48,603 bases of DNA from a virus: IMG/VR virus record IMGVR_UViG_3300030419_008186, positions 1 through 48,603 of that record; one strand, 5' to 3'. The position numbers and the translations under genes were made by a program. This document shows, piece after piece, positions 1 to 48,603 of this stretch. The notes beneath the pieces are model-generated. The model saw only the letters and a list, made by a program, of their open reading frames with translations, did no database searches and was not told the origin of the DNA. Numbering within the stretch: the stretch's first letter is position 1; the number at the start of each line of letters is the position of its first letter.

Positions 1-3000
1 TCTATTTGCTGCATTGCCATTGCTATCATGAACATGTAATGATTCAACAGATAGTTGCCCTGTTATACTGGCATCTCCGCTAACTTGAAGAGTAGCCTGA
101 GGAGTGTTTGTATTAACCCCAAGCTTGCCTGCGTGCATACCAATCCAGCTATTACCTCCAGCCGCCGCACCCAAGCCAATGTTACTATTATTAGCCTTAT
201 CCCAAACATAAATTGCGCCATCACCATCACCATCTTGATAAACCCCAAATAGCTTGTTCGCATCTGAAGACCTTAGTACTTCTAACGCATATTTGGAATT
301 GCCTGGTGATTTAGTCTTTAATTGTCCTGTTATACTCGCATCGCCACTGACAACAAGCGTTGCCTGCGGAGCAACATGTTGCGTACCATCAGATACGATT
401 TGCACTTGATTAGTTGCGGCATAAATACCCACAGCTCTGTCTGTTCCTTTACCAAGGTAACCTCTGGTACCGCCATCCCATGACAAACGAAATCTTTCTA
501 CTCCCCATGTATCTCCAGCGTTCTCACCAATACCCGCGCCTTGATAAAAAGCAAAGTGCCCACCAAAACCAGCAGCGGCTCCATATTTTGCTCTACTAGC
601 GCCAAACCTTGCAACTTCTACGTCTGAATCATCACTTCCATTATTAAATCCTTTATGAACCGCAAAAGCTGGATTTGTATCAGTAATACTATCTGGCCAA
701 TGAACACCGCCCCCAGCCGCGCTAGAAGCAGGCATTACTACTTTTAGTGCAGACGAGTCAACATCATTTCCACTAATTCCAATCCCAAAATGCCCTCCTG
801 TTATAAACGATGGACCATCGCCATGTATTGCAAATGTTTGAGTTCCAGCTTTATATCCTCTTACTAAGCAATCATCAGCACTTTGTCTTACGTTAAAAAG
901 CGCGCTACCATCATCAGTATTAAGAGCAAGCACATTTTCATTATTAGAATGCGACTGGACTGTTATGGTTGCATCGACATCAGTATTAAGAGCAAATTTA
1001 TCTGTTCCATCTCCAACGCGCAAATCTCCTGTTATACTAGCATCACCACTTACAACAAGAGCAGCACCTTTGGCGTCCAAAGGATCGCAGTTAATTCCTA
1101 CGGTAGAAGTCCCAGCATCTACTTCAAGAACGTAGTCTATGCCGTTTACCGCGCTACCAACCAAGAAGTTGACATCCGCGTTATCATCTAGTCCCCCGAT
1201 AGCGACATAATCCGTGCCAGCTTCTCGAATGTCTATCATTTCCACACTCCCAGCATAATGACGCATTCTGTCGTCTCCCCAGACTATTCTTGTGTCACTA
1301 TCACCTAAGTGGCGCAAATTGTCAGCAACATGTATGTCTGTCGCAACACTAAGGTCTCCTGTTATACTAGCATCTCCATTGACTGCTAATTTTGATCCAG
1401 CAAACCCACCAGTTATACCTATGCCAACACCTCCTTCATGCCGTGACAACGACAAAAGTTGGTTCCATCCACCCATGTAAGCATCAAAAGCGACATAACC
1501 TCCTCCTAGTCCTTGACGAACAACGAAATTTCCATCGCCCAAATGAGCCATAACGTTAGACCCGCCACCAACACTGTCTGATTGTCCTACTCCTCCGTAG
1601 CCAAGACGAGCTGTTTGCTTGACGCGCAAATCTCCTGTTATTTGAGTTGCGGCAGAATCTATTATCGCCTTGATTGCATATCCATCCACTTTAAACTCCA
1701 TGTGGTTTTTGGCATGGTCGTATTCTACTCCTCCGTCCACCACGCCCGCGCCAGCAAATGCATAATAACTTGACGTCTCAGTTGCAACACTATCAAGAAT
1801 CATCCTTGCGCCGCCGCCTTCAGTCTTTAATCGAATATAGGTGTTGCTACTACCGAGGATATCCAGGGGATAATTTGTTGCTGGCGCAACTCCTATGCCA
1901 ACACTTCCAGCTGTTCTTAGCTCTCCTGTTATACTAGCATCACCATCAACAGTTAATTTTGCCGTGGGTACAGCTGAGGCTGAGGCAGAAATACCTACGG
2001 CCAAGTTTCCATTATAGCTTAGATAAGAGTCACCGCCACCGTTCAACTTTGTGGTAGCTACATTATTAGCATATAATTCAAAAACGCCATCGTCAGAGCT
2101 ATCTCTAACTCTAGCAATAATGTCATCACTGTCTTGATCAATAAAATATGCATCACCTTTAACCTGTAACGCTGCGTTTTGGGTATTTGCAGTAGTCCCA
2201 ATGCCAACTTTCCCAAAATATCCGCTTAACCCAGAAACATAATCAGTTGTAGTAATCTCTCCAACCGACGTTAATGTATCAGTTGTTGTATCACCCAAAG
2301 TAAAACTACCACTAACATTTAAATTACCAGTAATTGTAGCATCGCCAGAAACATATAAATCACCGTTTCTTACATAAGTACCGTTTTCAAAAAATAAATT
2401 TAAACTATGTTTTTCTACACTGTTTTTGCTTTGAACGCCAAGCACTTCGGTAGGCTCTGTACCATCAGCAAATACCATTGCTCCATCATGATTAGAATAT
2501 GCATAAGCGCCAAGTGCTACTCCGTAAGATCCATCTCCGCTTGATTTATAGCCACCAACAATAGCATAAGTTGCTTCTGCTTGATTGTATTTTCCCCCTA
2601 AGATGACCGTACCTTCAGTATTGTCGCCAGTAATTAAATTCTCTCTGCCACCAATAATAACATTACCAAAAGCTTTAGCCGCATTACCTCCTTCGGCCAT
2701 TATATTACCATCACCACCCCCAATAAATCCGTAACGAGAATAAAGCTCATTATTTCTACCACCAACAATAGCAGAATTTATAACTTCAAATTCGGCTTGT
2801 CTGCTTGCATTAGCAGTATTTATTCCTACTCCAAAAACTCCAGATCCTCTTGTGAGATTAATTCCAATTGTGTTAGAATTGCCACCCCCAATGAAACTGT
2901 TATCGCCAGATATTATGTTATCTATACCGCCACCAATTACTGATTGCTCGTAAGATACATTATCTTCTTGGCCTTCCTCAAATACTTCTGGCTGATCAGT

Positions 3001-5361
3001 TAAGTTAAAAATACTATTACGACGTCCACCTAACAAAGCATGCCCGTCACCAGAAATTATGTTTTCTTCACCGCCAACTAATACGTTTTTAAATCCGCTT
3101 ATTACGTTTAGTCGACCACCACCCATAAACGAAGCTTCCGCGGGTGGGCCTTCTGCTCCCATTAATCTATTACCAGATCCACCAACAAGTGCAGACATTT
3201 CGCCAGTTACGCTATTGTCCATACCTCCAACCAAAACAACACCAGTACCAACTGCAGTAATATTTTTACCACCAACAGTTGTAACAAATGGGCCAGAGCT
3301 TGTTATTGTACCTGTACCACCAAGTTCAAGATTAGTATTTGTTGGATTAAAACTAAAATGACTTTTTGCGCCAGAAGCTGTAAATGTTTGAGTTTCGCCA
3401 TATACAGATTTTTCACCTACATTTGTTATAGCTCTTACTTTAAATGAATATGATCCGTCTTTTTTAGTTGGAATTTTTATTCTCGGCTCATACTCTACAA
3501 TAATCTCGCCATTTATGTTTCTGGCAACAAGGGCATGAGGTTCTTGTTGATTTCCTACTTCTAAAAATGAATCGGCGCTAGCATAATTTACTGAATTTCC
3601 AATTCCAGTATAATAAAGATATCCACTTGTGGTATTTCCCGCAGGTACTTCTATAAATGGCCTATCAACACTCTCTCTTATTGAAGTTGGTCCAATTGAT
3701 TGAACATCTAAGTTGCCCAAATATTCACTATCTAAATATACAGTATGTGCAGACCACTGAATACCGTTAGTAGAATACGGCTGAAAAACATCAAAGATCG
3801 TTCTTCGCAAAGTATCTGGCTTAAGCTTTATTAAAGAATCTTGGTCAAAGTCAGCTCTTCCAGATCCAGTTCCACTTACTATATAGTCTATCCCAGAAAC
3901 CTGCGGTACAGTGACCGTTGTGGTATATGATTCTTTTTCGACTTGGTCTTCTACGACAACTTCATATTGTTCGACGTTAAATCTTTTATCTTTTTTCCAA
4001 CTTAAGTATGTGTTCGTTATTACATCGCCTTCTATATTAGTTCCAACCGCCTTGCTTTGATCAACTAATGTTCTGAAACCGCTCGGAACATCAACTATTT
4101 GCGTGTTTTTGCTGATTCTAATACCAGTTTCTATTGACAAGGTATCTCCAGTACCAAAACTGTCATAAGGAAGCAGTTTATAAAAGTAGCCACTATAAAA
4201 GTCAGACTCGTTAAATAATTCTCTTCCTAAAGTAATTTCCGACAGCTCGTCAACTGTATCTTCTATAAATTCTTTCGCAAAAATCTTAGTATTTGCAACC
4301 CCCAGCCCAGTTACAACAGAAAAATCTGACGTAGGCCCTCTGTGTATTTCTATTTTCCGTAAGCTGTTTTTTAAAAATTCTTTGTCTTGTTCGATACGCC
4401 CGCTGGCAGTAACTCCAAAAGTAAGCTCATTTGACGTATTGATTGGCTCAAAATTTTCAAATTTAGGTGCTGGGCAATCTAATTGTATTCTTCCCGTGGT
4501 AAGATTATTGTAATAATCTCTGGCAACTACTTGAACCTGAAAATTTCTTTCTCCGTCTCCGCCGAAAATTTCTTTGTTTAACGAAAAAGGAACTTGAAAG
4601 AAGTTGTTATCATAATAAAACTGTTTAAGGCCATAACCCGTAGAGGGCACCGTAACGAAAGCGCCAGATCCCTGGTTGCTTAACTGATCGCCACCTTGAG
4701 CAGTTGTAGCTAATTGCCCAATTGTGTATTGGCTATTGCCAGATCCACTTACAACCAAATGAGTATTAGCCGCAGTATATCCAGATCCCCCGCTTACAAT
4801 TTTTATGCTTGCAATCCCAGTATGGTATCCGCTGATACCAGAATTTACGTTTACTGAAAAACCAGAAATTTCAGTAAATATGCCAGTCCCAAACGTTTCA
4901 ATCTCAATTGCTGCCCCAGTTCCGTCACCACTAACATAAACCGTTGGGTTCATGTACCCCGAGCCACCAGAAACTAACTCGACTTGTGAAATTCTACCAT
5001 CATCTATAGAGCCGATACCAGTTTTAACATTTCCATCACGATCTAATATACTAATCTCAAATCCTTGGAAAAGTGGATCTTTTGCAAAATTATTGGTGAT
5101 AATTTGATTTGTTGCTGGATGAACCAATCCCCATGTAATAACTGGATCTGTAGAATTGAATTGGCCACTAGTAGCGTAAACCCCAGTAGACGCAACACCC
5201 AATTCCCCGTAGTAAAGCCCAGATGCCCTGCCAGTGGTACTGTCGATATGAACCAGATTAGAGCCAGGATCAAAAACTTGCAGTCCAGTTATTTCCCAAG
5301 TTCTTCCTGTTACATCTAGCCAATTTACTGGCGCCTTTTCTATATCCCTATAATCTGGCAT
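1..5361 (-). CDS. Large modular tail fibre, C-terminus cut by window edge
   Basis: An open frame runs from the ATG at 5361 to base 1 with no stop, giving 1787 residues; the C-terminus lies outside. Roughly residues 125-215 carry two SGGSGY motifs (SGGSGYMNPTVYVSG and SGGSGYTAANTHLVVSG). The middle looks like beta-sandwich, fibronectin-like material. Residues about 695-930 hold many short VGG/SG...N repeats (ALVGGSGNRL, VLVGGEENII, SFIGGGNSNTI) like the Hep_Hag/YadA-type adhesin head. From about residue 1000 on there are repeated modules marked by DASITG and VGIG motifs, typical of trimeric phage fibre shafts. The gene follows the gpJ homolog after a 36-nt gap carrying GTGTAA. The likely role is host attachment as a distal or side fibre. 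An intramolecular chaperone at the missing end is possible but not seen. Confidence 0.85.
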   Translation of the reverse strand, partial: MPDYRDIEKAPVNWLDVTGRTWEITGLQVFDPGSNLVHIDSTTGRASGLYYGELGVASTGVYATSGQFNSTDPVITWGLVHPATNQIITNNFAKDPLFQGFEISILDRDGNVKTGIGSIDDGRISQVELVSGGSGYMNPTVYVSGDGTGAAIEIETFGTGIFTEISGFSVNVNSGISGYHTGIASIKIVSGGSGYTAANTHLVVSGSGNSQYTIGQLATTAQGGDQLSNQGSGAFVTVPSTGYGLKQFYYDNNFFQVPFSLNKEIFGGDGERNFQVQVVARDYYNNLTTGRIQLDCPAPKFENFEPINTSNELTFGVTASGRIEQDKEFLKNSLRKIEIHRGPTSDFSVVTGLGVANTKIFAKEFIEDTVDELSEITLGRELFNESDFYSGYFYKLLPYDSFGTGDTLSIETGIRISKNTQIVDVPSGFRTLVDQSKAVGTNIEGDVITNTYLSWKKDKRFNVEQYEVVVEDQVEKESYTTTVTVPQVSGIDYIVSGTGSGRADFDQDSLIKLKPDTLRRTIFDVFQPYSTNGIQWSAHTVYLDSEYLGNLDVQSIGPTSIRESVDRPFIEVPAGNTTSGYLYYTGIGNSVNYASADSFLEVGNQQEPHALVARNINGEIIVEYEPRIKIPTKKDGSYSFKVRAITNVGEKSVYGETQTFTASGAKSHFSFNPTNTNLELGGTGTITSSGPFVTTVGGKNITAVGTGVVLVGGMDNSVTGEMSALVGGSGNRLMGAEGPPAEASFMGGGRLNVISGFKNVLVGGEENIISGDGHALLGGRRNSIFNLTDQPEVFEEGQEDNVSYEQSVIGGGIDNIISGDNSFIGGGNSNTIGINLTRGSGVFGVGINTANASRQAEFEVINSAIVGGRNNELYSRYGFIGGGDGNIMAEGGNAAKAFGNVIIGGRENLITGDNTEGTVILGGKYNQAEATYAIVGGYKSSGDGSYGVALGAYAYSNHDGAMVFADGTEPTEVLGVQSKNSVEKHSLNLFFENGTYVRNGDLYVSGDATITGNLNVSGSFTLGDTTTDTLTSVGEITTTDYVSGLSGYFGKVGIGTTANTQNAALQVKGDAYFIDQDSDDIIARVRDSSDDGVFELYANNVATTKLNGGGDSYLSYNGNLAVGISASASAVPTAKLTVDGDASITGELRTAGSVGIGVAPATNYPLDILGSSNTYIRLKTEGGGARMILDSVATETSSYYAFAGAGVVDGGVEYDHAKNHMEFKVDGYAIKAIIDSAATQITGDLRVKQTARLGYGGVGQSDSVGGGSNVMAHLGDGNFVVRQGLGGGYVAFDAYMGGWNQLLSLSRHEGGVGIGITGGFAGSKLAVNGDASITGDLSVATDIHVADNLRHLGDSDTRIVWGDDRMRHYAGSVEMIDIREAGTDYVAIGGLDDNADVNFLVGSAVNGIDYVLEVDAGTSTVGINCDPLDAKGAALVVSGDASITGDLRVGDGTDKFALNTDVDATITVQSHSNNENVLALNTDDGSALFNVRQSADDCLVRGYKAGTQTFAIHGDGPSFITGGHFGIGISGNDVDSSALKVVMPASSAAGGGVHWPDSITDTNPAFAVHKGFNNGSDDSDVEVARFGASRAKYGAAAGFGGHFAFYQGAGIGENAGDTWGVERFRLSWDGGTRGYLGKGTDRAVGIYAATNQVQIVSDGTQHVAPQATLVVSGDASITGQLKTKSPGNSKYALEVLRSSDANKLFGVYQDGDGDGAIYVWDKANNSNIGLGAAAGGNSWIGMHAGKLGVNTNTPQATLQVSGDASITGQLSVESLHVHDSNGNAANR
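57..2347 (-). repeat. Intragenic repeats encoding DASITG modules of the fibre
   Basis: A roughly 20-nt element, reading CTCCTGTTATACTAGCATC on the plus strand, recurs with few changes near 57, 325, 1025, 1355 and 1921. Weaker copies lie near 1631 and 2326. Spacing is about 270-700 nt. Each full copy encodes a D-A-S-I-T-G turn at the start of a fibre module. The repeats are coding and degenerate between copies, so they look like tandem domain duplications rather than a CRISPR or iteron array. Confidence 0.75.
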
Positions 5362-5373
5362 CCTGTTTAATTA

Positions 5374-5379
5374 TTACAC
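5374..5379 (-). promoter_or_regulatory. GTGTAA motif upstream of the tail fibre gene
   Basis: On the minus strand GTGTAA follows a run of A residues and ends 12 nt before the fibre ATG. It lies in the only non-coding stretch between the gpJ-like gene and the fibre. It belongs to the set found in every larger gap and is proposed as a promoter element; no function has been shown. Confidence 0.5.
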
Positions 5380-5397
5380 TTTTTTATCATTTTACCG

Positions 5398-8300
5398 TCA
5401 GTTTTTCTTTTTAAAAGTAAAACCCGCCTGTACAACGTTCACTTCTTCTAAGTTTTTCATATCAGACCCAATCAAACAACTAATCTTAACGTCTAAAATT
5501 AAACCTTTGTCTGATTCAACAGATTGCACAAATTTTGAATTACTAGCCGCACTGTTCGCCACGGCATCACCAGCTCCAAGTCGCGAAAAATCGACAACGT
5601 CCTGACCTTTACTGTCTAAGGCTTTTATATCCTGGTTTTTGGTTTCTGTCCAGCCATCAACTCCCGTGTAAGTCCAGCTTATTCTGTATTTTTTTAACAG
5701 ACTGCCAGCAGCACTTGCAGGCTTTTTAGGCGCTTTCCACGAAATCTGAACAAATCGACGTGTACTTGGCTCGCCGTAAGTACTATCGCCAGGCTGAAAT
5801 GGTGTATAAACGGCATTAAGTCCCTCAATTTCATAATCAGTAAGATCAACAGGATCTTCTCCTGGCTGCGTTGCTGAGCCCTCTGTGGCCGCGTCACCAG
5901 TCGCCTTGCTCTGCACCGCCTTATCTATTTGGCCAGATCCTCCTATTGCCAGCACAGACACGTTAGCTTTATCTGCTTGAGAATCGTCTTCAGAAGCTGC
6001 AAACTTGCTTTTGTTATACTCCAAACATGAAACTTTATATTGCATACTATTTTCTTCTTCTATGTTCATTACCCTGTACAATACTTCCTGAATTCTTAAA
6101 TCTACATCAGTATTTTGAAGTATCCATATTGCCCCAGGCTTTAACAACCCGACACCTTGCGCATTTTCGTCGTTTAATTCGGTTAAAGTTAGGATTGTTC
6201 TTTGATTTGGAACTTTTCGATCAGTATTTACAGAAGAAACTTTAAATTCTTTTATTTGAGGCTTTCGCAAATCTTTTAAGTCGCCGTCACTTGCTCCGCC
6301 TTTTGTCGAAGCAGCTTGGTCTAAAGATTCTTCGGTCTGAAAACTGCTAGGAATTGCAATTGTAATAATTTGACCTACTACGTTTTCATCTACTTGCGCA
6401 TCTAAAGTGACCTCTCTGCGCTCATTGTTAATGTTTGTAATTCTGCCTCCATATCTTTTTCTGGTTTTATTTTTGTCAATAATTTTTACAACATCACCAG
6501 GCCTCAAATAACTTGCTTCTTTTCCAGTTGTAAATTGAACGCTGTCAGTTTCCAGCTGAGCTGAAAACAAAAACCATTTACCAAGCCTTCTTGCTTGACC
6601 TCTTGAAGTACAACCAAAAGCTACCAGTTCTTTTTCTATAAGCCCATATTTTATTATACCTCCAGCATCTTCAACGTACTCAACTTTAGGCTTAAAGTTT
6701 TCATATTTGTCAACATACCTTACGAGAGCTGTTGTAAACCTTGAGGTTTTTGGAGAACCAGCATAAGTAAAAGATCCGTCTTTTACGTTTGAATTTGTAA
6801 AATTCATAATTGGATCTCTCGGCTTATCAAAAGACGCAAAAACTTTACCACCAACAATGTAAGTTAGCCCAAGAAACACTGAAGACAAATCATTTAAAAC
6901 CTTAAAAGCATCAACTGCAGTTGTTAAATATAAATTTGCCGTGAATCTAGGCTCAAGAATTTCTCTACTTTTCCTAAATTCTGTCGCGCACCTCCCAGAA
7001 GCAGATGTACTATTTATTTTTTGGCCATCAAAAAAGAAATCTATTATTTGTGCATCTCCAGGCAATTCCGTAAAACTTCCATTCAATTTATTTTTGCCGT
7101 ATTCAGCATATCGCTTATAAATTATTGACTTAGGAGTGACATTAGGATCTCTTGTGGTAACCTTGTCGGTTGTTTTGTATTGTTCGTTCATTATGTATTC
7201 CTTTAGCTGCGGATTAAGCAAAAAACATTCGTCAAGAGAAACAGGTCTCAACAATTTAATTACCGCGCTTCCAGGCTTTTCCGTGCCATTCTCGCCAATC
7301 CAAGAATGAAATTTTGTATCGCCATCTTTATCTATAATTTCTCCGTCAACTTGTATATACTCAACAACTCTTTTAACTGGTCTAGCGCCGTTATCCAAAT
7401 CAAAAATCGCTATAGTTGAAAATCTTGGAAACTCGCCAAGGAATTGTCCTTGCGTATCAAAACCATTTATTTTTATATAAATTTCTCCTGTACTGGCCGC
7501 GTCCCCACGAGCATCAGTTACAACTTGAAAATTTCGGTGAGGAAATCTGCTTGGCCAACCTGTTTTTACTAATTCGTCGCAATATTTTCCAAGTTCGTAT
7601 ATATTCCACTTATTAACAAAGTCCGTGTTAATTCCATACTTGCCCAATCCATATCTTTTGTTTGTAATCAAATCATAAAATATCCAAGCTGGATTATCTG
7701 TCCATTGAAGATGCGTTGTACCGTGTTTTTCAAAATAAGCCATCGCTTCTTTTGGCACAACTAAAGTTGGATTAAAGTCTTTTATTTTTGTTCCATTATT
7801 TGGCTGACCGTCACCCGACAACAACACAACGCTTTGTTGTTCGTTTTGTATTAAGTCTGACGCTTTTGATGGGCTAGTGTCAAATCCTGAAACGGTATAT
7901 TTGCATCTTCGTGTAATGTGAATATAATCTAAATACCCTTCAAACGAACTATGTAAACCGTGTTCGCTATTACTTGGGCTAGAATGAATAATTCTGTCAT
8001 TTCCTATTTCTATTGCGCCAGTATTTTTTTGAGTGCCGCTTGTGTATACGAATCCCCTGATGTCGCCCTCGTAAGTTGTTTTGTCACCTTCGTCGGTTCT
8101 GTCTGTCCCGTCAACCCATACATTAAACTTATTACCTTGTCTAGTAATTGCTACATGATGCCATTCATCGTCAGCGACATTAGTAGTAGACTTTACCAAT
8201 ACTTGTAAAGCGGTTGTTGGCTTACCACCCGTGTCGAGAACTTCAACTTTTTGATAATCTCCCGCTAATGGCCTATAATAAGCTCCATGAGTAAAGTATC

Positions 8301-10305
8301 TAAATATTATTTGGCCAAGCTCACCATTAAGTTCTGTTCCAATTTCAACAAACCAGTTTCCCGCTACAGGCAATGACCCTTGCTCCTTTATTCCAGCAGA
8401 ATAATTTAATTCTTTCCTGCCTGATGGGTGTTTGTAAAGTTCATTGTTATTTCGATTATCGTCGCTTTCGGTCTGGACACTTCCGCCAAATGGTGCTATC
8501 CCTCCGCCGCTAGAAATAATAGTTTTATAAAACCCCTGCTGCCCAGATGATGTATTATAAGGACCGCCTTTGCCTGATGTATAAGTTTTGACTAAACCGT
8601 CTTGTTCAACTTTTATATAAAACTCAATTGTAAAATTTTGAAAGCCAAAATCAGACACTCTTAACACATTTTTAGGTGAATCTTCTTTTTCAATTGGAAA
8701 TACAGCGTTTCTATTATGTACCGATATTCTTTTAGCCCAATCTTCGTCACGTGACAAGCCGCTCGCAGTTGGAAAAAATATACTGCCAGAACCATACTTT
8801 TTCACCGATGTAGATACTTTAACCTGTTTTGTTCCGTCTGATTTTGCCCTGTTTGTCACGGCAGAAAGAGGCCTTTTTACTCTTAACTCTTTTGCAGTAG
8901 TCTCATCTAAAACAGCAACATAATCTTTAAACCTTCCAGACCAATTTCCAAAATATTGTTTTGTATCAGGAATATAATTGCTAGGAATCTTGACTTTTAA
9001 AAGCTTTAAGTCGTATTCTCTTTTTGGAATTCTTGCTATTGTAGTGGAATCAATTTGAGCTCCAATGACCGCACTATATGGATACCTTAGCTTAAACGGT
9101 ATTGATTCAACAATCGATTCAAGACTGCATTCAACTTGAGGATCTTCTGCTTCGTAACCTTGATCGTATTCAAGCCTAAAAACCCTAATAACTCTGTTTT
9201 CGCGTCTAAAATTTGGGGGTAAGTGAAATTTAGTTTCAAAAACATAATCGCTTGTAGCCAAACCTCTTGCAATTCTAACAAAATATCCCCCAGTTTGATT
9301 TCTTAGAAGTATATTGCCCCGATTTTCGTCTCCACTAGTCAGCCGCGCTACGTTTCCAGGACTACCTTCACACAAAACAGGAGTCAGAGGATTAAAATCG
9401 CCGCTTTCATTGCCGATATATATTAAAAAGCTACATTCTGCCCCAACAACCTTTGAACTTCTTTTTCCTACCTTTAATCTTGAAAGAACATGAATTTTTA
9501 TGTTAATAGTTATTTCCTCGACTAACGGATTTTGTATTGTATGAACTATAGGCTCTAACATTCTTTCAAATCCTCTAAACAAGGCAGTAAGATCTCTTAC
9601 TGATTTGATATCGGAATGTTTGTTATCAGACCAATCTTTTATCATTTCTTTACCCTCAGTTGAGTCCCCACCGCCGACCTGTGGAATCAGTAACTCCTTG
9701 ATATGTCTTTTGGAGCCGTCTACTACCAGTGGGGCAGGTGTCAACCTGGCATTTATGGGAATAGTTTGACTTGCAAATTGGTAGTCAGGGCCCAACGGAC
9801 TTTGAAAACCTGTTCCAAATTTAAAGTTTATTTGAGGGAATCTATAATTTAAAGTTCCAATTTCTGGATTTAATATTCTTGTACCATCAAAGTAAACGGA
9901 TTGAAAAATATTCTCTCTTTGAAATTTGTTGCCTTCTTCACCAAAATAAGTTATTGTATCTCCATTTTGTGAACAAAAGCCTTCTATTGGACCTTCCGAA
10001 ATTAAATCTACAATTTTTACAACGCTTTTAGATTCAAGATGAGTATTTGCGCTTCTACTTATTTTTCGGTTGGCGTCGGTTGCTAGTTTTTCATTCGGGT
10101 CTGTACCTGCCACTACTTGCTCATTCGCCAGATCGGCTGCCGCCGCATCTGCAATATCTCCTTCAGGGCTAGAAGCACTTACAGGAACATAAGCTTCTTG
10201 TGCATCCACGCCAACATAAGGAGTTCTGCCGACTTGGCTAAATCGATCAAACTTTTCTTTGTATGACATGTACTTGAATTGCGGTTTATAATTTTCTTCA
10301 CTCAT
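5398..10305 (-). CDS. Tail tip attachment protein, lambda gpJ-like, with LamG insert
   Basis: This 1635-residue protein is the central tail-tip (host-specificity) protein. The N-terminal VDLISEGPIEGF, followed by a short YFDGTRI segment, matches the opening of gpJ-family proteins. The central part around ALVRYVDKYENF to LGKWFLFSAQLETDSVQF and RPGDVVKIIDK matches the gpJ hub region. Between them, at about residues 540-830, is a concanavalin/LamG-like lectin module (FTIEFYIKV, DDEWHHVAITRQG, FNVWVDGT, EGYLDYIHI). A fibronectin-III-like segment lies near the C-terminus (VQISWKAPKK to KYRISWTYTG). The ATG overlaps the stop of the gpI-like gene by four bases (ATGA), and the L-K-I-J order is canonical. 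The LamG insert is an addition that probably binds surface glycans. The family call is firm; the ligand is unknown. Confidence 0.93.
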   Translation of the reverse strand: MSEENYKPQFKYMSYKEKFDRFSQVGRTPYVGVDAQEAYVPVSASSPEGDIADAAAADLANEQVVAGTDPNEKLATDANRKISRSANTHLESKSVVKIVDLISEGPIEGFCSQNGDTITYFGEEGNKFQRENIFQSVYFDGTRILNPEIGTLNYRFPQINFKFGTGFQSPLGPDYQFASQTIPINARLTPAPLVVDGSKRHIKELLIPQVGGGDSTEGKEMIKDWSDNKHSDIKSVRDLTALFRGFERMLEPIVHTIQNPLVEEITINIKIHVLSRLKVGKRSSKVVGAECSFLIYIGNESGDFNPLTPVLCEGSPGNVARLTSGDENRGNILLRNQTGGYFVRIARGLATSDYVFETKFHLPPNFRRENRVIRVFRLEYDQGYEAEDPQVECSLESIVESIPFKLRYPYSAVIGAQIDSTTIARIPKREYDLKLLKVKIPSNYIPDTKQYFGNWSGRFKDYVAVLDETTAKELRVKRPLSAVTNRAKSDGTKQVKVSTSVKKYGSGSIFFPTASGLSRDEDWAKRISVHNRNAVFPIEKEDSPKNVLRVSDFGFQNFTIEFYIKVEQDGLVKTYTSGKGGPYNTSSGQQGFYKTIISSGGGIAPFGGSVQTESDDNRNNNELYKHPSGRKELNYSAGIKEQGSLPVAGNWFVEIGTELNGELGQIIFRYFTHGAYYRPLAGDYQKVEVLDTGGKPTTALQVLVKSTTNVADDEWHHVAITRQGNKFNVWVDGTDRTDEGDKTTYEGDIRGFVYTSGTQKNTGAIEIGNDRIIHSSPSNSEHGLHSSFEGYLDYIHITRRCKYTVSGFDTSPSKASDLIQNEQQSVVLLSGDGQPNNGTKIKDFNPTLVVPKEAMAYFEKHGTTHLQWTDNPAWIFYDLITNKRYGLGKYGINTDFVNKWNIYELGKYCDELVKTGWPSRFPHRNFQVVTDARGDAASTGEIYIKINGFDTQGQFLGEFPRFSTIAIFDLDNGARPVKRVVEYIQVDGEIIDKDGDTKFHSWIGENGTEKPGSAVIKLLRPVSLDECFLLNPQLKEYIMNEQYKTTDKVTTRDPNVTPKSIIYKRYAEYGKNKLNGSFTELPGDAQIIDFFFDGQKINSTSASGRCATEFRKSREILEPRFTANLYLTTAVDAFKVLNDLSSVFLGLTYIVGGKVFASFDKPRDPIMNFTNSNVKDGSFTYAGSPKTSRFTTALVRYVDKYENFKPKVEYVEDAGGIIKYGLIEKELVAFGCTSRGQARRLGKWFLFSAQLETDSVQFTTGKEASYLRPGDVVKIIDKNKTRKRYGGRITNINNERREVTLDAQVDENVVGQIITIAIPSSFQTEESLDQAASTKGGASDGDLKDLRKPQIKEFKVSSVNTDRKVPNQRTILTLTELNDENAQGVGLLKPGAIWILQNTDVDLRIQEVLYRVMNIEEENSMQYKVSCLEYNKSKFAASEDDSQADKANVSVLAIGGSGQIDKAVQSKATGDAATEGSATQPGEDPVDLTDYEIEGLNAVYTPFQPGDSTYGEPSTRRFVQISWKAPKKPASAAGSLLKKYRISWTYTGVDGWTETKNQDIKALDSKGQDVVDFSRLGAGDAVANSAASNSKFVQSVESDKGLILDVKISCLIGSDMKNLEEVNVVQAGFTFKKKN

Positions 10306-11285
10306 TTTGATTTATCTTTTAACGTCTTTCCTAGAAATTTTATGCGAGCGTCCATCCAGCGTCGTATCACAGGTTTAATCCATGTGTTTCTTGATATCCA
10401 TTCAGCTGTCTTTTTACCGTTTTGTATATACCAATTACAAAACCAATTTGGAGAATAGTTTAATAACCAAAAACGGAATACCAACCAACTAGGATTATTT
10501 ATACCATATACTTCTCTAGCTATCCAACATGGGTCCCAGCAGCCTTCGTCGAAGGGATCCTCGCAGTCATCCCCAAAGAAGTCGTCTGTATCAATCAATT
10601 CACCTGGTATGTAAGGCTTTCCGTTGTCATCAAACTCAACGTCAGTTGTTGGGGAATTTGGATCTAAATCTAAAGTCCCCATATTTCCTGCAGGTATTAT
10701 AACTGGCACTCCTGGTCTTGTTTGTTCAAACGGACTAACCTCAGGATCATAGCCACCAAGCCTAATAGGACCATGATCCACTGCTTCTAATTTTTTAGCA
10801 TAATTATGATGTCTAGTTGCGGCAGAAATTACCACCGAACCAACCTTCAGTCTTCCATACCCAAGAGGCACAGGAATTCCTTGCGCTGCAACATTTTGCG
10901 TTCCTGCAAACAAATACGAGTTTGTTTGTACGGCTTCCGATGGTTTAGGCGGCTTAAAAATAGCCTGCATAATCAAGCTTGTTATTACGGCGACTGCTAT
11001 CATTTTTATGAGACTCGCTAGTTCTGATCCAGCAACCTGAGGCATAATGTGAATTTGTTTTTCTTTGTTTTTTATTGGCGATCTTAATTGGTGTTTGTCT
11101 ATATCTTTATCGCCCACCACAAAAGTATAATGCGCAAATTTTTTAGCATTTTTTCTCATAAAGTCAGTTAATTTATTTGTGTTTGCCTCGATAGCCCACA
11201 ACGCTTCTTGAACAGAATCTACTTCTAGATCCCATTCTTTTCCTAAAGAGTTGCCAAGCTCACCATATAAAAAAACTTTCCTCAT
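10302..11285 (-). CDS. Tail assembly protein, lambda gpI-like, with extended C-terminus
   Basis: A protein of 327 residues. The N-terminal ~95 residues form a small beta-grasp-like domain starting MRKVFLYGELG. A hydrophobic segment follows (MIAVAVITSLIMQAIF), then the signature NVAAQGIPVPLGYGRLKVGS and VVISAATR, typical of lambda gpI and relatives needed for tail-tip assembly. The C-terminal ~100 residues are unusual: an acidic stretch, then a Cys/Trp-rich block (CWDPCWIAREVYG, then WLVFRFWLLNYSPNWF). This resembles C-terminal tails I associate with other phage and bacterial proteins, but I cannot name its function. The gene is 15 nt from the gpK-like gene and overlaps the gpJ-like gene by 4 nt, so it sits inside the tip operon. 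Confidence 0.85.
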   Translation of the reverse strand: MRKVFLYGELGNSLGKEWDLEVDSVQEALWAIEANTNKLTDFMRKNAKKFAHYTFVVGDKDIDKHQLRSPIKNKEKQIHIMPQVAGSELASLIKMIAVAVITSLIMQAIFKPPKPSEAVQTNSYLFAGTQNVAAQGIPVPLGYGRLKVGSVVISAATRHHNYAKKLEAVDHGPIRLGGYDPEVSPFEQTRPGVPVIIPAGNMGTLDLDPNSPTTDVEFDDNGKPYIPGELIDTDDFFGDDCEDPFDEGCWDPCWIAREVYGINNPSWLVFRFWLLNYSPNWFCNWYIQNGKKTAEWISRNTWIKPVIRRWMDARIKFLGKTLKDKSK

Positions 11286-11300
11286 AAAAGCGCCTTACTC

Positions 11301-12041
11301 TTAATATACACTTAAATCCAACCTATAAATAGAATGAATCCTGTCAATAAGGTCTTGTGTTGTATGGCTTTTTCTCGACAAAAATCCACCTTCATGATGC
11401 CAAACTTGGTCATCTTGGCAAAATATTCCAAAATGAGAAAATAACCCATCAACCTCAAATAAAATCAAGTCGTCTTCTTGTAAATCTTCTTTGTTGTTTA
11501 TTTTTTTAAATTTGTGAGTTTTTAAAAATTCTTTTATAATCTGTATTGTTTGTTTGGAATATGATTGCCCCTGTTTTGTTAAAGCAAAATTTAGCTCAAA
11601 ATAATCAAAATATCCCTTTAAAAGATAATAATCAACAATAAATCTAAAACAATTTTGAATGTCTGGTATATATGTTCTTTCTTCTAGCTCTGGAATTTTG
11701 TACGTTTTAGGAAAATGCAAATAAAAACTTTGATCTTTTAAACTGTAAATATAAAAAGGCAAACACCAGTTCTCAGAAGATATTCTGTCGTATTCGGAAG
11801 GAGTTGAAGTTGAAATAATATGAGAATGATATATTCCGTAAATATCTAAATTTTTAGACTTTTCTATATATAATCTAGGAGAAATTTCAAAGTTTGTCTC
11901 TTTTTCATGGTGGGTATTTTCGCAAGGGACAACTTGCAGCTCTTTGACGTTATTTATTCCAATCAACCCACAGCATTCATTCTTAGACTCATATTCAGCG
12001 TGTGCTTTAATTAATTTTTGTATAAAATTGAGATCATACAT
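11301..12041 (-). CDS. Tail tip peptidase, lambda gpK-like (JAMM + NlpC/P60)
   Basis: A 246-residue two-domain hydrolase. The N-terminal JAB/MPN domain has a complete JAMM zinc site: Glu22 in NECCG, His72 and His74 in GIYHSH, Ser82 and Asp85 at the family spacing (HxH, seven residues, S, two, D). The C-terminal NlpC/P60-like domain has candidate Cys131 (QNCFRF) and His203 (SHFGIF). In lambda-type phages this protein sits at the tail tip and is thought to cut peptidoglycan during DNA entry. I chose the ATG at 12041 rather than upstream codons: it overlaps the gpL-like stop by only 8 nt, whereas starting at 12113 would add 24 residues coded inside that gene. Not a free endolysin by context. Confidence 0.9.
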   Translation of the reverse strand: MYDLNFIQKLIKAHAEYESKNECCGLIGINNVKELQVVPCENTHHEKETNFEISPRLYIEKSKNLDIYGIYHSHIISTSTPSEYDRISSENWCLPFYIYSLKDQSFYLHFPKTYKIPELEERTYIPDIQNCFRFIVDYYLLKGYFDYFELNFALTKQGQSYSKQTIQIIKEFLKTHKFKKINNKEDLQEDDLILFEVDGLFSHFGIFCQDDQVWHHEGGFLSRKSHTTQDLIDRIHSIYRLDLSVY

Positions 12042-13233
12042 ATCCAAACTTATCTGTGCCAGGAAAGCCGCCAAAAGGCATACCATTGTTAGATCCACTA
12101 AACCTGTAAGCACACCCAGCTAAAGTTTTACTGCATTGGTCTTTGACCCAATTTGAGAAATCTGCCCTTGGATCACTTCCTGAAACATTATAATGCGTAA
12201 AAGAGACCCCTTCTATCTCTACAACAGATCGACCTGTTGGCTTTGCAACAAAATACACCTTGACATTTGGGTCTGAATAGTACCCATCGTAACTGGACGC
12301 TGCAGCCCCATCAATATAAACATAATCGCCGCTCAAATAAATTCCTGTTGGATTATAAAGTCCAGAATAATGAAATGGACTTTCGTTTCTGTTTCCTTTT
12401 CTGTCTAAAGCGTTCCAAACAATATTTGTTTTTAAAACTGGAGTGTCTTTGCCCTCTATGCTTTGAGTTGCTGTTTCTTGAAAATTGTAGCCGCCGCTTC
12501 CCTCAGTAAACCTTCTATTTTTGTCGTCAGCTATCGGCAAACCAAATGCTTGATTATGCTGGGGCTTTCCTTTAGGCTGAAAGAAAGAATTTGGTGGATT
12601 TAAATAGCTGTTTCCATAGCCGCAGCCATAACCCCTATAAACCCAATTACAATAATTACTGATTACATGTCGATTCGGTAATTTTACAGTGTCCATTTCT
12701 AGTGGCGACACCAACTCAAACTCAACCGCATTTTTGTCTTCCGCAGTTTTTTGATTAATAATAAATTTATCATCTGGAAATCTTGAATTTACATCTGGAT
12801 CTCCAAATGGATTTTCGTTATTGTGAAAATTTTCTGCATCCAAATACTTTAAAAAGATTCTTCTTCTTGTAATTTGAAGACCAACGAAGTCATCCCTACC
12901 TTGAATAATCTCAGAAATAAAACCATCAACATTTGCAATCCTTAGCCTAGGTCGCGGTAAAGTTCCGTCACCTTTTACCTCCATTCCGTTAATTTCCATT
13001 GGAATTGCTTTGTATTTTGCATCATCATGAAAAAGATCACCGTTTAAAACTTTACCTGGATGAAATCTGTATATTCCAGCCCCATATTTCCCTGCATCAA
13101 CCTCGTACAAATCAATAATAGTTGTTGCCTGTAAATCATGAAGTTGTTCTTGAAAGTTGTAAGTTGCCGCGCCTGTTGGTAATGGCGAAGATACTAAACT
13201 TCCTGCTATGTCTTTTTGTTCTCCTTCTGGCAT
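12034..13233 (-). CDS. Tail tip protein, lambda gpL-like, with large insert
   Basis: This 399-residue protein matches gpL, the tip protein between gpM and gpK that binds an iron-sulfur cluster in lambda. Four cysteines occur in two pairs: Cys195/Cys204 (NYCNWVYRGYGCGYG) and Cys367/Cys374 (DQCSKTLAGCAYRF). The ending MPFGGFPG is family-typical. The N-terminal domain (TTIIDLYEVD, LPRPRLRIAN) also fits. It is clearly longer than lambda gpL, and most of the extra length is about 160 residues between the two cysteine pairs (residues 207-366), rich in Tyr, Gly, Ser and Asn, that looks like a separate beta-domain. It lies 14 nt after the adhesin gene and overlaps the gpK start by 8 nt. Cluster binding is inferred from the cysteines. 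Confidence 0.88.
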   Translation of the reverse strand: MPEGEQKDIAGSLVSSPLPTGAATYNFQEQLHDLQATTIIDLYEVDAGKYGAGIYRFHPGKVLNGDLFHDDAKYKAIPMEINGMEVKGDGTLPRPRLRIANVDGFISEIIQGRDDFVGLQITRRRIFLKYLDAENFHNNENPFGDPDVNSRFPDDKFIINQKTAEDKNAVEFELVSPLEMDTVKLPNRHVISNYCNWVYRGYGCGYGNSYLNPPNSFFQPKGKPQHNQAFGLPIADDKNRRFTEGSGGYNFQETATQSIEGKDTPVLKTNIVWNALDRKGNRNESPFHYSGLYNPTGIYLSGDYVYIDGAAASSYDGYYSDPNVKVYFVAKPTGRSVVEIEGVSFTHYNVSGSDPRADFSNWVKDQCSKTLAGCAYRFSGSNNGMPFGGFPGTDKFGYV

Positions 13234-13247
13234 TATATTTTGTTATT

Positions 13248-16200
13248 TTAGTCTAGTGCGTGAATATTTTTAGCGCTTGAGATAAACCCAGCGTAACCTC
13301 TATTACTATATCTTAAGCCAAAATCAGCAATTTTACACTTTTTATCACTGGCATGTTCGGCAGAATTAATTTTTAATCTATAATATCTATATTTTTTATC
13401 ATTTCTTATAGGATATGCCCTAATTAAACCAGGAATTGAAACGTAGCTTTTATCATTTTCTTCTGTAGAGTCAGAATTTTCAGAAATTAACGGCACTGGT
13501 AAATTTTGTTTTGGGATATCGTTTTTTACAACATGTAAAAGTTCCCAATCGGAATCATGAGGATATTTGTTTGCATTTTTATTTGTAGCTTGCAGCTCCC
13601 AATCAGTTGGAGCATAAACTTCTGCAAACATTGTTGCCGCCTGATCGGGATCTGAATAATGTTCTGGACTTGCGCCAGCGCTTGCTATTGTGTAAGATTC
13701 GACTCGCACTCGAACGTCTTCCGTATTTGAATTTGCCTCGCTTCCACTCAGGCCACAATCATACGTTAAATAATAAGGAAAGCCGTTAGTTGAATCATGT
13801 AATAAGATATAACTTCCAGAATAAGCCTCTGAACCTGCGGGACCTTCTCCAGTATTACTAATACATTGGTCGAATACTCTCCAAGCCTCTCCGCCGTTAA
13901 CAGTGTCAAGCGCACTATTTGCATTGTCTGCAGAAAAAGGATCATTAGCAACATGCTTAAGCCCACTTCCGCTTCCAAAAACTTTGTTATAAGGCGTTTC
14001 ATCTGGATCGCCACCACCCGCATCTCGCTCATAAATTATAGCTTTATCTCCATGATCATTAATAGCTCCTCCAATACCACTGGCTCTTGCGGTTACGTAA
14101 TCACCAATTCCAATAGTATTCCTATAAAGTTCAGAGCTTTTTGCATTTGTGTCTGTTCTTTCTCCATCATGAACCCCTAATCCTGATGATGGAGTGTACC
14201 CAGTAACCATAAACCTTAGGTTTGCTCCATTAGCTTGTATGCACATTCCACCACTTCCTCCGTAGCCATAATTCCTGGGTTCTTCTAGTCTATTCGCGTC
14301 TTGTTGCTGTGGATGTTCGCCGTTTCCGCCGTCCATTCCCCAACCGCCACCATAGCCTCCTTGGCCACCACCGTTATACATAGCCTCTTTCCCGTCAGCC
14401 ACAATATCCCTATATTCTCCGACGTCATACGAGTCAACTTTTAATGAGCCCCTTCTGTTTGTTCTATAGAATGTAGATCCCTGCCCGCCTTCGCTTGCGG
14501 TCTTTGAGCGAATGTTTATTCGATCAGGATGTTTGATTGACGACCTTTCGCCATCTCTAGAACCTCTTGCAACTGTAGCTCCCCATCTAATATTTTCTAT
14601 TCCATCTGTTGTGCCTAGATTGGTTAATTTGTATTTTGCGTTTGACCTGCATCCTTTTCCTCCAGCAGCAAAATCAAATTCCATAACATCGCCATAAGAA
14701 GTTAAGTCGGGATTTGTAGCAACCCCGACTATATCGGTTGCATTTTTGCGATAACCAGCACCGCCACCGCCACCGCCACCAGGTCTAATTTCTTGTATTA
14801 CATCAACATGTACAGATGTCGGGTTAATTGCTAGTGTTTCTGGCGCAATGCGAGACCTTAGAGCACCACGCGTATTGGATGCACCAGGCAAATCATTGTA
14901 TCGAGCACCACCTTGTCCTCCTCCGCCACCACCGCCAAGAATTTTTCCAAAATTATTATAAATTTCTATTTCTTGATCATTAGATGCATATGAAGTGTCT
15001 ATAAAAACTGCAGCACCACCGCTTTCACCACAGTACGGCTGAACATTATTGGCTCCATTATATTGGTTTGGTATTAAATAATGCCCTTCAGCAGACCCAG
15101 TTGTAGCCCATAAAGAAACTGGGCCTATTCCCTGTAGCTCATGCAAGCTTCCAACTCTAGATTGACTGTTTGTTAAAGGTGTTGCTGATTCGCTTGTTCT
15201 AGTGGAAAGCGCAAAAGCAAGATCATCAAGCCTTACCGCATCGGCACCTTTTCCTCCCGCTCCAACGATTGCTGCGCCATCTTCTACGATAATTCTTAAC
15301 TTTAAATTTGTTCCATCTGATTGTTGTAAAATAGGGCCGCTTTGTAATGCTGGTATCTCTGGGTCATTAGACGCAATAGTTGCTCCGTCTTTAACTATAA
15401 ATTCCACACCTGTGAAATTGTCATAATTTGACAATGATAAATCACTAATTTTTTCATCTGCCATATCATTAATATTTAATTGATTATAAACATCATCACT
15501 TGGGGGCACTACAATTGGCAACGAAGATGCGCCAAGAGACACGACGGCACTTGCAGATGATAAAGTAACATTATCCCTGTGCGCGCAAGTCGAAAAAGTT
15601 CGACCAGCTGAGGTTGCTACGCCAACAACATCGCAATTAGCTGCTCCAACTTTATAATAATAACTTGTTCCTGGAGACAAAGGCTCGTGAGTAAAAGTCG
15701 TTACTCCTGTTGAAAGTCCAGTTAAAAACATTGTATAATCAGAGCCGTTTGTAGAATAAAAAACTGAAACTCCTGTTGCGGTTTTTGGGTCAGATAATTC
15801 CCATGTACCAGTAATTGCTGCTCGGCCTGGAACTTGCTTTGCCATAACATTTGCAGGAGCTCCTGGGGCTGCGTCATGAACAGCTTCGCCAAACAAATCT
15901 ATTTTTAAGTCTCCAGTTGGATCTGCAAATAAAAATTCGTCAGTTGTAGACACAACTAAAGAACTTTCCTTTATGCCCCCCACGGCAGGTTCGGCCGTGT
16001 ACATTATTCTTCCATGACTAAAGTCAATTCTGTCTGCCGCATCACTTGTAGCCACCGCTCCTAATCCAGCGTTTTCGCCTATTTGCCCAGTATGCCCTGT
16101 TGTTGAAAAAATCAAATTAAAATGCCCGCTATCTCCAGCGCCAATCGTATAAGTAAACCCTGAAGATGTAAAATTAGACGCTCTATCATCATCTGGATTT

Positions 16201-17594
16201 TCTATTCTAAACAGTCCGCTAGCTGCTTGATCGCCAGATAAAGCAAGAGTAGATTTTATTGTCTGATCTCCGCTATTAACAAGCCACAATCCAGTGCCAC
16301 TAGCAAATCCAGTCATAAAGCCTCCAAAGTTTATTTCGGTGCCATCATCACTATGAGCAAGTGGGTTAGTAGCAGAGCCGCTTGGAGCGAACAGCTCTGG
16401 AGGAGAGCCGTCTATTCTCTCGCTCGCTATCATGGTCCTAAATACTCTAGGTTTTCTAGTTAAATCTAATGGGTTCTGTTCAAACTTTAACTCAAAAGTA
16501 TGATTATCGTCAAATATGTAATTATGACGCCAGCTTTCGCAAACAAAATTAAGCTCTTTATTATGTGGCTCTGGTGGAGTAAATCTGAAAGTTTGATACC
16601 CCTGCTTACCTATTAAAAATTTAGAGATTGCAACAGCTTCTTTGTTTGATCTGTTTGCGAGCACAACATTCAGTTTTAGATTAGCAGTATTTATTCCGTC
16701 ATTTGATCTTTGATTAAATTCGTTTAAAAATTGATTATTATTAAATCTAATTTGAACAACGTCATTAGAAACTACAGATGGTTTAAAAAAGAAAACGTCA
16801 TTCGTCCACAACGTACCTCCTCCACTTGGACTATTGGCTATACTTGATGTAGTACTTGATGCACCTGTATAAAAATAATACCCATCACTTCCGCTTAACG
16901 TGCCTAATATTCCTCCGCTATGATAAACAGTGTCATAAGTCGAATATGTTTTGCTTGCCTCCCATAACCCATTTGTATTCCCACTAGAAATAAATCTGTT
17001 CATCCAATCTGTCGCGCTAGTGTGCTCGTTTGAAAATGTAGTGCTTATTGCGTTGACGTCACTAAATGACCTTGAAACTTCATATCCATCACAAAAATAT
17101 TCGTCTTTTTTGTCATAAGGGTAAAATGACTCGAACGTAAAGCCAGTTACTCCAGAAATAGCCCCGCTCAAACTTTCGAAAGAATGGCTTTCGATAAAAT
17201 TTGATATCGCTCTGGCTTCTTTGTCGTTTCTCCCATCGAAATTTAAGCTAAAATTTGCAACAAGACTGTTAGTCGATTTAGGAATCAAAGAAAAGTAACC
17301 ATCGCCGAAATCACTTCTATAATTTTTAGCCTCAAATGTAACTGATGAATTATAGCCAGGCTTAAAAAAGAATTCTTGAGTCCACTTACTTGCTCCGCCA
17401 GTTGGGGCATTAGAAGCCGCACCTGCTGTGTTTAAATTGCTTGATGTGTGACTTGAATCACAATAGTAATAGCCAGAATGTGCTGGTAAACATCCAGTCG
17501 TGCTCCATGGGTCGCCACTAAAAAATACTACGTCAAATTTCTGGTAAGCGTAGCCTGCTTCCCAACCAGATATATCTATATTTGGATTATTCAT
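13248..17594 (-). CDS. Giant minor tail protein/adhesin with two gpM-like domains
   Basis: This 1448-residue protein occupies the lambda gpM position. Two gpM-like units lie in tandem in the first ~385 residues: SDFGDGYFSLIPKSTNS with NDKEARAISNFI, and FNQRSNDGINTANLKLNV with NKEAVAISKFL then FRFTPPEP. Each is preceded by a W-x-x-G-x-x-Y-x-x-x-D-x-V segment like a small carbohydrate-binding fold. Next come an Ig-like domain, a fibronectin-III domain (APGAPANVMAKQ to TSYYYKVGAAN), and a region with long glycine runs coded near 14911-14940, 14758-14793 and 14320-14375. The C-terminal ~200 residues resemble a discoidin/F5-8C fold (FPYYLTYDCG, DWELQAT, YRYYRLKINSAE). It shares TAATG with the gene before it. 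Probably a tip-anchored receptor-binding protein. Confidence 0.8.
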   Translation of the reverse strand: MNNPNIDISGWEAGYAYQKFDVVFFSGDPWSTTGCLPAHSGYYYCDSSHTSSNLNTAGAASNAPTGGASKWTQEFFFKPGYNSSVTFEAKNYRSDFGDGYFSLIPKSTNSLVANFSLNFDGRNDKEARAISNFIESHSFESLSGAISGVTGFTFESFYPYDKKDEYFCDGYEVSRSFSDVNAISTTFSNEHTSATDWMNRFISSGNTNGLWEASKTYSTYDTVYHSGGILGTLSGSDGYYFYTGASSTTSSIANSPSGGGTLWTNDVFFFKPSVVSNDVVQIRFNNNQFLNEFNQRSNDGINTANLKLNVVLANRSNKEAVAISKFLIGKQGYQTFRFTPPEPHNKELNFVCESWRHNYIFDDNHTFELKFEQNPLDLTRKPRVFRTMIASERIDGSPPELFAPSGSATNPLAHSDDGTEINFGGFMTGFASGTGLWLVNSGDQTIKSTLALSGDQAASGLFRIENPDDDRASNFTSSGFTYTIGAGDSGHFNLIFSTTGHTGQIGENAGLGAVATSDAADRIDFSHGRIMYTAEPAVGGIKESSLVVSTTDEFLFADPTGDLKIDLFGEAVHDAAPGAPANVMAKQVPGRAAITGTWELSDPKTATGVSVFYSTNGSDYTMFLTGLSTGVTTFTHEPLSPGTSYYYKVGAANCDVVGVATSAGRTFSTCAHRDNVTLSSASAVVSLGASSLPIVVPPSDDVYNQLNINDMADEKISDLSLSNYDNFTGVEFIVKDGATIASNDPEIPALQSGPILQQSDGTNLKLRIIVEDGAAIVGAGGKGADAVRLDDLAFALSTRTSESATPLTNSQSRVGSLHELQGIGPVSLWATTGSAEGHYLIPNQYNGANNVQPYCGESGGAAVFIDTSYASNDQEIEIYNNFGKILGGGGGGGQGGARYNDLPGASNTRGALRSRIAPETLAINPTSVHVDVIQEIRPGGGGGGGAGYRKNATDIVGVATNPDLTSYGDVMEFDFAAGGKGCRSNAKYKLTNLGTTDGIENIRWGATVARGSRDGERSSIKHPDRINIRSKTASEGGQGSTFYRTNRRGSLKVDSYDVGEYRDIVADGKEAMYNGGGQGGYGGGWGMDGGNGEHPQQQDANRLEEPRNYGYGGSGGMCIQANGANLRFMVTGYTPSSGLGVHDGERTDTNAKSSELYRNTIGIGDYVTARASGIGGAINDHGDKAIIYERDAGGGDPDETPYNKVFGSGSGLKHVANDPFSADNANSALDTVNGGEAWRVFDQCISNTGEGPAGSEAYSGSYILLHDSTNGFPYYLTYDCGLSGSEANSNTEDVRVRVESYTIASAGASPEHYSDPDQAATMFAEVYAPTDWELQATNKNANKYPHDSDWELLHVVKNDIPKQNLPVPLISENSDSTEENDKSYVSIPGLIRAYPIRNDKKYRYYRLKINSAEHASDKKCKIADFGLRYSNRGYAGFISSAKNIHALD

Positions 17595-18355
17595 TATTGA
17601 TAAGCTTGTGTAACTGAAATGTTACCATTTAAATATCCTTCTGAATTTACGTTTAATTCTTGTTTTGTTATTCTTCCGCTACAATGAAAATTTTGTAAAG
17701 CACTTGATGAATCATTAACATCATATATTGAACATGTTAAGCTAGCATCAGATCCTCCAGCATTAATATTGCTTCCTATATTATCTCCAACAATCGACAT
17801 GTTGATATCTACATTTTCTTTTGTTACTCTTGTTGGAGTAGTTTCTCCAGCTAAAAATATAGGATTTCTTACAGCCTGCATAGAATAATCAAAACTTACA
17901 GTATGATTAATATTTGTAGGTAAACCTCCCACAAAAGATTTTACCGCATGAGAATATTTTACTTTGTTTAATTCTTCATCGCTACTAGAAGAAATGCTAT
18001 TTGAAAAAGATCCATATAAATCAAAAGTACTTTCTACGCTTATTGGCATATAAGGTCTTACTGAAAAATTTAAAGATGTTAAGTATGCATTGCTAAATGT
18101 CAACCCTCCAAAAGTGCCAGCTACTGAAGACTCAGAAACGCCAGTCACATTAAGAAAACTTGCAAGACTTCCTGTTAAATAATGATTGAAAGTCAAGACC
18201 CCTCTAGGCGCTTCCATTGGAGCGTACCTATGAATAGTGCCATTAAAAAGACGCACAGGCTCGACAGGAGCTGAAACGTTAATAGAAGCATTTTGAGCAA
18301 AAACACTTTGCCCGTCTACCTGCACTAAAACATCTTCGTATTTTAAAAATGACAT
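17594..18355 (-). CDS. Tube-like distal tail protein B
   Basis: A 253-residue beta-rich protein that I recognise only through its neighbours. The segment AYLTSLNFSVRPYMPISVES and the ending RITKQELNVNSEGYLNG occupy the same positions as GYITNYSVNAAVGSLPTASV and ALESESFSSSIGDNKSVDLT in the tail-tube paralogs at 30859 and 45925, although identity is low. It is coupled to both neighbours by TAATG one-base overlaps. Its place between the tape measure and the gpM-like protein suggests a distal-tail ring protein built on the tube fold. Function is inferred from position and weak motif similarity. Confidence 0.6.
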   Translation of the reverse strand: MSFLKYEDVLVQVDGQSVFAQNASINVSAPVEPVRLFNGTIHRYAPMEAPRGVLTFNHYLTGSLASFLNVTGVSESSVAGTFGGLTFSNAYLTSLNFSVRPYMPISVESTFDLYGSFSNSISSSSDEELNKVKYSHAVKSFVGGLPTNINHTVSFDYSMQAVRNPIFLAGETTPTRVTKENVDINMSIVGDNIGSNINAGGSDASLTCSIYDVNDSSSALQNFHCSGRITKQELNVNSEGYLNGNISVTQAYQ

Positions 18356-19227
18356 TATCTTCGTTTGTTAATATATTTTTTAAAAGTCATACTTACAGTC
18401 GCAACTCCTCCTACAGAACTTGAAAACGACTCGTTTACTAGTCGCGCATCATCAAGATGAAAGCTCGCAATAGCAGAATCGTGATTACTTCCGCTAATAT
18501 CAATGTTAACTTGTCCGCTATGAGCACCAGTCAAATACTGATATAGATTTTTAGTTTCATAATCATCTATTTCCATAGTTAAATTTGTTGTTTGCTCTAA
18601 TGGATAAACCAAGTCGACTTGAACTGGATATTTTGCTCTTTCAAAATCTGTAGCACTTCGCGGCAAAGCATATATTGGCTCTCTTTGACAAGAAACTTCA
18701 TGGTTAAATGAAACTATTCTGTTTGACGATGTGTTAATTTCATCACAGGTTATGCCAATCGATCCCTGATTTGGAGCGTTTATCGTATTGTCTTCTGATG
18801 GATCTTTGTCCCCTAATAATGTATCAAATTGTATTCCACTGCCAATATCGCCATAAACAACTATATTAGTAGAAACTTCTGGCAAGTTGCCTACGTCGCA
18901 TGATAAAGAATACGAAGTTAAATATCCACTATGAAAACCGAAAGACCCAGTTTGACAAAAAGTTCCGTATGTATTGTAAGACACAACTCCACTAAAAGCT
19001 GCTCCATCTCCAGTAAAATTCATTAACCCATCTTCATTAATCAATATTCTGTCTATTGTAAAGTTTCCCTCAATTGGCGAATCGATTATATGATTTACAT
19101 AGCCATAGCCAACTACGTTTATAGGTCTTTCCTGTATACCATACGAGCCATTAATAGCCTGAACCCCAGAAAGGCCAGTACCATTAACATAAAAATTTTG
19201 TTCATATGATAATGATGCGTTTTTCAT
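18355..19227 (-). CDS. Tube-like distal tail protein A
   Basis: A 290-residue beta-rich protein starting MKNASLSYEQNFYVNG. It contains GYLTSYSLSCDVGNLPEVST, close to GYITNYSVNAAVGSLPTASV in the tube paralogs. It ends with ARLVNESFSSSVGGVATVSM, close to ALESESFSSSIGDNKSVDLT. So it belongs to the same tail-tube-like family as the products at 30859, 32151 and 45925. It starts 2 nt after the tape measure stop and is TAATG-coupled to the next gene. By location it is probably a distal tail ring component. No enzyme motif is visible. Confidence 0.65.
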   Translation of the reverse strand: MKNASLSYEQNFYVNGTGLSGVQAINGSYGIQERPINVVGYGYVNHIIDSPIEGNFTIDRILINEDGLMNFTGDGAAFSGVVSYNTYGTFCQTGSFGFHSGYLTSYSLSCDVGNLPEVSTNIVVYGDIGSGIQFDTLLGDKDPSEDNTINAPNQGSIGITCDEINTSSNRIVSFNHEVSCQREPIYALPRSATDFERAKYPVQVDLVYPLEQTTNLTMEIDDYETKNLYQYLTGAHSGQVNIDISGSNHDSAIASFHLDDARLVNESFSSSVGGVATVSMTFKKYINKRR

Positions 19228-19229
19228 TA

Positions 19230-22200
19230 TTACGTTTCACTTGTTACATTACGCAATGTTCCGCCTGTTCTTTTTTCTTCTTTGATTACCGCGAGCACTG
19301 CTCCGCGAATTTTGACCGCTAATTCTTTTTCTTTGTTTCCTGGCTGTCCTTGTGTTGCGGTTTCAGATTCGCCTCCGCCAGAATTTACTGTTATGTTGAT
19401 TGTTGTGTTGCTATCTGTTTTTTGGGAAGTGTTGTTTTGTTGAGTAGCGCCACGTTCTGCCTGCACAACTGATTGATCTCCAACCAAGCCTCCTTGTTGG
19501 TAGCCAATTCTTCCACCACGATTCAGACTATTAAAGAATCCGCTTCCGTGTCTTCTTACCGCAGAAGAGTTCATTACAAATTCTCCGCCCGTTAGTAAAG
19601 CTGGAATGTTGTCAAAATAACCTCCACGTTGCCCACGAGGCATTCCCGCAGTAGTAAAGGCGTGTTTAAATCTAGTTCGCGTATGAGGATTAAAGCCCTG
19701 AGCTCCAAGCTTGAATTTATCCCATGAGCTCATTGGTGTATTTCGATCAGTGAGCCTGAAATTTCCCCATAACTCTTCAGTCGTTACAGGGGTGTTTGGA
19801 TCCATTTTCATTCCATGCCCTTCTGACATCAGCCCCTTGATTCCACCTATTCCAGAACTTATTCCAGCGCTTAAACCTGCGCCAACTATTGTTTGCATTA
19901 ATTGATCTCGCTTGGCCTGTTTAGCAAATTTCTTTTGTATTTGTTCGTTATGATAATTTCTTATATCTGCACGTACGTTTTGCAAAGTTGGATCGTTTGC
20001 ATGTGCAAAGCCGCTTAACCTTGGATCTGTAAGTGTTGCGGGAGCTTCATATTGCGAAAGTATTTTGTCTAATTTTCTCTTGGGAACACCAGAAGCCATG
20101 ATTGGCGATACAAACTTTCCGCCAGCTTGAAATCCTGATATTCCGTAATGTTTTTGTAAAATTTGTCTGAATGAGCTTCTGTTTATGGGTTGATCATTTG
20201 CTCCGCGTAGATTGCTTAATGCGCCTGACCCATAGATGTCCAAGATTTGATCATAATGTGCCATTGCTGCTTTGCCTCCTGATGTTCGACCAACAGACAC
20301 GATGTTATGAAATCTGTCAGACAGCTCTTGTCCACTAAACACACGACCTGTGCCAGCTCCAAATCGACTAAGATTTTCCCGAAGAGCAGCTTCTTTGCTT
20401 CCCATCTCACCTATTAAAGCATCAATGTCTCCCGCTTTTTTACGGGCGCCAGGTTGAGCCACTATCTTGCCTTGAGCAGCCTTATTTCCTCCTTTACGTC
20501 CACCAAATAGACTGCTCAATAAATCACCTATCAAATTAAAAGGAGCCATTAAAATGTTGCCAATACCCTGCATAATGCCACCACCCTTGGCAAATCTTGG
20601 AGCCATATTGAAATTTATAGAATCCAAAGCTTTAGGACCGCCCATTGCTTTTACCGCGTTTCGATTCAAAACGTATTCGCCATCTTCTAGCATTGCTGGA
20701 TTTTTATCTCCAGTTCTTCCGCCAGAAATATACATTCCGTTTTGAGCTTTTATAAATCCGCCTCGTTGCTTGCCTCCAAGCCCAGCAAAAATCCCAGCTG
20801 AAACTTGGTCAGCAATGTTTCCTATGGCACGAGCATTTATCGCTCCAAAAAATGCTATACCAAAATCTCTTAAAGCATCGCTTGCAGAAGCGCTGCCAGT
20901 ACTAACACTTTGCATTGCGCTAGCAAAAGCATCTCTGAAATCTAATGTGACATCTTTTAATGTCATCATAGCTCTGGATTGCTTGGCAGTAGATTCTTCT
21001 TCAATCAAATCATCTAACGTTAGTTTTCTTTCTTGCGCAATTCCTTTAAGCTGTTCCATTAATATAGCGAATTGAGTTTTTGCTTCTCGAGCTTCTGGAC
21101 TGTCTATGTCTCCTATTGATTTATAAAATTCTCCAGATAGCTTTTGTATACCGCTTACAGTTGCACCACCTGGCCCTTCTATCATTTTTCTCATGCCCGT
21201 GCTAAAAGCTGTTTGTGCGGATTCTAGATTTGCTGCTGCGGCTACATTTGCAGATCCACCTCGTTCTCTTAATGCCGCAGCTGCTCCAGAAAACTTGTTT
21301 AAAAATGGATTAGTTAAATCTAACGCAGAAGTTACTGCACCTCTGTTGGCTTGTGCTCTTCGGAAAGATATGTTTCTTAATTGACCACTTAAAGCAATAT
21401 CTCTTTGCTGATTTGTGGTCATAAACGGATTCATTATTGCATTTCTGCCTACGCGATTTGCCGCAAGACTTTCTTGAGCTTGTGCGATTGAGCCTGCAAC
21501 TCCCGTTTGAGTTAAACTTAAATTCATTGCCTGAGCTGCTCTGATGCCTGGTTGAGACATTCTTGCGGTGTCTTTGGCAATGCGCAAACGCATTTCCATG
21601 TTTTCTCGCTCGGCTTTTGTGTTGGCGTCTTCGGCTTTTATGGCTTTTTGTCTTTGTTCTAGTAGTCGAATTTGTTCTCTGATCAACTTTACATCTGCTT
21701 GCGCTGTTGTTCCCGTTCCAGTACCAAAAGTTTCTGGGCCTCCCAGGGGGGATGGGCGATTAAGTCGTACTCCTAGCCCTCCCTCCATTGCGCGAAGCCT
21801 GTCCAGCGCCCCACCAATATCTCCGCCCTCAACCATGCCCCTCAAATACCTATCAAATCGCATTGATGCGTCAGTCGGCGTACCAAAGATACTACCCATG
21901 TCTAGTGTTGCTTGATCAAGAATACCAGCTCTTCTGTTGCCTGCGACCCTGTTAAATTGTGCTCTTTCTAAGCTCGCCAACCCAACTTGTGCGCTTGGCC
22001 CAGTCATCAAGCCAGCGCTCATCAATGCGTTTATTGCGCCAGAACCAGCAGCTACTCCTCGAGCTCCTCTGTTTATACCTGCGGTTCTTTCTAACCCTGC
22101 TCCAAACAATCTATCTTCAAGAAGTCTTCTTTGATCAAGAAGTTTTTGAAAGTTATTTATTTCTGTTGGACTTGGCTTAACTATTGCTTTGGCTGCTTTC

Positions 22201-25200
22201 GATTTTTTAAGGGCGTCTTCAATTATTGCATTAACTTTTTGCATATCGATAGCCCCTCGTTCGAAAATCTCTTTATTGACAAGCATTGAGCTAAAAATTT
22301 GGTGTTGCAAATCTTCATTGTGAGCAAAGTTAGTTGTTAGCGCTTCTACGCTGTCAATATACCTTTCCATATCTCCAACGGACGCGCCTTCCAAGTTTTC
22401 AGTAAACATAGCTCTTACTTCAGGAGTAAACCCGCGTGCATCAAACTTTTTCTTGATAGCCTCAAAATCCAGCTTCTCGGCGCTGCTTATAAGATCTCCT
22501 TTTGTTTTTGTTTTTGCAACCGCTTTTAAATCTGTCATTATTTGCTCGGGCCCAAAGACGCCCCCTCCCGTTGCTAACATGTTAGCTATATTAGAGCTAG
22601 CGAGCATACCAGCCGCAGGAGTTCGTGCAGTGAAAATACTACTCAAGCCTTGGACTCCCTTCATTGTTCCAATTCTTTTTTGATTGTTTTCTGCTTCTTG
22701 AGTTTGTATTCTTAAAACTTGCTGGCTTTTTTCTTTTACAGTTAATTTGTCATTTTCTAAAACTTTTGATATTTTTGTCCTGGCATCCGCGGAATCAATT
22801 TTAGCTAGCACTTCTTGAATTGCAGTGTTAGCCGCAAGACGCTCGATCGCGGTTCTTTCCATGTCTGAAGCGATTGCAAGGTTATCACGTATGCTAGTCA
22901 TCTGACCGACTTGCTCAGAGCCTCTTTCTTGCAAGAACTGAGTTCCCATTGCAAATTCTTCTCGACTTAAAAATCCTTTTCCTTGACGTGGGCCTCCGAA
23001 AAACGCCATGCCTCCGCCAATTGCTGCACCGCCAAGGGCTCCGTAGCCAAGTCCCCTCATGGCACCACGGCCAATTCCGCCTGCAATAGCCCCTTTGCCA
23101 GCTGTGCCTGCAACAGCCGTTCCACCCCTAGCGGCCATTCGTAAGCCAAAAAGTGTTTCTCCAACTGGAGTTGGCTCAAGTAGCGCGAGCCCTAATAATG
23201 CAGCATCCAAAGCTAACATAGCGCCACCACCCACCAACGCACCAGTTTGTGCACCAGATATCGCTCCAGCTTGCGTAGCATCCATTCGCGCCATATCTGC
23301 TCCAGCTCTCCTGCGCTGTTGTGGGGTCATGAAAAATCTTTCTTGTGCTGTAGGCTGATCAACAAATCCTCTAGCCATTTCAAAAGCAAACGGAGCCATC
23401 ATTGCAACTTGAGCCATTGGGTGAGCTAAAGCTGCACCAGCTGCGCCCATCAAACCTCGCCCAGCGCCCATTACTCCGCTCACCCCAGCTCTGCCAGCGC
23501 CCCCTATGCGCGATAACATTCCTGGTCGACTCGCGGGAGCTCCGCCAGTGCCAGGCATATCTATTTTTATTCTTGGAGCGGGACCCGCAGGAGCAGCAGG
23601 CGGCGCTCCACCAGCTATTCTCGCCGCTCTGGCAGAATGAACATCAGTATAAGCTGGCTTGCTTACTGCGGCACCCATGTCTGCTTTTGCAGTTTCGCTC
23701 ATTCCGACCAACTTGACATTAGCAGGGGTTCTGCGCTCGACATTTTCTACATTTCTTCTTCTTCCGTCTCGTGTGTCTTGTGGCCCTCTTGTTGACGGAG
23801 TAGCTCCTGGAAATGCTGCCTGGGCTGCGCCTGGAAACGAAGGTTTAAAGTTTGGAAGATTTGCTGTTCTTAAGTCCTCGCCTTTGTGCATTCTCCTTGC
23901 GTCTGCAAAACTACGCTGTCCTATTGTGGGAGATATAACCCCGAATCCTTGTGGATTGAAAGAACTTTTTAACGCTGTGTTTTGTATTACTTTTGTTTTT
24001 ACGCTTGATGGGGAAATTCCAAGCATTGCGCCGACTTGATTTTTTTCTCTTGCAATTGCGTCTCCAACTGGGGCAAAACCAGGAATCCTACGAAACATAC
24101 TAAAGAATCTTCCAATCCCTGTGCCTCTTGGCTGCATGTGACTTGGCGCATTCGCGCCAATCGAACCTAAAAATTTGCCATGTGACTCTCGGAACCCAGC
24201 TTGAATTCTTTCTCCAAGCGGACTGCCACCAAACATATCATATAATCTTCGCTTTGCTCTAAACGATTTGAGTAAAGCTCCTCCTATATTACCGCCGTGC
24301 CTGCTAAAACTTGGATCTTGCCCGCGGGCAGCTTTGTTTTCAAGTAGTCTGTTTTTGACTTCTGTTGGCACTCCTGCTGAATTTACCGCGTCAACAATAA
24401 AGTCTCCACCAAGGCCCTGTCCGCTTCCACCAATTCTGCGGACAAGCTCAGCTTCTACTGGACCAGCATTCATAAGAGTTTCCAAAGATGTTTTTGCTCC
24501 ACGAGATATACCCGCATTATTTAACGCTTGGGTAAATGCACTAATAGGACGTCCATGAAAAACGCCCTCGCTTGCTGCTATATTTCTTGCATCCGCCAGA
24601 ATAGCTTGATACCTTGGGCCAATTTTGTCTTGCCCAATTTCTAAGCCTCTTGAGCTTCCGTAAGTTCTATCAATAAAGTCACCAACGTCAGCAGCTGATA
24701 CTGCAGCTCCAGGCGCCAACTGAAGATTAGCTGATATACCTGTTATTTTGTTCTCCTTAAACCAAGCTTTCATATTTGCTTTCAGGTTAGCTTGGGCTGA
24801 TTTGGACTTATCAAGGCTTTTTAGAAGTTGGCTTATAGTAAAGTTTTGTCTCCCACCAGTTCCAGCTAAAACTTCTGCACTAGCAATTGGAAAAGTATCT
24901 CCAATATCCAAAATTCCACCACTTATATCACCAACTGCAAAGTTCGGAGCAAACCCAGGTACTCCTCTTACAGCCGCTCTAGCACCAGCACCTTTAGCGG
25001 CTAATGTTCCAGCACTACTTACTCTGAATCCCGCGCCATAAGCGCCTGCAGCCATAGAGCCAGTTAAAGCCGCCGCGCGTTGTCTTAGTGCAACTTCTTT
25101 TGCTAAAAATCCTTGAGTAATAGCAGATTGCTTGGCAACATTACCTGCAGCAGCAGCCATCGCCTGTTCATACGCAACGTTTTTTGCCAACAATTGGCCA

Positions 25201-26615
25201 ATACCTTGTTGTAATGCTGCTTGTTGTTTTGCTGCAGCATTAAGCCCTAATAAATTCTTTAAACTTTTAACGCCGAATACAGCCAAGTCTTTAAACAATT
25301 TTAAAAACACTCCACCAATAACAACTAAACCTGGCCCAGTTATAATATTGCCAATTCCCTTGAGTAGTCCTTGTGCAAATTTTGAGCCCGTTCCCTCGCC
25401 GTCTAAAACGCCAGTTATTCCTTCAACAATATTTTTAAAGCTTTGGACTAAGTCTCTCATACCTGGAGCTAGCGCGATGTCACCAATTTTTTTAGCTAAT
25501 TCTTCTAAGGCTAATCCACTTTGTGTAGCAAGCGCGGCAATTGTTTGATTTAATTGGTTATTCTTTTGAATAGCTTGATCGGTTGCGCCTGCTGAAATTT
25601 GAGTAGCTCTTGCAGCTAAACTATTTTGTTTGCTCAAGTCTCCGACTGCAGCTTTTAAAATATTGATCTGAAACACACCAGCGACTTGTTGGTCAACTGC
25701 AACTTTTGCAGATCGAGAAAGGCCATCATATTGTGTAGCCAAATTTTTAAGAATTTTACTTGCAGACAAGCTTTTTCCCGCAGTGTCGTCTACAGCAATA
25801 CCTAACGACCGTAAAGTATTTAAAGTTTCTGGTCTTTGTACTCTGGTGAATATTGTTTTGAATGCGTTACCAATCACAGGACCACCACGTGCAGTTACTT
25901 GCTGTGCGGCAGTAACCATACCAACAAGCTCGTCCAAGTCCATGCCTGCTTGTTGCGCAACAGCTCCAGTTCGACTTAACGCAGCAATCAAATCATCGGC
26001 ACTAACAGCAAATTGAACGTCAACTGCAGCCAACTTATTAATAATGTCTGTGGTTGTAAGTCCAGCTTTTCCAAAGCCGTTAACTGCTGCAGTTAAACCT
26101 TTTACCGAGTCGGCAGCTTTTAATCCCGTTAATCGAGTAAGTATAAGAGCATCATTTGTTCGTCTTAATGTTTCTTCGATGCTTAAACCTTGACGTGAAA
26201 ATTCTAAAGCAGCTTCGGAGACGACATCAAAGCTTTGAGCTGTATTTTTTGCAACTTTAAATAAGCCATCTCCAAACTTTTGGATATTTGCGGTACTAGT
26301 GTTAAGAACAACATTAATGTCTGTTAATGTTTTTTCGACTCGAACTGTGGTTTCTACCAATTTTTTGAATGCATTACTAATTCCATTAATAACGCCCACA
26401 CTAGCTCCAAATGCAATAACACGGGCATTAGAAGCTTCGATTGATTTTGTAAACTCGTCTGCATCAGCACGTATCCTGCCCATCATTCTTCCTAATGGGG
26501 CAACTGCTCCTGCCGAAGAACCTAGTTTTCTGAATGCGCCACTAGCTCCTCTCTCGATCGAAGCCGAGAGCATTCTTTCGTCCGCCTTTACTGGAATTAC
26601 GATTGGTTTGGCCAT
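19230..26615 (-). CDS. Tape measure protein
   Basis: A 2461-residue tape measure protein, which sets tail length. The N-terminal ~400 residues match the TP901-type tape measure core (VEKTLTDINVVLNTSTANI, VSEAALEFSRQGLSIEETLR, AALSRTGAVAQQAGMDLDEL, GNAFKTIFTRVQ). Hydrophobic segments lie near residues 430-460, 1110-1150 and 2015-2040. The C-terminal half has two GG...L..GE(Y/F)V(L/M)N..AV motifs near residues 1975 and 2340, common near tape measure C-termini. I start at the ATG at 26615 because the frame beyond it begins with TTG and an AAGGA lies 11 nt upstream of the ATG. At about 1.5 angstrom per residue the tail would be near 370 nm. Scattered antisense open frames here are composition artefacts. 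Confidence 0.95.
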   Translation of the reverse strand: MAKPIVIPVKADERMLSASIERGASGAFRKLGSSAGAVAPLGRMMGRIRADADEFTKSIEASNARVIAFGASVGVINGISNAFKKLVETTVRVEKTLTDINVVLNTSTANIQKFGDGLFKVAKNTAQSFDVVSEAALEFSRQGLSIEETLRRTNDALILTRLTGLKAADSVKGLTAAVNGFGKAGLTTTDIINKLAAVDVQFAVSADDLIAALSRTGAVAQQAGMDLDELVGMVTAAQQVTARGGPVIGNAFKTIFTRVQRPETLNTLRSLGIAVDDTAGKSLSASKILKNLATQYDGLSRSAKVAVDQQVAGVFQINILKAAVGDLSKQNSLAARATQISAGATDQAIQKNNQLNQTIAALATQSGLALEELAKKIGDIALAPGMRDLVQSFKNIVEGITGVLDGEGTGSKFAQGLLKGIGNIITGPGLVVIGGVFLKLFKDLAVFGVKSLKNLLGLNAAAKQQAALQQGIGQLLAKNVAYEQAMAAAAGNVAKQSAITQGFLAKEVALRQRAAALTGSMAAGAYGAGFRVSSAGTLAAKGAGARAAVRGVPGFAPNFAVGDISGGILDIGDTFPIASAEVLAGTGGRQNFTISQLLKSLDKSKSAQANLKANMKAWFKENKITGISANLQLAPGAAVSAADVGDFIDRTYGSSRGLEIGQDKIGPRYQAILADARNIAASEGVFHGRPISAFTQALNNAGISRGAKTSLETLMNAGPVEAELVRRIGGSGQGLGGDFIVDAVNSAGVPTEVKNRLLENKAARGQDPSFSRHGGNIGGALLKSFRAKRRLYDMFGGSPLGERIQAGFRESHGKFLGSIGANAPSHMQPRGTGIGRFFSMFRRIPGFAPVGDAIAREKNQVGAMLGISPSSVKTKVIQNTALKSSFNPQGFGVISPTIGQRSFADARRMHKGEDLRTANLPNFKPSFPGAAQAAFPGATPSTRGPQDTRDGRRRNVENVERRTPANVKLVGMSETAKADMGAAVSKPAYTDVHSARAARIAGGAPPAAPAGPAPRIKIDMPGTGGAPASRPGMLSRIGGAGRAGVSGVMGAGRGLMGAAGAALAHPMAQVAMMAPFAFEMARGFVDQPTAQERFFMTPQQRRRAGADMARMDATQAGAISGAQTGALVGGGAMLALDAALLGLALLEPTPVGETLFGLRMAARGGTAVAGTAGKGAIAGGIGRGAMRGLGYGALGGAAIGGGMAFFGGPRQGKGFLSREEFAMGTQFLQERGSEQVGQMTSIRDNLAIASDMERTAIERLAANTAIQEVLAKIDSADARTKISKVLENDKLTVKEKSQQVLRIQTQEAENNQKRIGTMKGVQGLSSIFTARTPAAGMLASSNIANMLATGGGVFGPEQIMTDLKAVAKTKTKGDLISSAEKLDFEAIKKKFDARGFTPEVRAMFTENLEGASVGDMERYIDSVEALTTNFAHNEDLQHQIFSSMLVNKEIFERGAIDMQKVNAIIEDALKKSKAAKAIVKPSPTEINNFQKLLDQRRLLEDRLFGAGLERTAGINRGARGVAAGSGAINALMSAGLMTGPSAQVGLASLERAQFNRVAGNRRAGILDQATLDMGSIFGTPTDASMRFDRYLRGMVEGGDIGGALDRLRAMEGGLGVRLNRPSPLGGPETFGTGTGTTAQADVKLIREQIRLLEQRQKAIKAEDANTKAERENMEMRLRIAKDTARMSQPGIRAAQAMNLSLTQTGVAGSIAQAQESLAANRVGRNAIMNPFMTTNQQRDIALSGQLRNISFRRAQANRGAVTSALDLTNPFLNKFSGAAAALRERGGSANVAAAANLESAQTAFSTGMRKMIEGPGGATVSGIQKLSGEFYKSIGDIDSPEAREAKTQFAILMEQLKGIAQERKLTLDDLIEEESTAKQSRAMMTLKDVTLDFRDAFASAMQSVSTGSASASDALRDFGIAFFGAINARAIGNIADQVSAGIFAGLGGKQRGGFIKAQNGMYISGGRTGDKNPAMLEDGEYVLNRNAVKAMGGPKALDSINFNMAPRFAKGGGIMQGIGNILMAPFNLIGDLLSSLFGGRKGGNKAAQGKIVAQPGARKKAGDIDALIGEMGSKEAALRENLSRFGAGTGRVFSGQELSDRFHNIVSVGRTSGGKAAMAHYDQILDIYGSGALSNLRGANDQPINRSSFRQILQKHYGISGFQAGGKFVSPIMASGVPKRKLDKILSQYEAPATLTDPRLSGFAHANDPTLQNVRADIRNYHNEQIQKKFAKQAKRDQLMQTIVGAGLSAGISSGIGGIKGLMSEGHGMKMDPNTPVTTEELWGNFRLTDRNTPMSSWDKFKLGAQGFNPHTRTRFKHAFTTAGMPRGQRGGYFDNIPALLTGGEFVMNSSAVRRHGSGFFNSLNRGGRIGYQQGGLVGDQSVVQAERGATQQNNTSQKTDSNTTINITVNSGGGESETATQGQPGNKEKELAVKIRGAVLAVIKEEKRTGGTLRNVTSET

Positions 26616-26639
26616 TGCTACAATTATCCTTATATGCAA

Positions 26640-26645
26640 TTACAC
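26640..26645 (-). promoter_or_regulatory. GTGTAA motif upstream of the tape measure gene
   Basis: On the minus strand GTGTAA follows a run of T residues and is followed by ATATAAGGATA, ending 24 nt before the ATG at 26615. The AAGGA between motif and start is one of the clearer ribosome-binding sites in the window. The same arrangement (GTGTAA then ATATA) occurs before the gene at 32151. Confidence 0.5.
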
Positions 26646-26652
26646 CAAAAAA

Positions 26653-27660
26653 TTAACCCAATCCGCTTAATTCCATAAGATCTTTCATATTTAATGTGCC
26701 GCCTTTTTTCTTTGCAGCTTGTTCTAGCGACACAGTTCCAGCTCCTTGAGTTTCTACGCCTAATTGATCTAAATCTTCTTTGCTTGCTCCAAACAAACTT
26801 GCGCCACCATCACCCGCCTTTTCCATAACCTCTTTGGCTTTTTCTCGTCCTTTTGGATTTCTTGCCCAATCAAGTATTTTCTGCGGATTTTTTCTTATTT
26901 TGAATGGTATTTCTTCGCCAGAAGTAAATATGCCTTTAAATAAATTTGTATACGTATAAAGCCTAAGTTGATAATGAGTTAACTCCAACGTCGGCACTCC
27001 AAAAAAGTCAATAGGCTTTTCGCATGCATGTAAATAAGTAGAGTAAAAATCTTCAATAACCAGTTTTTGAAAATTTTCCTCAGTAAAATTATCAAATATG
27101 CTACTGTAAATTCCATTAACATTTGATAACTCTCCTTGACTCAGATCATCAAAGCTTTCTTGGGTAAAAACTGGCTGCGTAAAAGATCCGTCACAATAAA
27201 AACTCCTAATAACATATAAATCAATACATCGCTTGTCTGCATATTCTTCGCAAGTATTGCCCAATAAGGCCCTGCGTATAGTTATTTTTTCGGCGAGTGC
27301 CTGTCTTTCTTCATCGATTATTTTTTGTTGGTTGTCTAACTGGCTTTGTAAATACATGCCAGACTTGTTTTCTATTAGCTTATCAATGAATTCTTCTTTG
27401 TCTTTTATTTCTTTTTCGTCTTTTTCTGACCATTCTCCATTTTCAAATAAGATTTTTATAACTTCTTTTTCAGTGGGTATTCCTCGCTTTTTTGCTTTTT
27501 CATAATGCTCTTCGCGATAGTCGTCAATATCAACTTGGTCTATAATGCCAAGATGCTTTACATAAATTCTTTTTTCCTTGTAGCTAGTTACGCTGAAGCC
27601 ACGAGTAACATCTCTCAGGATTCTTTTTAAAGCTGATAACTTTAAAGTAGACGAGCTCAT
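26653..27660 (-). CDS. Candidate tail assembly chaperone (distal of pair)
   Basis: I do not recognise the family of this 335-residue protein. It is largely charged and helical in its first 140 residues (IIDEERQALAEKI), has a Cys-containing middle, and ends in a Gly/Lys-rich low-complexity tail (KKKGGTLNMKDLMEL). Its ATG overlaps the stop of the upstream gene in a TAATG junction, and the tape measure follows. Lambda-type phages encode the tail assembly chaperones G and GT in this slot, usually through a -1 frameshift. The two frames here are also offset by -1, but I see no XXXYYYZ slip site at the junction, so stop-start coupling is more likely. Chaperone role rests on position only. Confidence 0.45.
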   Translation of the reverse strand: MSSSTLKLSALKRILRDVTRGFSVTSYKEKRIYVKHLGIIDQVDIDDYREEHYEKAKKRGIPTEKEVIKILFENGEWSEKDEKEIKDKEEFIDKLIENKSGMYLQSQLDNQQKIIDEERQALAEKITIRRALLGNTCEEYADKRCIDLYVIRSFYCDGSFTQPVFTQESFDDLSQGELSNVNGIYSSIFDNFTEENFQKLVIEDFYSTYLHACEKPIDFFGVPTLELTHYQLRLYTYTNLFKGIFTSGEEIPFKIRKNPQKILDWARNPKGREKAKEVMEKAGDGGASLFGASKEDLDQLGVETQGAGTVSLEQAAKKKGGTLNMKDLMELSGLG

Positions 27661-28430
27661 TAAACATTGCCCGATTCGATATCTTCATTTAGTCTATCAA
27701 AGTCTTCTCGAGTAGCTGCGGTAGAAAAATACCAGTAACTCAAGAATGTTGCTACTTTTCCTTGGATTAATGAATACAATTCATCGTTAGTCTCGTCAAG
27801 GGTATAATAATAGCTTTCTTTTTCATCGAAAGTTTCTCCTTTGAAAAATGGCTCTAATTCCGCTTCTTCATCTTCGTCTTTTTTAAAGTAAGTCAAATTA
27901 AGTACGTACCATAAGATGACTCTGTTTTGCGCTTTTGTGTCTGCGGTATGATTAAATAATGAAGCGTACACTCCTTCTAAATCAACAATGCTTCTTCTAA
28001 GCTCTCCAAGCTCTTGAAGTATATTTGAGATTCTCTGCTCGTCTTCTTCGGTCTTTTTTCCCGTCTTGGTAGAGATCCTGGTATATTCAGACTCTAATTC
28101 CCCAAGTCTTGTATATTGCTTAGCGATTGTTCTCGCATCGTTTTCTGCAATTAGTCCACCAGAATCAGTGTATTTATTTGCAAGCATTGCTTTAGTCAAA
28201 ATACCTTTCTTCACACATTGACTCATTTCGATGCTGTACTCCATGTCCGCTTCTTCAACCATACGGCGATTTGGCTCACGTAATACAATTCTGTAAGGCT
28301 GCTTCTCGATAACCTCTTTTGCCACTTTGACTTTTTCTTCTTTGCCAGTTGTTTTATCAACAATAGTCTTTTCTACGTCTTTTGTTGACTTCTTTTCTAG
28401 CTCCACAGTAAAACTGTATATCTCTTTCAT
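27660..28430 (-). CDS. Candidate tail assembly chaperone (proximal of pair)
   Basis: A 256-residue, charge-rich and probably helical protein (YTRLGELESEYTRIS, ISNILQELGELRRSIVDLEG). The N-terminus is a small beta-like segment ending YRIVLREPNRRMVEEADMEY, which resembles the start of several phage tail chaperones that open by describing a substrate-facing surface. It lies between a small gene and the second chaperone candidate, with the tape measure next. The stop overlaps the next ATG (TAATG). The assignment is by gene order; alternatives are a minor structural or packaging accessory protein. Confidence 0.5.
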   Translation of the reverse strand: MKEIYSFTVELEKKSTKDVEKTIVDKTTGKEEKVKVAKEVIEKQPYRIVLREPNRRMVEEADMEYSIEMSQCVKKGILTKAMLANKYTDSGGLIAENDARTIAKQYTRLGELESEYTRISTKTGKKTEEDEQRISNILQELGELRRSIVDLEGVYASLFNHTADTKAQNRVILWYVLNLTYFKKDEDEEAELEPFFKGETFDEKESYYYTLDETNDELYSLIQGKVATFLSYWYFSTAATREDFDRLNEDIESGNV

Positions 28431-28450
28431 ACCTTTTTTATAATATTTTT

Positions 28451-28738
28451 TTACTTTTTAAATTCAAATTCTATTGTGAATTTTTCTAAATCGTCATCAT
28501 TACTTCTGATGTTTTCGTTACCCATATCTAAGACTTTTTTTCGAAGATATTGCATCTTTTTTTCGTCAAAATAGTCAGCTTGTTCAATTAATTTACTATG
28601 TTCTGGTAAATTTTTACGAAGTTTGCAGAAATGTATATCATGTTCTGTTTTTAAATCTTCAATAAGAATTAAAAAAGTTTTGAAGAGTCGCTTAGTATTA
28701 CGACTGTAATAATCGCCAAGTATTCCTTTTGCGTCCAT
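28451..28738 (-). CDS. Small unrecognised protein at the head of the tail operon
   Basis: I do not recognise this 95-residue protein. It is highly charged and probably all-helical (RLFKTFLILIEDLKTEHDI, FDEKKMQYLRKKVLDMG) with an acidic C-terminus. It has a reasonable ribosome-binding site: AAGG about 8 nt upstream of the ATG. It is the first minus-strand gene leftward of the divergent promoter region 28739-28798 and precedes the chaperone pair by 20 nt, so it probably belongs to tail assembly. Confidence 0.7.
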   Translation of the reverse strand: MDAKGILGDYYSRNTKRLFKTFLILIEDLKTEHDIHFCKLRKNLPEHSKLIEQADYFDEKKMQYLRKKVLDMGNENIRSNDDDLEKFTIEFEFKK

Positions 28739-28798
28739 ATTTTAACCTTAAACCTAAATATCTTTACACAAAAAACAATAAAAAGTGTAAAGAAAAAC
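28739..28798. promoter_or_regulatory. Divergent control region with CTTTACAC/GTGTAAAG inverted repeat
   Basis: This 60-nt gap separates the minus-strand tail operon from the plus-strand neck block. A perfect 8-bp inverted repeat, CTTTACAC at 28762-28769 and GTGTAAAG at 28785-28792, places one GTGTAA facing each way. Distances are 25 nt to the left ATG (28738) and 8 nt to the right ATG (28799). It reads naturally as two back-to-back copies of the window's recurrent motif. A transcript hairpin is the alternative reading, but the 15-nt A-rich loop and lack of a U-run argue against a terminator. Confidence 0.6.
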
Positions 28799-29251
28799 AT
28801 GGCTAGTCTATTGACAAATGCAGAAAAAACGACCATGAATGAGGCAATGGACGATCTTCATGATACGTTCGCTAGAGATGTGCAAATAATAAAAGAAGCC
28901 AAAAAGACAGTAACTTCCGCGAGTTCTCAATTTAATTCTGTATACGGAACTGCTGGCTCTAGCACTAGCTTGGTCTATGAAACTCAATCTGGAACTTATA
29001 AAGCTAGAGTTCAATATCTTAATCAAAATGAAGAATACTTTGCTGATTCTCAATTAGATTCGCAATTAAAAATAAAAATGCCTGCAGGAAGTGTAAGGCT
29101 AAAAGTTTCTGGAGATGCTCATGACTATCTCAAAGATGCCAAGCGTATCCAATTAGACGATAGAAGATTTACTATTTTTAGCGATTATAGACCTCATGGG
29201 CTTTTTGATGCAAGATATTATACTTATTATTTAAAACCAATCGATGAGTAA
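28799..29251 (+). CDS. Candidate head-closure/neck protein
   Basis: A 150-residue protein. The N-terminal helix (MNEAMDDLHDTFARDVQII) is followed by a beta-rich body ending RPHGLFDARYYTYYLKPID. Length, fold impression and position fit head-closure (stopper) proteins that seal the portal-adaptor channel, but I cannot name a family from sequence alone. It is the first of five plus-strand genes. Its start is preceded by GTGTAAAGAAAAAC with no clear Shine-Dalgarno. It overlaps the next gene by 8 nt (ATGAGTAA), so the first three genes of the block are probably translated together. Confidence 0.6.
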   Translation: MASLLTNAEKTTMNEAMDDLHDTFARDVQIIKEAKKTVTSASSQFNSVYGTAGSSTSLVYETQSGTYKARVQYLNQNEEYFADSQLDSQLKIKMPAGSVRLKVSGDAHDYLKDAKRIQLDDRRFTIFSDYRPHGLFDARYYTYYLKPIDE

Positions 29252-29825
29252 TGTTAAAGTTCCAAGAAGTGCAGTTACCGCAGTACTAAAGCAAACTGGC
29301 AAGCATATAAGGCCTAGCGCAGAGTCAAGGCTAACTAAAGAATTTAATATAATAAAGAAAGAAATGATGTCTGAATTCAATAATCATCAAGTCACAAAAG
29401 AGCTGGAGCAAAAAACTAATACAGACTCTAGTGCGTTTGTTGGCAACGGAAGCTTATTTGGGTTTATTGGCTTCGACTCTTCCGATGAGCCCACAAGCAT
29501 TGTGCGCGAGATGTTAGAATCTTCGCAAATAAAGTTTGTTAAAATAAGAGGAGCAATTGTTGATTTCAAAATACTTTATCCTTCAAAAGAAGAACTCTTT
29601 GAAGCAACTCCATTGCCTTGGGCAGCGGGAAGAAGTTGGCTAAGAGGCATTGAGGTTGGGCTTTCAGGACTTGGAAGATATTTAAATATTGAGAGCGATG
29701 CTAGCCACTCTGGAGGAGGCATACAGGCAGACAATAATGTACGCTCTGGTAGATTTAAAAATACACAATATATTTCACAAATATTAAATAACTTTATCAA
29801 AAAAATAGAAAACTTATCTTTATGA
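29244..29825 (+). CDS. Candidate neck/tail-completion protein
   Basis: A 193-residue protein with a basic N-terminus and helical start (LTKEFNIIKKEMMSEFN). A middle segment reads FVGNGSLFGFIGFD, followed by SSQIKFVKIRGAIVDFKILYP. A W-containing loop (PLPWAAGRSWLRGIEVGLSG) and a C-terminal helix complete it. The layout resembles the HK97 gp10-like neck proteins that join head and tail, but this is a resemblance, not an identified motif. It overlaps the upstream gene by 8 nt and the downstream one by 4 nt (ATGA). Confidence 0.55.
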   Translation: MSNVKVPRSAVTAVLKQTGKHIRPSAESRLTKEFNIIKKEMMSEFNNHQVTKELEQKTNTDSSAFVGNGSLFGFIGFDSSDEPTSIVREMLESSQIKFVKIRGAIVDFKILYPSKEELFEATPLPWAAGRSWLRGIEVGLSGLGRYLNIESDASHSGGGIQADNNVRSGRFKNTQYISQILNNFIKKIENLSL

Positions 29826-30748
29826 AGCCGCAATTTCAACACACATTAACCACAAGCTTTTTCCTTTGGTTTGACAATTATATCCAAAAACACGGAGACG
29901 CTTACAGTAACAAGACAGGGATATTCTACAATATGGTCGATGACAGACTAGACAGCTCATATAACGTCTACTCTTCTCCGTACAAACAATTTATATTTGA
30001 TAGTGGATTGCATACTGGCGCATATGATAATGGCCAAGGTTCTGAGGGCCCAATTGTTGTTGATAGAGTTAGCGGAGAAAGAGAAGACGGCGGCGCATTT
30101 CACTTAACCAGAGGAGAAAGTGGATTAACAATAGATTATGAAAACGGCAGAGTGTTCTTCTCTGGGGACAGTGCGGGAAATTTGCCAGGAAACTCGTTGT
30201 CATTAAGTGGCGGATTTGGCGTAAAAGACTTTAACGTTTATTTAACAAACCAAACAGAGGAAGATTTGGTTATTGAAAATAAATTTAAAACAAACGATAG
30301 ATTTGGCAATTTAGAAACTTCTGGCGTAACTCCATATGACCAAGTTTTGCCAGCAATATTTATAACCTCAGAACGTGTTCAAAATGAGCCTTTGTCTTTT
30401 GGGGGTCAAGATATCACCAAAACAAACGTAAAAGCAGTTGTTATGACTAGCGATTTATACTGTTTGGATTGTGTATGCTCTCTTGCTGCAGACGCTCAAA
30501 AAAGATCTTTTGCACAAGTAAACTTCGAAGATTTTCCAATTACAGAATTTGGAGACATAAAAACTGCAACTTATCCCACTGGATATAGCTATAATCAAAT
30601 AGAAAGCGACAACACTGGAACACTGTTTCATATTGAAGAGGTTTTTGTTTCTAAGTTGAGTGATCGAGTCAAAAAGAAAGTGAACCCTAATATTTTTGTT
30701 GGATTTATTGACTTTGAAATTCACAAATACCGTAATCCTCGTGGATAA
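29822..30748 (+). CDS. Candidate tail terminator or tail-completion protein
   Basis: I do not recognise this 308-residue protein. It starts with an aromatic helix (LTTSFFLWFDNYIQKHG), has a long beta-rich middle (GESGLTIDYENGRVFFSG), and ends with VGFIDFEIHKYRNPRG. It contains two close cysteines (LYCLDCVCSL has three). By position, between a neck candidate and the tail tube gene, it corresponds to the tail terminator of lambda-like phages (gpU slot), although it is longer than most. It overlaps the preceding gene by ATGA and is followed by a 110-nt gap. Confidence 0.5.
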   Translation: MKPQFQHTLTTSFFLWFDNYIQKHGDAYSNKTGIFYNMVDDRLDSSYNVYSSPYKQFIFDSGLHTGAYDNGQGSEGPIVVDRVSGEREDGGAFHLTRGESGLTIDYENGRVFFSGDSAGNLPGNSLSLSGGFGVKDFNVYLTNQTEEDLVIENKFKTNDRFGNLETSGVTPYDQVLPAIFITSERVQNEPLSFGGQDITKTNVKAVVMTSDLYCLDCVCSLAADAQKRSFAQVNFEDFPITEFGDIKTATYPTGYSYNQIESDNTGTLFHIEEVFVSKLSDRVKKKVNPNIFVGFIDFEIHKYRNPRG

Positions 30749-30858
30749 TAAGTGTAATCTAAAGTATAAAGTTAACTTTTAACTTTAAAATTTAAAAAAA
30801 ATTTCACATTAACGGTAAAATACTGTAAACAACAATAACCTTAACCTTATAAAATATT
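30749..30858 (+). promoter_or_regulatory. Leader region of the first tail-tube gene
   Basis: This 110-nt gap is very AT-rich. GTGTAA lies at 30752-30757, 101 nt before the ATG at 30859. A perfect 12-nt palindrome, AAAGTTAACTTT, lies at 30768-30779, with another TTAACTTT just after it. The start codon has no recognisable Shine-Dalgarno and is preceded by TATAAAATATT. The long leader is unique in the window and precedes a presumably very abundant tube protein. Transcription control and mRNA stability are both possible roles; the sequence does not decide. Confidence 0.5.
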
Positions 30859-32079
30859 ATGGCAAGAAACAGAGTAATCTATCAAAGTGAAGCGCTCTTT
30901 GTGTCAGCACAATACACGGGTGGCCAAACGATTGACATCGTGAATGGAAGCCACTTCGGTGACTATGGCACACAAGATGATGGCTCACACATGAGAAGCG
31001 GTGACTTTCACCAAATTCATCGTGTGCAAAGCGCGAATTACAATTTCGCAATCAACAGAACCGACGTGAATCAGTTTGGCAATTTGGCACGTATTGATAC
31101 TGCTGTTATTGATGCTCCAACTGTTGGGCTTGATTTTACATATTTAGTAACCAATGGCCTAAATGAAGATAAATTGGGAATAACTGTGGACCTTCAAGGA
31201 TCTTCATCAACACACAGATCTGCAATTTCTGGCTTATTGTCTAACATATCTGGAAGAAATTATCATATTGTAACTGTGCAAGAAGGTAGGGATGCAAACT
31301 CAGATGGAACTATTGCAGACACAAATTTAGCTCAAGACAGCAACAGTACAGTTATTTCTATCGGAAACGGTTATATAACAAACTATAGCGTTAATGCTGC
31401 AGTAGGTTCACTTCCAACCGCAAGTGTTTCTGTTGAAGGTCTAAATATCACAGCTCAAACAGCTGGTACTGGACTTTTAACTCCAGCAATTAATCCGTCT
31501 GATGGAACTATGGGGACTGGGCTGTTCAGCTTGCCAACACCTGTATCTGGTACTGTTGGCGATATATTAAGGCCAGGCGATATAGAAATTAATCTTACAG
31601 ACGGCGGAGCCACTGGCCTTCTAGCCAATATGTCTGATGCAGGCGGAAAAACTGCCGCACACATTCAAAGCTTTAGCATTGACCTCCCAATGGGAAGAAG
31701 CGTGCTTCAGAGATTAGGTAACTCATTTGGCTTTGCAAGAGAAGTTGACTTCCCAGTATCAGTAACTTGCAGTATTTCAGCTATTGCAGCTGATTTGAAA
31801 GCTGGCAACTTGTTTAATGAGTTGTATGATAACACAAAATCTGATATTGAAGTTATCATGAGAGCCCCAACAACTGCTGGTGCTGCAGGAGGCACTCCAC
31901 AGATAAGATATATACTGAAGAATGTTGCCCTTGAAAGTGAATCATTCAGCTCCAGTATAGGAGACAACAAGTCAGTCGACTTAACGTTTAGTGCTACAGT
32001 TGGTGGTCCAGATGATTCAGTTAATGGATTGTTTATTTCTGGAACAAGAGCTAATCCACTACAAACAGAAGCATCATAA
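30859..32079 (+). CDS. Major tail tube protein (paralog 1)
   Basis: This 406-residue protein is the best candidate for the major tail tube subunit. It begins MARNRVIYQSEALFVSAQ and contains GNGYITNYSVNAAVGSLPTA, LRPGDIEINL, AHIQSFSIDLPMGRSVLQRL and a C-terminal ESFSSSIGDNKSVDLTFSAT. The same landmarks occur in order in the 45925 product and, more weakly, in the 32151 product, so these form a paralog family. Support for abundance: a dedicated long leader and a strong terminator immediately downstream (32108-32140). Gene order after restoring the inverted block puts it just before the chaperones and tape measure, the gpV slot. No Ig-like C-terminal domain is visible. Confidence 0.75.
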   Translation: MARNRVIYQSEALFVSAQYTGGQTIDIVNGSHFGDYGTQDDGSHMRSGDFHQIHRVQSANYNFAINRTDVNQFGNLARIDTAVIDAPTVGLDFTYLVTNGLNEDKLGITVDLQGSSSTHRSAISGLLSNISGRNYHIVTVQEGRDANSDGTIADTNLAQDSNSTVISIGNGYITNYSVNAAVGSLPTASVSVEGLNITAQTAGTGLLTPAINPSDGTMGTGLFSLPTPVSGTVGDILRPGDIEINLTDGGATGLLANMSDAGGKTAAHIQSFSIDLPMGRSVLQRLGNSFGFAREVDFPVSVTCSISAIAADLKAGNLFNELYDNTKSDIEVIMRAPTTAGAAGGTPQIRYILKNVALESESFSSSIGDNKSVDLTFSATVGGPDDSVNGLFISGTRANPLQTEAS

Positions 32080-32107
32080 TATTTACATTAAAATATTAAA
32101 AATAAAC

Positions 32108-32140
32108 TTACACCACGATTTTTAATTGTGGTGTAATTTT
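32108..32140 (+). terminator. Terminator hairpin after the first tail-tube gene
   Basis: TTACACCAC (32108-32116) and GTGGTGTAA (32128-32136) form a perfect 9-bp stem, extendable by a G-U and an A-U pair, with a loop of about 7 nt followed by TTTT. It starts 28 nt after the 30859 gene's stop. The 3' arm contains GTGTAA, which also stands 14 nt before the next ATG at 32151. The site may therefore combine termination of paralog 1 with initiation of paralog 2. Confidence 0.75.
32131..32136 (+). promoter_or_regulatory. GTGTAA motif upstream of tail-tube paralog 2
   Basis: GTGTAATTTTATATACAGG leads into the ATG at 32151. The motif is inside the 3' arm of the terminator-like hairpin. CAGG stands too close to the ATG to be an ordinary ribosome-binding site, but the start is fixed by the MSRNRIIY match to MARNRVIY. 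Confidence 0.5.
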
Positions 32141-32150
32141 ATATACAGGC

Positions 32151-33344
32151 ATGAGTAGAAACAGGATTATATATAATAATGTAGGGCTAGTAACTGGTCC
32201 CTCTCCAGCCTATCAAGCACATAGTGGCATAGACGGATCTTCAAAACTAACATCAATAAATACTGTTACAACTGCAAGTTTTGATATAGGAATTACTCGA
32301 GCAGAAGTAAAACAAATAGGAGGCTCAAGAATAGGAAATAAACTCGCAGTTAGACAGCCAGTGTCTCAGCCTAACGTATCATTGGGATTCTCATACAATT
32401 TAACCGACGGCAGAAATGAAAAGTCCCTAGGATTTAATGTAGCAGGGGAAACTTCATTTTTAAGCGGTGTCACAGGAAATGATGACAGAAACTTCTTTTT
32501 GTTTGTTACTGAAAAGGCAGAGCAAGATTTTAATTTACAAAGCGGACACAGTAATTTAAGTGTTTTAAGTTTTGGAAACTGTTATGTTAACAGCTATACT
32601 TTAAATGCGGGAGTTGGAGCTTTTCCAACAGTATCTGTAGATTATTCCGCGAGCAACGTAAGATTCGAACAACAAGCAAGTGGAACCTACAACCCTGGCC
32701 ACGCAAACCCTAAATATGACCATATTTATGCATCAGGTTTAATTCCTGCAGTGAACAGAGAAAATGGCACGCTTGCAGACAGTTTTGATGAATATGGCTA
32801 TGTAGTAAAAGCTGGCAGCACAGAAGAGGCAACTTCGTCTTTAGGAGGAATATACAACACGGGAGATATACATTATTTACTTCCTGGAAATATAGACTTA
32901 TTTTTGGCAAACCCAAATATTGGTGGCGTTAATTTGAGCGGAGATACTAAAATGCATGTACAAAGCGTATCGATTAATATCCCTATAAACAGAAACGATC
33001 TATATGGACTAGGATCTCAGTATGTTTACGACAGAAGGGCGGAGTACCCCATATTAGGAACATTAGATATTTCAGCGGTAGCAACTACTCCATTATCTGG
33101 AGTTACTGACAAAATATTTTCACATGATGATGCATATCAAATGGAAATAAGATTTAACACGGCTGACGCTTCCGCAGCAAAAACTCATACAATTTCAGCT
33201 AAAATACAAGACGCAAAGATTGAATCTCAATCTATATCACAGTCTATTGGCTCAGAAATGACGTTTGACGCGACTTTTTCTTTTGAGTGTAACACAGAGA
33301 AGGGTTTATTATTCAGTGGCCTTGCAGCGGCCGTAGGGGATTAA
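32151..33344 (+). CDS. Tail tube protein paralog 2
   Basis: A 397-residue paralog of the tube protein at 30859. It begins MSRNRIIYNNVGLVTG, has GNCYVNSYTLNAGVGAFPTV and HVQSVSINIPINRNDLYGL, and ends with KIESQSISQSIGSEMTFDAT. Divergence from paralog 1 is large, so it probably does a distinct job, such as a minor tube ring or a second tube protein used in a defined zone, rather than being a recent copy. It has its own GTGTAA element. Its stop overlaps the stop of the opposing gene inside a shared TTAA at 33341-33344. Confidence 0.7.
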   Translation: MSRNRIIYNNVGLVTGPSPAYQAHSGIDGSSKLTSINTVTTASFDIGITRAEVKQIGGSRIGNKLAVRQPVSQPNVSLGFSYNLTDGRNEKSLGFNVAGETSFLSGVTGNDDRNFFLFVTEKAEQDFNLQSGHSNLSVLSFGNCYVNSYTLNAGVGAFPTVSVDYSASNVRFEQQASGTYNPGHANPKYDHIYASGLIPAVNRENGTLADSFDEYGYVVKAGSTEEATSSLGGIYNTGDIHYLLPGNIDLFLANPNIGGVNLSGDTKMHVQSVSINIPINRNDLYGLGSQYVYDRRAEYPILGTLDISAVATTPLSGVTDKIFSHDDAYQMEIRFNTADASAAKTHTISAKIQDAKIESQSISQSIGSEMTFDATFSFECNTEKGLLFSGLAAAVGD

Positions 33345-33850
33345 ACAATATTATCTCCTTGACCAGTAACAGGAGTAGATCTAACTTCACTACCTGCCAC
33401 CTGACGAGGTTTAGCTTGGTAAAAGTTATAAGCATAAACTAATTTCTCAAGTTCCTCACCTGCATCTTTTGCAAATCCTCGATAAGTTTTTGCTATTTCG
33501 TTTTTATTTGTGCGAGTAATAACTGAATCTCCTTCGCGCAAGGTTATGAAATCAGCACTACTATCAATTCCTTTTAAAATATTTCTTGCTTTTTTTCTGT
33601 AAAAATGCTTTAAATACAATTGTTTAAATATGCCGCTTTCCTCCGTGCCAAATGCCCCAGAAGGAACAATTCTAACTTGATCGGTACTATCGATTCCAGA
33701 GCCGCTAAAAGAAGTAAATATTACAGTGTTTAGCTCGCCAAGGTTATTTTCAAACCAGCCAGATATCTGGCTCAGCGTTGCCAAGTCTTCATCACTGTCA
33801 AATTCATTGACAAATACAGTATTAGCCAGGATCTCGAAATCGTTATTCAC
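33341..33850 (-). CDS. Candidate head-tail adaptor
   Basis: A 169-residue, mostly helical protein (GIFKQLYLKHFYRKKARNIL, AGEELEKLVYAYNFYQAKPR). The compact helical body followed by an extended C-terminal tail is what portal-binding adaptors look like, and it stands two genes after the capsid protein where adaptors are expected. The start codon is GTG at 33850, with GAGGG about 8 nt upstream, 1 nt after the stop of the SAP-like gene. It converges on the tube paralog 2 gene with overlapping stops. The family is not identified from sequence; the role is inferred. Confidence 0.55.
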   Translation of the reverse strand: MNNDFEILANTVFVNEFDSDEDLATLSQISGWFENNLGELNTVIFTSFSGSGIDSTDQVRIVPSGAFGTEESGIFKQLYLKHFYRKKARNILKGIDSSADFITLREGDSVITRTNKNEIAKTYRGFAKDAGEELEKLVYAYNFYQAKPRQVAGSEVRSTPVTGQGDNIV

Positions 33851-33851
33851 C

Positions 33852-34271
33852 CTACAGGCCCTCAGTCATTAGTTTTTTAAGCTCTTCGAACCTAGGATCT
33901 TCTGGTTGCAAAATAGGTTTTTGTGAACCAGCGACAACTCTGTTGCCTTTTGTTTGGCTCATGAACTCTTTTTTTAATCTATTCTTCAAAGCCATTTTAT
34001 TTCCCCCAGGAAAAACTCCAGCTTCTGCAGCTAAAGTTTGCAAATCAGTTAAAGTCATTTCATTCAAATTTTCCTGAAATACCTCGAGGTCGTTAGTCTT
34101 GAAAATATTCATTTGGTCTACCCCAAGAATTTCTTCCAACTCTCGAACCTTGTCAACCTCCAACTTGCCATCCGCCAAACTCAATTTGTCAAGATTGCTT
34201 TGTTTTTTGGCTGCAGTAGCTTTTTTAGTACGTTTTTGGCCAACTCTTTTTGCTTTTGGTATCTTTTTCAT
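33852..34271 (-). CDS. SAP/HeH-like small protein after the capsid gene
   Basis: A 139-residue protein. The first 25 residues are strongly basic (KKIPKAKRVGQKRTKKATAA). Residues about 70-105 read LTDLQTLAAEAGVFPGGNK followed by MALKNRLKKEF, a helix-loop-helix of the SAP/HeH/Rho-N type that often binds nucleic acid. The basic tail and this motif suggest DNA contact, perhaps in head completion or packaging, as for the small accessory genes next to capsid genes in lambda-like phages. It is isolated from the capsid gene by a terminator and has two GTGTAA elements in its leader, suggesting separate transcription. Confidence 0.6.
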   Translation of the reverse strand: MKKIPKAKRVGQKRTKKATAAKKQSNLDKLSLADGKLEVDKVRELEEILGVDQMNIFKTNDLEVFQENLNEMTLTDLQTLAAEAGVFPGGNKMALKNRLKKEFMSQTKGNRVVAGSQKPILQPEDPRFEELKKLMTEGL

Positions 34272-34290
34272 GATATTATTATACTATACC

Positions 34291-34321
34291 TTACACCTTT
34301 AAATTCTATTGAGAATTACAC
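34291..34321 (-). promoter_or_regulatory. Two GTGTAA motifs upstream of the SAP-like gene
   Basis: On the minus strand GTGTAA occurs at 34316-34321 and again at 34291-34296, 25 nt apart, ending 44 and 19 nt before the ATG at 34271. The second is followed by GGTATAGTATAAT, which also contains a good TATAAT-type -10. Both lie just downstream of the capsid terminator, as expected for restarting transcription there. This is the only gap with two copies in the same direction. Confidence 0.55.
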
Positions 34322-34343
34322 TTTTAAGGGTCTAAATAGAAAT

Positions 34344-34370
34344 AAAAAAACCCACTCCCGAAGGAGTGGG
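34344..34370 (-). terminator. Strong rho-independent terminator after the capsid gene
   Basis: On the minus strand CCCACTCC (34370-34363) pairs perfectly with GGAGTGGG (34358-34351) around a TTCG tetraloop, and a run of seven T follows (34350-34344). It lies 27 nt after the capsid stop. The stable UUCG loop, GC-rich 8-bp stem and U-run make this the clearest terminator in the window. Confidence 0.92.
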
Positions 34371-34397
34371 TTTATAAAACAACAAACTAAATGTTGA

Positions 34398-35549
34398 TTA
34401 TCTTTCGACTGCAACAGCCACGAGAGCTCTGTCATCGAGTACAACTCTACCCTCTTCGATAGAGCCGAACCAACCAACTTTAGCCTGACGAATGCTGTAC
34501 TGGTCATCAGCAACTAGATTGAACTCAGCGCCAGTTTCCTGATCAACTGCAATCGCGCGCACGAATGCGTCACGGCTACGGTCAATACCGAGAACCAGAT
34601 CATCGTCATCTGCCACTGTTTGAGCACTACGACCACCATTCGGGTTGTTGTCGATGCTTGAGCTATCAAGCACATTCCAGATTTTCTGGAATTTGCTGTT
34701 TGGACCTAACTCATGAATTTCCATGACGCTAACGCCATAAAATTCAGGAATGCCAGCGCTCTGGAATAACGGAGCACGAACTGCGTCAGGAGCAGCGATT
34801 AAGTTGTCCGCAGAGGCGGCAACTGCACCATCAGCATCGCGAGTGTTAATCGGATTGTATGCCATCTCACGAAGATCTTCAACAGTTTCTGGAGAAACGA
34901 TAAGATCAGTGATACCAGCTCCGCCGCCAGTTGGAGTGCCACCAGCCCAAGAAGGACGAATCCTCTTGGCTAGAGTCATCATAGCATTCAAGTCATCAAG
35001 CAAAAATCTATTTGCTTGGTTGGCCTGAATTGTATGCTTTTTAGCAGTACCATTAACGGTTGTTGAGCCAGCTGACAAAGCGCCTAACAACAAGTTGCCA
35101 GAAGTTCTTTCCTGTTTCAACAAGATTTCCTGAGCAGCACGAGTAAAAGATTTGCTCACGACATCCAATCTTGAACGAGAAGCGTATTTCTTATCAAAAG
35201 AAACAGCTGTGTCAAGCTTGTAAGTCATTAGCTTCATTTCACTGTGAGTAGGAGTTACCTGGTTGGTTGGAAGACCACCTGGGGCGTTGGTGCTATAAAC
35301 GTTAATATAATCCTCGTCGGATATATCGTAGTAGACATCTAGCGGAATGCTAGGATTGTCATCAGCATTGTACTGAAGTGGGGTGAACAAGTTGCTCAAT
35401 GTAGGAGCATTGTTAACCACTTCGTTGATTACTGGCCCAATAAATTCGGCCAGCGCTACTTGAGCTTCATAAGCAGTGTCTCTGTTCTTAGAGCCCATTG
35501 CCTGAATCAACTCAATCTGTTCTTGGGTTCTTTTTAAGGTAATATTCAT
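34398..35549 (-). CDS. Major capsid protein (HK97 fold)
   Basis: A 383-residue capsid protein. It follows the protease-scaffold and decoration genes and has HK97-fold features: N-terminal helical arm (TQEQIELIQAMGSKNRDTAY), an extended loop rich in polar residues (PSIPLDVYYDISDEDY), and a P-domain with a long helix (RSRLDVVSKSFTRAAQEILL). A late TDLIVSPETVEDLREM and a final QAKVGWFGSIEEGRVVLDDR are also typical. No delta-type scaffold is fused at the N-terminus; a separate scaffold lies upstream. Base composition is visibly GC-richer than neighbours (31 of 60 on the line at 34801, against 21 of 60 at 43561), consistent with codon optimisation for high expression. AGAAAGGA lies upstream of the ATG. 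Confidence 0.9.
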   Translation of the reverse strand: MNITLKRTQEQIELIQAMGSKNRDTAYEAQVALAEFIGPVINEVVNNAPTLSNLFTPLQYNADDNPSIPLDVYYDISDEDYINVYSTNAPGGLPTNQVTPTHSEMKLMTYKLDTAVSFDKKYASRSRLDVVSKSFTRAAQEILLKQERTSGNLLLGALSAGSTTVNGTAKKHTIQANQANRFLLDDLNAMMTLAKRIRPSWAGGTPTGGGAGITDLIVSPETVEDLREMAYNPINTRDADGAVAASADNLIAAPDAVRAPLFQSAGIPEFYGVSVMEIHELGPNSKFQKIWNVLDSSSIDNNPNGGRSAQTVADDDDLVLGIDRSRDAFVRAIAVDQETGAEFNLVADDQYSIRQAKVGWFGSIEEGRVVLDDRALVAVAVER

Positions 35550-35580
35550 TTTCTTTGATTCCTTTCTATGGTTTCTAAGA

Positions 35581-36303
35581 TTAGAGATTTAGTTTAAGTA
35601 CAGAATAAAATCCTGCGTGTGCATCTGTAACTGGACCAACAGACTCCCTATCACCAGTACCAATCCATGTACCAACAACGTGGTTAGGAGTATACTTGAT
35701 TATAGTACCGCCTTCAGTCACCCAGTTAACACCAGTCGGAACGTTACTTCCTAGTGCGTTATTAAACGTCCAGAGAGTATCGAAATCGATTCCGCTTACT
35801 TTACCAGCGTTTTCTGGTGAGATAACTGCGCCGTAACCTGGAACACAAGAGTTTGTGCCATTAGCTGCGCTATCAAATGCATCACTTGTTAAAGTGAAGA
35901 TACCTCTCGTGGCGACAGGAACTGCCTGACCAGAGAGAACGGCTTGAAGCTCATCTCTCTTGACTGGATTGTAGAGAAGTTTCTCTTCATTCTCGTCTTG
36001 AGTGAGTGTTTGCTTCAATGTAATACCAATGACCTTGCCCGCGATGGAGCCGACCGCGGCTGCGGTGACTGACATCGGAACAACTGGATATTGGTTCTTC
36101 GTATGATCAAAAGTGGCGTAGCCACCGTCATGATCAGTGTATTTGATGGGGTCATTGCTGAAATCCCCCTCATTTATCGTTACGAAAACGCCTGCACTAC
36201 CGTTGCCATTTGTGCTCGGTTTTGAATCAACCGTGGCATTAGCGAACAAGTTGATAACATCGTTTTCGTCGTATTGCCTGAATGGTAATAGTCTATTTGC
36301 CAT
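35581..36303 (-). CDS. Probable capsid decoration protein
   Basis: A 240-residue, beta-rich, acidic protein (MANRLLPFRQYDENDVINLF; VFVTINEGDFSNDPIKYTDH). It is located between the protease-scaffold gene and the capsid gene, the slot of lambda gpD-type decoration proteins, and its composition is GC-rich like the capsid gene, suggesting high copy number. I do not recognise the fold. Head fibre or accessory capsid protein are alternatives. It lies 12 nt after the upstream stop and 31 nt before the capsid ATG with no GTGTAA in either gap, so it is probably on the same transcript as both. Confidence 0.6.
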   Translation of the reverse strand: MANRLLPFRQYDENDVINLFANATVDSKPSTNGNGSAGVFVTINEGDFSNDPIKYTDHDGGYATFDHTKNQYPVVPMSVTAAAVGSIAGKVIGITLKQTLTQDENEEKLLYNPVKRDELQAVLSGQAVPVATRGIFTLTSDAFDSAANGTNSCVPGYGAVISPENAGKVSGIDFDTLWTFNNALGSNVPTGVNWVTEGGTIIKYTPNHVVGTWIGTGDRESVGPVTDAHAGFYSVLKLNL

Positions 36304-36315
36304 AATGCTTGATTA

Positions 36316-37053
36316 TTAGTATGTTATGTTGATGTTTTCTTTGCTAAACGCTGACTGGAACTTAGTTCGCAGGGTTTCCGTTTCGCCTGAAGAAGCCTCG
36401 TTGGTGTTGGAGATCTCAGGGGTTACCTGCTCCGCTTCCTCCAAAACTTCTTCTAAATTAACTTTTTCTTCGACAACTTCTGGCTCAACAGACGCCTTGG
36501 TTTCCTTCATGTCAGTGACACGCTTTTCCACCGCTTCTGCGACAGCATTGTCGAATTTTTCTTTTTCGGCCTGAATATGCTCTTTATTTTTATGAGCAAA
36601 AACTACGGCCAACTTCTCCCGATAAGAAGCAAAAGCCTCATCTGCTGCGTCTAATTCTTTGACTTCAGATGCGACGATCTTCAAATCGGCCTCACTCAGT
36701 TCATAATCTTGCTCAACAGCTTCCATGCGAGCATTAAAACGAGCCAGTGCCTCTTGGCGTTGCTGGTCGTCTTCGAACTGACGAATCTTGTCTTCAGCCG
36801 CTTCCAACTTCTGTTTCATTTCTTCCACGGAAGCAGTAAGCTCTTGGTGCTGAGCCTCGATTTGAGCTTTTTCTTCTTGTGCGCTTGAAAGCTGCTGCTT
36901 ATACTCTTCATTCTTCTCACGAATCGCTTGATTTACGAGATTAGAAATCGAGGCAACGGACTCCTCAGCGAAAGTGTCTTTCGACATTTTTTCAGAAGAA
37001 AGCTTCTCATCGAGCACAGATTTAATTTCTTGAACTAATTGGTTAGTATTCAT
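36316..37053 (-). CDS. Nested scaffold protein (internal start)
   Basis: Same frame as the protease-scaffold gene, from the internal ATG at 37053 (MNTNQLVQEIKSVLDEKLSS), giving 245 residues that contain only the coiled-coil scaffold. GAGAAAG lies about 13 nt upstream, a weak site. Downstream of this ATG the DNA has the GC-rich capsid-like composition; upstream it is AT-rich (runs such as ATTTTTAAAATTTAAAATA on the plus strand around 37110). Lambda C/Nu3 has the same nested design. The second start is inferred and not proven. Confidence 0.55.
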   Translation of the reverse strand: MNTNQLVQEIKSVLDEKLSSEKMSKDTFAEESVASISNLVNQAIREKNEEYKQQLSSAQEEKAQIEAQHQELTASVEEMKQKLEAAEDKIRQFEDDQQRQEALARFNARMEAVEQDYELSEADLKIVASEVKELDAADEAFASYREKLAVVFAHKNKEHIQAEKEKFDNAVAEAVEKRVTDMKETKASVEPEVVEEKVNLEEVLEEAEQVTPEISNTNEASSGETETLRTKFQSAFSKENINITY

Positions 37054-37950
37054 AATGCTAGGATTACTTTCTCTTTCAGATTTTACAGTGTTTTTTTCAC
37101 TTTGTGAAATTTTATTTTTAAAATTTAAAATATTTTTTAATATTCTTTCGGAACGATCGTCTATATTAACAGATGAATCTCTTCTATCTGAGATCTCAAT
37201 ATCAGTACCTGTATCAGCTAAAACGACCCCTTCAACATCAGCAGCTGGGTTAGCTGTAAAGCCAATTCCCAATGGATAAACGTCACCAACAACAAGTCTT
37301 CTAACAAGAGTGCCATCTTTCATTGTTCCATTTCCCTCTGACGCTTTCAAATATTGAGATAATTCCTCAATTTGTTTTTGATCAGTAACGATCTCGGCTT
37401 CAGACAAATTCTCACTACCCACAGCTATTTGATAATCATTAAAACCAATTTCCCAGCTAGCAGAAACTTGGTTATGTAGTGGACTTTCAGGATCTGCAGA
37501 TTCGTTTAACAATTGAGCGAATTTTTTATCAACCATTCTGTAAACTACTGCGCCAAGAGCAATATTAAACGGATCTTCATAATCCGCTAAATCTTGGTCA
37601 GTTAAAATTTCATTATCGCCATAACCCGAAAAACCAGCAGAAACAATGTGTCCAACAATTCTTTGCTTTTTATGTTCGATGTTAGTCGGCTTGTGTACAA
37701 AATAATCTTTTACCGCAAGGGCCGTGTCCGTAGAGATGCCGTCATGGTTTTTGTTAAATTTGTTAACCACTGCAGCATTAAATGCAACCCCTATTAAATC
37801 TATGTTTTTGTCGAGGTTAATTGAATCGGGCATTAAAGTCTTCAAATCATCCATTGAAGCTTTGGAAATTTTAATGTTTTCTTGATCAATATCAGCAGAT
37901 GCAATAATTGGCTGCAAGAAAGACGTTGTGTATTTGTATTTAGAACCCAT
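36316..37950 (-). CDS. Prohead protease fused to scaffold
   Basis: A 544-residue bifunctional head-assembly protein. Residues about 1-250 are a serine prohead protease: His93 (NIEHKKQRIVGHIVSAGFS) and Ser163 or Ser165 (NQVSASWEIGF) are the candidate catalytic pair, and PLGIGFTANPAADVEG is the typical late segment. Residues 300-544 are a Glu/Lys/Gln-rich coiled coil (ELTASVEEMKQKLEAAEDKI) typical of scaffold, with a basic C-terminal end (RTKFQSAFSKENINITY) suited to binding the shell. It follows the portal and precedes decoration and capsid. The composition becomes GC-richer almost exactly at an internal ATG (residue 300), which suggests a second, shorter product. Confidence 0.88.
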   Translation of the reverse strand: MGSKYKYTTSFLQPIIASADIDQENIKISKASMDDLKTLMPDSINLDKNIDLIGVAFNAAVVNKFNKNHDGISTDTALAVKDYFVHKPTNIEHKKQRIVGHIVSAGFSGYGDNEILTDQDLADYEDPFNIALGAVVYRMVDKKFAQLLNESADPESPLHNQVSASWEIGFNDYQIAVGSENLSEAEIVTDQKQIEELSQYLKASEGNGTMKDGTLVRRLVVGDVYPLGIGFTANPAADVEGVVLADTGTDIEISDRRDSSVNIDDRSERILKNILNFKNKISQSEKNTVKSERESNPSIMNTNQLVQEIKSVLDEKLSSEKMSKDTFAEESVASISNLVNQAIREKNEEYKQQLSSAQEEKAQIEAQHQELTASVEEMKQKLEAAEDKIRQFEDDQQRQEALARFNARMEAVEQDYELSEADLKIVASEVKELDAADEAFASYREKLAVVFAHKNKEHIQAEKEKFDNAVAEAVEKRVTDMKETKASVEPEVVEEKVNLEEVLEEAEQVTPEISNTNEASSGETETLRTKFQSAFSKENINITY

Positions 37951-37987
37951 TTTATTTTATTGATAAAGCCTGGAACTACAAAAAGTG

Positions 37988-37993
37988 TTACAC
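37988..37993 (-). promoter_or_regulatory. GTGTAA motif upstream of the protease-scaffold gene
   Basis: On the minus strand the gap reads AAATGTGTAACACTTTTTG; the motif ends 37 nt before the ATG at 37950. It could drive the protease, decoration and capsid genes up to the terminator at 34344-34370. No Shine-Dalgarno is visible; the ATG follows CAATAAAATAAA. Confidence 0.5.
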
Positions 37994-38001
37994 ATTTATT
38001 A

Positions 38002-40005
38002 TCAATTTGAGAAATTTTGTGAATGATAAACTATTGCTGCTGTGTAGTCAGTAAGCTTATGCGCTTCTGCAGTTTCCTCAATTTCCCTTGGGCGATCTAG
38101 CTTTAAAATATTCTTGTTGTCTTTTATACAAGCTTCTACTGAAGACTTCCAATCTTCAATTTTCTTAGCAATTACAACTTTTTTACACAAGTCACTGATC
38201 ATATTATTTTGATCTTTATTTAATCTTTTTATCTTAAAATGCTTCCTTGCAGCTTTGCGGCAAAAATTTTCTAAGTTTTCAGAAGCTTTTATAACTTCAG
38301 TAATATTTTCTGTTGATACATTTGCACGAGCGACTTCCTGTGGAATACCTTTTGTGCCATTGGGCCTTCCAGGTGTTCCAGGAACTTTTTGAGTTTCAGT
38401 GTTCTGCTTTTCTTCTTCCTCCTCTTCAAATTCTACCATTGGGACGCCACCTACAATTGGATTGTAATATCCCTTTTTGCGCTCTTCGACAAATTTATCT
38501 TGAGACTTGCCAATTTGCTCAGCTTCAGGAAATACTCCTTTGTTTATTACATCCATTCCTTGTTCTGGAGTTATCAATCCTAATTCCATAAGCCTTGTAG
38601 CAACTCTCTGTGTTTGAGTTGAGTCTTTAGTATCCACTTCCTTGAACCTAGCAGTTGGATAATTTCTAAAGCCCATATTCTTACACAGTTGCTTTATTTC
38701 TGGTTGTAAAAAGTCATTTAAAAAAGCTTGCCTTGATTCTTTTAGTCTTTCCAAAAATATTTCTGCTTTAACTGCGGTGTTGCTATATTTCTCGCTGCCA
38801 ACAATAATGTTTTGTAGCCCCTCTTTAATATCTTCGTTGACTATGCGATACTTTTCATAACCTAGAATCTTATTCATATCAGGAATAAGAAACTCGGCTT
38901 TTGTGGTATAATCTGAAACCAAAACTCTGCCAACGCTTTCGTTTCTAAATAATTCCTGCATAGCTGCAAGGTTATTATGATTTATCCCGCCTTTGGTAGG
39001 CTCATTGCCCATTGTGATGAGCAAAATAACATTTTCAATCGTCCTAACAATGGCTTGATCAATTTTTTTGAACTCAAGCTTCATGTTAATATCCTCTAAA
39101 ACAGAAAATCCGAACGGAACAGCAAAAGGTTCATAATCCTGCTTTTTATAAAAAGAATACCGAAGCCTCTCAGGTTCTAATTCAATTTTAGCCCCATCAG
39201 GTTGATACCCATTCATTTTGAAGTTGTCCTTCATTGACTGAGGCAAACCTTCATAAACTTCTTTATCATAGTCGTTTTTTGGATTTTTTAATCTCTCGAT
39301 TTCATATTCGCTTAAAACTTTTGCATACACTCCAGTAGTTTCAAACCCAGTTGTTCTGCGGGCAACCACATCAAATGGATTTAAAAGAATATATTTAATT
39401 GGAATTTTATTTACAGAAACAGATCCATAAGTTTTTGTCATTTTTATGAAATCATCAGTATTAAATTTAGCATCTATTTTATAAAAAAAGATATTTCCAG
39501 ACCTATAATACTCTCGAAAATATTGATCCCTTACTTTCCATAGTTTAATTCTTTTGAACCATGCCTCTATAAAGTCTCTAGACTTTCTACTGCCGCCGTC
39601 AAGAAAAATTTCTGAATTAGCAAACTCAGCCATGATGTCTATCGCATTTCTAAAAATAGCAACATTAGCATACGCTTTTTGACAAAGCTCTATAGTATCT
39701 CTCACATTTATACCGTTAACAGCGTAATCAAAAGGCAGCAAGCCGTCTCTGATATTTGTATATTTGTCTCTTTGCGTGACCTTATGGATTCTATTCGACC
39801 TTGTTCGCGTGCCCCTGTATGCCGATGCCGCGCCCCTTGAAGAAGCTTGCGCAACTGAATTAAAATAAGCTTCGCCTTCTAGACTTGGGGTATAAGTGCT
39901 GTTTTGAAACAACGGATTAGTTGCTAAAGCCTCGTCAATTGATTGGTTTTTGGAAAACTTATTCCAATATTCCGACTTCTTATTATATTTTCTTTTTTCG
40001 GCCAT
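38002..40005 (-). CDS. Portal protein
   Basis: A 667-residue portal, the dodecameric DNA gate of the head. It follows the large terminase and precedes the prohead protease. Typical portal features are NAIDIMAEFANSEIFLDG with a following wing, DQYFREYYRSGNIFFYK, IPIKYILLNPFDVV, the long channel helix near EFKKIDQAIVRTIENVILL, and a crown/C-terminal region (LFRNESVGRVLVSDYTTKAE; EKYSNTAVKAEIFLERLKES). An acidic run (EFEEEEEE) and a Lys-rich helical tail end it. The ATG at 40005 has no clear Shine-Dalgarno and is preceded by GTGTAATTAAAACAA. Confidence 0.9.
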   Translation of the reverse strand: MAEKRKYNKKSEYWNKFSKNQSIDEALATNPLFQNSTYTPSLEGEAYFNSVAQASSRGAASAYRGTRTRSNRIHKVTQRDKYTNIRDGLLPFDYAVNGINVRDTIELCQKAYANVAIFRNAIDIMAEFANSEIFLDGGSRKSRDFIEAWFKRIKLWKVRDQYFREYYRSGNIFFYKIDAKFNTDDFIKMTKTYGSVSVNKIPIKYILLNPFDVVARRTTGFETTGVYAKVLSEYEIERLKNPKNDYDKEVYEGLPQSMKDNFKMNGYQPDGAKIELEPERLRYSFYKKQDYEPFAVPFGFSVLEDINMKLEFKKIDQAIVRTIENVILLITMGNEPTKGGINHNNLAAMQELFRNESVGRVLVSDYTTKAEFLIPDMNKILGYEKYRIVNEDIKEGLQNIIVGSEKYSNTAVKAEIFLERLKESRQAFLNDFLQPEIKQLCKNMGFRNYPTARFKEVDTKDSTQTQRVATRLMELGLITPEQGMDVINKGVFPEAEQIGKSQDKFVEERKKGYYNPIVGGVPMVEFEEEEEEKQNTETQKVPGTPGRPNGTKGIPQEVARANVSTENITEVIKASENLENFCRKAARKHFKIKRLNKDQNNMISDLCKKVVIAKKIEDWKSSVEACIKDNKNILKLDRPREIEETAEAHKLTDYTAAIVYHSQNFSN

Positions 40006-40014
40006 TTGTTTTAA

Positions 40015-40020
40015 TTACAC
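40015..40020 (-). promoter_or_regulatory. GTGTAA motif upstream of the portal gene
   Basis: The motif ends 9 nt before the portal ATG at 40005. If it were a -10-type element the transcript would be nearly leaderless; if it lies in the transcript it would be part of the ribosome-binding region. It is directly preceded by the AAAGTTA repeat cluster. Confidence 0.5.
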
Positions 40021-40021
40021 G

Positions 40022-40059
40022 AAAGTTATGAAAGTTACTTTTAAAAGTTTAAAAAGTTA
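40022..40059. repeat. AAAGTTA repeat cluster between terminase and portal
   Basis: AAAGTTA occurs at 40022, 40031 and 40053, with a variant AAAGTTT at 40044, so start-to-start spacing is 9, 13 and 9 nt. It fills most of the 56-nt gap between the large terminase stop and the portal. A related palindrome (AAAGTTAACTTT) lies in the tail-tube leader at 30768. It could be an operator or just AT-rich sequence. Confidence 0.5.
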
Positions 40060-40061
40060 CT

Positions 40062-41936
40062 TTAATTTATAAACATTGGAGTAAAAGTAGATACAACTTC
40101 CTTTGGCTTAAAGTTCATTATATCAAAATGTGTTTTTACCATCCAATTTCCTAATACTAAGGCAGAATAGCTATCTTTTCTAGCTTTGTCGCGACCAGAT
40201 TGACGTTTTAGATTAGATGGCAAGTCAAAAGTTTGAGTTCCTTGGCTTGTGGTTGTTATCTGAATAAGTGCGCATTCCACTTTTGTTAGCTCTATCATAT
40301 CTGACTGATGCTCAATAAAGTCTATCATTTTTGCCTCTTTGCTCATTTTCTCGTTAGACTCTCCAGTCCTAAGGTATTTAAGATTTTCAATTGGTATGCT
40401 TTTTCTTTTTTGAACTTGATAAGAATCGTCAATAGCCCTGGATCCAAAAAATATTCTTTTATGATCAAAGTTAGACTGTAGCAGCTCATTAGCCTGACGA
40501 ATCCAATTACTTGTTGGCTTTCTTAAATAACAAATTTTATTTTGACTTTTATTATATTCGTTTCTAGCTTTTTGTAAATCGGCATTGTAATTTTCAGGCT
40601 TTTCAAAATCACAATCTATTATGCCTAAGTTCAATTTGTCTTTCTTGAAAATTTCACTTTCATTACAAGCGCTAATAAATTGCACGCCACCAGCATAGTC
40701 TCCAATTATCATAACTACATTAAAGTTTAACAATATGTATGCCATGTATCTTATATGATCTTTCATTGGAGCCCCCGACAAGGCGTAGCTATGCACAACA
40801 GTTCCAAATTGCTTTTCTTTATTCAACTTGAAAACTTGTATTGCAAAATCATCTGAACTTTCACTTTCAGCCCAGCTAGGGTCAAAGGCTACTAAGTATT
40901 CTGCCCCAGCTTCTCCAGCGACTTCGACAGAAGGACTTTCGCCATCAGGTATTACGCATTCAGCCATTTTAGAAATTTTAAAATATCCACTACTATCATC
41001 AGTAAACCTAGCCCCAAACTCTCGCTCAAACTGGCTCTGACTCATTGTAGATTTTGCCTGGTTAATTAAATTTTGGTCATATAATTGTTTTGGAGCGCAG
41101 TCATAAGAGAATTGCATAATCGTTCTGTGAGCAGTGTCGGTAGAACTTTGATTAAATATTAAGTCTTCGAACTGGCTATACAGTTTAAACATATATTCGA
41201 ATTTATATGATGCAGAAGATAACGCAATTAACTTATTATTTGGCCAAACATATCTTTCCTCTTCGGTCATCTTTCCTTGATTAATCAAATCTGTTTCAAG
41301 GTTATATAAATCTTCTCGTTGAGTTGGGTTTTCTACTACAGATAAAAACGGAACAATAACTTCGTTATAAATTCTTTCTGGCATTAACAAGAACTCGTCA
41401 ATAATAATTCTATGAAAGCGAAATCCACGTAATTTTTCACCATCACCCAATGGCAAAGCCCTGATCCTAGACCTCCCTATTTCCATGAGCCATTCATCAT
41501 TGCTTTTACTTTTTTTTGTTATGCATTGTGCAAACAGAGCAGCTTCAGGCTTTGCTGCAATATCTTCAATTTTTTTAAATATCATTTTTGCCTGCCTAAA
41601 TGATTTGGATAAAATACCAATTTCAACTCCTTGATTTAAAACCGCATCTAACGCAGCAAAAATTGCAGTAGTAAAAGATTTAGACATTCCGCGAGACCAA
41701 ACGCCCATAAAGTAATCTGTCTCAAACATAGCCTTAACAGACATATGTTGAAATGGAAACAGCTTTATACCCATCAACAGATCAGCGGCGAAAGTTGTAT
41801 TTTCTCTTAAAAAATTATAAAGATATAACTTAGCCTCACGCTCCTCGATAAACCCTAAATCTTTATCAAGTAGTCGCTCGTTGATGTTTCGGTATTTGCT
41901 TTTTCTGTGTTTTTGATTTCCTTCTTGCCAAGCCAT
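40062..41936 (-). CDS. terL: Terminase large subunit
   Basis: A 624-residue DNA-packaging motor and nuclease. The ATPase domain has an adenine-binding Gln63 (FPFQH), a Walker A-type loop at 81-88 (SRGMSKSF), Walker B Asp180-Glu181 (IIIDEF) and a coupling motif near 237-243 (IALSSAS). The nuclease domain has Asp352 (VAFDPSW), Asp413 (IIGDYAGG) and Asp588 (RKDSYSALVLG). The ATG at 41936 overlaps the upstream nuclease gene by 71 nt. I keep it because the frame and composition continue to that point, but a later start is not excluded. It acts with the portal, and with a small subunit probably encoded at 42842. Confidence 0.95.
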   Translation of the reverse strand: MAWQEGNQKHRKSKYRNINERLLDKDLGFIEEREAKLYLYNFLRENTTFAADLLMGIKLFPFQHMSVKAMFETDYFMGVWSRGMSKSFTTAIFAALDAVLNQGVEIGILSKSFRQAKMIFKKIEDIAAKPEAALFAQCITKKSKSNDEWLMEIGRSRIRALPLGDGEKLRGFRFHRIIIDEFLLMPERIYNEVIVPFLSVVENPTQREDLYNLETDLINQGKMTEEERYVWPNNKLIALSSASYKFEYMFKLYSQFEDLIFNQSSTDTAHRTIMQFSYDCAPKQLYDQNLINQAKSTMSQSQFEREFGARFTDDSSGYFKISKMAECVIPDGESPSVEVAGEAGAEYLVAFDPSWAESESSDDFAIQVFKLNKEKQFGTVVHSYALSGAPMKDHIRYMAYILLNFNVVMIIGDYAGGVQFISACNESEIFKKDKLNLGIIDCDFEKPENYNADLQKARNEYNKSQNKICYLRKPTSNWIRQANELLQSNFDHKRIFFGSRAIDDSYQVQKRKSIPIENLKYLRTGESNEKMSKEAKMIDFIEHQSDMIELTKVECALIQITTTSQGTQTFDLPSNLKRQSGRDKARKDSYSALVLGNWMVKTHFDIMNFKPKEVVSTFTPMFIN

Positions 41937-42852
41937 AATTTCTTGCGTCTATATAATATTGTAAATCGCAATACCAAATTTTTCTGCCAAAATATAAAAT
42001 TCTTTGAATCAAATCCATTGACGTTGTTCTATTTCCAGAAAAAATAAATTGACACGTTTCTGGAAATTCATGACATAAAGCCTTCATATTATGAAAAATG
42101 AATTTCAAGTTTGCTTGATGAGGAGAAAAATGGTTTGCTTTTTTTATTTTTTTAATGTCACTATCAACAACAACAAAAACATAACTGTCCATCGCTTTTG
42201 CTCGAGAAATTTCTCTTCTGAACCTATTAAAGTTTTGAGACATCGTTCCTTTAAAATCATTCTCGCTTTTTCTTTCGACAAAAGTATAATCATATTTATG
42301 TCCGCTCGCAGTGTAATCCGCAAAGTCCAACGCAAATTTTTTTGTATTTTTAAATGGAAGTGGATGGTTTTCTCGAGTGTCAATAACTATTTCTAAATCA
42401 CTAAAATCCTCTATACTAAAAAACTCTTCGGGCAGTTTTCTATACAACATCGGGCTTACTCCAGCCTCTTTACATGCATGTGAATAACTTGTAAAAAACT
42501 TTTTGTAAATGTCGACCGTGGGAAGCTCGCTCAATAACAACTCTAAATGAGTTGGCCCAAACTTTAGATCTTTGTCTGAAATTCTTTTTTTTAGTTTTTG
42601 TAAACAATATTTTTTGGCGTTTTCTGGAGTGGTTCTATGACACCATTTTAGCAACTGACTATATGTGGAGAAATCTTTATCAAAATAATCCGCTTTATTT
42701 TTAAATGGAAGTAAATCCCCAGTTAATAAATTCTTTCTGGGAAAATGCTTAGTATAATAATCTGCCAAGTTCATATCATGCATTTTGACATGCCTATGAA
42801 GCGATGCTTCTCCGCCAAACTCCTTATCACATTCTTTGCAGTTAAATGACAT
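41866..42852 (-). CDS. C2H2 zinc-finger/ERCC4-type nuclease
   Basis: A 328-residue protein. The N-terminus is a classic C2H2 finger: Cys5, Cys8, Phe12, Leu18, His21 and His25 at canonical spacing. A helical linker follows. Residues 155-200 carry an ERCC4/XPF nuclease core: IVIDTREN (Asp158, Arg160, Glu161), ADY at 178-180, and VERKS (Glu193, Arg194, Lys195). The C-terminus is a basic tail (ARRKSKTQKKQIPK). ERCC4 nucleases cut branched or structured DNA. Lying between the terminase-small-subunit candidate (11-nt overlap) and the large subunit, it may trim branched DNA before packaging or help choose the packaging site. Nuclease family firm; role inferred. Confidence 0.8.
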   Translation of the reverse strand: MSFNCKECDKEFGGEASLHRHVKMHDMNLADYYTKHFPRKNLLTGDLLPFKNKADYFDKDFSTYSQLLKWCHRTTPENAKKYCLQKLKKRISDKDLKFGPTHLELLLSELPTVDIYKKFFTSYSHACKEAGVSPMLYRKLPEEFFSIEDFSDLEIVIDTRENHPLPFKNTKKFALDFADYTASGHKYDYTFVERKSENDFKGTMSQNFNRFRREISRAKAMDSYVFVVVDSDIKKIKKANHFSPHQANLKFIFHNMKALCHEFPETCQFIFSGNRTTSMDLIQRILYFGRKIWYCDLQYYIDARNYGLARRKSKTQKKQIPKHQRATT

Positions 42853-43894
42853 CTTCTTTTCTAACTCCTAAAACCCTAGACTTCCAGTCAGACATCGACT
42901 CGATTTCATCAGCTTCTTTTTTAACAATTTGCTTTTGCATTTCCGCCATTTTAATCATAATATTACGCTCCTCTTCTTCTTGGAATAATTGAACGATATT
43001 TAATATACTTGCAGTTTGTTCATTTTTTGACGCCACTCTTTTTGCTCGATCGCCATTCAGCTTTGTGATGAGCTTGTCCATACGCGATGCGCATTGATTA
43101 TACTCTTCACTTTTGGTTTTTAAAATTTCTGTTAATCTAATTGTAAATTCTTGCTGGTCTTGGGCGTCATCGAACATTGAATTTAGTTTGGCTTTTTGCT
43201 GTTCAATATGTTTTAGGTTAATATAGTCCATGCATACATTAATATATAAATTAATTTCATCTGAAGTTAAATCTGGTTTGTCCCAAACACATCTTACAAA
43301 TTCCGCCTCAAACAATTCCCTGTCTTCTTGAGATCCATAATTATTGATTACTTGTAAAAATCTCGGGCTAGATAAAAATCCCATTAGTGTTTCTGCGCAT
43401 TTTTTATCTTGCATTTGCAACTTGCTTTCATCTAAATCCCTTCCTGCAAAATCATTTATTTTTTTGATAGAGCGAGACAATGCTTTTGGCGGGCTATACT
43501 TTGTTCCCAGAGCACTTTCTTCTGATTTTACAAAATCTGGATGATGATTTTTAATATAATCCGCTACAACCCTTTGCTCTTTAGACAGTTTTTTAATTTC
43601 TTTATTTGGCCACAAAAGTTCTGCGAGTTGAATACTACTCATATTTTGGCCAGCATACGAATCTAAAAATTCTTTTTCTTCTTCTGTTAAAATAATGTCG
43701 TCAACCTTTTGGTGGCTGCTGGTCGCATAATTCAACCCTTCTGCAACCATAAACTTTCTTATAGCCCTGCCAATTTTACTTCTGCCATCTAGGGCTTCAT
43801 CTCCAGACACCATTTGAGTTAATCTAGTTAAGTCAGAAATTGATTTATAGTTATTCCTAATTAACTGTTCTTGTTCTTTAGTTAGTTGAGTCAT
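42842..43894 (-). CDS. Candidate terminase small subunit
   Basis: A 350-residue, mainly helical protein. The N-terminal ~60 residues look helix-turn-helix-like (EQLIRNNYKSISDLTRLTQM, then GRSKIGRAIRKFMVAEGLN). A second such unit lies at about 70-115 (NMSSIQLAELLWPNKEIKKL), and a long coiled coil follows (QKQIVKKEADEIESM near the end). DNA-binding N-terminus, oligomerising helices and position just upstream of the packaging genes fit a terminase small subunit, but I see no family signature and the protein is longer than most. It overlaps the sigma-like gene by 17 nt and the nuclease gene by 11 nt, so it is translated as part of that operon. Confidence 0.45.
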   Translation of the reverse strand: MTQLTKEQEQLIRNNYKSISDLTRLTQMVSGDEALDGRSKIGRAIRKFMVAEGLNYATSSHQKVDDIILTEEEKEFLDSYAGQNMSSIQLAELLWPNKEIKKLSKEQRVVADYIKNHHPDFVKSEESALGTKYSPPKALSRSIKKINDFAGRDLDESKLQMQDKKCAETLMGFLSSPRFLQVINNYGSQEDRELFEAEFVRCVWDKPDLTSDEINLYINVCMDYINLKHIEQQKAKLNSMFDDAQDQQEFTIRLTEILKTKSEEYNQCASRMDKLITKLNGDRAKRVASKNEQTASILNIVQLFQEEEERNIMIKMAEMQKQIVKKEADEIESMSDWKSRVLGVRKEDVI

Positions 43895-44606
43895 TTACGA
43901 TAATAATGTCTTTTTGCCTTATAACTGTTACCGCTTTTTCTTTAAACATTTTCTTTAAATTCTTTATTTGCTTGTATCCTGCTTTTCTATTTTTTTCATT
44001 AGTAGTATAACCAAGCTTTTTTGCGACCTCGTCTTCTGATAAATTTTTTACAAATAAATCTTCATAGACTTCATAATGCTTTTCGGTTAAAATAAACTTC
44101 ATTTCCACATGAAGTTTGGTAATAGAGTTTGACAGGTCAAATTCGCTTGAAGCAATTGAAAATACTTCTTGATGATGATTTTCCAGAGCTAATGGAAGTT
44201 TGATATCATAAGCATGTTTTTTTCCTTTTTCCCATTTGGCGTACAGTTTACATTCACTACATTGAATTCCACTTGGAGTAAATGCACATAAATTTTCATG
44301 AGTAGATTCTTGTTGGCCAGATTGACTAAACGGACAGTTTAAACACGGACGGGCAAAGTTGCTATAATTATTTCTTAAAATATTTTTAAGCTGATTTGAT
44401 ATGATTCTATTAACCCATGGCTCTAGTGGTCTTTTTTGATCCCACTGATCCCATTTTTTAAAAATGTGAAAACGAATAATTTGCTCTACATCTTCAAAAT
44501 CAAACCAAGCAACAGCATTTAAATGCCATTTGTGTTTTCTTTTTTGAAGCTCTTGATCAATGACAGATACTTTGTCTTCGTATTTTATTTTTTTTCGCCT
44601 TGGCAT
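43878..44606 (-). CDS. ECF-like sigma factor with cysteine-rich insert
   Basis: A 242-residue sigma-70-family-like protein. Residues about 35-85 match region 2 (DFEDVEQIIRFHIFKKWDQW, PWVNRIISNQLKNILRN). Residues about 172-225 match region 4 (LTEKHYEVYEDLFVKNLSED, EVAKKLGYTT). Between them five cysteines (Cys88, 91, 107, 116, 119) form a probable zinc site where ordinary sigma factors have a linker. I start at the ATG at 44606 because it overlaps the upstream stop (TAATG); the GTG at 44639 would overlap that gene by more than 30 nt. It probably redirects host RNA polymerase to phage promoters; the recurrent GTGTAA motif is the obvious candidate target. Confidence 0.78.
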   Translation of the reverse strand: MPRRKKIKYEDKVSVIDQELQKRKHKWHLNAVAWFDFEDVEQIIRFHIFKKWDQWDQKRPLEPWVNRIISNQLKNILRNNYSNFARPCLNCPFSQSGQQESTHENLCAFTPSGIQCSECKLYAKWEKGKKHAYDIKLPLALENHHQEVFSIASSEFDLSNSITKLHVEMKFILTEKHYEVYEDLFVKNLSEDEVAKKLGYTTNEKNRKAGYKQIKNLKKMFKEKAVTVIRQKDIIIVNDSTN

Positions 44607-44998
44607 TAATCCACTGATCGAGTTTTTGAACTGGCACACTCACGAATAGATTCAGCTTCCAACTCTTCACGAGATTTTGGCGTTCCTCTACTAGCGTTCG
44701 ATGATCTCTCAAATCTTTCGTCTCCTTCTTTTTTTGTATTTATAAGATCGCCGATTGTCTGCTTTTTTTGAACTGAATCAACGGTATATTCTAATTTGTG
44801 TATATTTGGAATAGATGCGGCTTCAGGCTCCTCCTGCTGCACAGCAGCACGTGTAGACTGCGAATTATTAATCGCAGCATTTGATTTCTTGTTCCCCGCC
44901 TCTTCTAGAAGAGATTGGCCACAGCCAGCGCAAAACTTAGCTCGTCTTGTGGTAAAAACGTTTTTATAACCACATTCTGTACAGTATATAAATGGCAT
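44606..44998 (-). CDS. Zinc-ribbon protein coupled to the sigma factor
   Basis: A 130-residue protein with an N-terminal zinc ribbon (Cys6, Cys9, Cys23, Cys26: CTEC then CAGC) and a long polar, probably disordered C-terminal half (NNSQSTRAAVQQEEPEAASI; ERSSNASRGTPKSREELEAE). Its stop and the sigma ATG share TAATG, so the two proteins are made together and may act together, for example as a polymerase-binding accessory. A role in packaging or structure is also possible. The start at 44998 has an A/T-rich leader without a clear Shine-Dalgarno. Confidence 0.7.
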   Translation of the reverse strand: MPFIYCTECGYKNVFTTRRAKFCAGCGQSLLEEAGNKKSNAAINNSQSTRAAVQQEEPEAASIPNIHKLEYTVDSVQKKQTIGDLINTKKEGDERFERSSNASRGTPKSREELEAESIRECASSKTRSVD

Positions 44999-45040
44999 AT
45001 TTTATATTAATATGTTTAAATAAATTTTTCCATTTATAGG

Positions 45041-45046
45041 TTACAC
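45041..45046 (-). promoter_or_regulatory. GTGTAA motif upstream of the zinc-ribbon/sigma operon
   Basis: The motif, in GATTGTGTAACCTATAAATG on the minus strand, ends 42 nt before the ATG at 44998. If the coupled sigma factor reads this element, its own operon would be positively autoregulated. Confidence 0.5.
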
Positions 45047-45054
45047 AATCTTTT

Positions 45055-45858
45055 TTAAGTTTTCCTTTTGGTTCTGGTCTTTGTGGTGGCTTTATTTTCT
45101 TGTTTATGAGCTATTTCAATCTTTTCAACAATAAATTTTAAAATTTCACTTCTGAGAATATCTTCTTTATAAAAGTCAAAACAATGAATTCCCTTTGCCG
45201 CAGACTCTTTGTCGTTAAAAAGATCCGCCATTCTTGCGAACCCGCTTTTGCCATTGATATCGCTTTGCATTGGATCTCCACAAATAAACAATTTACTGTT
45301 TTCCCCAAGCCTTGTGATTAATGTTGTTAGTTCTTTAAAGGTAAAATTTTGAGATTCGTCTGCAATAATAATTTTATTTATCCAATTAGATCCTCTTAAA
45401 TAGTTTATTGGCAGAGCGTTTATGATTTTCTTTTGCTCTAAAAAGTTTCTGTCTTGTGATGATATAATCTCCTCAAGCTTGTCATTTAACGGAAGCATAA
45501 AAGGATTAAACTTTTCCGAGACATCTCCTGGTAATGCCCCAAGTCCTTTTTCTCCGCTTTCTGCTATGGTACGAATATAAATAATATCATAATCATTATT
45601 TATGTTGAATAATTGAAGTGCGCTATATACCGCGAGATAAGTTTTGCTTGTTCCCGCTGGGCCTCTTACAAACATAGCTTTTGTATCTTTTGCTATTGAA
45701 AGCTTGAGGAACTGTTTTTGTTTTTCTGTAAATTTTACTGGATTAGTTTTAATCTTTTTCTTTTTTAATGAACTCATGCAATCCAAAATTACTTTTTCGT
45801 CAATTTCGCAACTAACATCAGCATTAGACACCGCCCTTGAAGAACTTTTTCTGGCCAT
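45055..45858 (-). CDS. phoH: PhoH-like ATPase
   Basis: A 267-residue P-loop ATPase of the PhoH family. Walker A is GPAGTSKT at 66-73, Walker B is IIIADESQN with Asp167-Glu168, and the sensor-type GDPMQSD is at 194-200. SGEKGLGALPGDVSEKFNPF is also diagnostic. PhoH proteins are common in marine phages; their role is unsettled, with RNA-related helicase activity suggested for some members. The start at 45858 lacks a clear Shine-Dalgarno (ACATTTAAAACATG). A 6-bp hairpin lies in the leader. Confidence 0.93.
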   Translation of the reverse strand: MARKSSSRAVSNADVSCEIDEKVILDCMSSLKKKKIKTNPVKFTEKQKQFLKLSIAKDTKAMFVRGPAGTSKTYLAVYSALQLFNINNDYDIIYIRTIAESGEKGLGALPGDVSEKFNPFMLPLNDKLEEIISSQDRNFLEQKKIINALPINYLRGSNWINKIIIADESQNFTFKELTTLITRLGENSKLFICGDPMQSDINGKSGFARMADLFNDKESAAKGIHCFDFYKEDILRSEILKFIVEKIEIAHKQENKATTKTRTKRKT

Positions 45859-45883
45859 GTTTTAAATGTAAGTATTATTGTTA

Positions 45884-45899
45884 ATGGAATAACTTCCAT
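45884..45899 (-). promoter_or_regulatory. Short hairpin in the PhoH leader
   Basis: ATGGAA and TTCCAT form a perfect 6-bp stem around a 4-nt loop, between the GTGTAA at 45909 and the phoH start. No U-run follows on either strand, so it does not look like a terminator; it may be an operator or an mRNA leader hairpin. Confidence 0.4.
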
Positions 45900-45908
45900 C
45901 AATGTATA

Positions 45909-45914
45909 TTACAC
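45909..45914 (-). promoter_or_regulatory. GTGTAA motif upstream of phoH
   Basis: The minus strand reads ATTTTTAGTGTAATATAC; the motif ends 50 nt before the phoH ATG and begins just after the stop of the propeller fusion gene. The T/A-rich run before the hexamer matches most other copies. Confidence 0.5.
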
Positions 45915-45924
45915 TAAAAATAGA

Positions 45925-48603
45925 TTAAATTCTGTAACGATTAACTTGCGCATCAGTATAAGCACCAATAAAAATGTCTTTTCTATTTGCGGCTAGAGCC
46001 CCCTCGGGATAACCGTAACGGCTTTCATTTGCAGCGCCACTAAATCCTCCGACTTGTTGAATTTCCGTCCAATCACCGTCGTATCCAGTAAACACATAAG
46101 CAGCTCCCTGCGATTCGTCTCCAGCGCCTTCTGCGCCCACTACAATTGTATGCGCATTCGGCATTGTAACTGATGATCCAAATAATTTGCTTGCATCTGC
46201 ATCACTAGGAGTTAATGTCGCAACATAATTAAATCCATAATGATTACCGTTATCAACTTCATCACCGTTAGCGCCAGTAAATACAAAAACTGCACCTGCA
46301 GCAGCATTACCATCGTATTTACCGCTTGGTGCTCCAACCACAATATATTTTTCAAAAACGTCAACGTCCATGCCAAAAGCAGCATTTTGCGCAGTGTCTG
46401 AGGTTGAGCCAAATTCTTGCCCTGTTAAAACATTACTTAATGTCCAATCGGTTGCTGCGCCACCACCACCATTAGTTCCCCACGATGTCTTATGAAATAC
46501 AAAAGCCGCACCAGATTGAGTTTCATAACTCAGATTATGCCCGCTAAATCTCGGAGCGCCAGCCACAATAACTCTATCATACATCGCTATAGAATCTCCA
46601 AGAGCTTGACCCGTGGTATGTAGGTTTCCATTATTTGACGCTTGGCTTTCTGCTTCGGTAGCAGCCCTGTCTCCAGCGTTACCAGCTCCAATTAATCCTA
46701 CTGCATTTGCGTCTGAAAAAGAATTTAAGTCACCCTTTTTGCCTGAAGCGACAAACACTTGACCAACTGCATCTTGAATTGATATCGGTGTCATAGAAGT
46801 CCCAGAGTTTCCAACATCAGTATACTTTGATCCTATAGCTATAAATTGCAGATCGCCACTAGTGCCCTTTTTATCAAAACACACAGCATCTCCATTAAGA
46901 TCGCTTCCTGCGGGGCCTGAGCCACTAATTATTGAATTTACGCGCACTTGTCTCGCGTCATATGGATGTGGCTCCAAAATCTCAACAAAACCATTTTCAT
47001 CAGTATTCGAGCATCCTATGGCCATTAAATCATTTTGCGCAACCGAAGCTGAGCAACCAAAGTTGAAATCTCGAGCGGTTTCAGGTAATAACGCATGATA
47101 TGTTACATCAGTAAGGTCCACGCCCCCAACTCCAGATAGCTGTCTTTTATCTCCATGACCGTCTCCTTTTCCTCCAGAAGTTTGTAAAATTTGAGTATAG
47201 AAACCTTTGTCTTGTCTATAAATATATGCAACTCCAACTTCTTTACCAGCGGTTCCATAGGGGCGCGCCCCGCTGGCTCCGATAACTAAATAATCATCAT
47301 TTACGCCTATAGCAGTTCCAAATGACGACTTGCCATCACTAGGCTCAGGCATTTGATCAATTAGTTTGGTATCACTAGACTTACCCGTAGTAATTACTTG
47401 ATGCTGTTCATAAACGCCAGAAGCATTCATCTGCACCACGCTATAGCCTGCCTGTGTTGAGACTTTTGTCGTTGGGTCGCCAATTGTTGCGCTAAAAGTA
47501 TAATCAACTGTCCTATTATCGCCAATAGACATTCCATAGCTTTCTGATTCAAGCTGAGCATTACTAATTTTATAAATTACAGAGGTATCACCCAGTTTAG
47601 ATCCAGCAAGACTTGGCCTGTGGAATGTAATTGTTATATCGTTTTTGTTATTTTTGTACAATTCTTCGAATAAAGATTTAACTGGCTCAGTATCACTTGA
47701 TTCTCTTCCCACTTGGTCCGCGAGTATTGCTGAAAATGAAACTGAAGCATTTATTGGGGTATCTAATGATTTCGAAAAGCCAAATTGATTACCAATTCTT
47801 TGAAGTGTTGTTCTGCTCAATGGAATGTCCATCGAAAGACTTTGAATATGTGATGCAGTTTTTCCGTGCGCATCAGTTATTACATGCAAAAGGCCCGAGC
47901 CTCCCACGCTTACTTCAATATCGCCTGGTCTTAAAGCTGCGACGCCAGATCCACTAGCAATATATTCGCTAGGCACTTTGTAGGTAATGTGATTTAACTG
48001 TTGTCCTTCTTCAATTGATATTCCTGGATTTGTGCCACTAGTCCCTGGAGTTACCTGACAATTAAAAGCTTCAGCTGACACAGACACAGTTGGTAACGCG
48101 CCTACTGCTGCGTTAACAGAATAATTTGTAATATAAGTGTTTCCAAGTCCTATGACACTTTTATCCGCGTCCGTTTGTGCTTCTATTTTATCTATTGTGC
48201 TTGGTGCCGCATCCGTTCCAACTGGAGAAGTTAGTACAAAAAAGTTTCTTCCATCTTGATCAGACATAAAGTCTGTAGATAATATATTTAAATTTTCTTC
48301 AGTATTAAGACCCAACAATTGTTCATTTTTACCGTCTGTAAGTAAATAACTAAAATCTAAGCTTACAGTCGGCGCATTTAAAACCGCGGTATCAATCCGT
48401 GCTAGTTGGCCATATTGGTTAATGTCAGTTCTGCCGACGTTCCATGAATAATTAATGCTTTGTACACGCTTAAGCTGTCTCAATAAGCTTTCGCCAGCGT
48501 TTCCTTCGCCCTCGCTAGAATCTTGATTTAAAAATTGCAATCCTGTGGCATATGGACTTACCATCAAGATCTCATTCGCGTATATTACTCTATTCCTGGC
48601 CAT
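45925..48603 (-). CDS. Tail-tube-like protein fused to seven-bladed FG-GAP propeller
   Basis: An 892-residue fusion; the ATG occupies the last three bases of the window. Residues 1 to about 385 are a clear paralog of the 30859 tube protein (MARNRVIYANEILMVSP; GNTYITNYSVNAAVGALPTV; HIQSLSMDIPLSRTTLQRI; LESESYGMSIGDNRTVDYT). Residues about 395-892 hold seven FG-GAP-like repeats, including FGTAIGVNDDYLVIGASG, ALGDSIAMYDRVIVAGAP, FGMDVDVFEKYIVVGAPSG and FGSSVTMPNAHTIVVGAEG, so one seven-bladed propeller is expected. FG-GAP propellers mediate adhesion in other proteins. A reasonable model is a minor tube subunit that displays propellers along or at the end of the tail. Upstream control is outside the window. 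Confidence 0.88.
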   Translation of the reverse strand: MARNRVIYANEILMVSPYATGLQFLNQDSSEGEGNAGESLLRQLKRVQSINYSWNVGRTDINQYGQLARIDTAVLNAPTVSLDFSYLLTDGKNEQLLGLNTEENLNILSTDFMSDQDGRNFFVLTSPVGTDAAPSTIDKIEAQTDADKSVIGLGNTYITNYSVNAAVGALPTVSVSAEAFNCQVTPGTSGTNPGISIEEGQQLNHITYKVPSEYIASGSGVAALRPGDIEVSVGGSGLLHVITDAHGKTASHIQSLSMDIPLSRTTLQRIGNQFGFSKSLDTPINASVSFSAILADQVGRESSDTEPVKSLFEELYKNNKNDITITFHRPSLAGSKLGDTSVIYKISNAQLESESYGMSIGDNRTVDYTFSATIGDPTTKVSTQAGYSVVQMNASGVYEQHQVITTGKSSDTKLIDQMPEPSDGKSSFGTAIGVNDDYLVIGASGARPYGTAGKEVGVAYIYRQDKGFYTQILQTSGGKGDGHGDKRQLSGVGGVDLTDVTYHALLPETARDFNFGCSASVAQNDLMAIGCSNTDENGFVEILEPHPYDARQVRVNSIISGSGPAGSDLNGDAVCFDKKGTSGDLQFIAIGSKYTDVGNSGTSMTPISIQDAVGQVFVASGKKGDLNSFSDANAVGLIGAGNAGDRAATEAESQASNNGNLHTTGQALGDSIAMYDRVIVAGAPRFSGHNLSYETQSGAAFVFHKTSWGTNGGGGAATDWTLSNVLTGQEFGSTSDTAQNAAFGMDVDVFEKYIVVGAPSGKYDGNAAAGAVFVFTGANGDEVDNGNHYGFNYVATLTPSDADASKLFGSSVTMPNAHTIVVGAEGAGDESQGAAYVFTGYDGDWTEIQQVGGFSGAANESRYGYPEGALAANRKDIFIGAYTDAQVNRYRI

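Follow-up and report, generated by a model that had tools for sequence, protein, structure and literature searches.

GTGTAA and its variant GTGTAT almost certainly act, judging from their placement and conservation, as the phage's own late promoter before virion and packaging genes in a large family of uncultured marine phages. We consider it highly probable that GTGTA(A/T), written GTGTAW below, is a single late-promoter core element read by host core RNA polymerase together with a phage sigma-like protein. An earlier, sequence-only reading of this DNA had proposed that GTGTAA is either a core promoter element of a phage-specific class or a conserved leader signal. The first proposal is supported by the enrichment of the hexamer and its gene-by-gene conservation, by the near-exclusion of sigma-70 sites, by an initiator-like step fixed at nucleotide 9, and by Shine-Dalgarno sites that are confined to genes whose implied leader has room for them. 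The second is disfavored, because in the most common spacing class the element would sit upstream of the transcript.

In the mechanism we propose, host core RNA polymerase would carry the phage sigma-like protein encoded at 43878-44606 to the element. The hexamer would occupy positions -14 to -9, so that TA(A/T) would roughly coincide with a -10 box and GTG would stand where an extended -10 does. In the most common layout, the hexamer followed by 8 nt and then ATG, transcription would begin on the A of the ATG and yield a leaderless mRNA; a more distant element would give a leadered mRNA, often with a Shine-Dalgarno site. Early genes would be served by host sigma-70 promoters (TTGAC-N17-TANNNT), many of them leaderless too. 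Because such an element also stands at the head of the operon containing the sigma gene, late expression may reinforce itself.

The window, by which we mean the whole stretch of DNA analyzed, is a 48,603-base IMG/VR virus record whose genes include tail, terminase, PhoH-like and sigma-like genes. Genes were called by open reading frame length, and start codons come from a simple open reading frame rule. The first 25 kb of the window has no nucleotide match among 50,697 phage records, its terminase is 22-28% identical to isolate terminases among the matches listed, and the isolate collection that we searched contains no close phage. Related terminases occur on four MAG contigs, whose names disagree: unnamed bacterium, Halobacteriovorax, Flavobacteriaceae and Verrucomicrobiales.

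GTGTAA in the intergenic gaps of the window and its relatives

The sequence-only reading had listed twelve GTGTAA copies, and we found every one of them where it had been placed, facing its downstream gene. It had also claimed that the hexamer marks all gaps of at least 36 nt and none of the shorter ones, at 8-101 nt from the start codon. These distances are correct, and GTGTAA points toward the downstream gene in 10/10 gaps of at least 36 nt and in none of the gaps of 31 nt or less. With the divergent gap taken twice, there are 11 directed gap reads totaling 729 nt; GTGTAA occurs in 11/11 of these, with 12 copies in all, while every other hexamer occurs in at most 7/11. The claimed excess over expectation likewise survives shuffling: 2000 dinucleotide-preserving shuffles of the gap reads gave a mean of 0.43 copies and a maximum of 5. 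Across the whole window GTGTAA is not enriched (23 observed, 21.3 expected), so the signal is purely positional.

Most of the copies lie on the minus strand. The element at 5374-5379 is 12 nt before ATG 5361, the start of a long gene extending beyond the window. At 26640-26645 it precedes a gene of 2461 aa (19230-26615), and the spacing of 24 nt requires that this gene start at ATG 26615 and not at TTG 26639. Further minus-strand copies are found at 37988-37993 (37 nt before ATG 37950), at 40015-40020 (9 nt before ATG 40005 of a 667-aa gene adjoining the terminase), at 45041-45046 (42 nt before ATG 44998) and at 45909-45914 (50 nt before ATG 45858 of the PhoH-like gene). The gene starting at ATG 34271 has a minus-strand tandem, with one copy 19 nt away at 34291-34296 and the second 44 nt away at 34316-34321; the two are 25 nt apart, and a strong terminator-like hairpin at 34348-34373 directly precedes the pair.

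A back-to-back pair consists of a leftward half at 28764-28769 (minus strand, 25 nt before ATG 28738) and a rightward half at 28785-28790 (plus strand, 8 nt before ATG 28799), the latter predicted to be leaderless. Also on the plus strand, the copy at 30752-30757 is 101 nt before ATG 30859 and is found at the equivalent position in three relatives (L005, L006 and L007), and the copy at 32131-32136 is 14 nt before ATG 32151. This last copy forms the right arm of a terminator-like hairpin at 32108-32136 on the plus strand (TTACACCAC..GTGGTGTAA then TTTT, 13 pairs), so that the hairpin and the promoter of the next gene overlap and use the same bases. An extra intergenic copy at 32108-32113 on the minus strand points the wrong way and is the left arm of the hairpin, which is retained in four relatives (L005, L006, L007 and L013).

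The sequence-only reading had suggested a motif search in relatives as a check. We examined 475 upstream regions from 80 IMG/VR terminase relatives and found GTGTAA to be the most enriched hexamer, with 165 copies observed against 9.7 expected from dinucleotide composition or 1.5 from the coding rate. GTGTAT, the second form, ranks third behind the overlapping AGTGTA, and GTATAT and GTGTAC are enriched more weakly at the same position. Because the element in the relatives is GTGTAW, counting GTGTAA alone gives too few.

Conservation was counted gene by gene among nonredundant, diverged orthologues. GTGTAW lies upstream in 19/24 orthologues of the 33852-34271 gene, 18/21 of the 36316-37950 gene, 20/23 of the 38002-40005 gene and 16/18 of the PhoH-like gene. 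Retention is weaker for the 30859 gene (4/10 orthologues) and the 32151 gene (7/14), and the 44606 gene has the element in 4/17 orthologues with a gap. For genes that have no element in the window, none was found in the orthologues either (0/14 for the 34398 gene, 0/7 for the 35581 gene and 0/9 for the sigma gene), and the reversed motif, counted as a control, occurs at most twice per gene. In unrelated control phages, only 2/15 and 1/28 gaps have the element. Counted in this way, TATAAATA does show up in the T4-like phage HTVC008M, and AATGTAT in phiEco32.

A second feature marks the gap that separates the 38002-40005 gene from the terminase. At 40021-40061 it contains ACTTT repeats, often in the form AACTTT, with AAAGT, and the equivalent gap has 2-5 copies of ACTTT in 19/20 nonredundant relatives. 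The repeats are not present in the other element-bearing gaps. They may be terminase-binding iterons of a packaging site, or activator sites.

Two promoter classes and the candidate reader

We compared promoter classes in four large records of 126-211 kb. Regions with many small genes contain gaps that have no element; for example, the element occurs in 0/31 gaps at 0-20 kb of G025 and in 0/31 at 70-100 kb of G001. CTTGACA is enriched in such element-free gaps in three of the four records. TTGAC-N16-19-TANNNT is found in 52/266 gaps without the element as against 1/64 with it (p = 9e-5), and in 1/330 reversed gaps; its spacer is 17 nt in 46/54 sites. By this count, element gaps are not of the host sigma-70 type (TTGACA-N17-TATAAT).

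The sampled genes behind sigma-70 sites encode RIIA, RIIB, ribonucleotide reductase, polymerase, ligase, helicase, methyltransferase and endonuclease. The sampled element genes encode a PhoH-like protein, a protease and one ribonucleotide reductase and are mostly unannotated, most motif-class proteins having no annotated family; in the window, the element class covers the head and tail gene blocks. Judging from these gene functions, we infer that sigma-70 sites serve early genes and the element late ones. Because a few non-structural genes have the motif (a ribonucleotide reductase in G026 and an ATP-dependent protease in G024), "late" may mean "middle and late".

The operon behind the 45041 element encodes, in order, a zinc-ribbon protein, the sigma-like protein, a protein of unknown function, an ERCC4-type nuclease and the terminase. 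The sigma-like protein (43878-44606, minus strand) comprises region 2, a four-cysteine linker and a region-4-like helix-turn-helix. Its Sigma70_r2 match, at 7.7e-5, is slightly below the Pfam cut-off, and the ECF profile TIGR02937 matches residues 42-214 at 2.5e-5, under the curated cut-off. A sigma region 2 match was obtained in 7/7 large relatives searched, above the cut-off in 5/7. In an alignment of 26 relatives the four cysteines and the C-terminal helix-turn-helix are conserved, and the stretch KKWDQWDQ..L.PW.NKII.NQ.KN..RN, which lies where region 2.3-2.4 would be, hardly varies.

The AlphaFold model of this protein has a mean pLDDT of 71.6 and a pTM of 0.38. Its two helical domains are confident and its linker is poor, so that the domain order is clear and the overall shape is not. 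The region 2 domain of the model matches RpoE 5uxx (VIA) with Z 8.4 and 2.2 A over 75 residues, and the C-terminal domain matches sigma region 4 domains with Z about 7. A Z near 8 is middling for helical domains, but the matches listed for the model are overwhelmingly sigma factors. Foldseek with the sigma model returned no match at E <= 0.001, and comparing the sigma profile with the sequences of solved structures gave no match either. Among isolate phages we found no relative of the window's protein, and one weak match to a diverged sigma relative. Taken together, profile matches and model suggest that the protein has both region 2 and region 4 of the sigma-70 family and is ECF-like. From co-occurrence and analogy we infer that this sigma would be the reader of GTGTAW.

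Two neighbors in the operon deserve mention. The zinc-ribbon protein (44606-44998, minus strand) has weak matches to zinc-ribbon families only; its gene is co-transcribed with the sigma-like gene, and it could be an accessory factor. The gene just before the terminase (41866-42852) encodes an N-terminal C2H2-like zinc finger and an ERCC4-type nuclease domain.

The hexamer could also be a promoter element with another reader, whether a second phage sigma, a host alternative sigma or the host's sigma-70, redirected by a protein of the phage such as the zinc-ribbon protein. We regard this as unlikely, though it is the strongest of the alternatives. A second, different sigma region 2 match exists in four large relatives (G024:134086-134274, G026:147270-147470, G025:90087-90227 and G002:89009-89143; weak in G025 and G002), perhaps a middle-class sigma. 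In addition, a zinc-ribbon gene adjoins the sigma gene, and TA(A/T) is positioned near the -10 register. However, G001, G027 and G028 carry the element and gave only one sigma match each, these records being shorter and maybe incomplete, and the window-type sigma is the one that has relatives at the same operon position.

As to the polymerase, a search for the beta subunit PF00562 gave no match in seven relatives while its controls worked; a phage subunit could be strongly diverged, or encoded in parts that the records lack. The profile for the T7-type polymerase, PF00940, was silent in the seven relatives, whose records may be fragments, and in every control genome as well.

Predicted start point, leaders and arrangement of the elements

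Elements are most commonly 8 nt (40 sites) or 9 nt (24 sites) away from the start codon, and many copies lie 20-105 nt upstream. Where the spacing is 8, a pyrimidine precedes the ATG in 38/40 genes, compared with 195/442 comparison genes (p = 8e-11). The spacing-9 class does not have this preference (13/24), and its exact start is therefore less clear. We also considered 93 sites with a spacing of at least 14 nt, where the start codon cannot cause a pyrimidine-purine step. In 45 of these such a step falls at nucleotide 9 after the hexamer, the mean elsewhere being 23 (p = 8.5e-7). The step is not seen after the 211 copies that lie within coding sequence of the window and the large genomes, in agreement with the earlier caution that the hexamer alone is not sufficient.

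A step at nucleotide 9 most likely means that the hexamer spans -14 to -9, in which case the modal spacing of 8 nt would put +1 on the A of the ATG. In the window just 2/12 copies, those at 28785 and 40015, belong to the 8-9 nt class, and only these two promoters are predicted to be of the near-leaderless kind. Shine-Dalgarno-like sites occur in 1/81 genes with the element at 7-10 nt and in 20/68 with the element at 18 nt or more (p = 3.5e-7), as expected if near elements give leaderless and far elements leadered mRNAs. The 101 nt between the element and ATG 30859 (30758-30858), similar in L005, L006 and L007, would form a long leader; the protein encoded behind it may be an abundant component of the virion.

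For the sigma-70 -10 boxes of the same genomes, the commonest distance from box end to ATG is 6-7 nt. By the standard numbering of a -10 box, from -12 to -7, an end at this distance corresponds to +1 on the A, and the early genes thus also look leaderless. Sites in this register were seen in the early regions of G024, G025 and G001 (L129-L131, L140 and L161-L163).

We think it very improbable that the hexamer is a translation signal, that is, a ribosome-binding sequence replacing Shine-Dalgarno 8-9 nt before the ATG. The modal spacing does resemble that of a ribosome-binding site, and genes of spacing 8-9 have no Shine-Dalgarno sites. But the copies 20-105 nt upstream often come with a Shine-Dalgarno site of their own, the operon-internal genes of the window need a ribosome site yet have no element, and the step at nucleotide 9 persists when the start codon is distant. 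GUGUAA, moreover, cannot pair with the anti-Shine-Dalgarno CCUCC, which counts further against this explanation.

We give equally little credence to an operator built from TTACAC/GTGTAA half sites, at which a repressor or activator of the phage would bind, in place of a core promoter. Inverted pairs do exist, at 28764-28790 and 32108-32136 in the window, and 25/119 nonredundant divergent gaps have elements in both directions. Such pairs, however, are found where genes diverge or at a terminator-like hairpin, their halves can be anywhere between 7 and 51 bp apart, most copies are single and directed, and motif gaps have no other recognizable core promoter such as sigma-70. Chance, an AT-rich hexamer landing in gaps, is already refuted: although the whole-window count matches expectation, no shuffle gave more than 5 copies against the 12 seen, the relatives are independently enriched, and the control phages have it in just 2/15 and 1/28 gaps.

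For the core promoter that we favor, the arrangement of the elements bears on whether a -35 box exists. Some divergent elements are just 7-8 bp apart, and the window's own pair 15 bp, which leaves little space for -35 boxes in the closest pairs. When 5-mers at fixed distances upstream were counted, no well-supported one exceeded 12/181 sites. The best candidates, TTCTC (at -20) and GTCAC (at -19), do not look like a general box; their likely sources are the coding ends of orthologues and the repeats in front of the 38002 gene. Counting against our reading, the sigma-like protein carries a region-4-like domain, normally the reader of a -35 box, yet a common upstream box was not found.

Significance and comparison with known systems

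The phage family is widespread in IMG/VR, where at least 599 stretches encode a terminase relative. With a reliable late-promoter signal, early and late genes could be separated and operons drawn from sequence alone, and many unannotated genes could be assigned to an expression program via the element. The system offers a single sigma and a single element for experiments, and a -10-type element locked to the start codon bears on how leaderless expression arises in phages. On balance, we favor the broader view that a whole uncultured family of large marine phages runs its late program on the undescribed element GTGTAW, with a new type of sigma and with leaderless mRNA as the default both early and late. 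The sigma would then combine regions 2 and 4 with a four-cysteine linker that is possibly zinc-binding. Searching the literature for this exact hexamer as a phage promoter sequence found nothing relevant by title and abstract.

The element is real and strongly conserved, and the closest described system is that of phiEco32 gp36. That sigma uses a single element, tAATGTAtA, with starts 6-8 bp downstream, and reportedly has no region 4 domain (PMC8948821). The likeness would extend to an ECF-like phage sigma working with host core polymerase, to one element without a -35 box, and to the genes served, with the element in front of middle and late ones and sigma-70 left to the early ones. The two elements share the register NTGTAW, in which the start point predicted here (nucleotide 9 after GTGTAW) would be close to that of phiEco32 (6-8 bp after the 9-mer). 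On the other hand, AATGTAT is present in 0/12 window gaps and in 4/28 phiEco32 gaps, and blastp of gp36 against the window sigma gives only chance alignments (E >= 5.6), although both belong to the sigma-70 superfamily. Unlike gp36, the window sigma has a region-4-like domain, and the leaderless start, apparently common here, is a further difference. With a different element, a different sigma sequence and a region 4 domain that gp36 reportedly lacks, the window does not represent a member of the gp36 type, although the mechanism looks the same.

In phage 7-11, the late promoters of gp47 are bipartite, GTAAtg-N16-aCTA (PMC8948821). A phage sigma, late genes and host core polymerase would be common to both systems; a second box was not found here.

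T4-type late promoters consist of a single -10-type element, TATAAATA, recognized by gp55 with gp33 and the sliding clamp. They would resemble the present system in having a single element of -10 type, late genes and a phage sigma, and they differ in sequence, since TATAAATA occurs in 0/12 window gaps as against 5/15 in the pelagiphage HTVC008M, our positive control. In leaderless genes of the mycobacterial kind, a -10 box lies at a fixed short distance before the ATG and there is no Shine-Dalgarno site. Here, by comparison, the element in that position appears to be phage-specific, and it is used beside early sigma-70 sites that stand in the same register.
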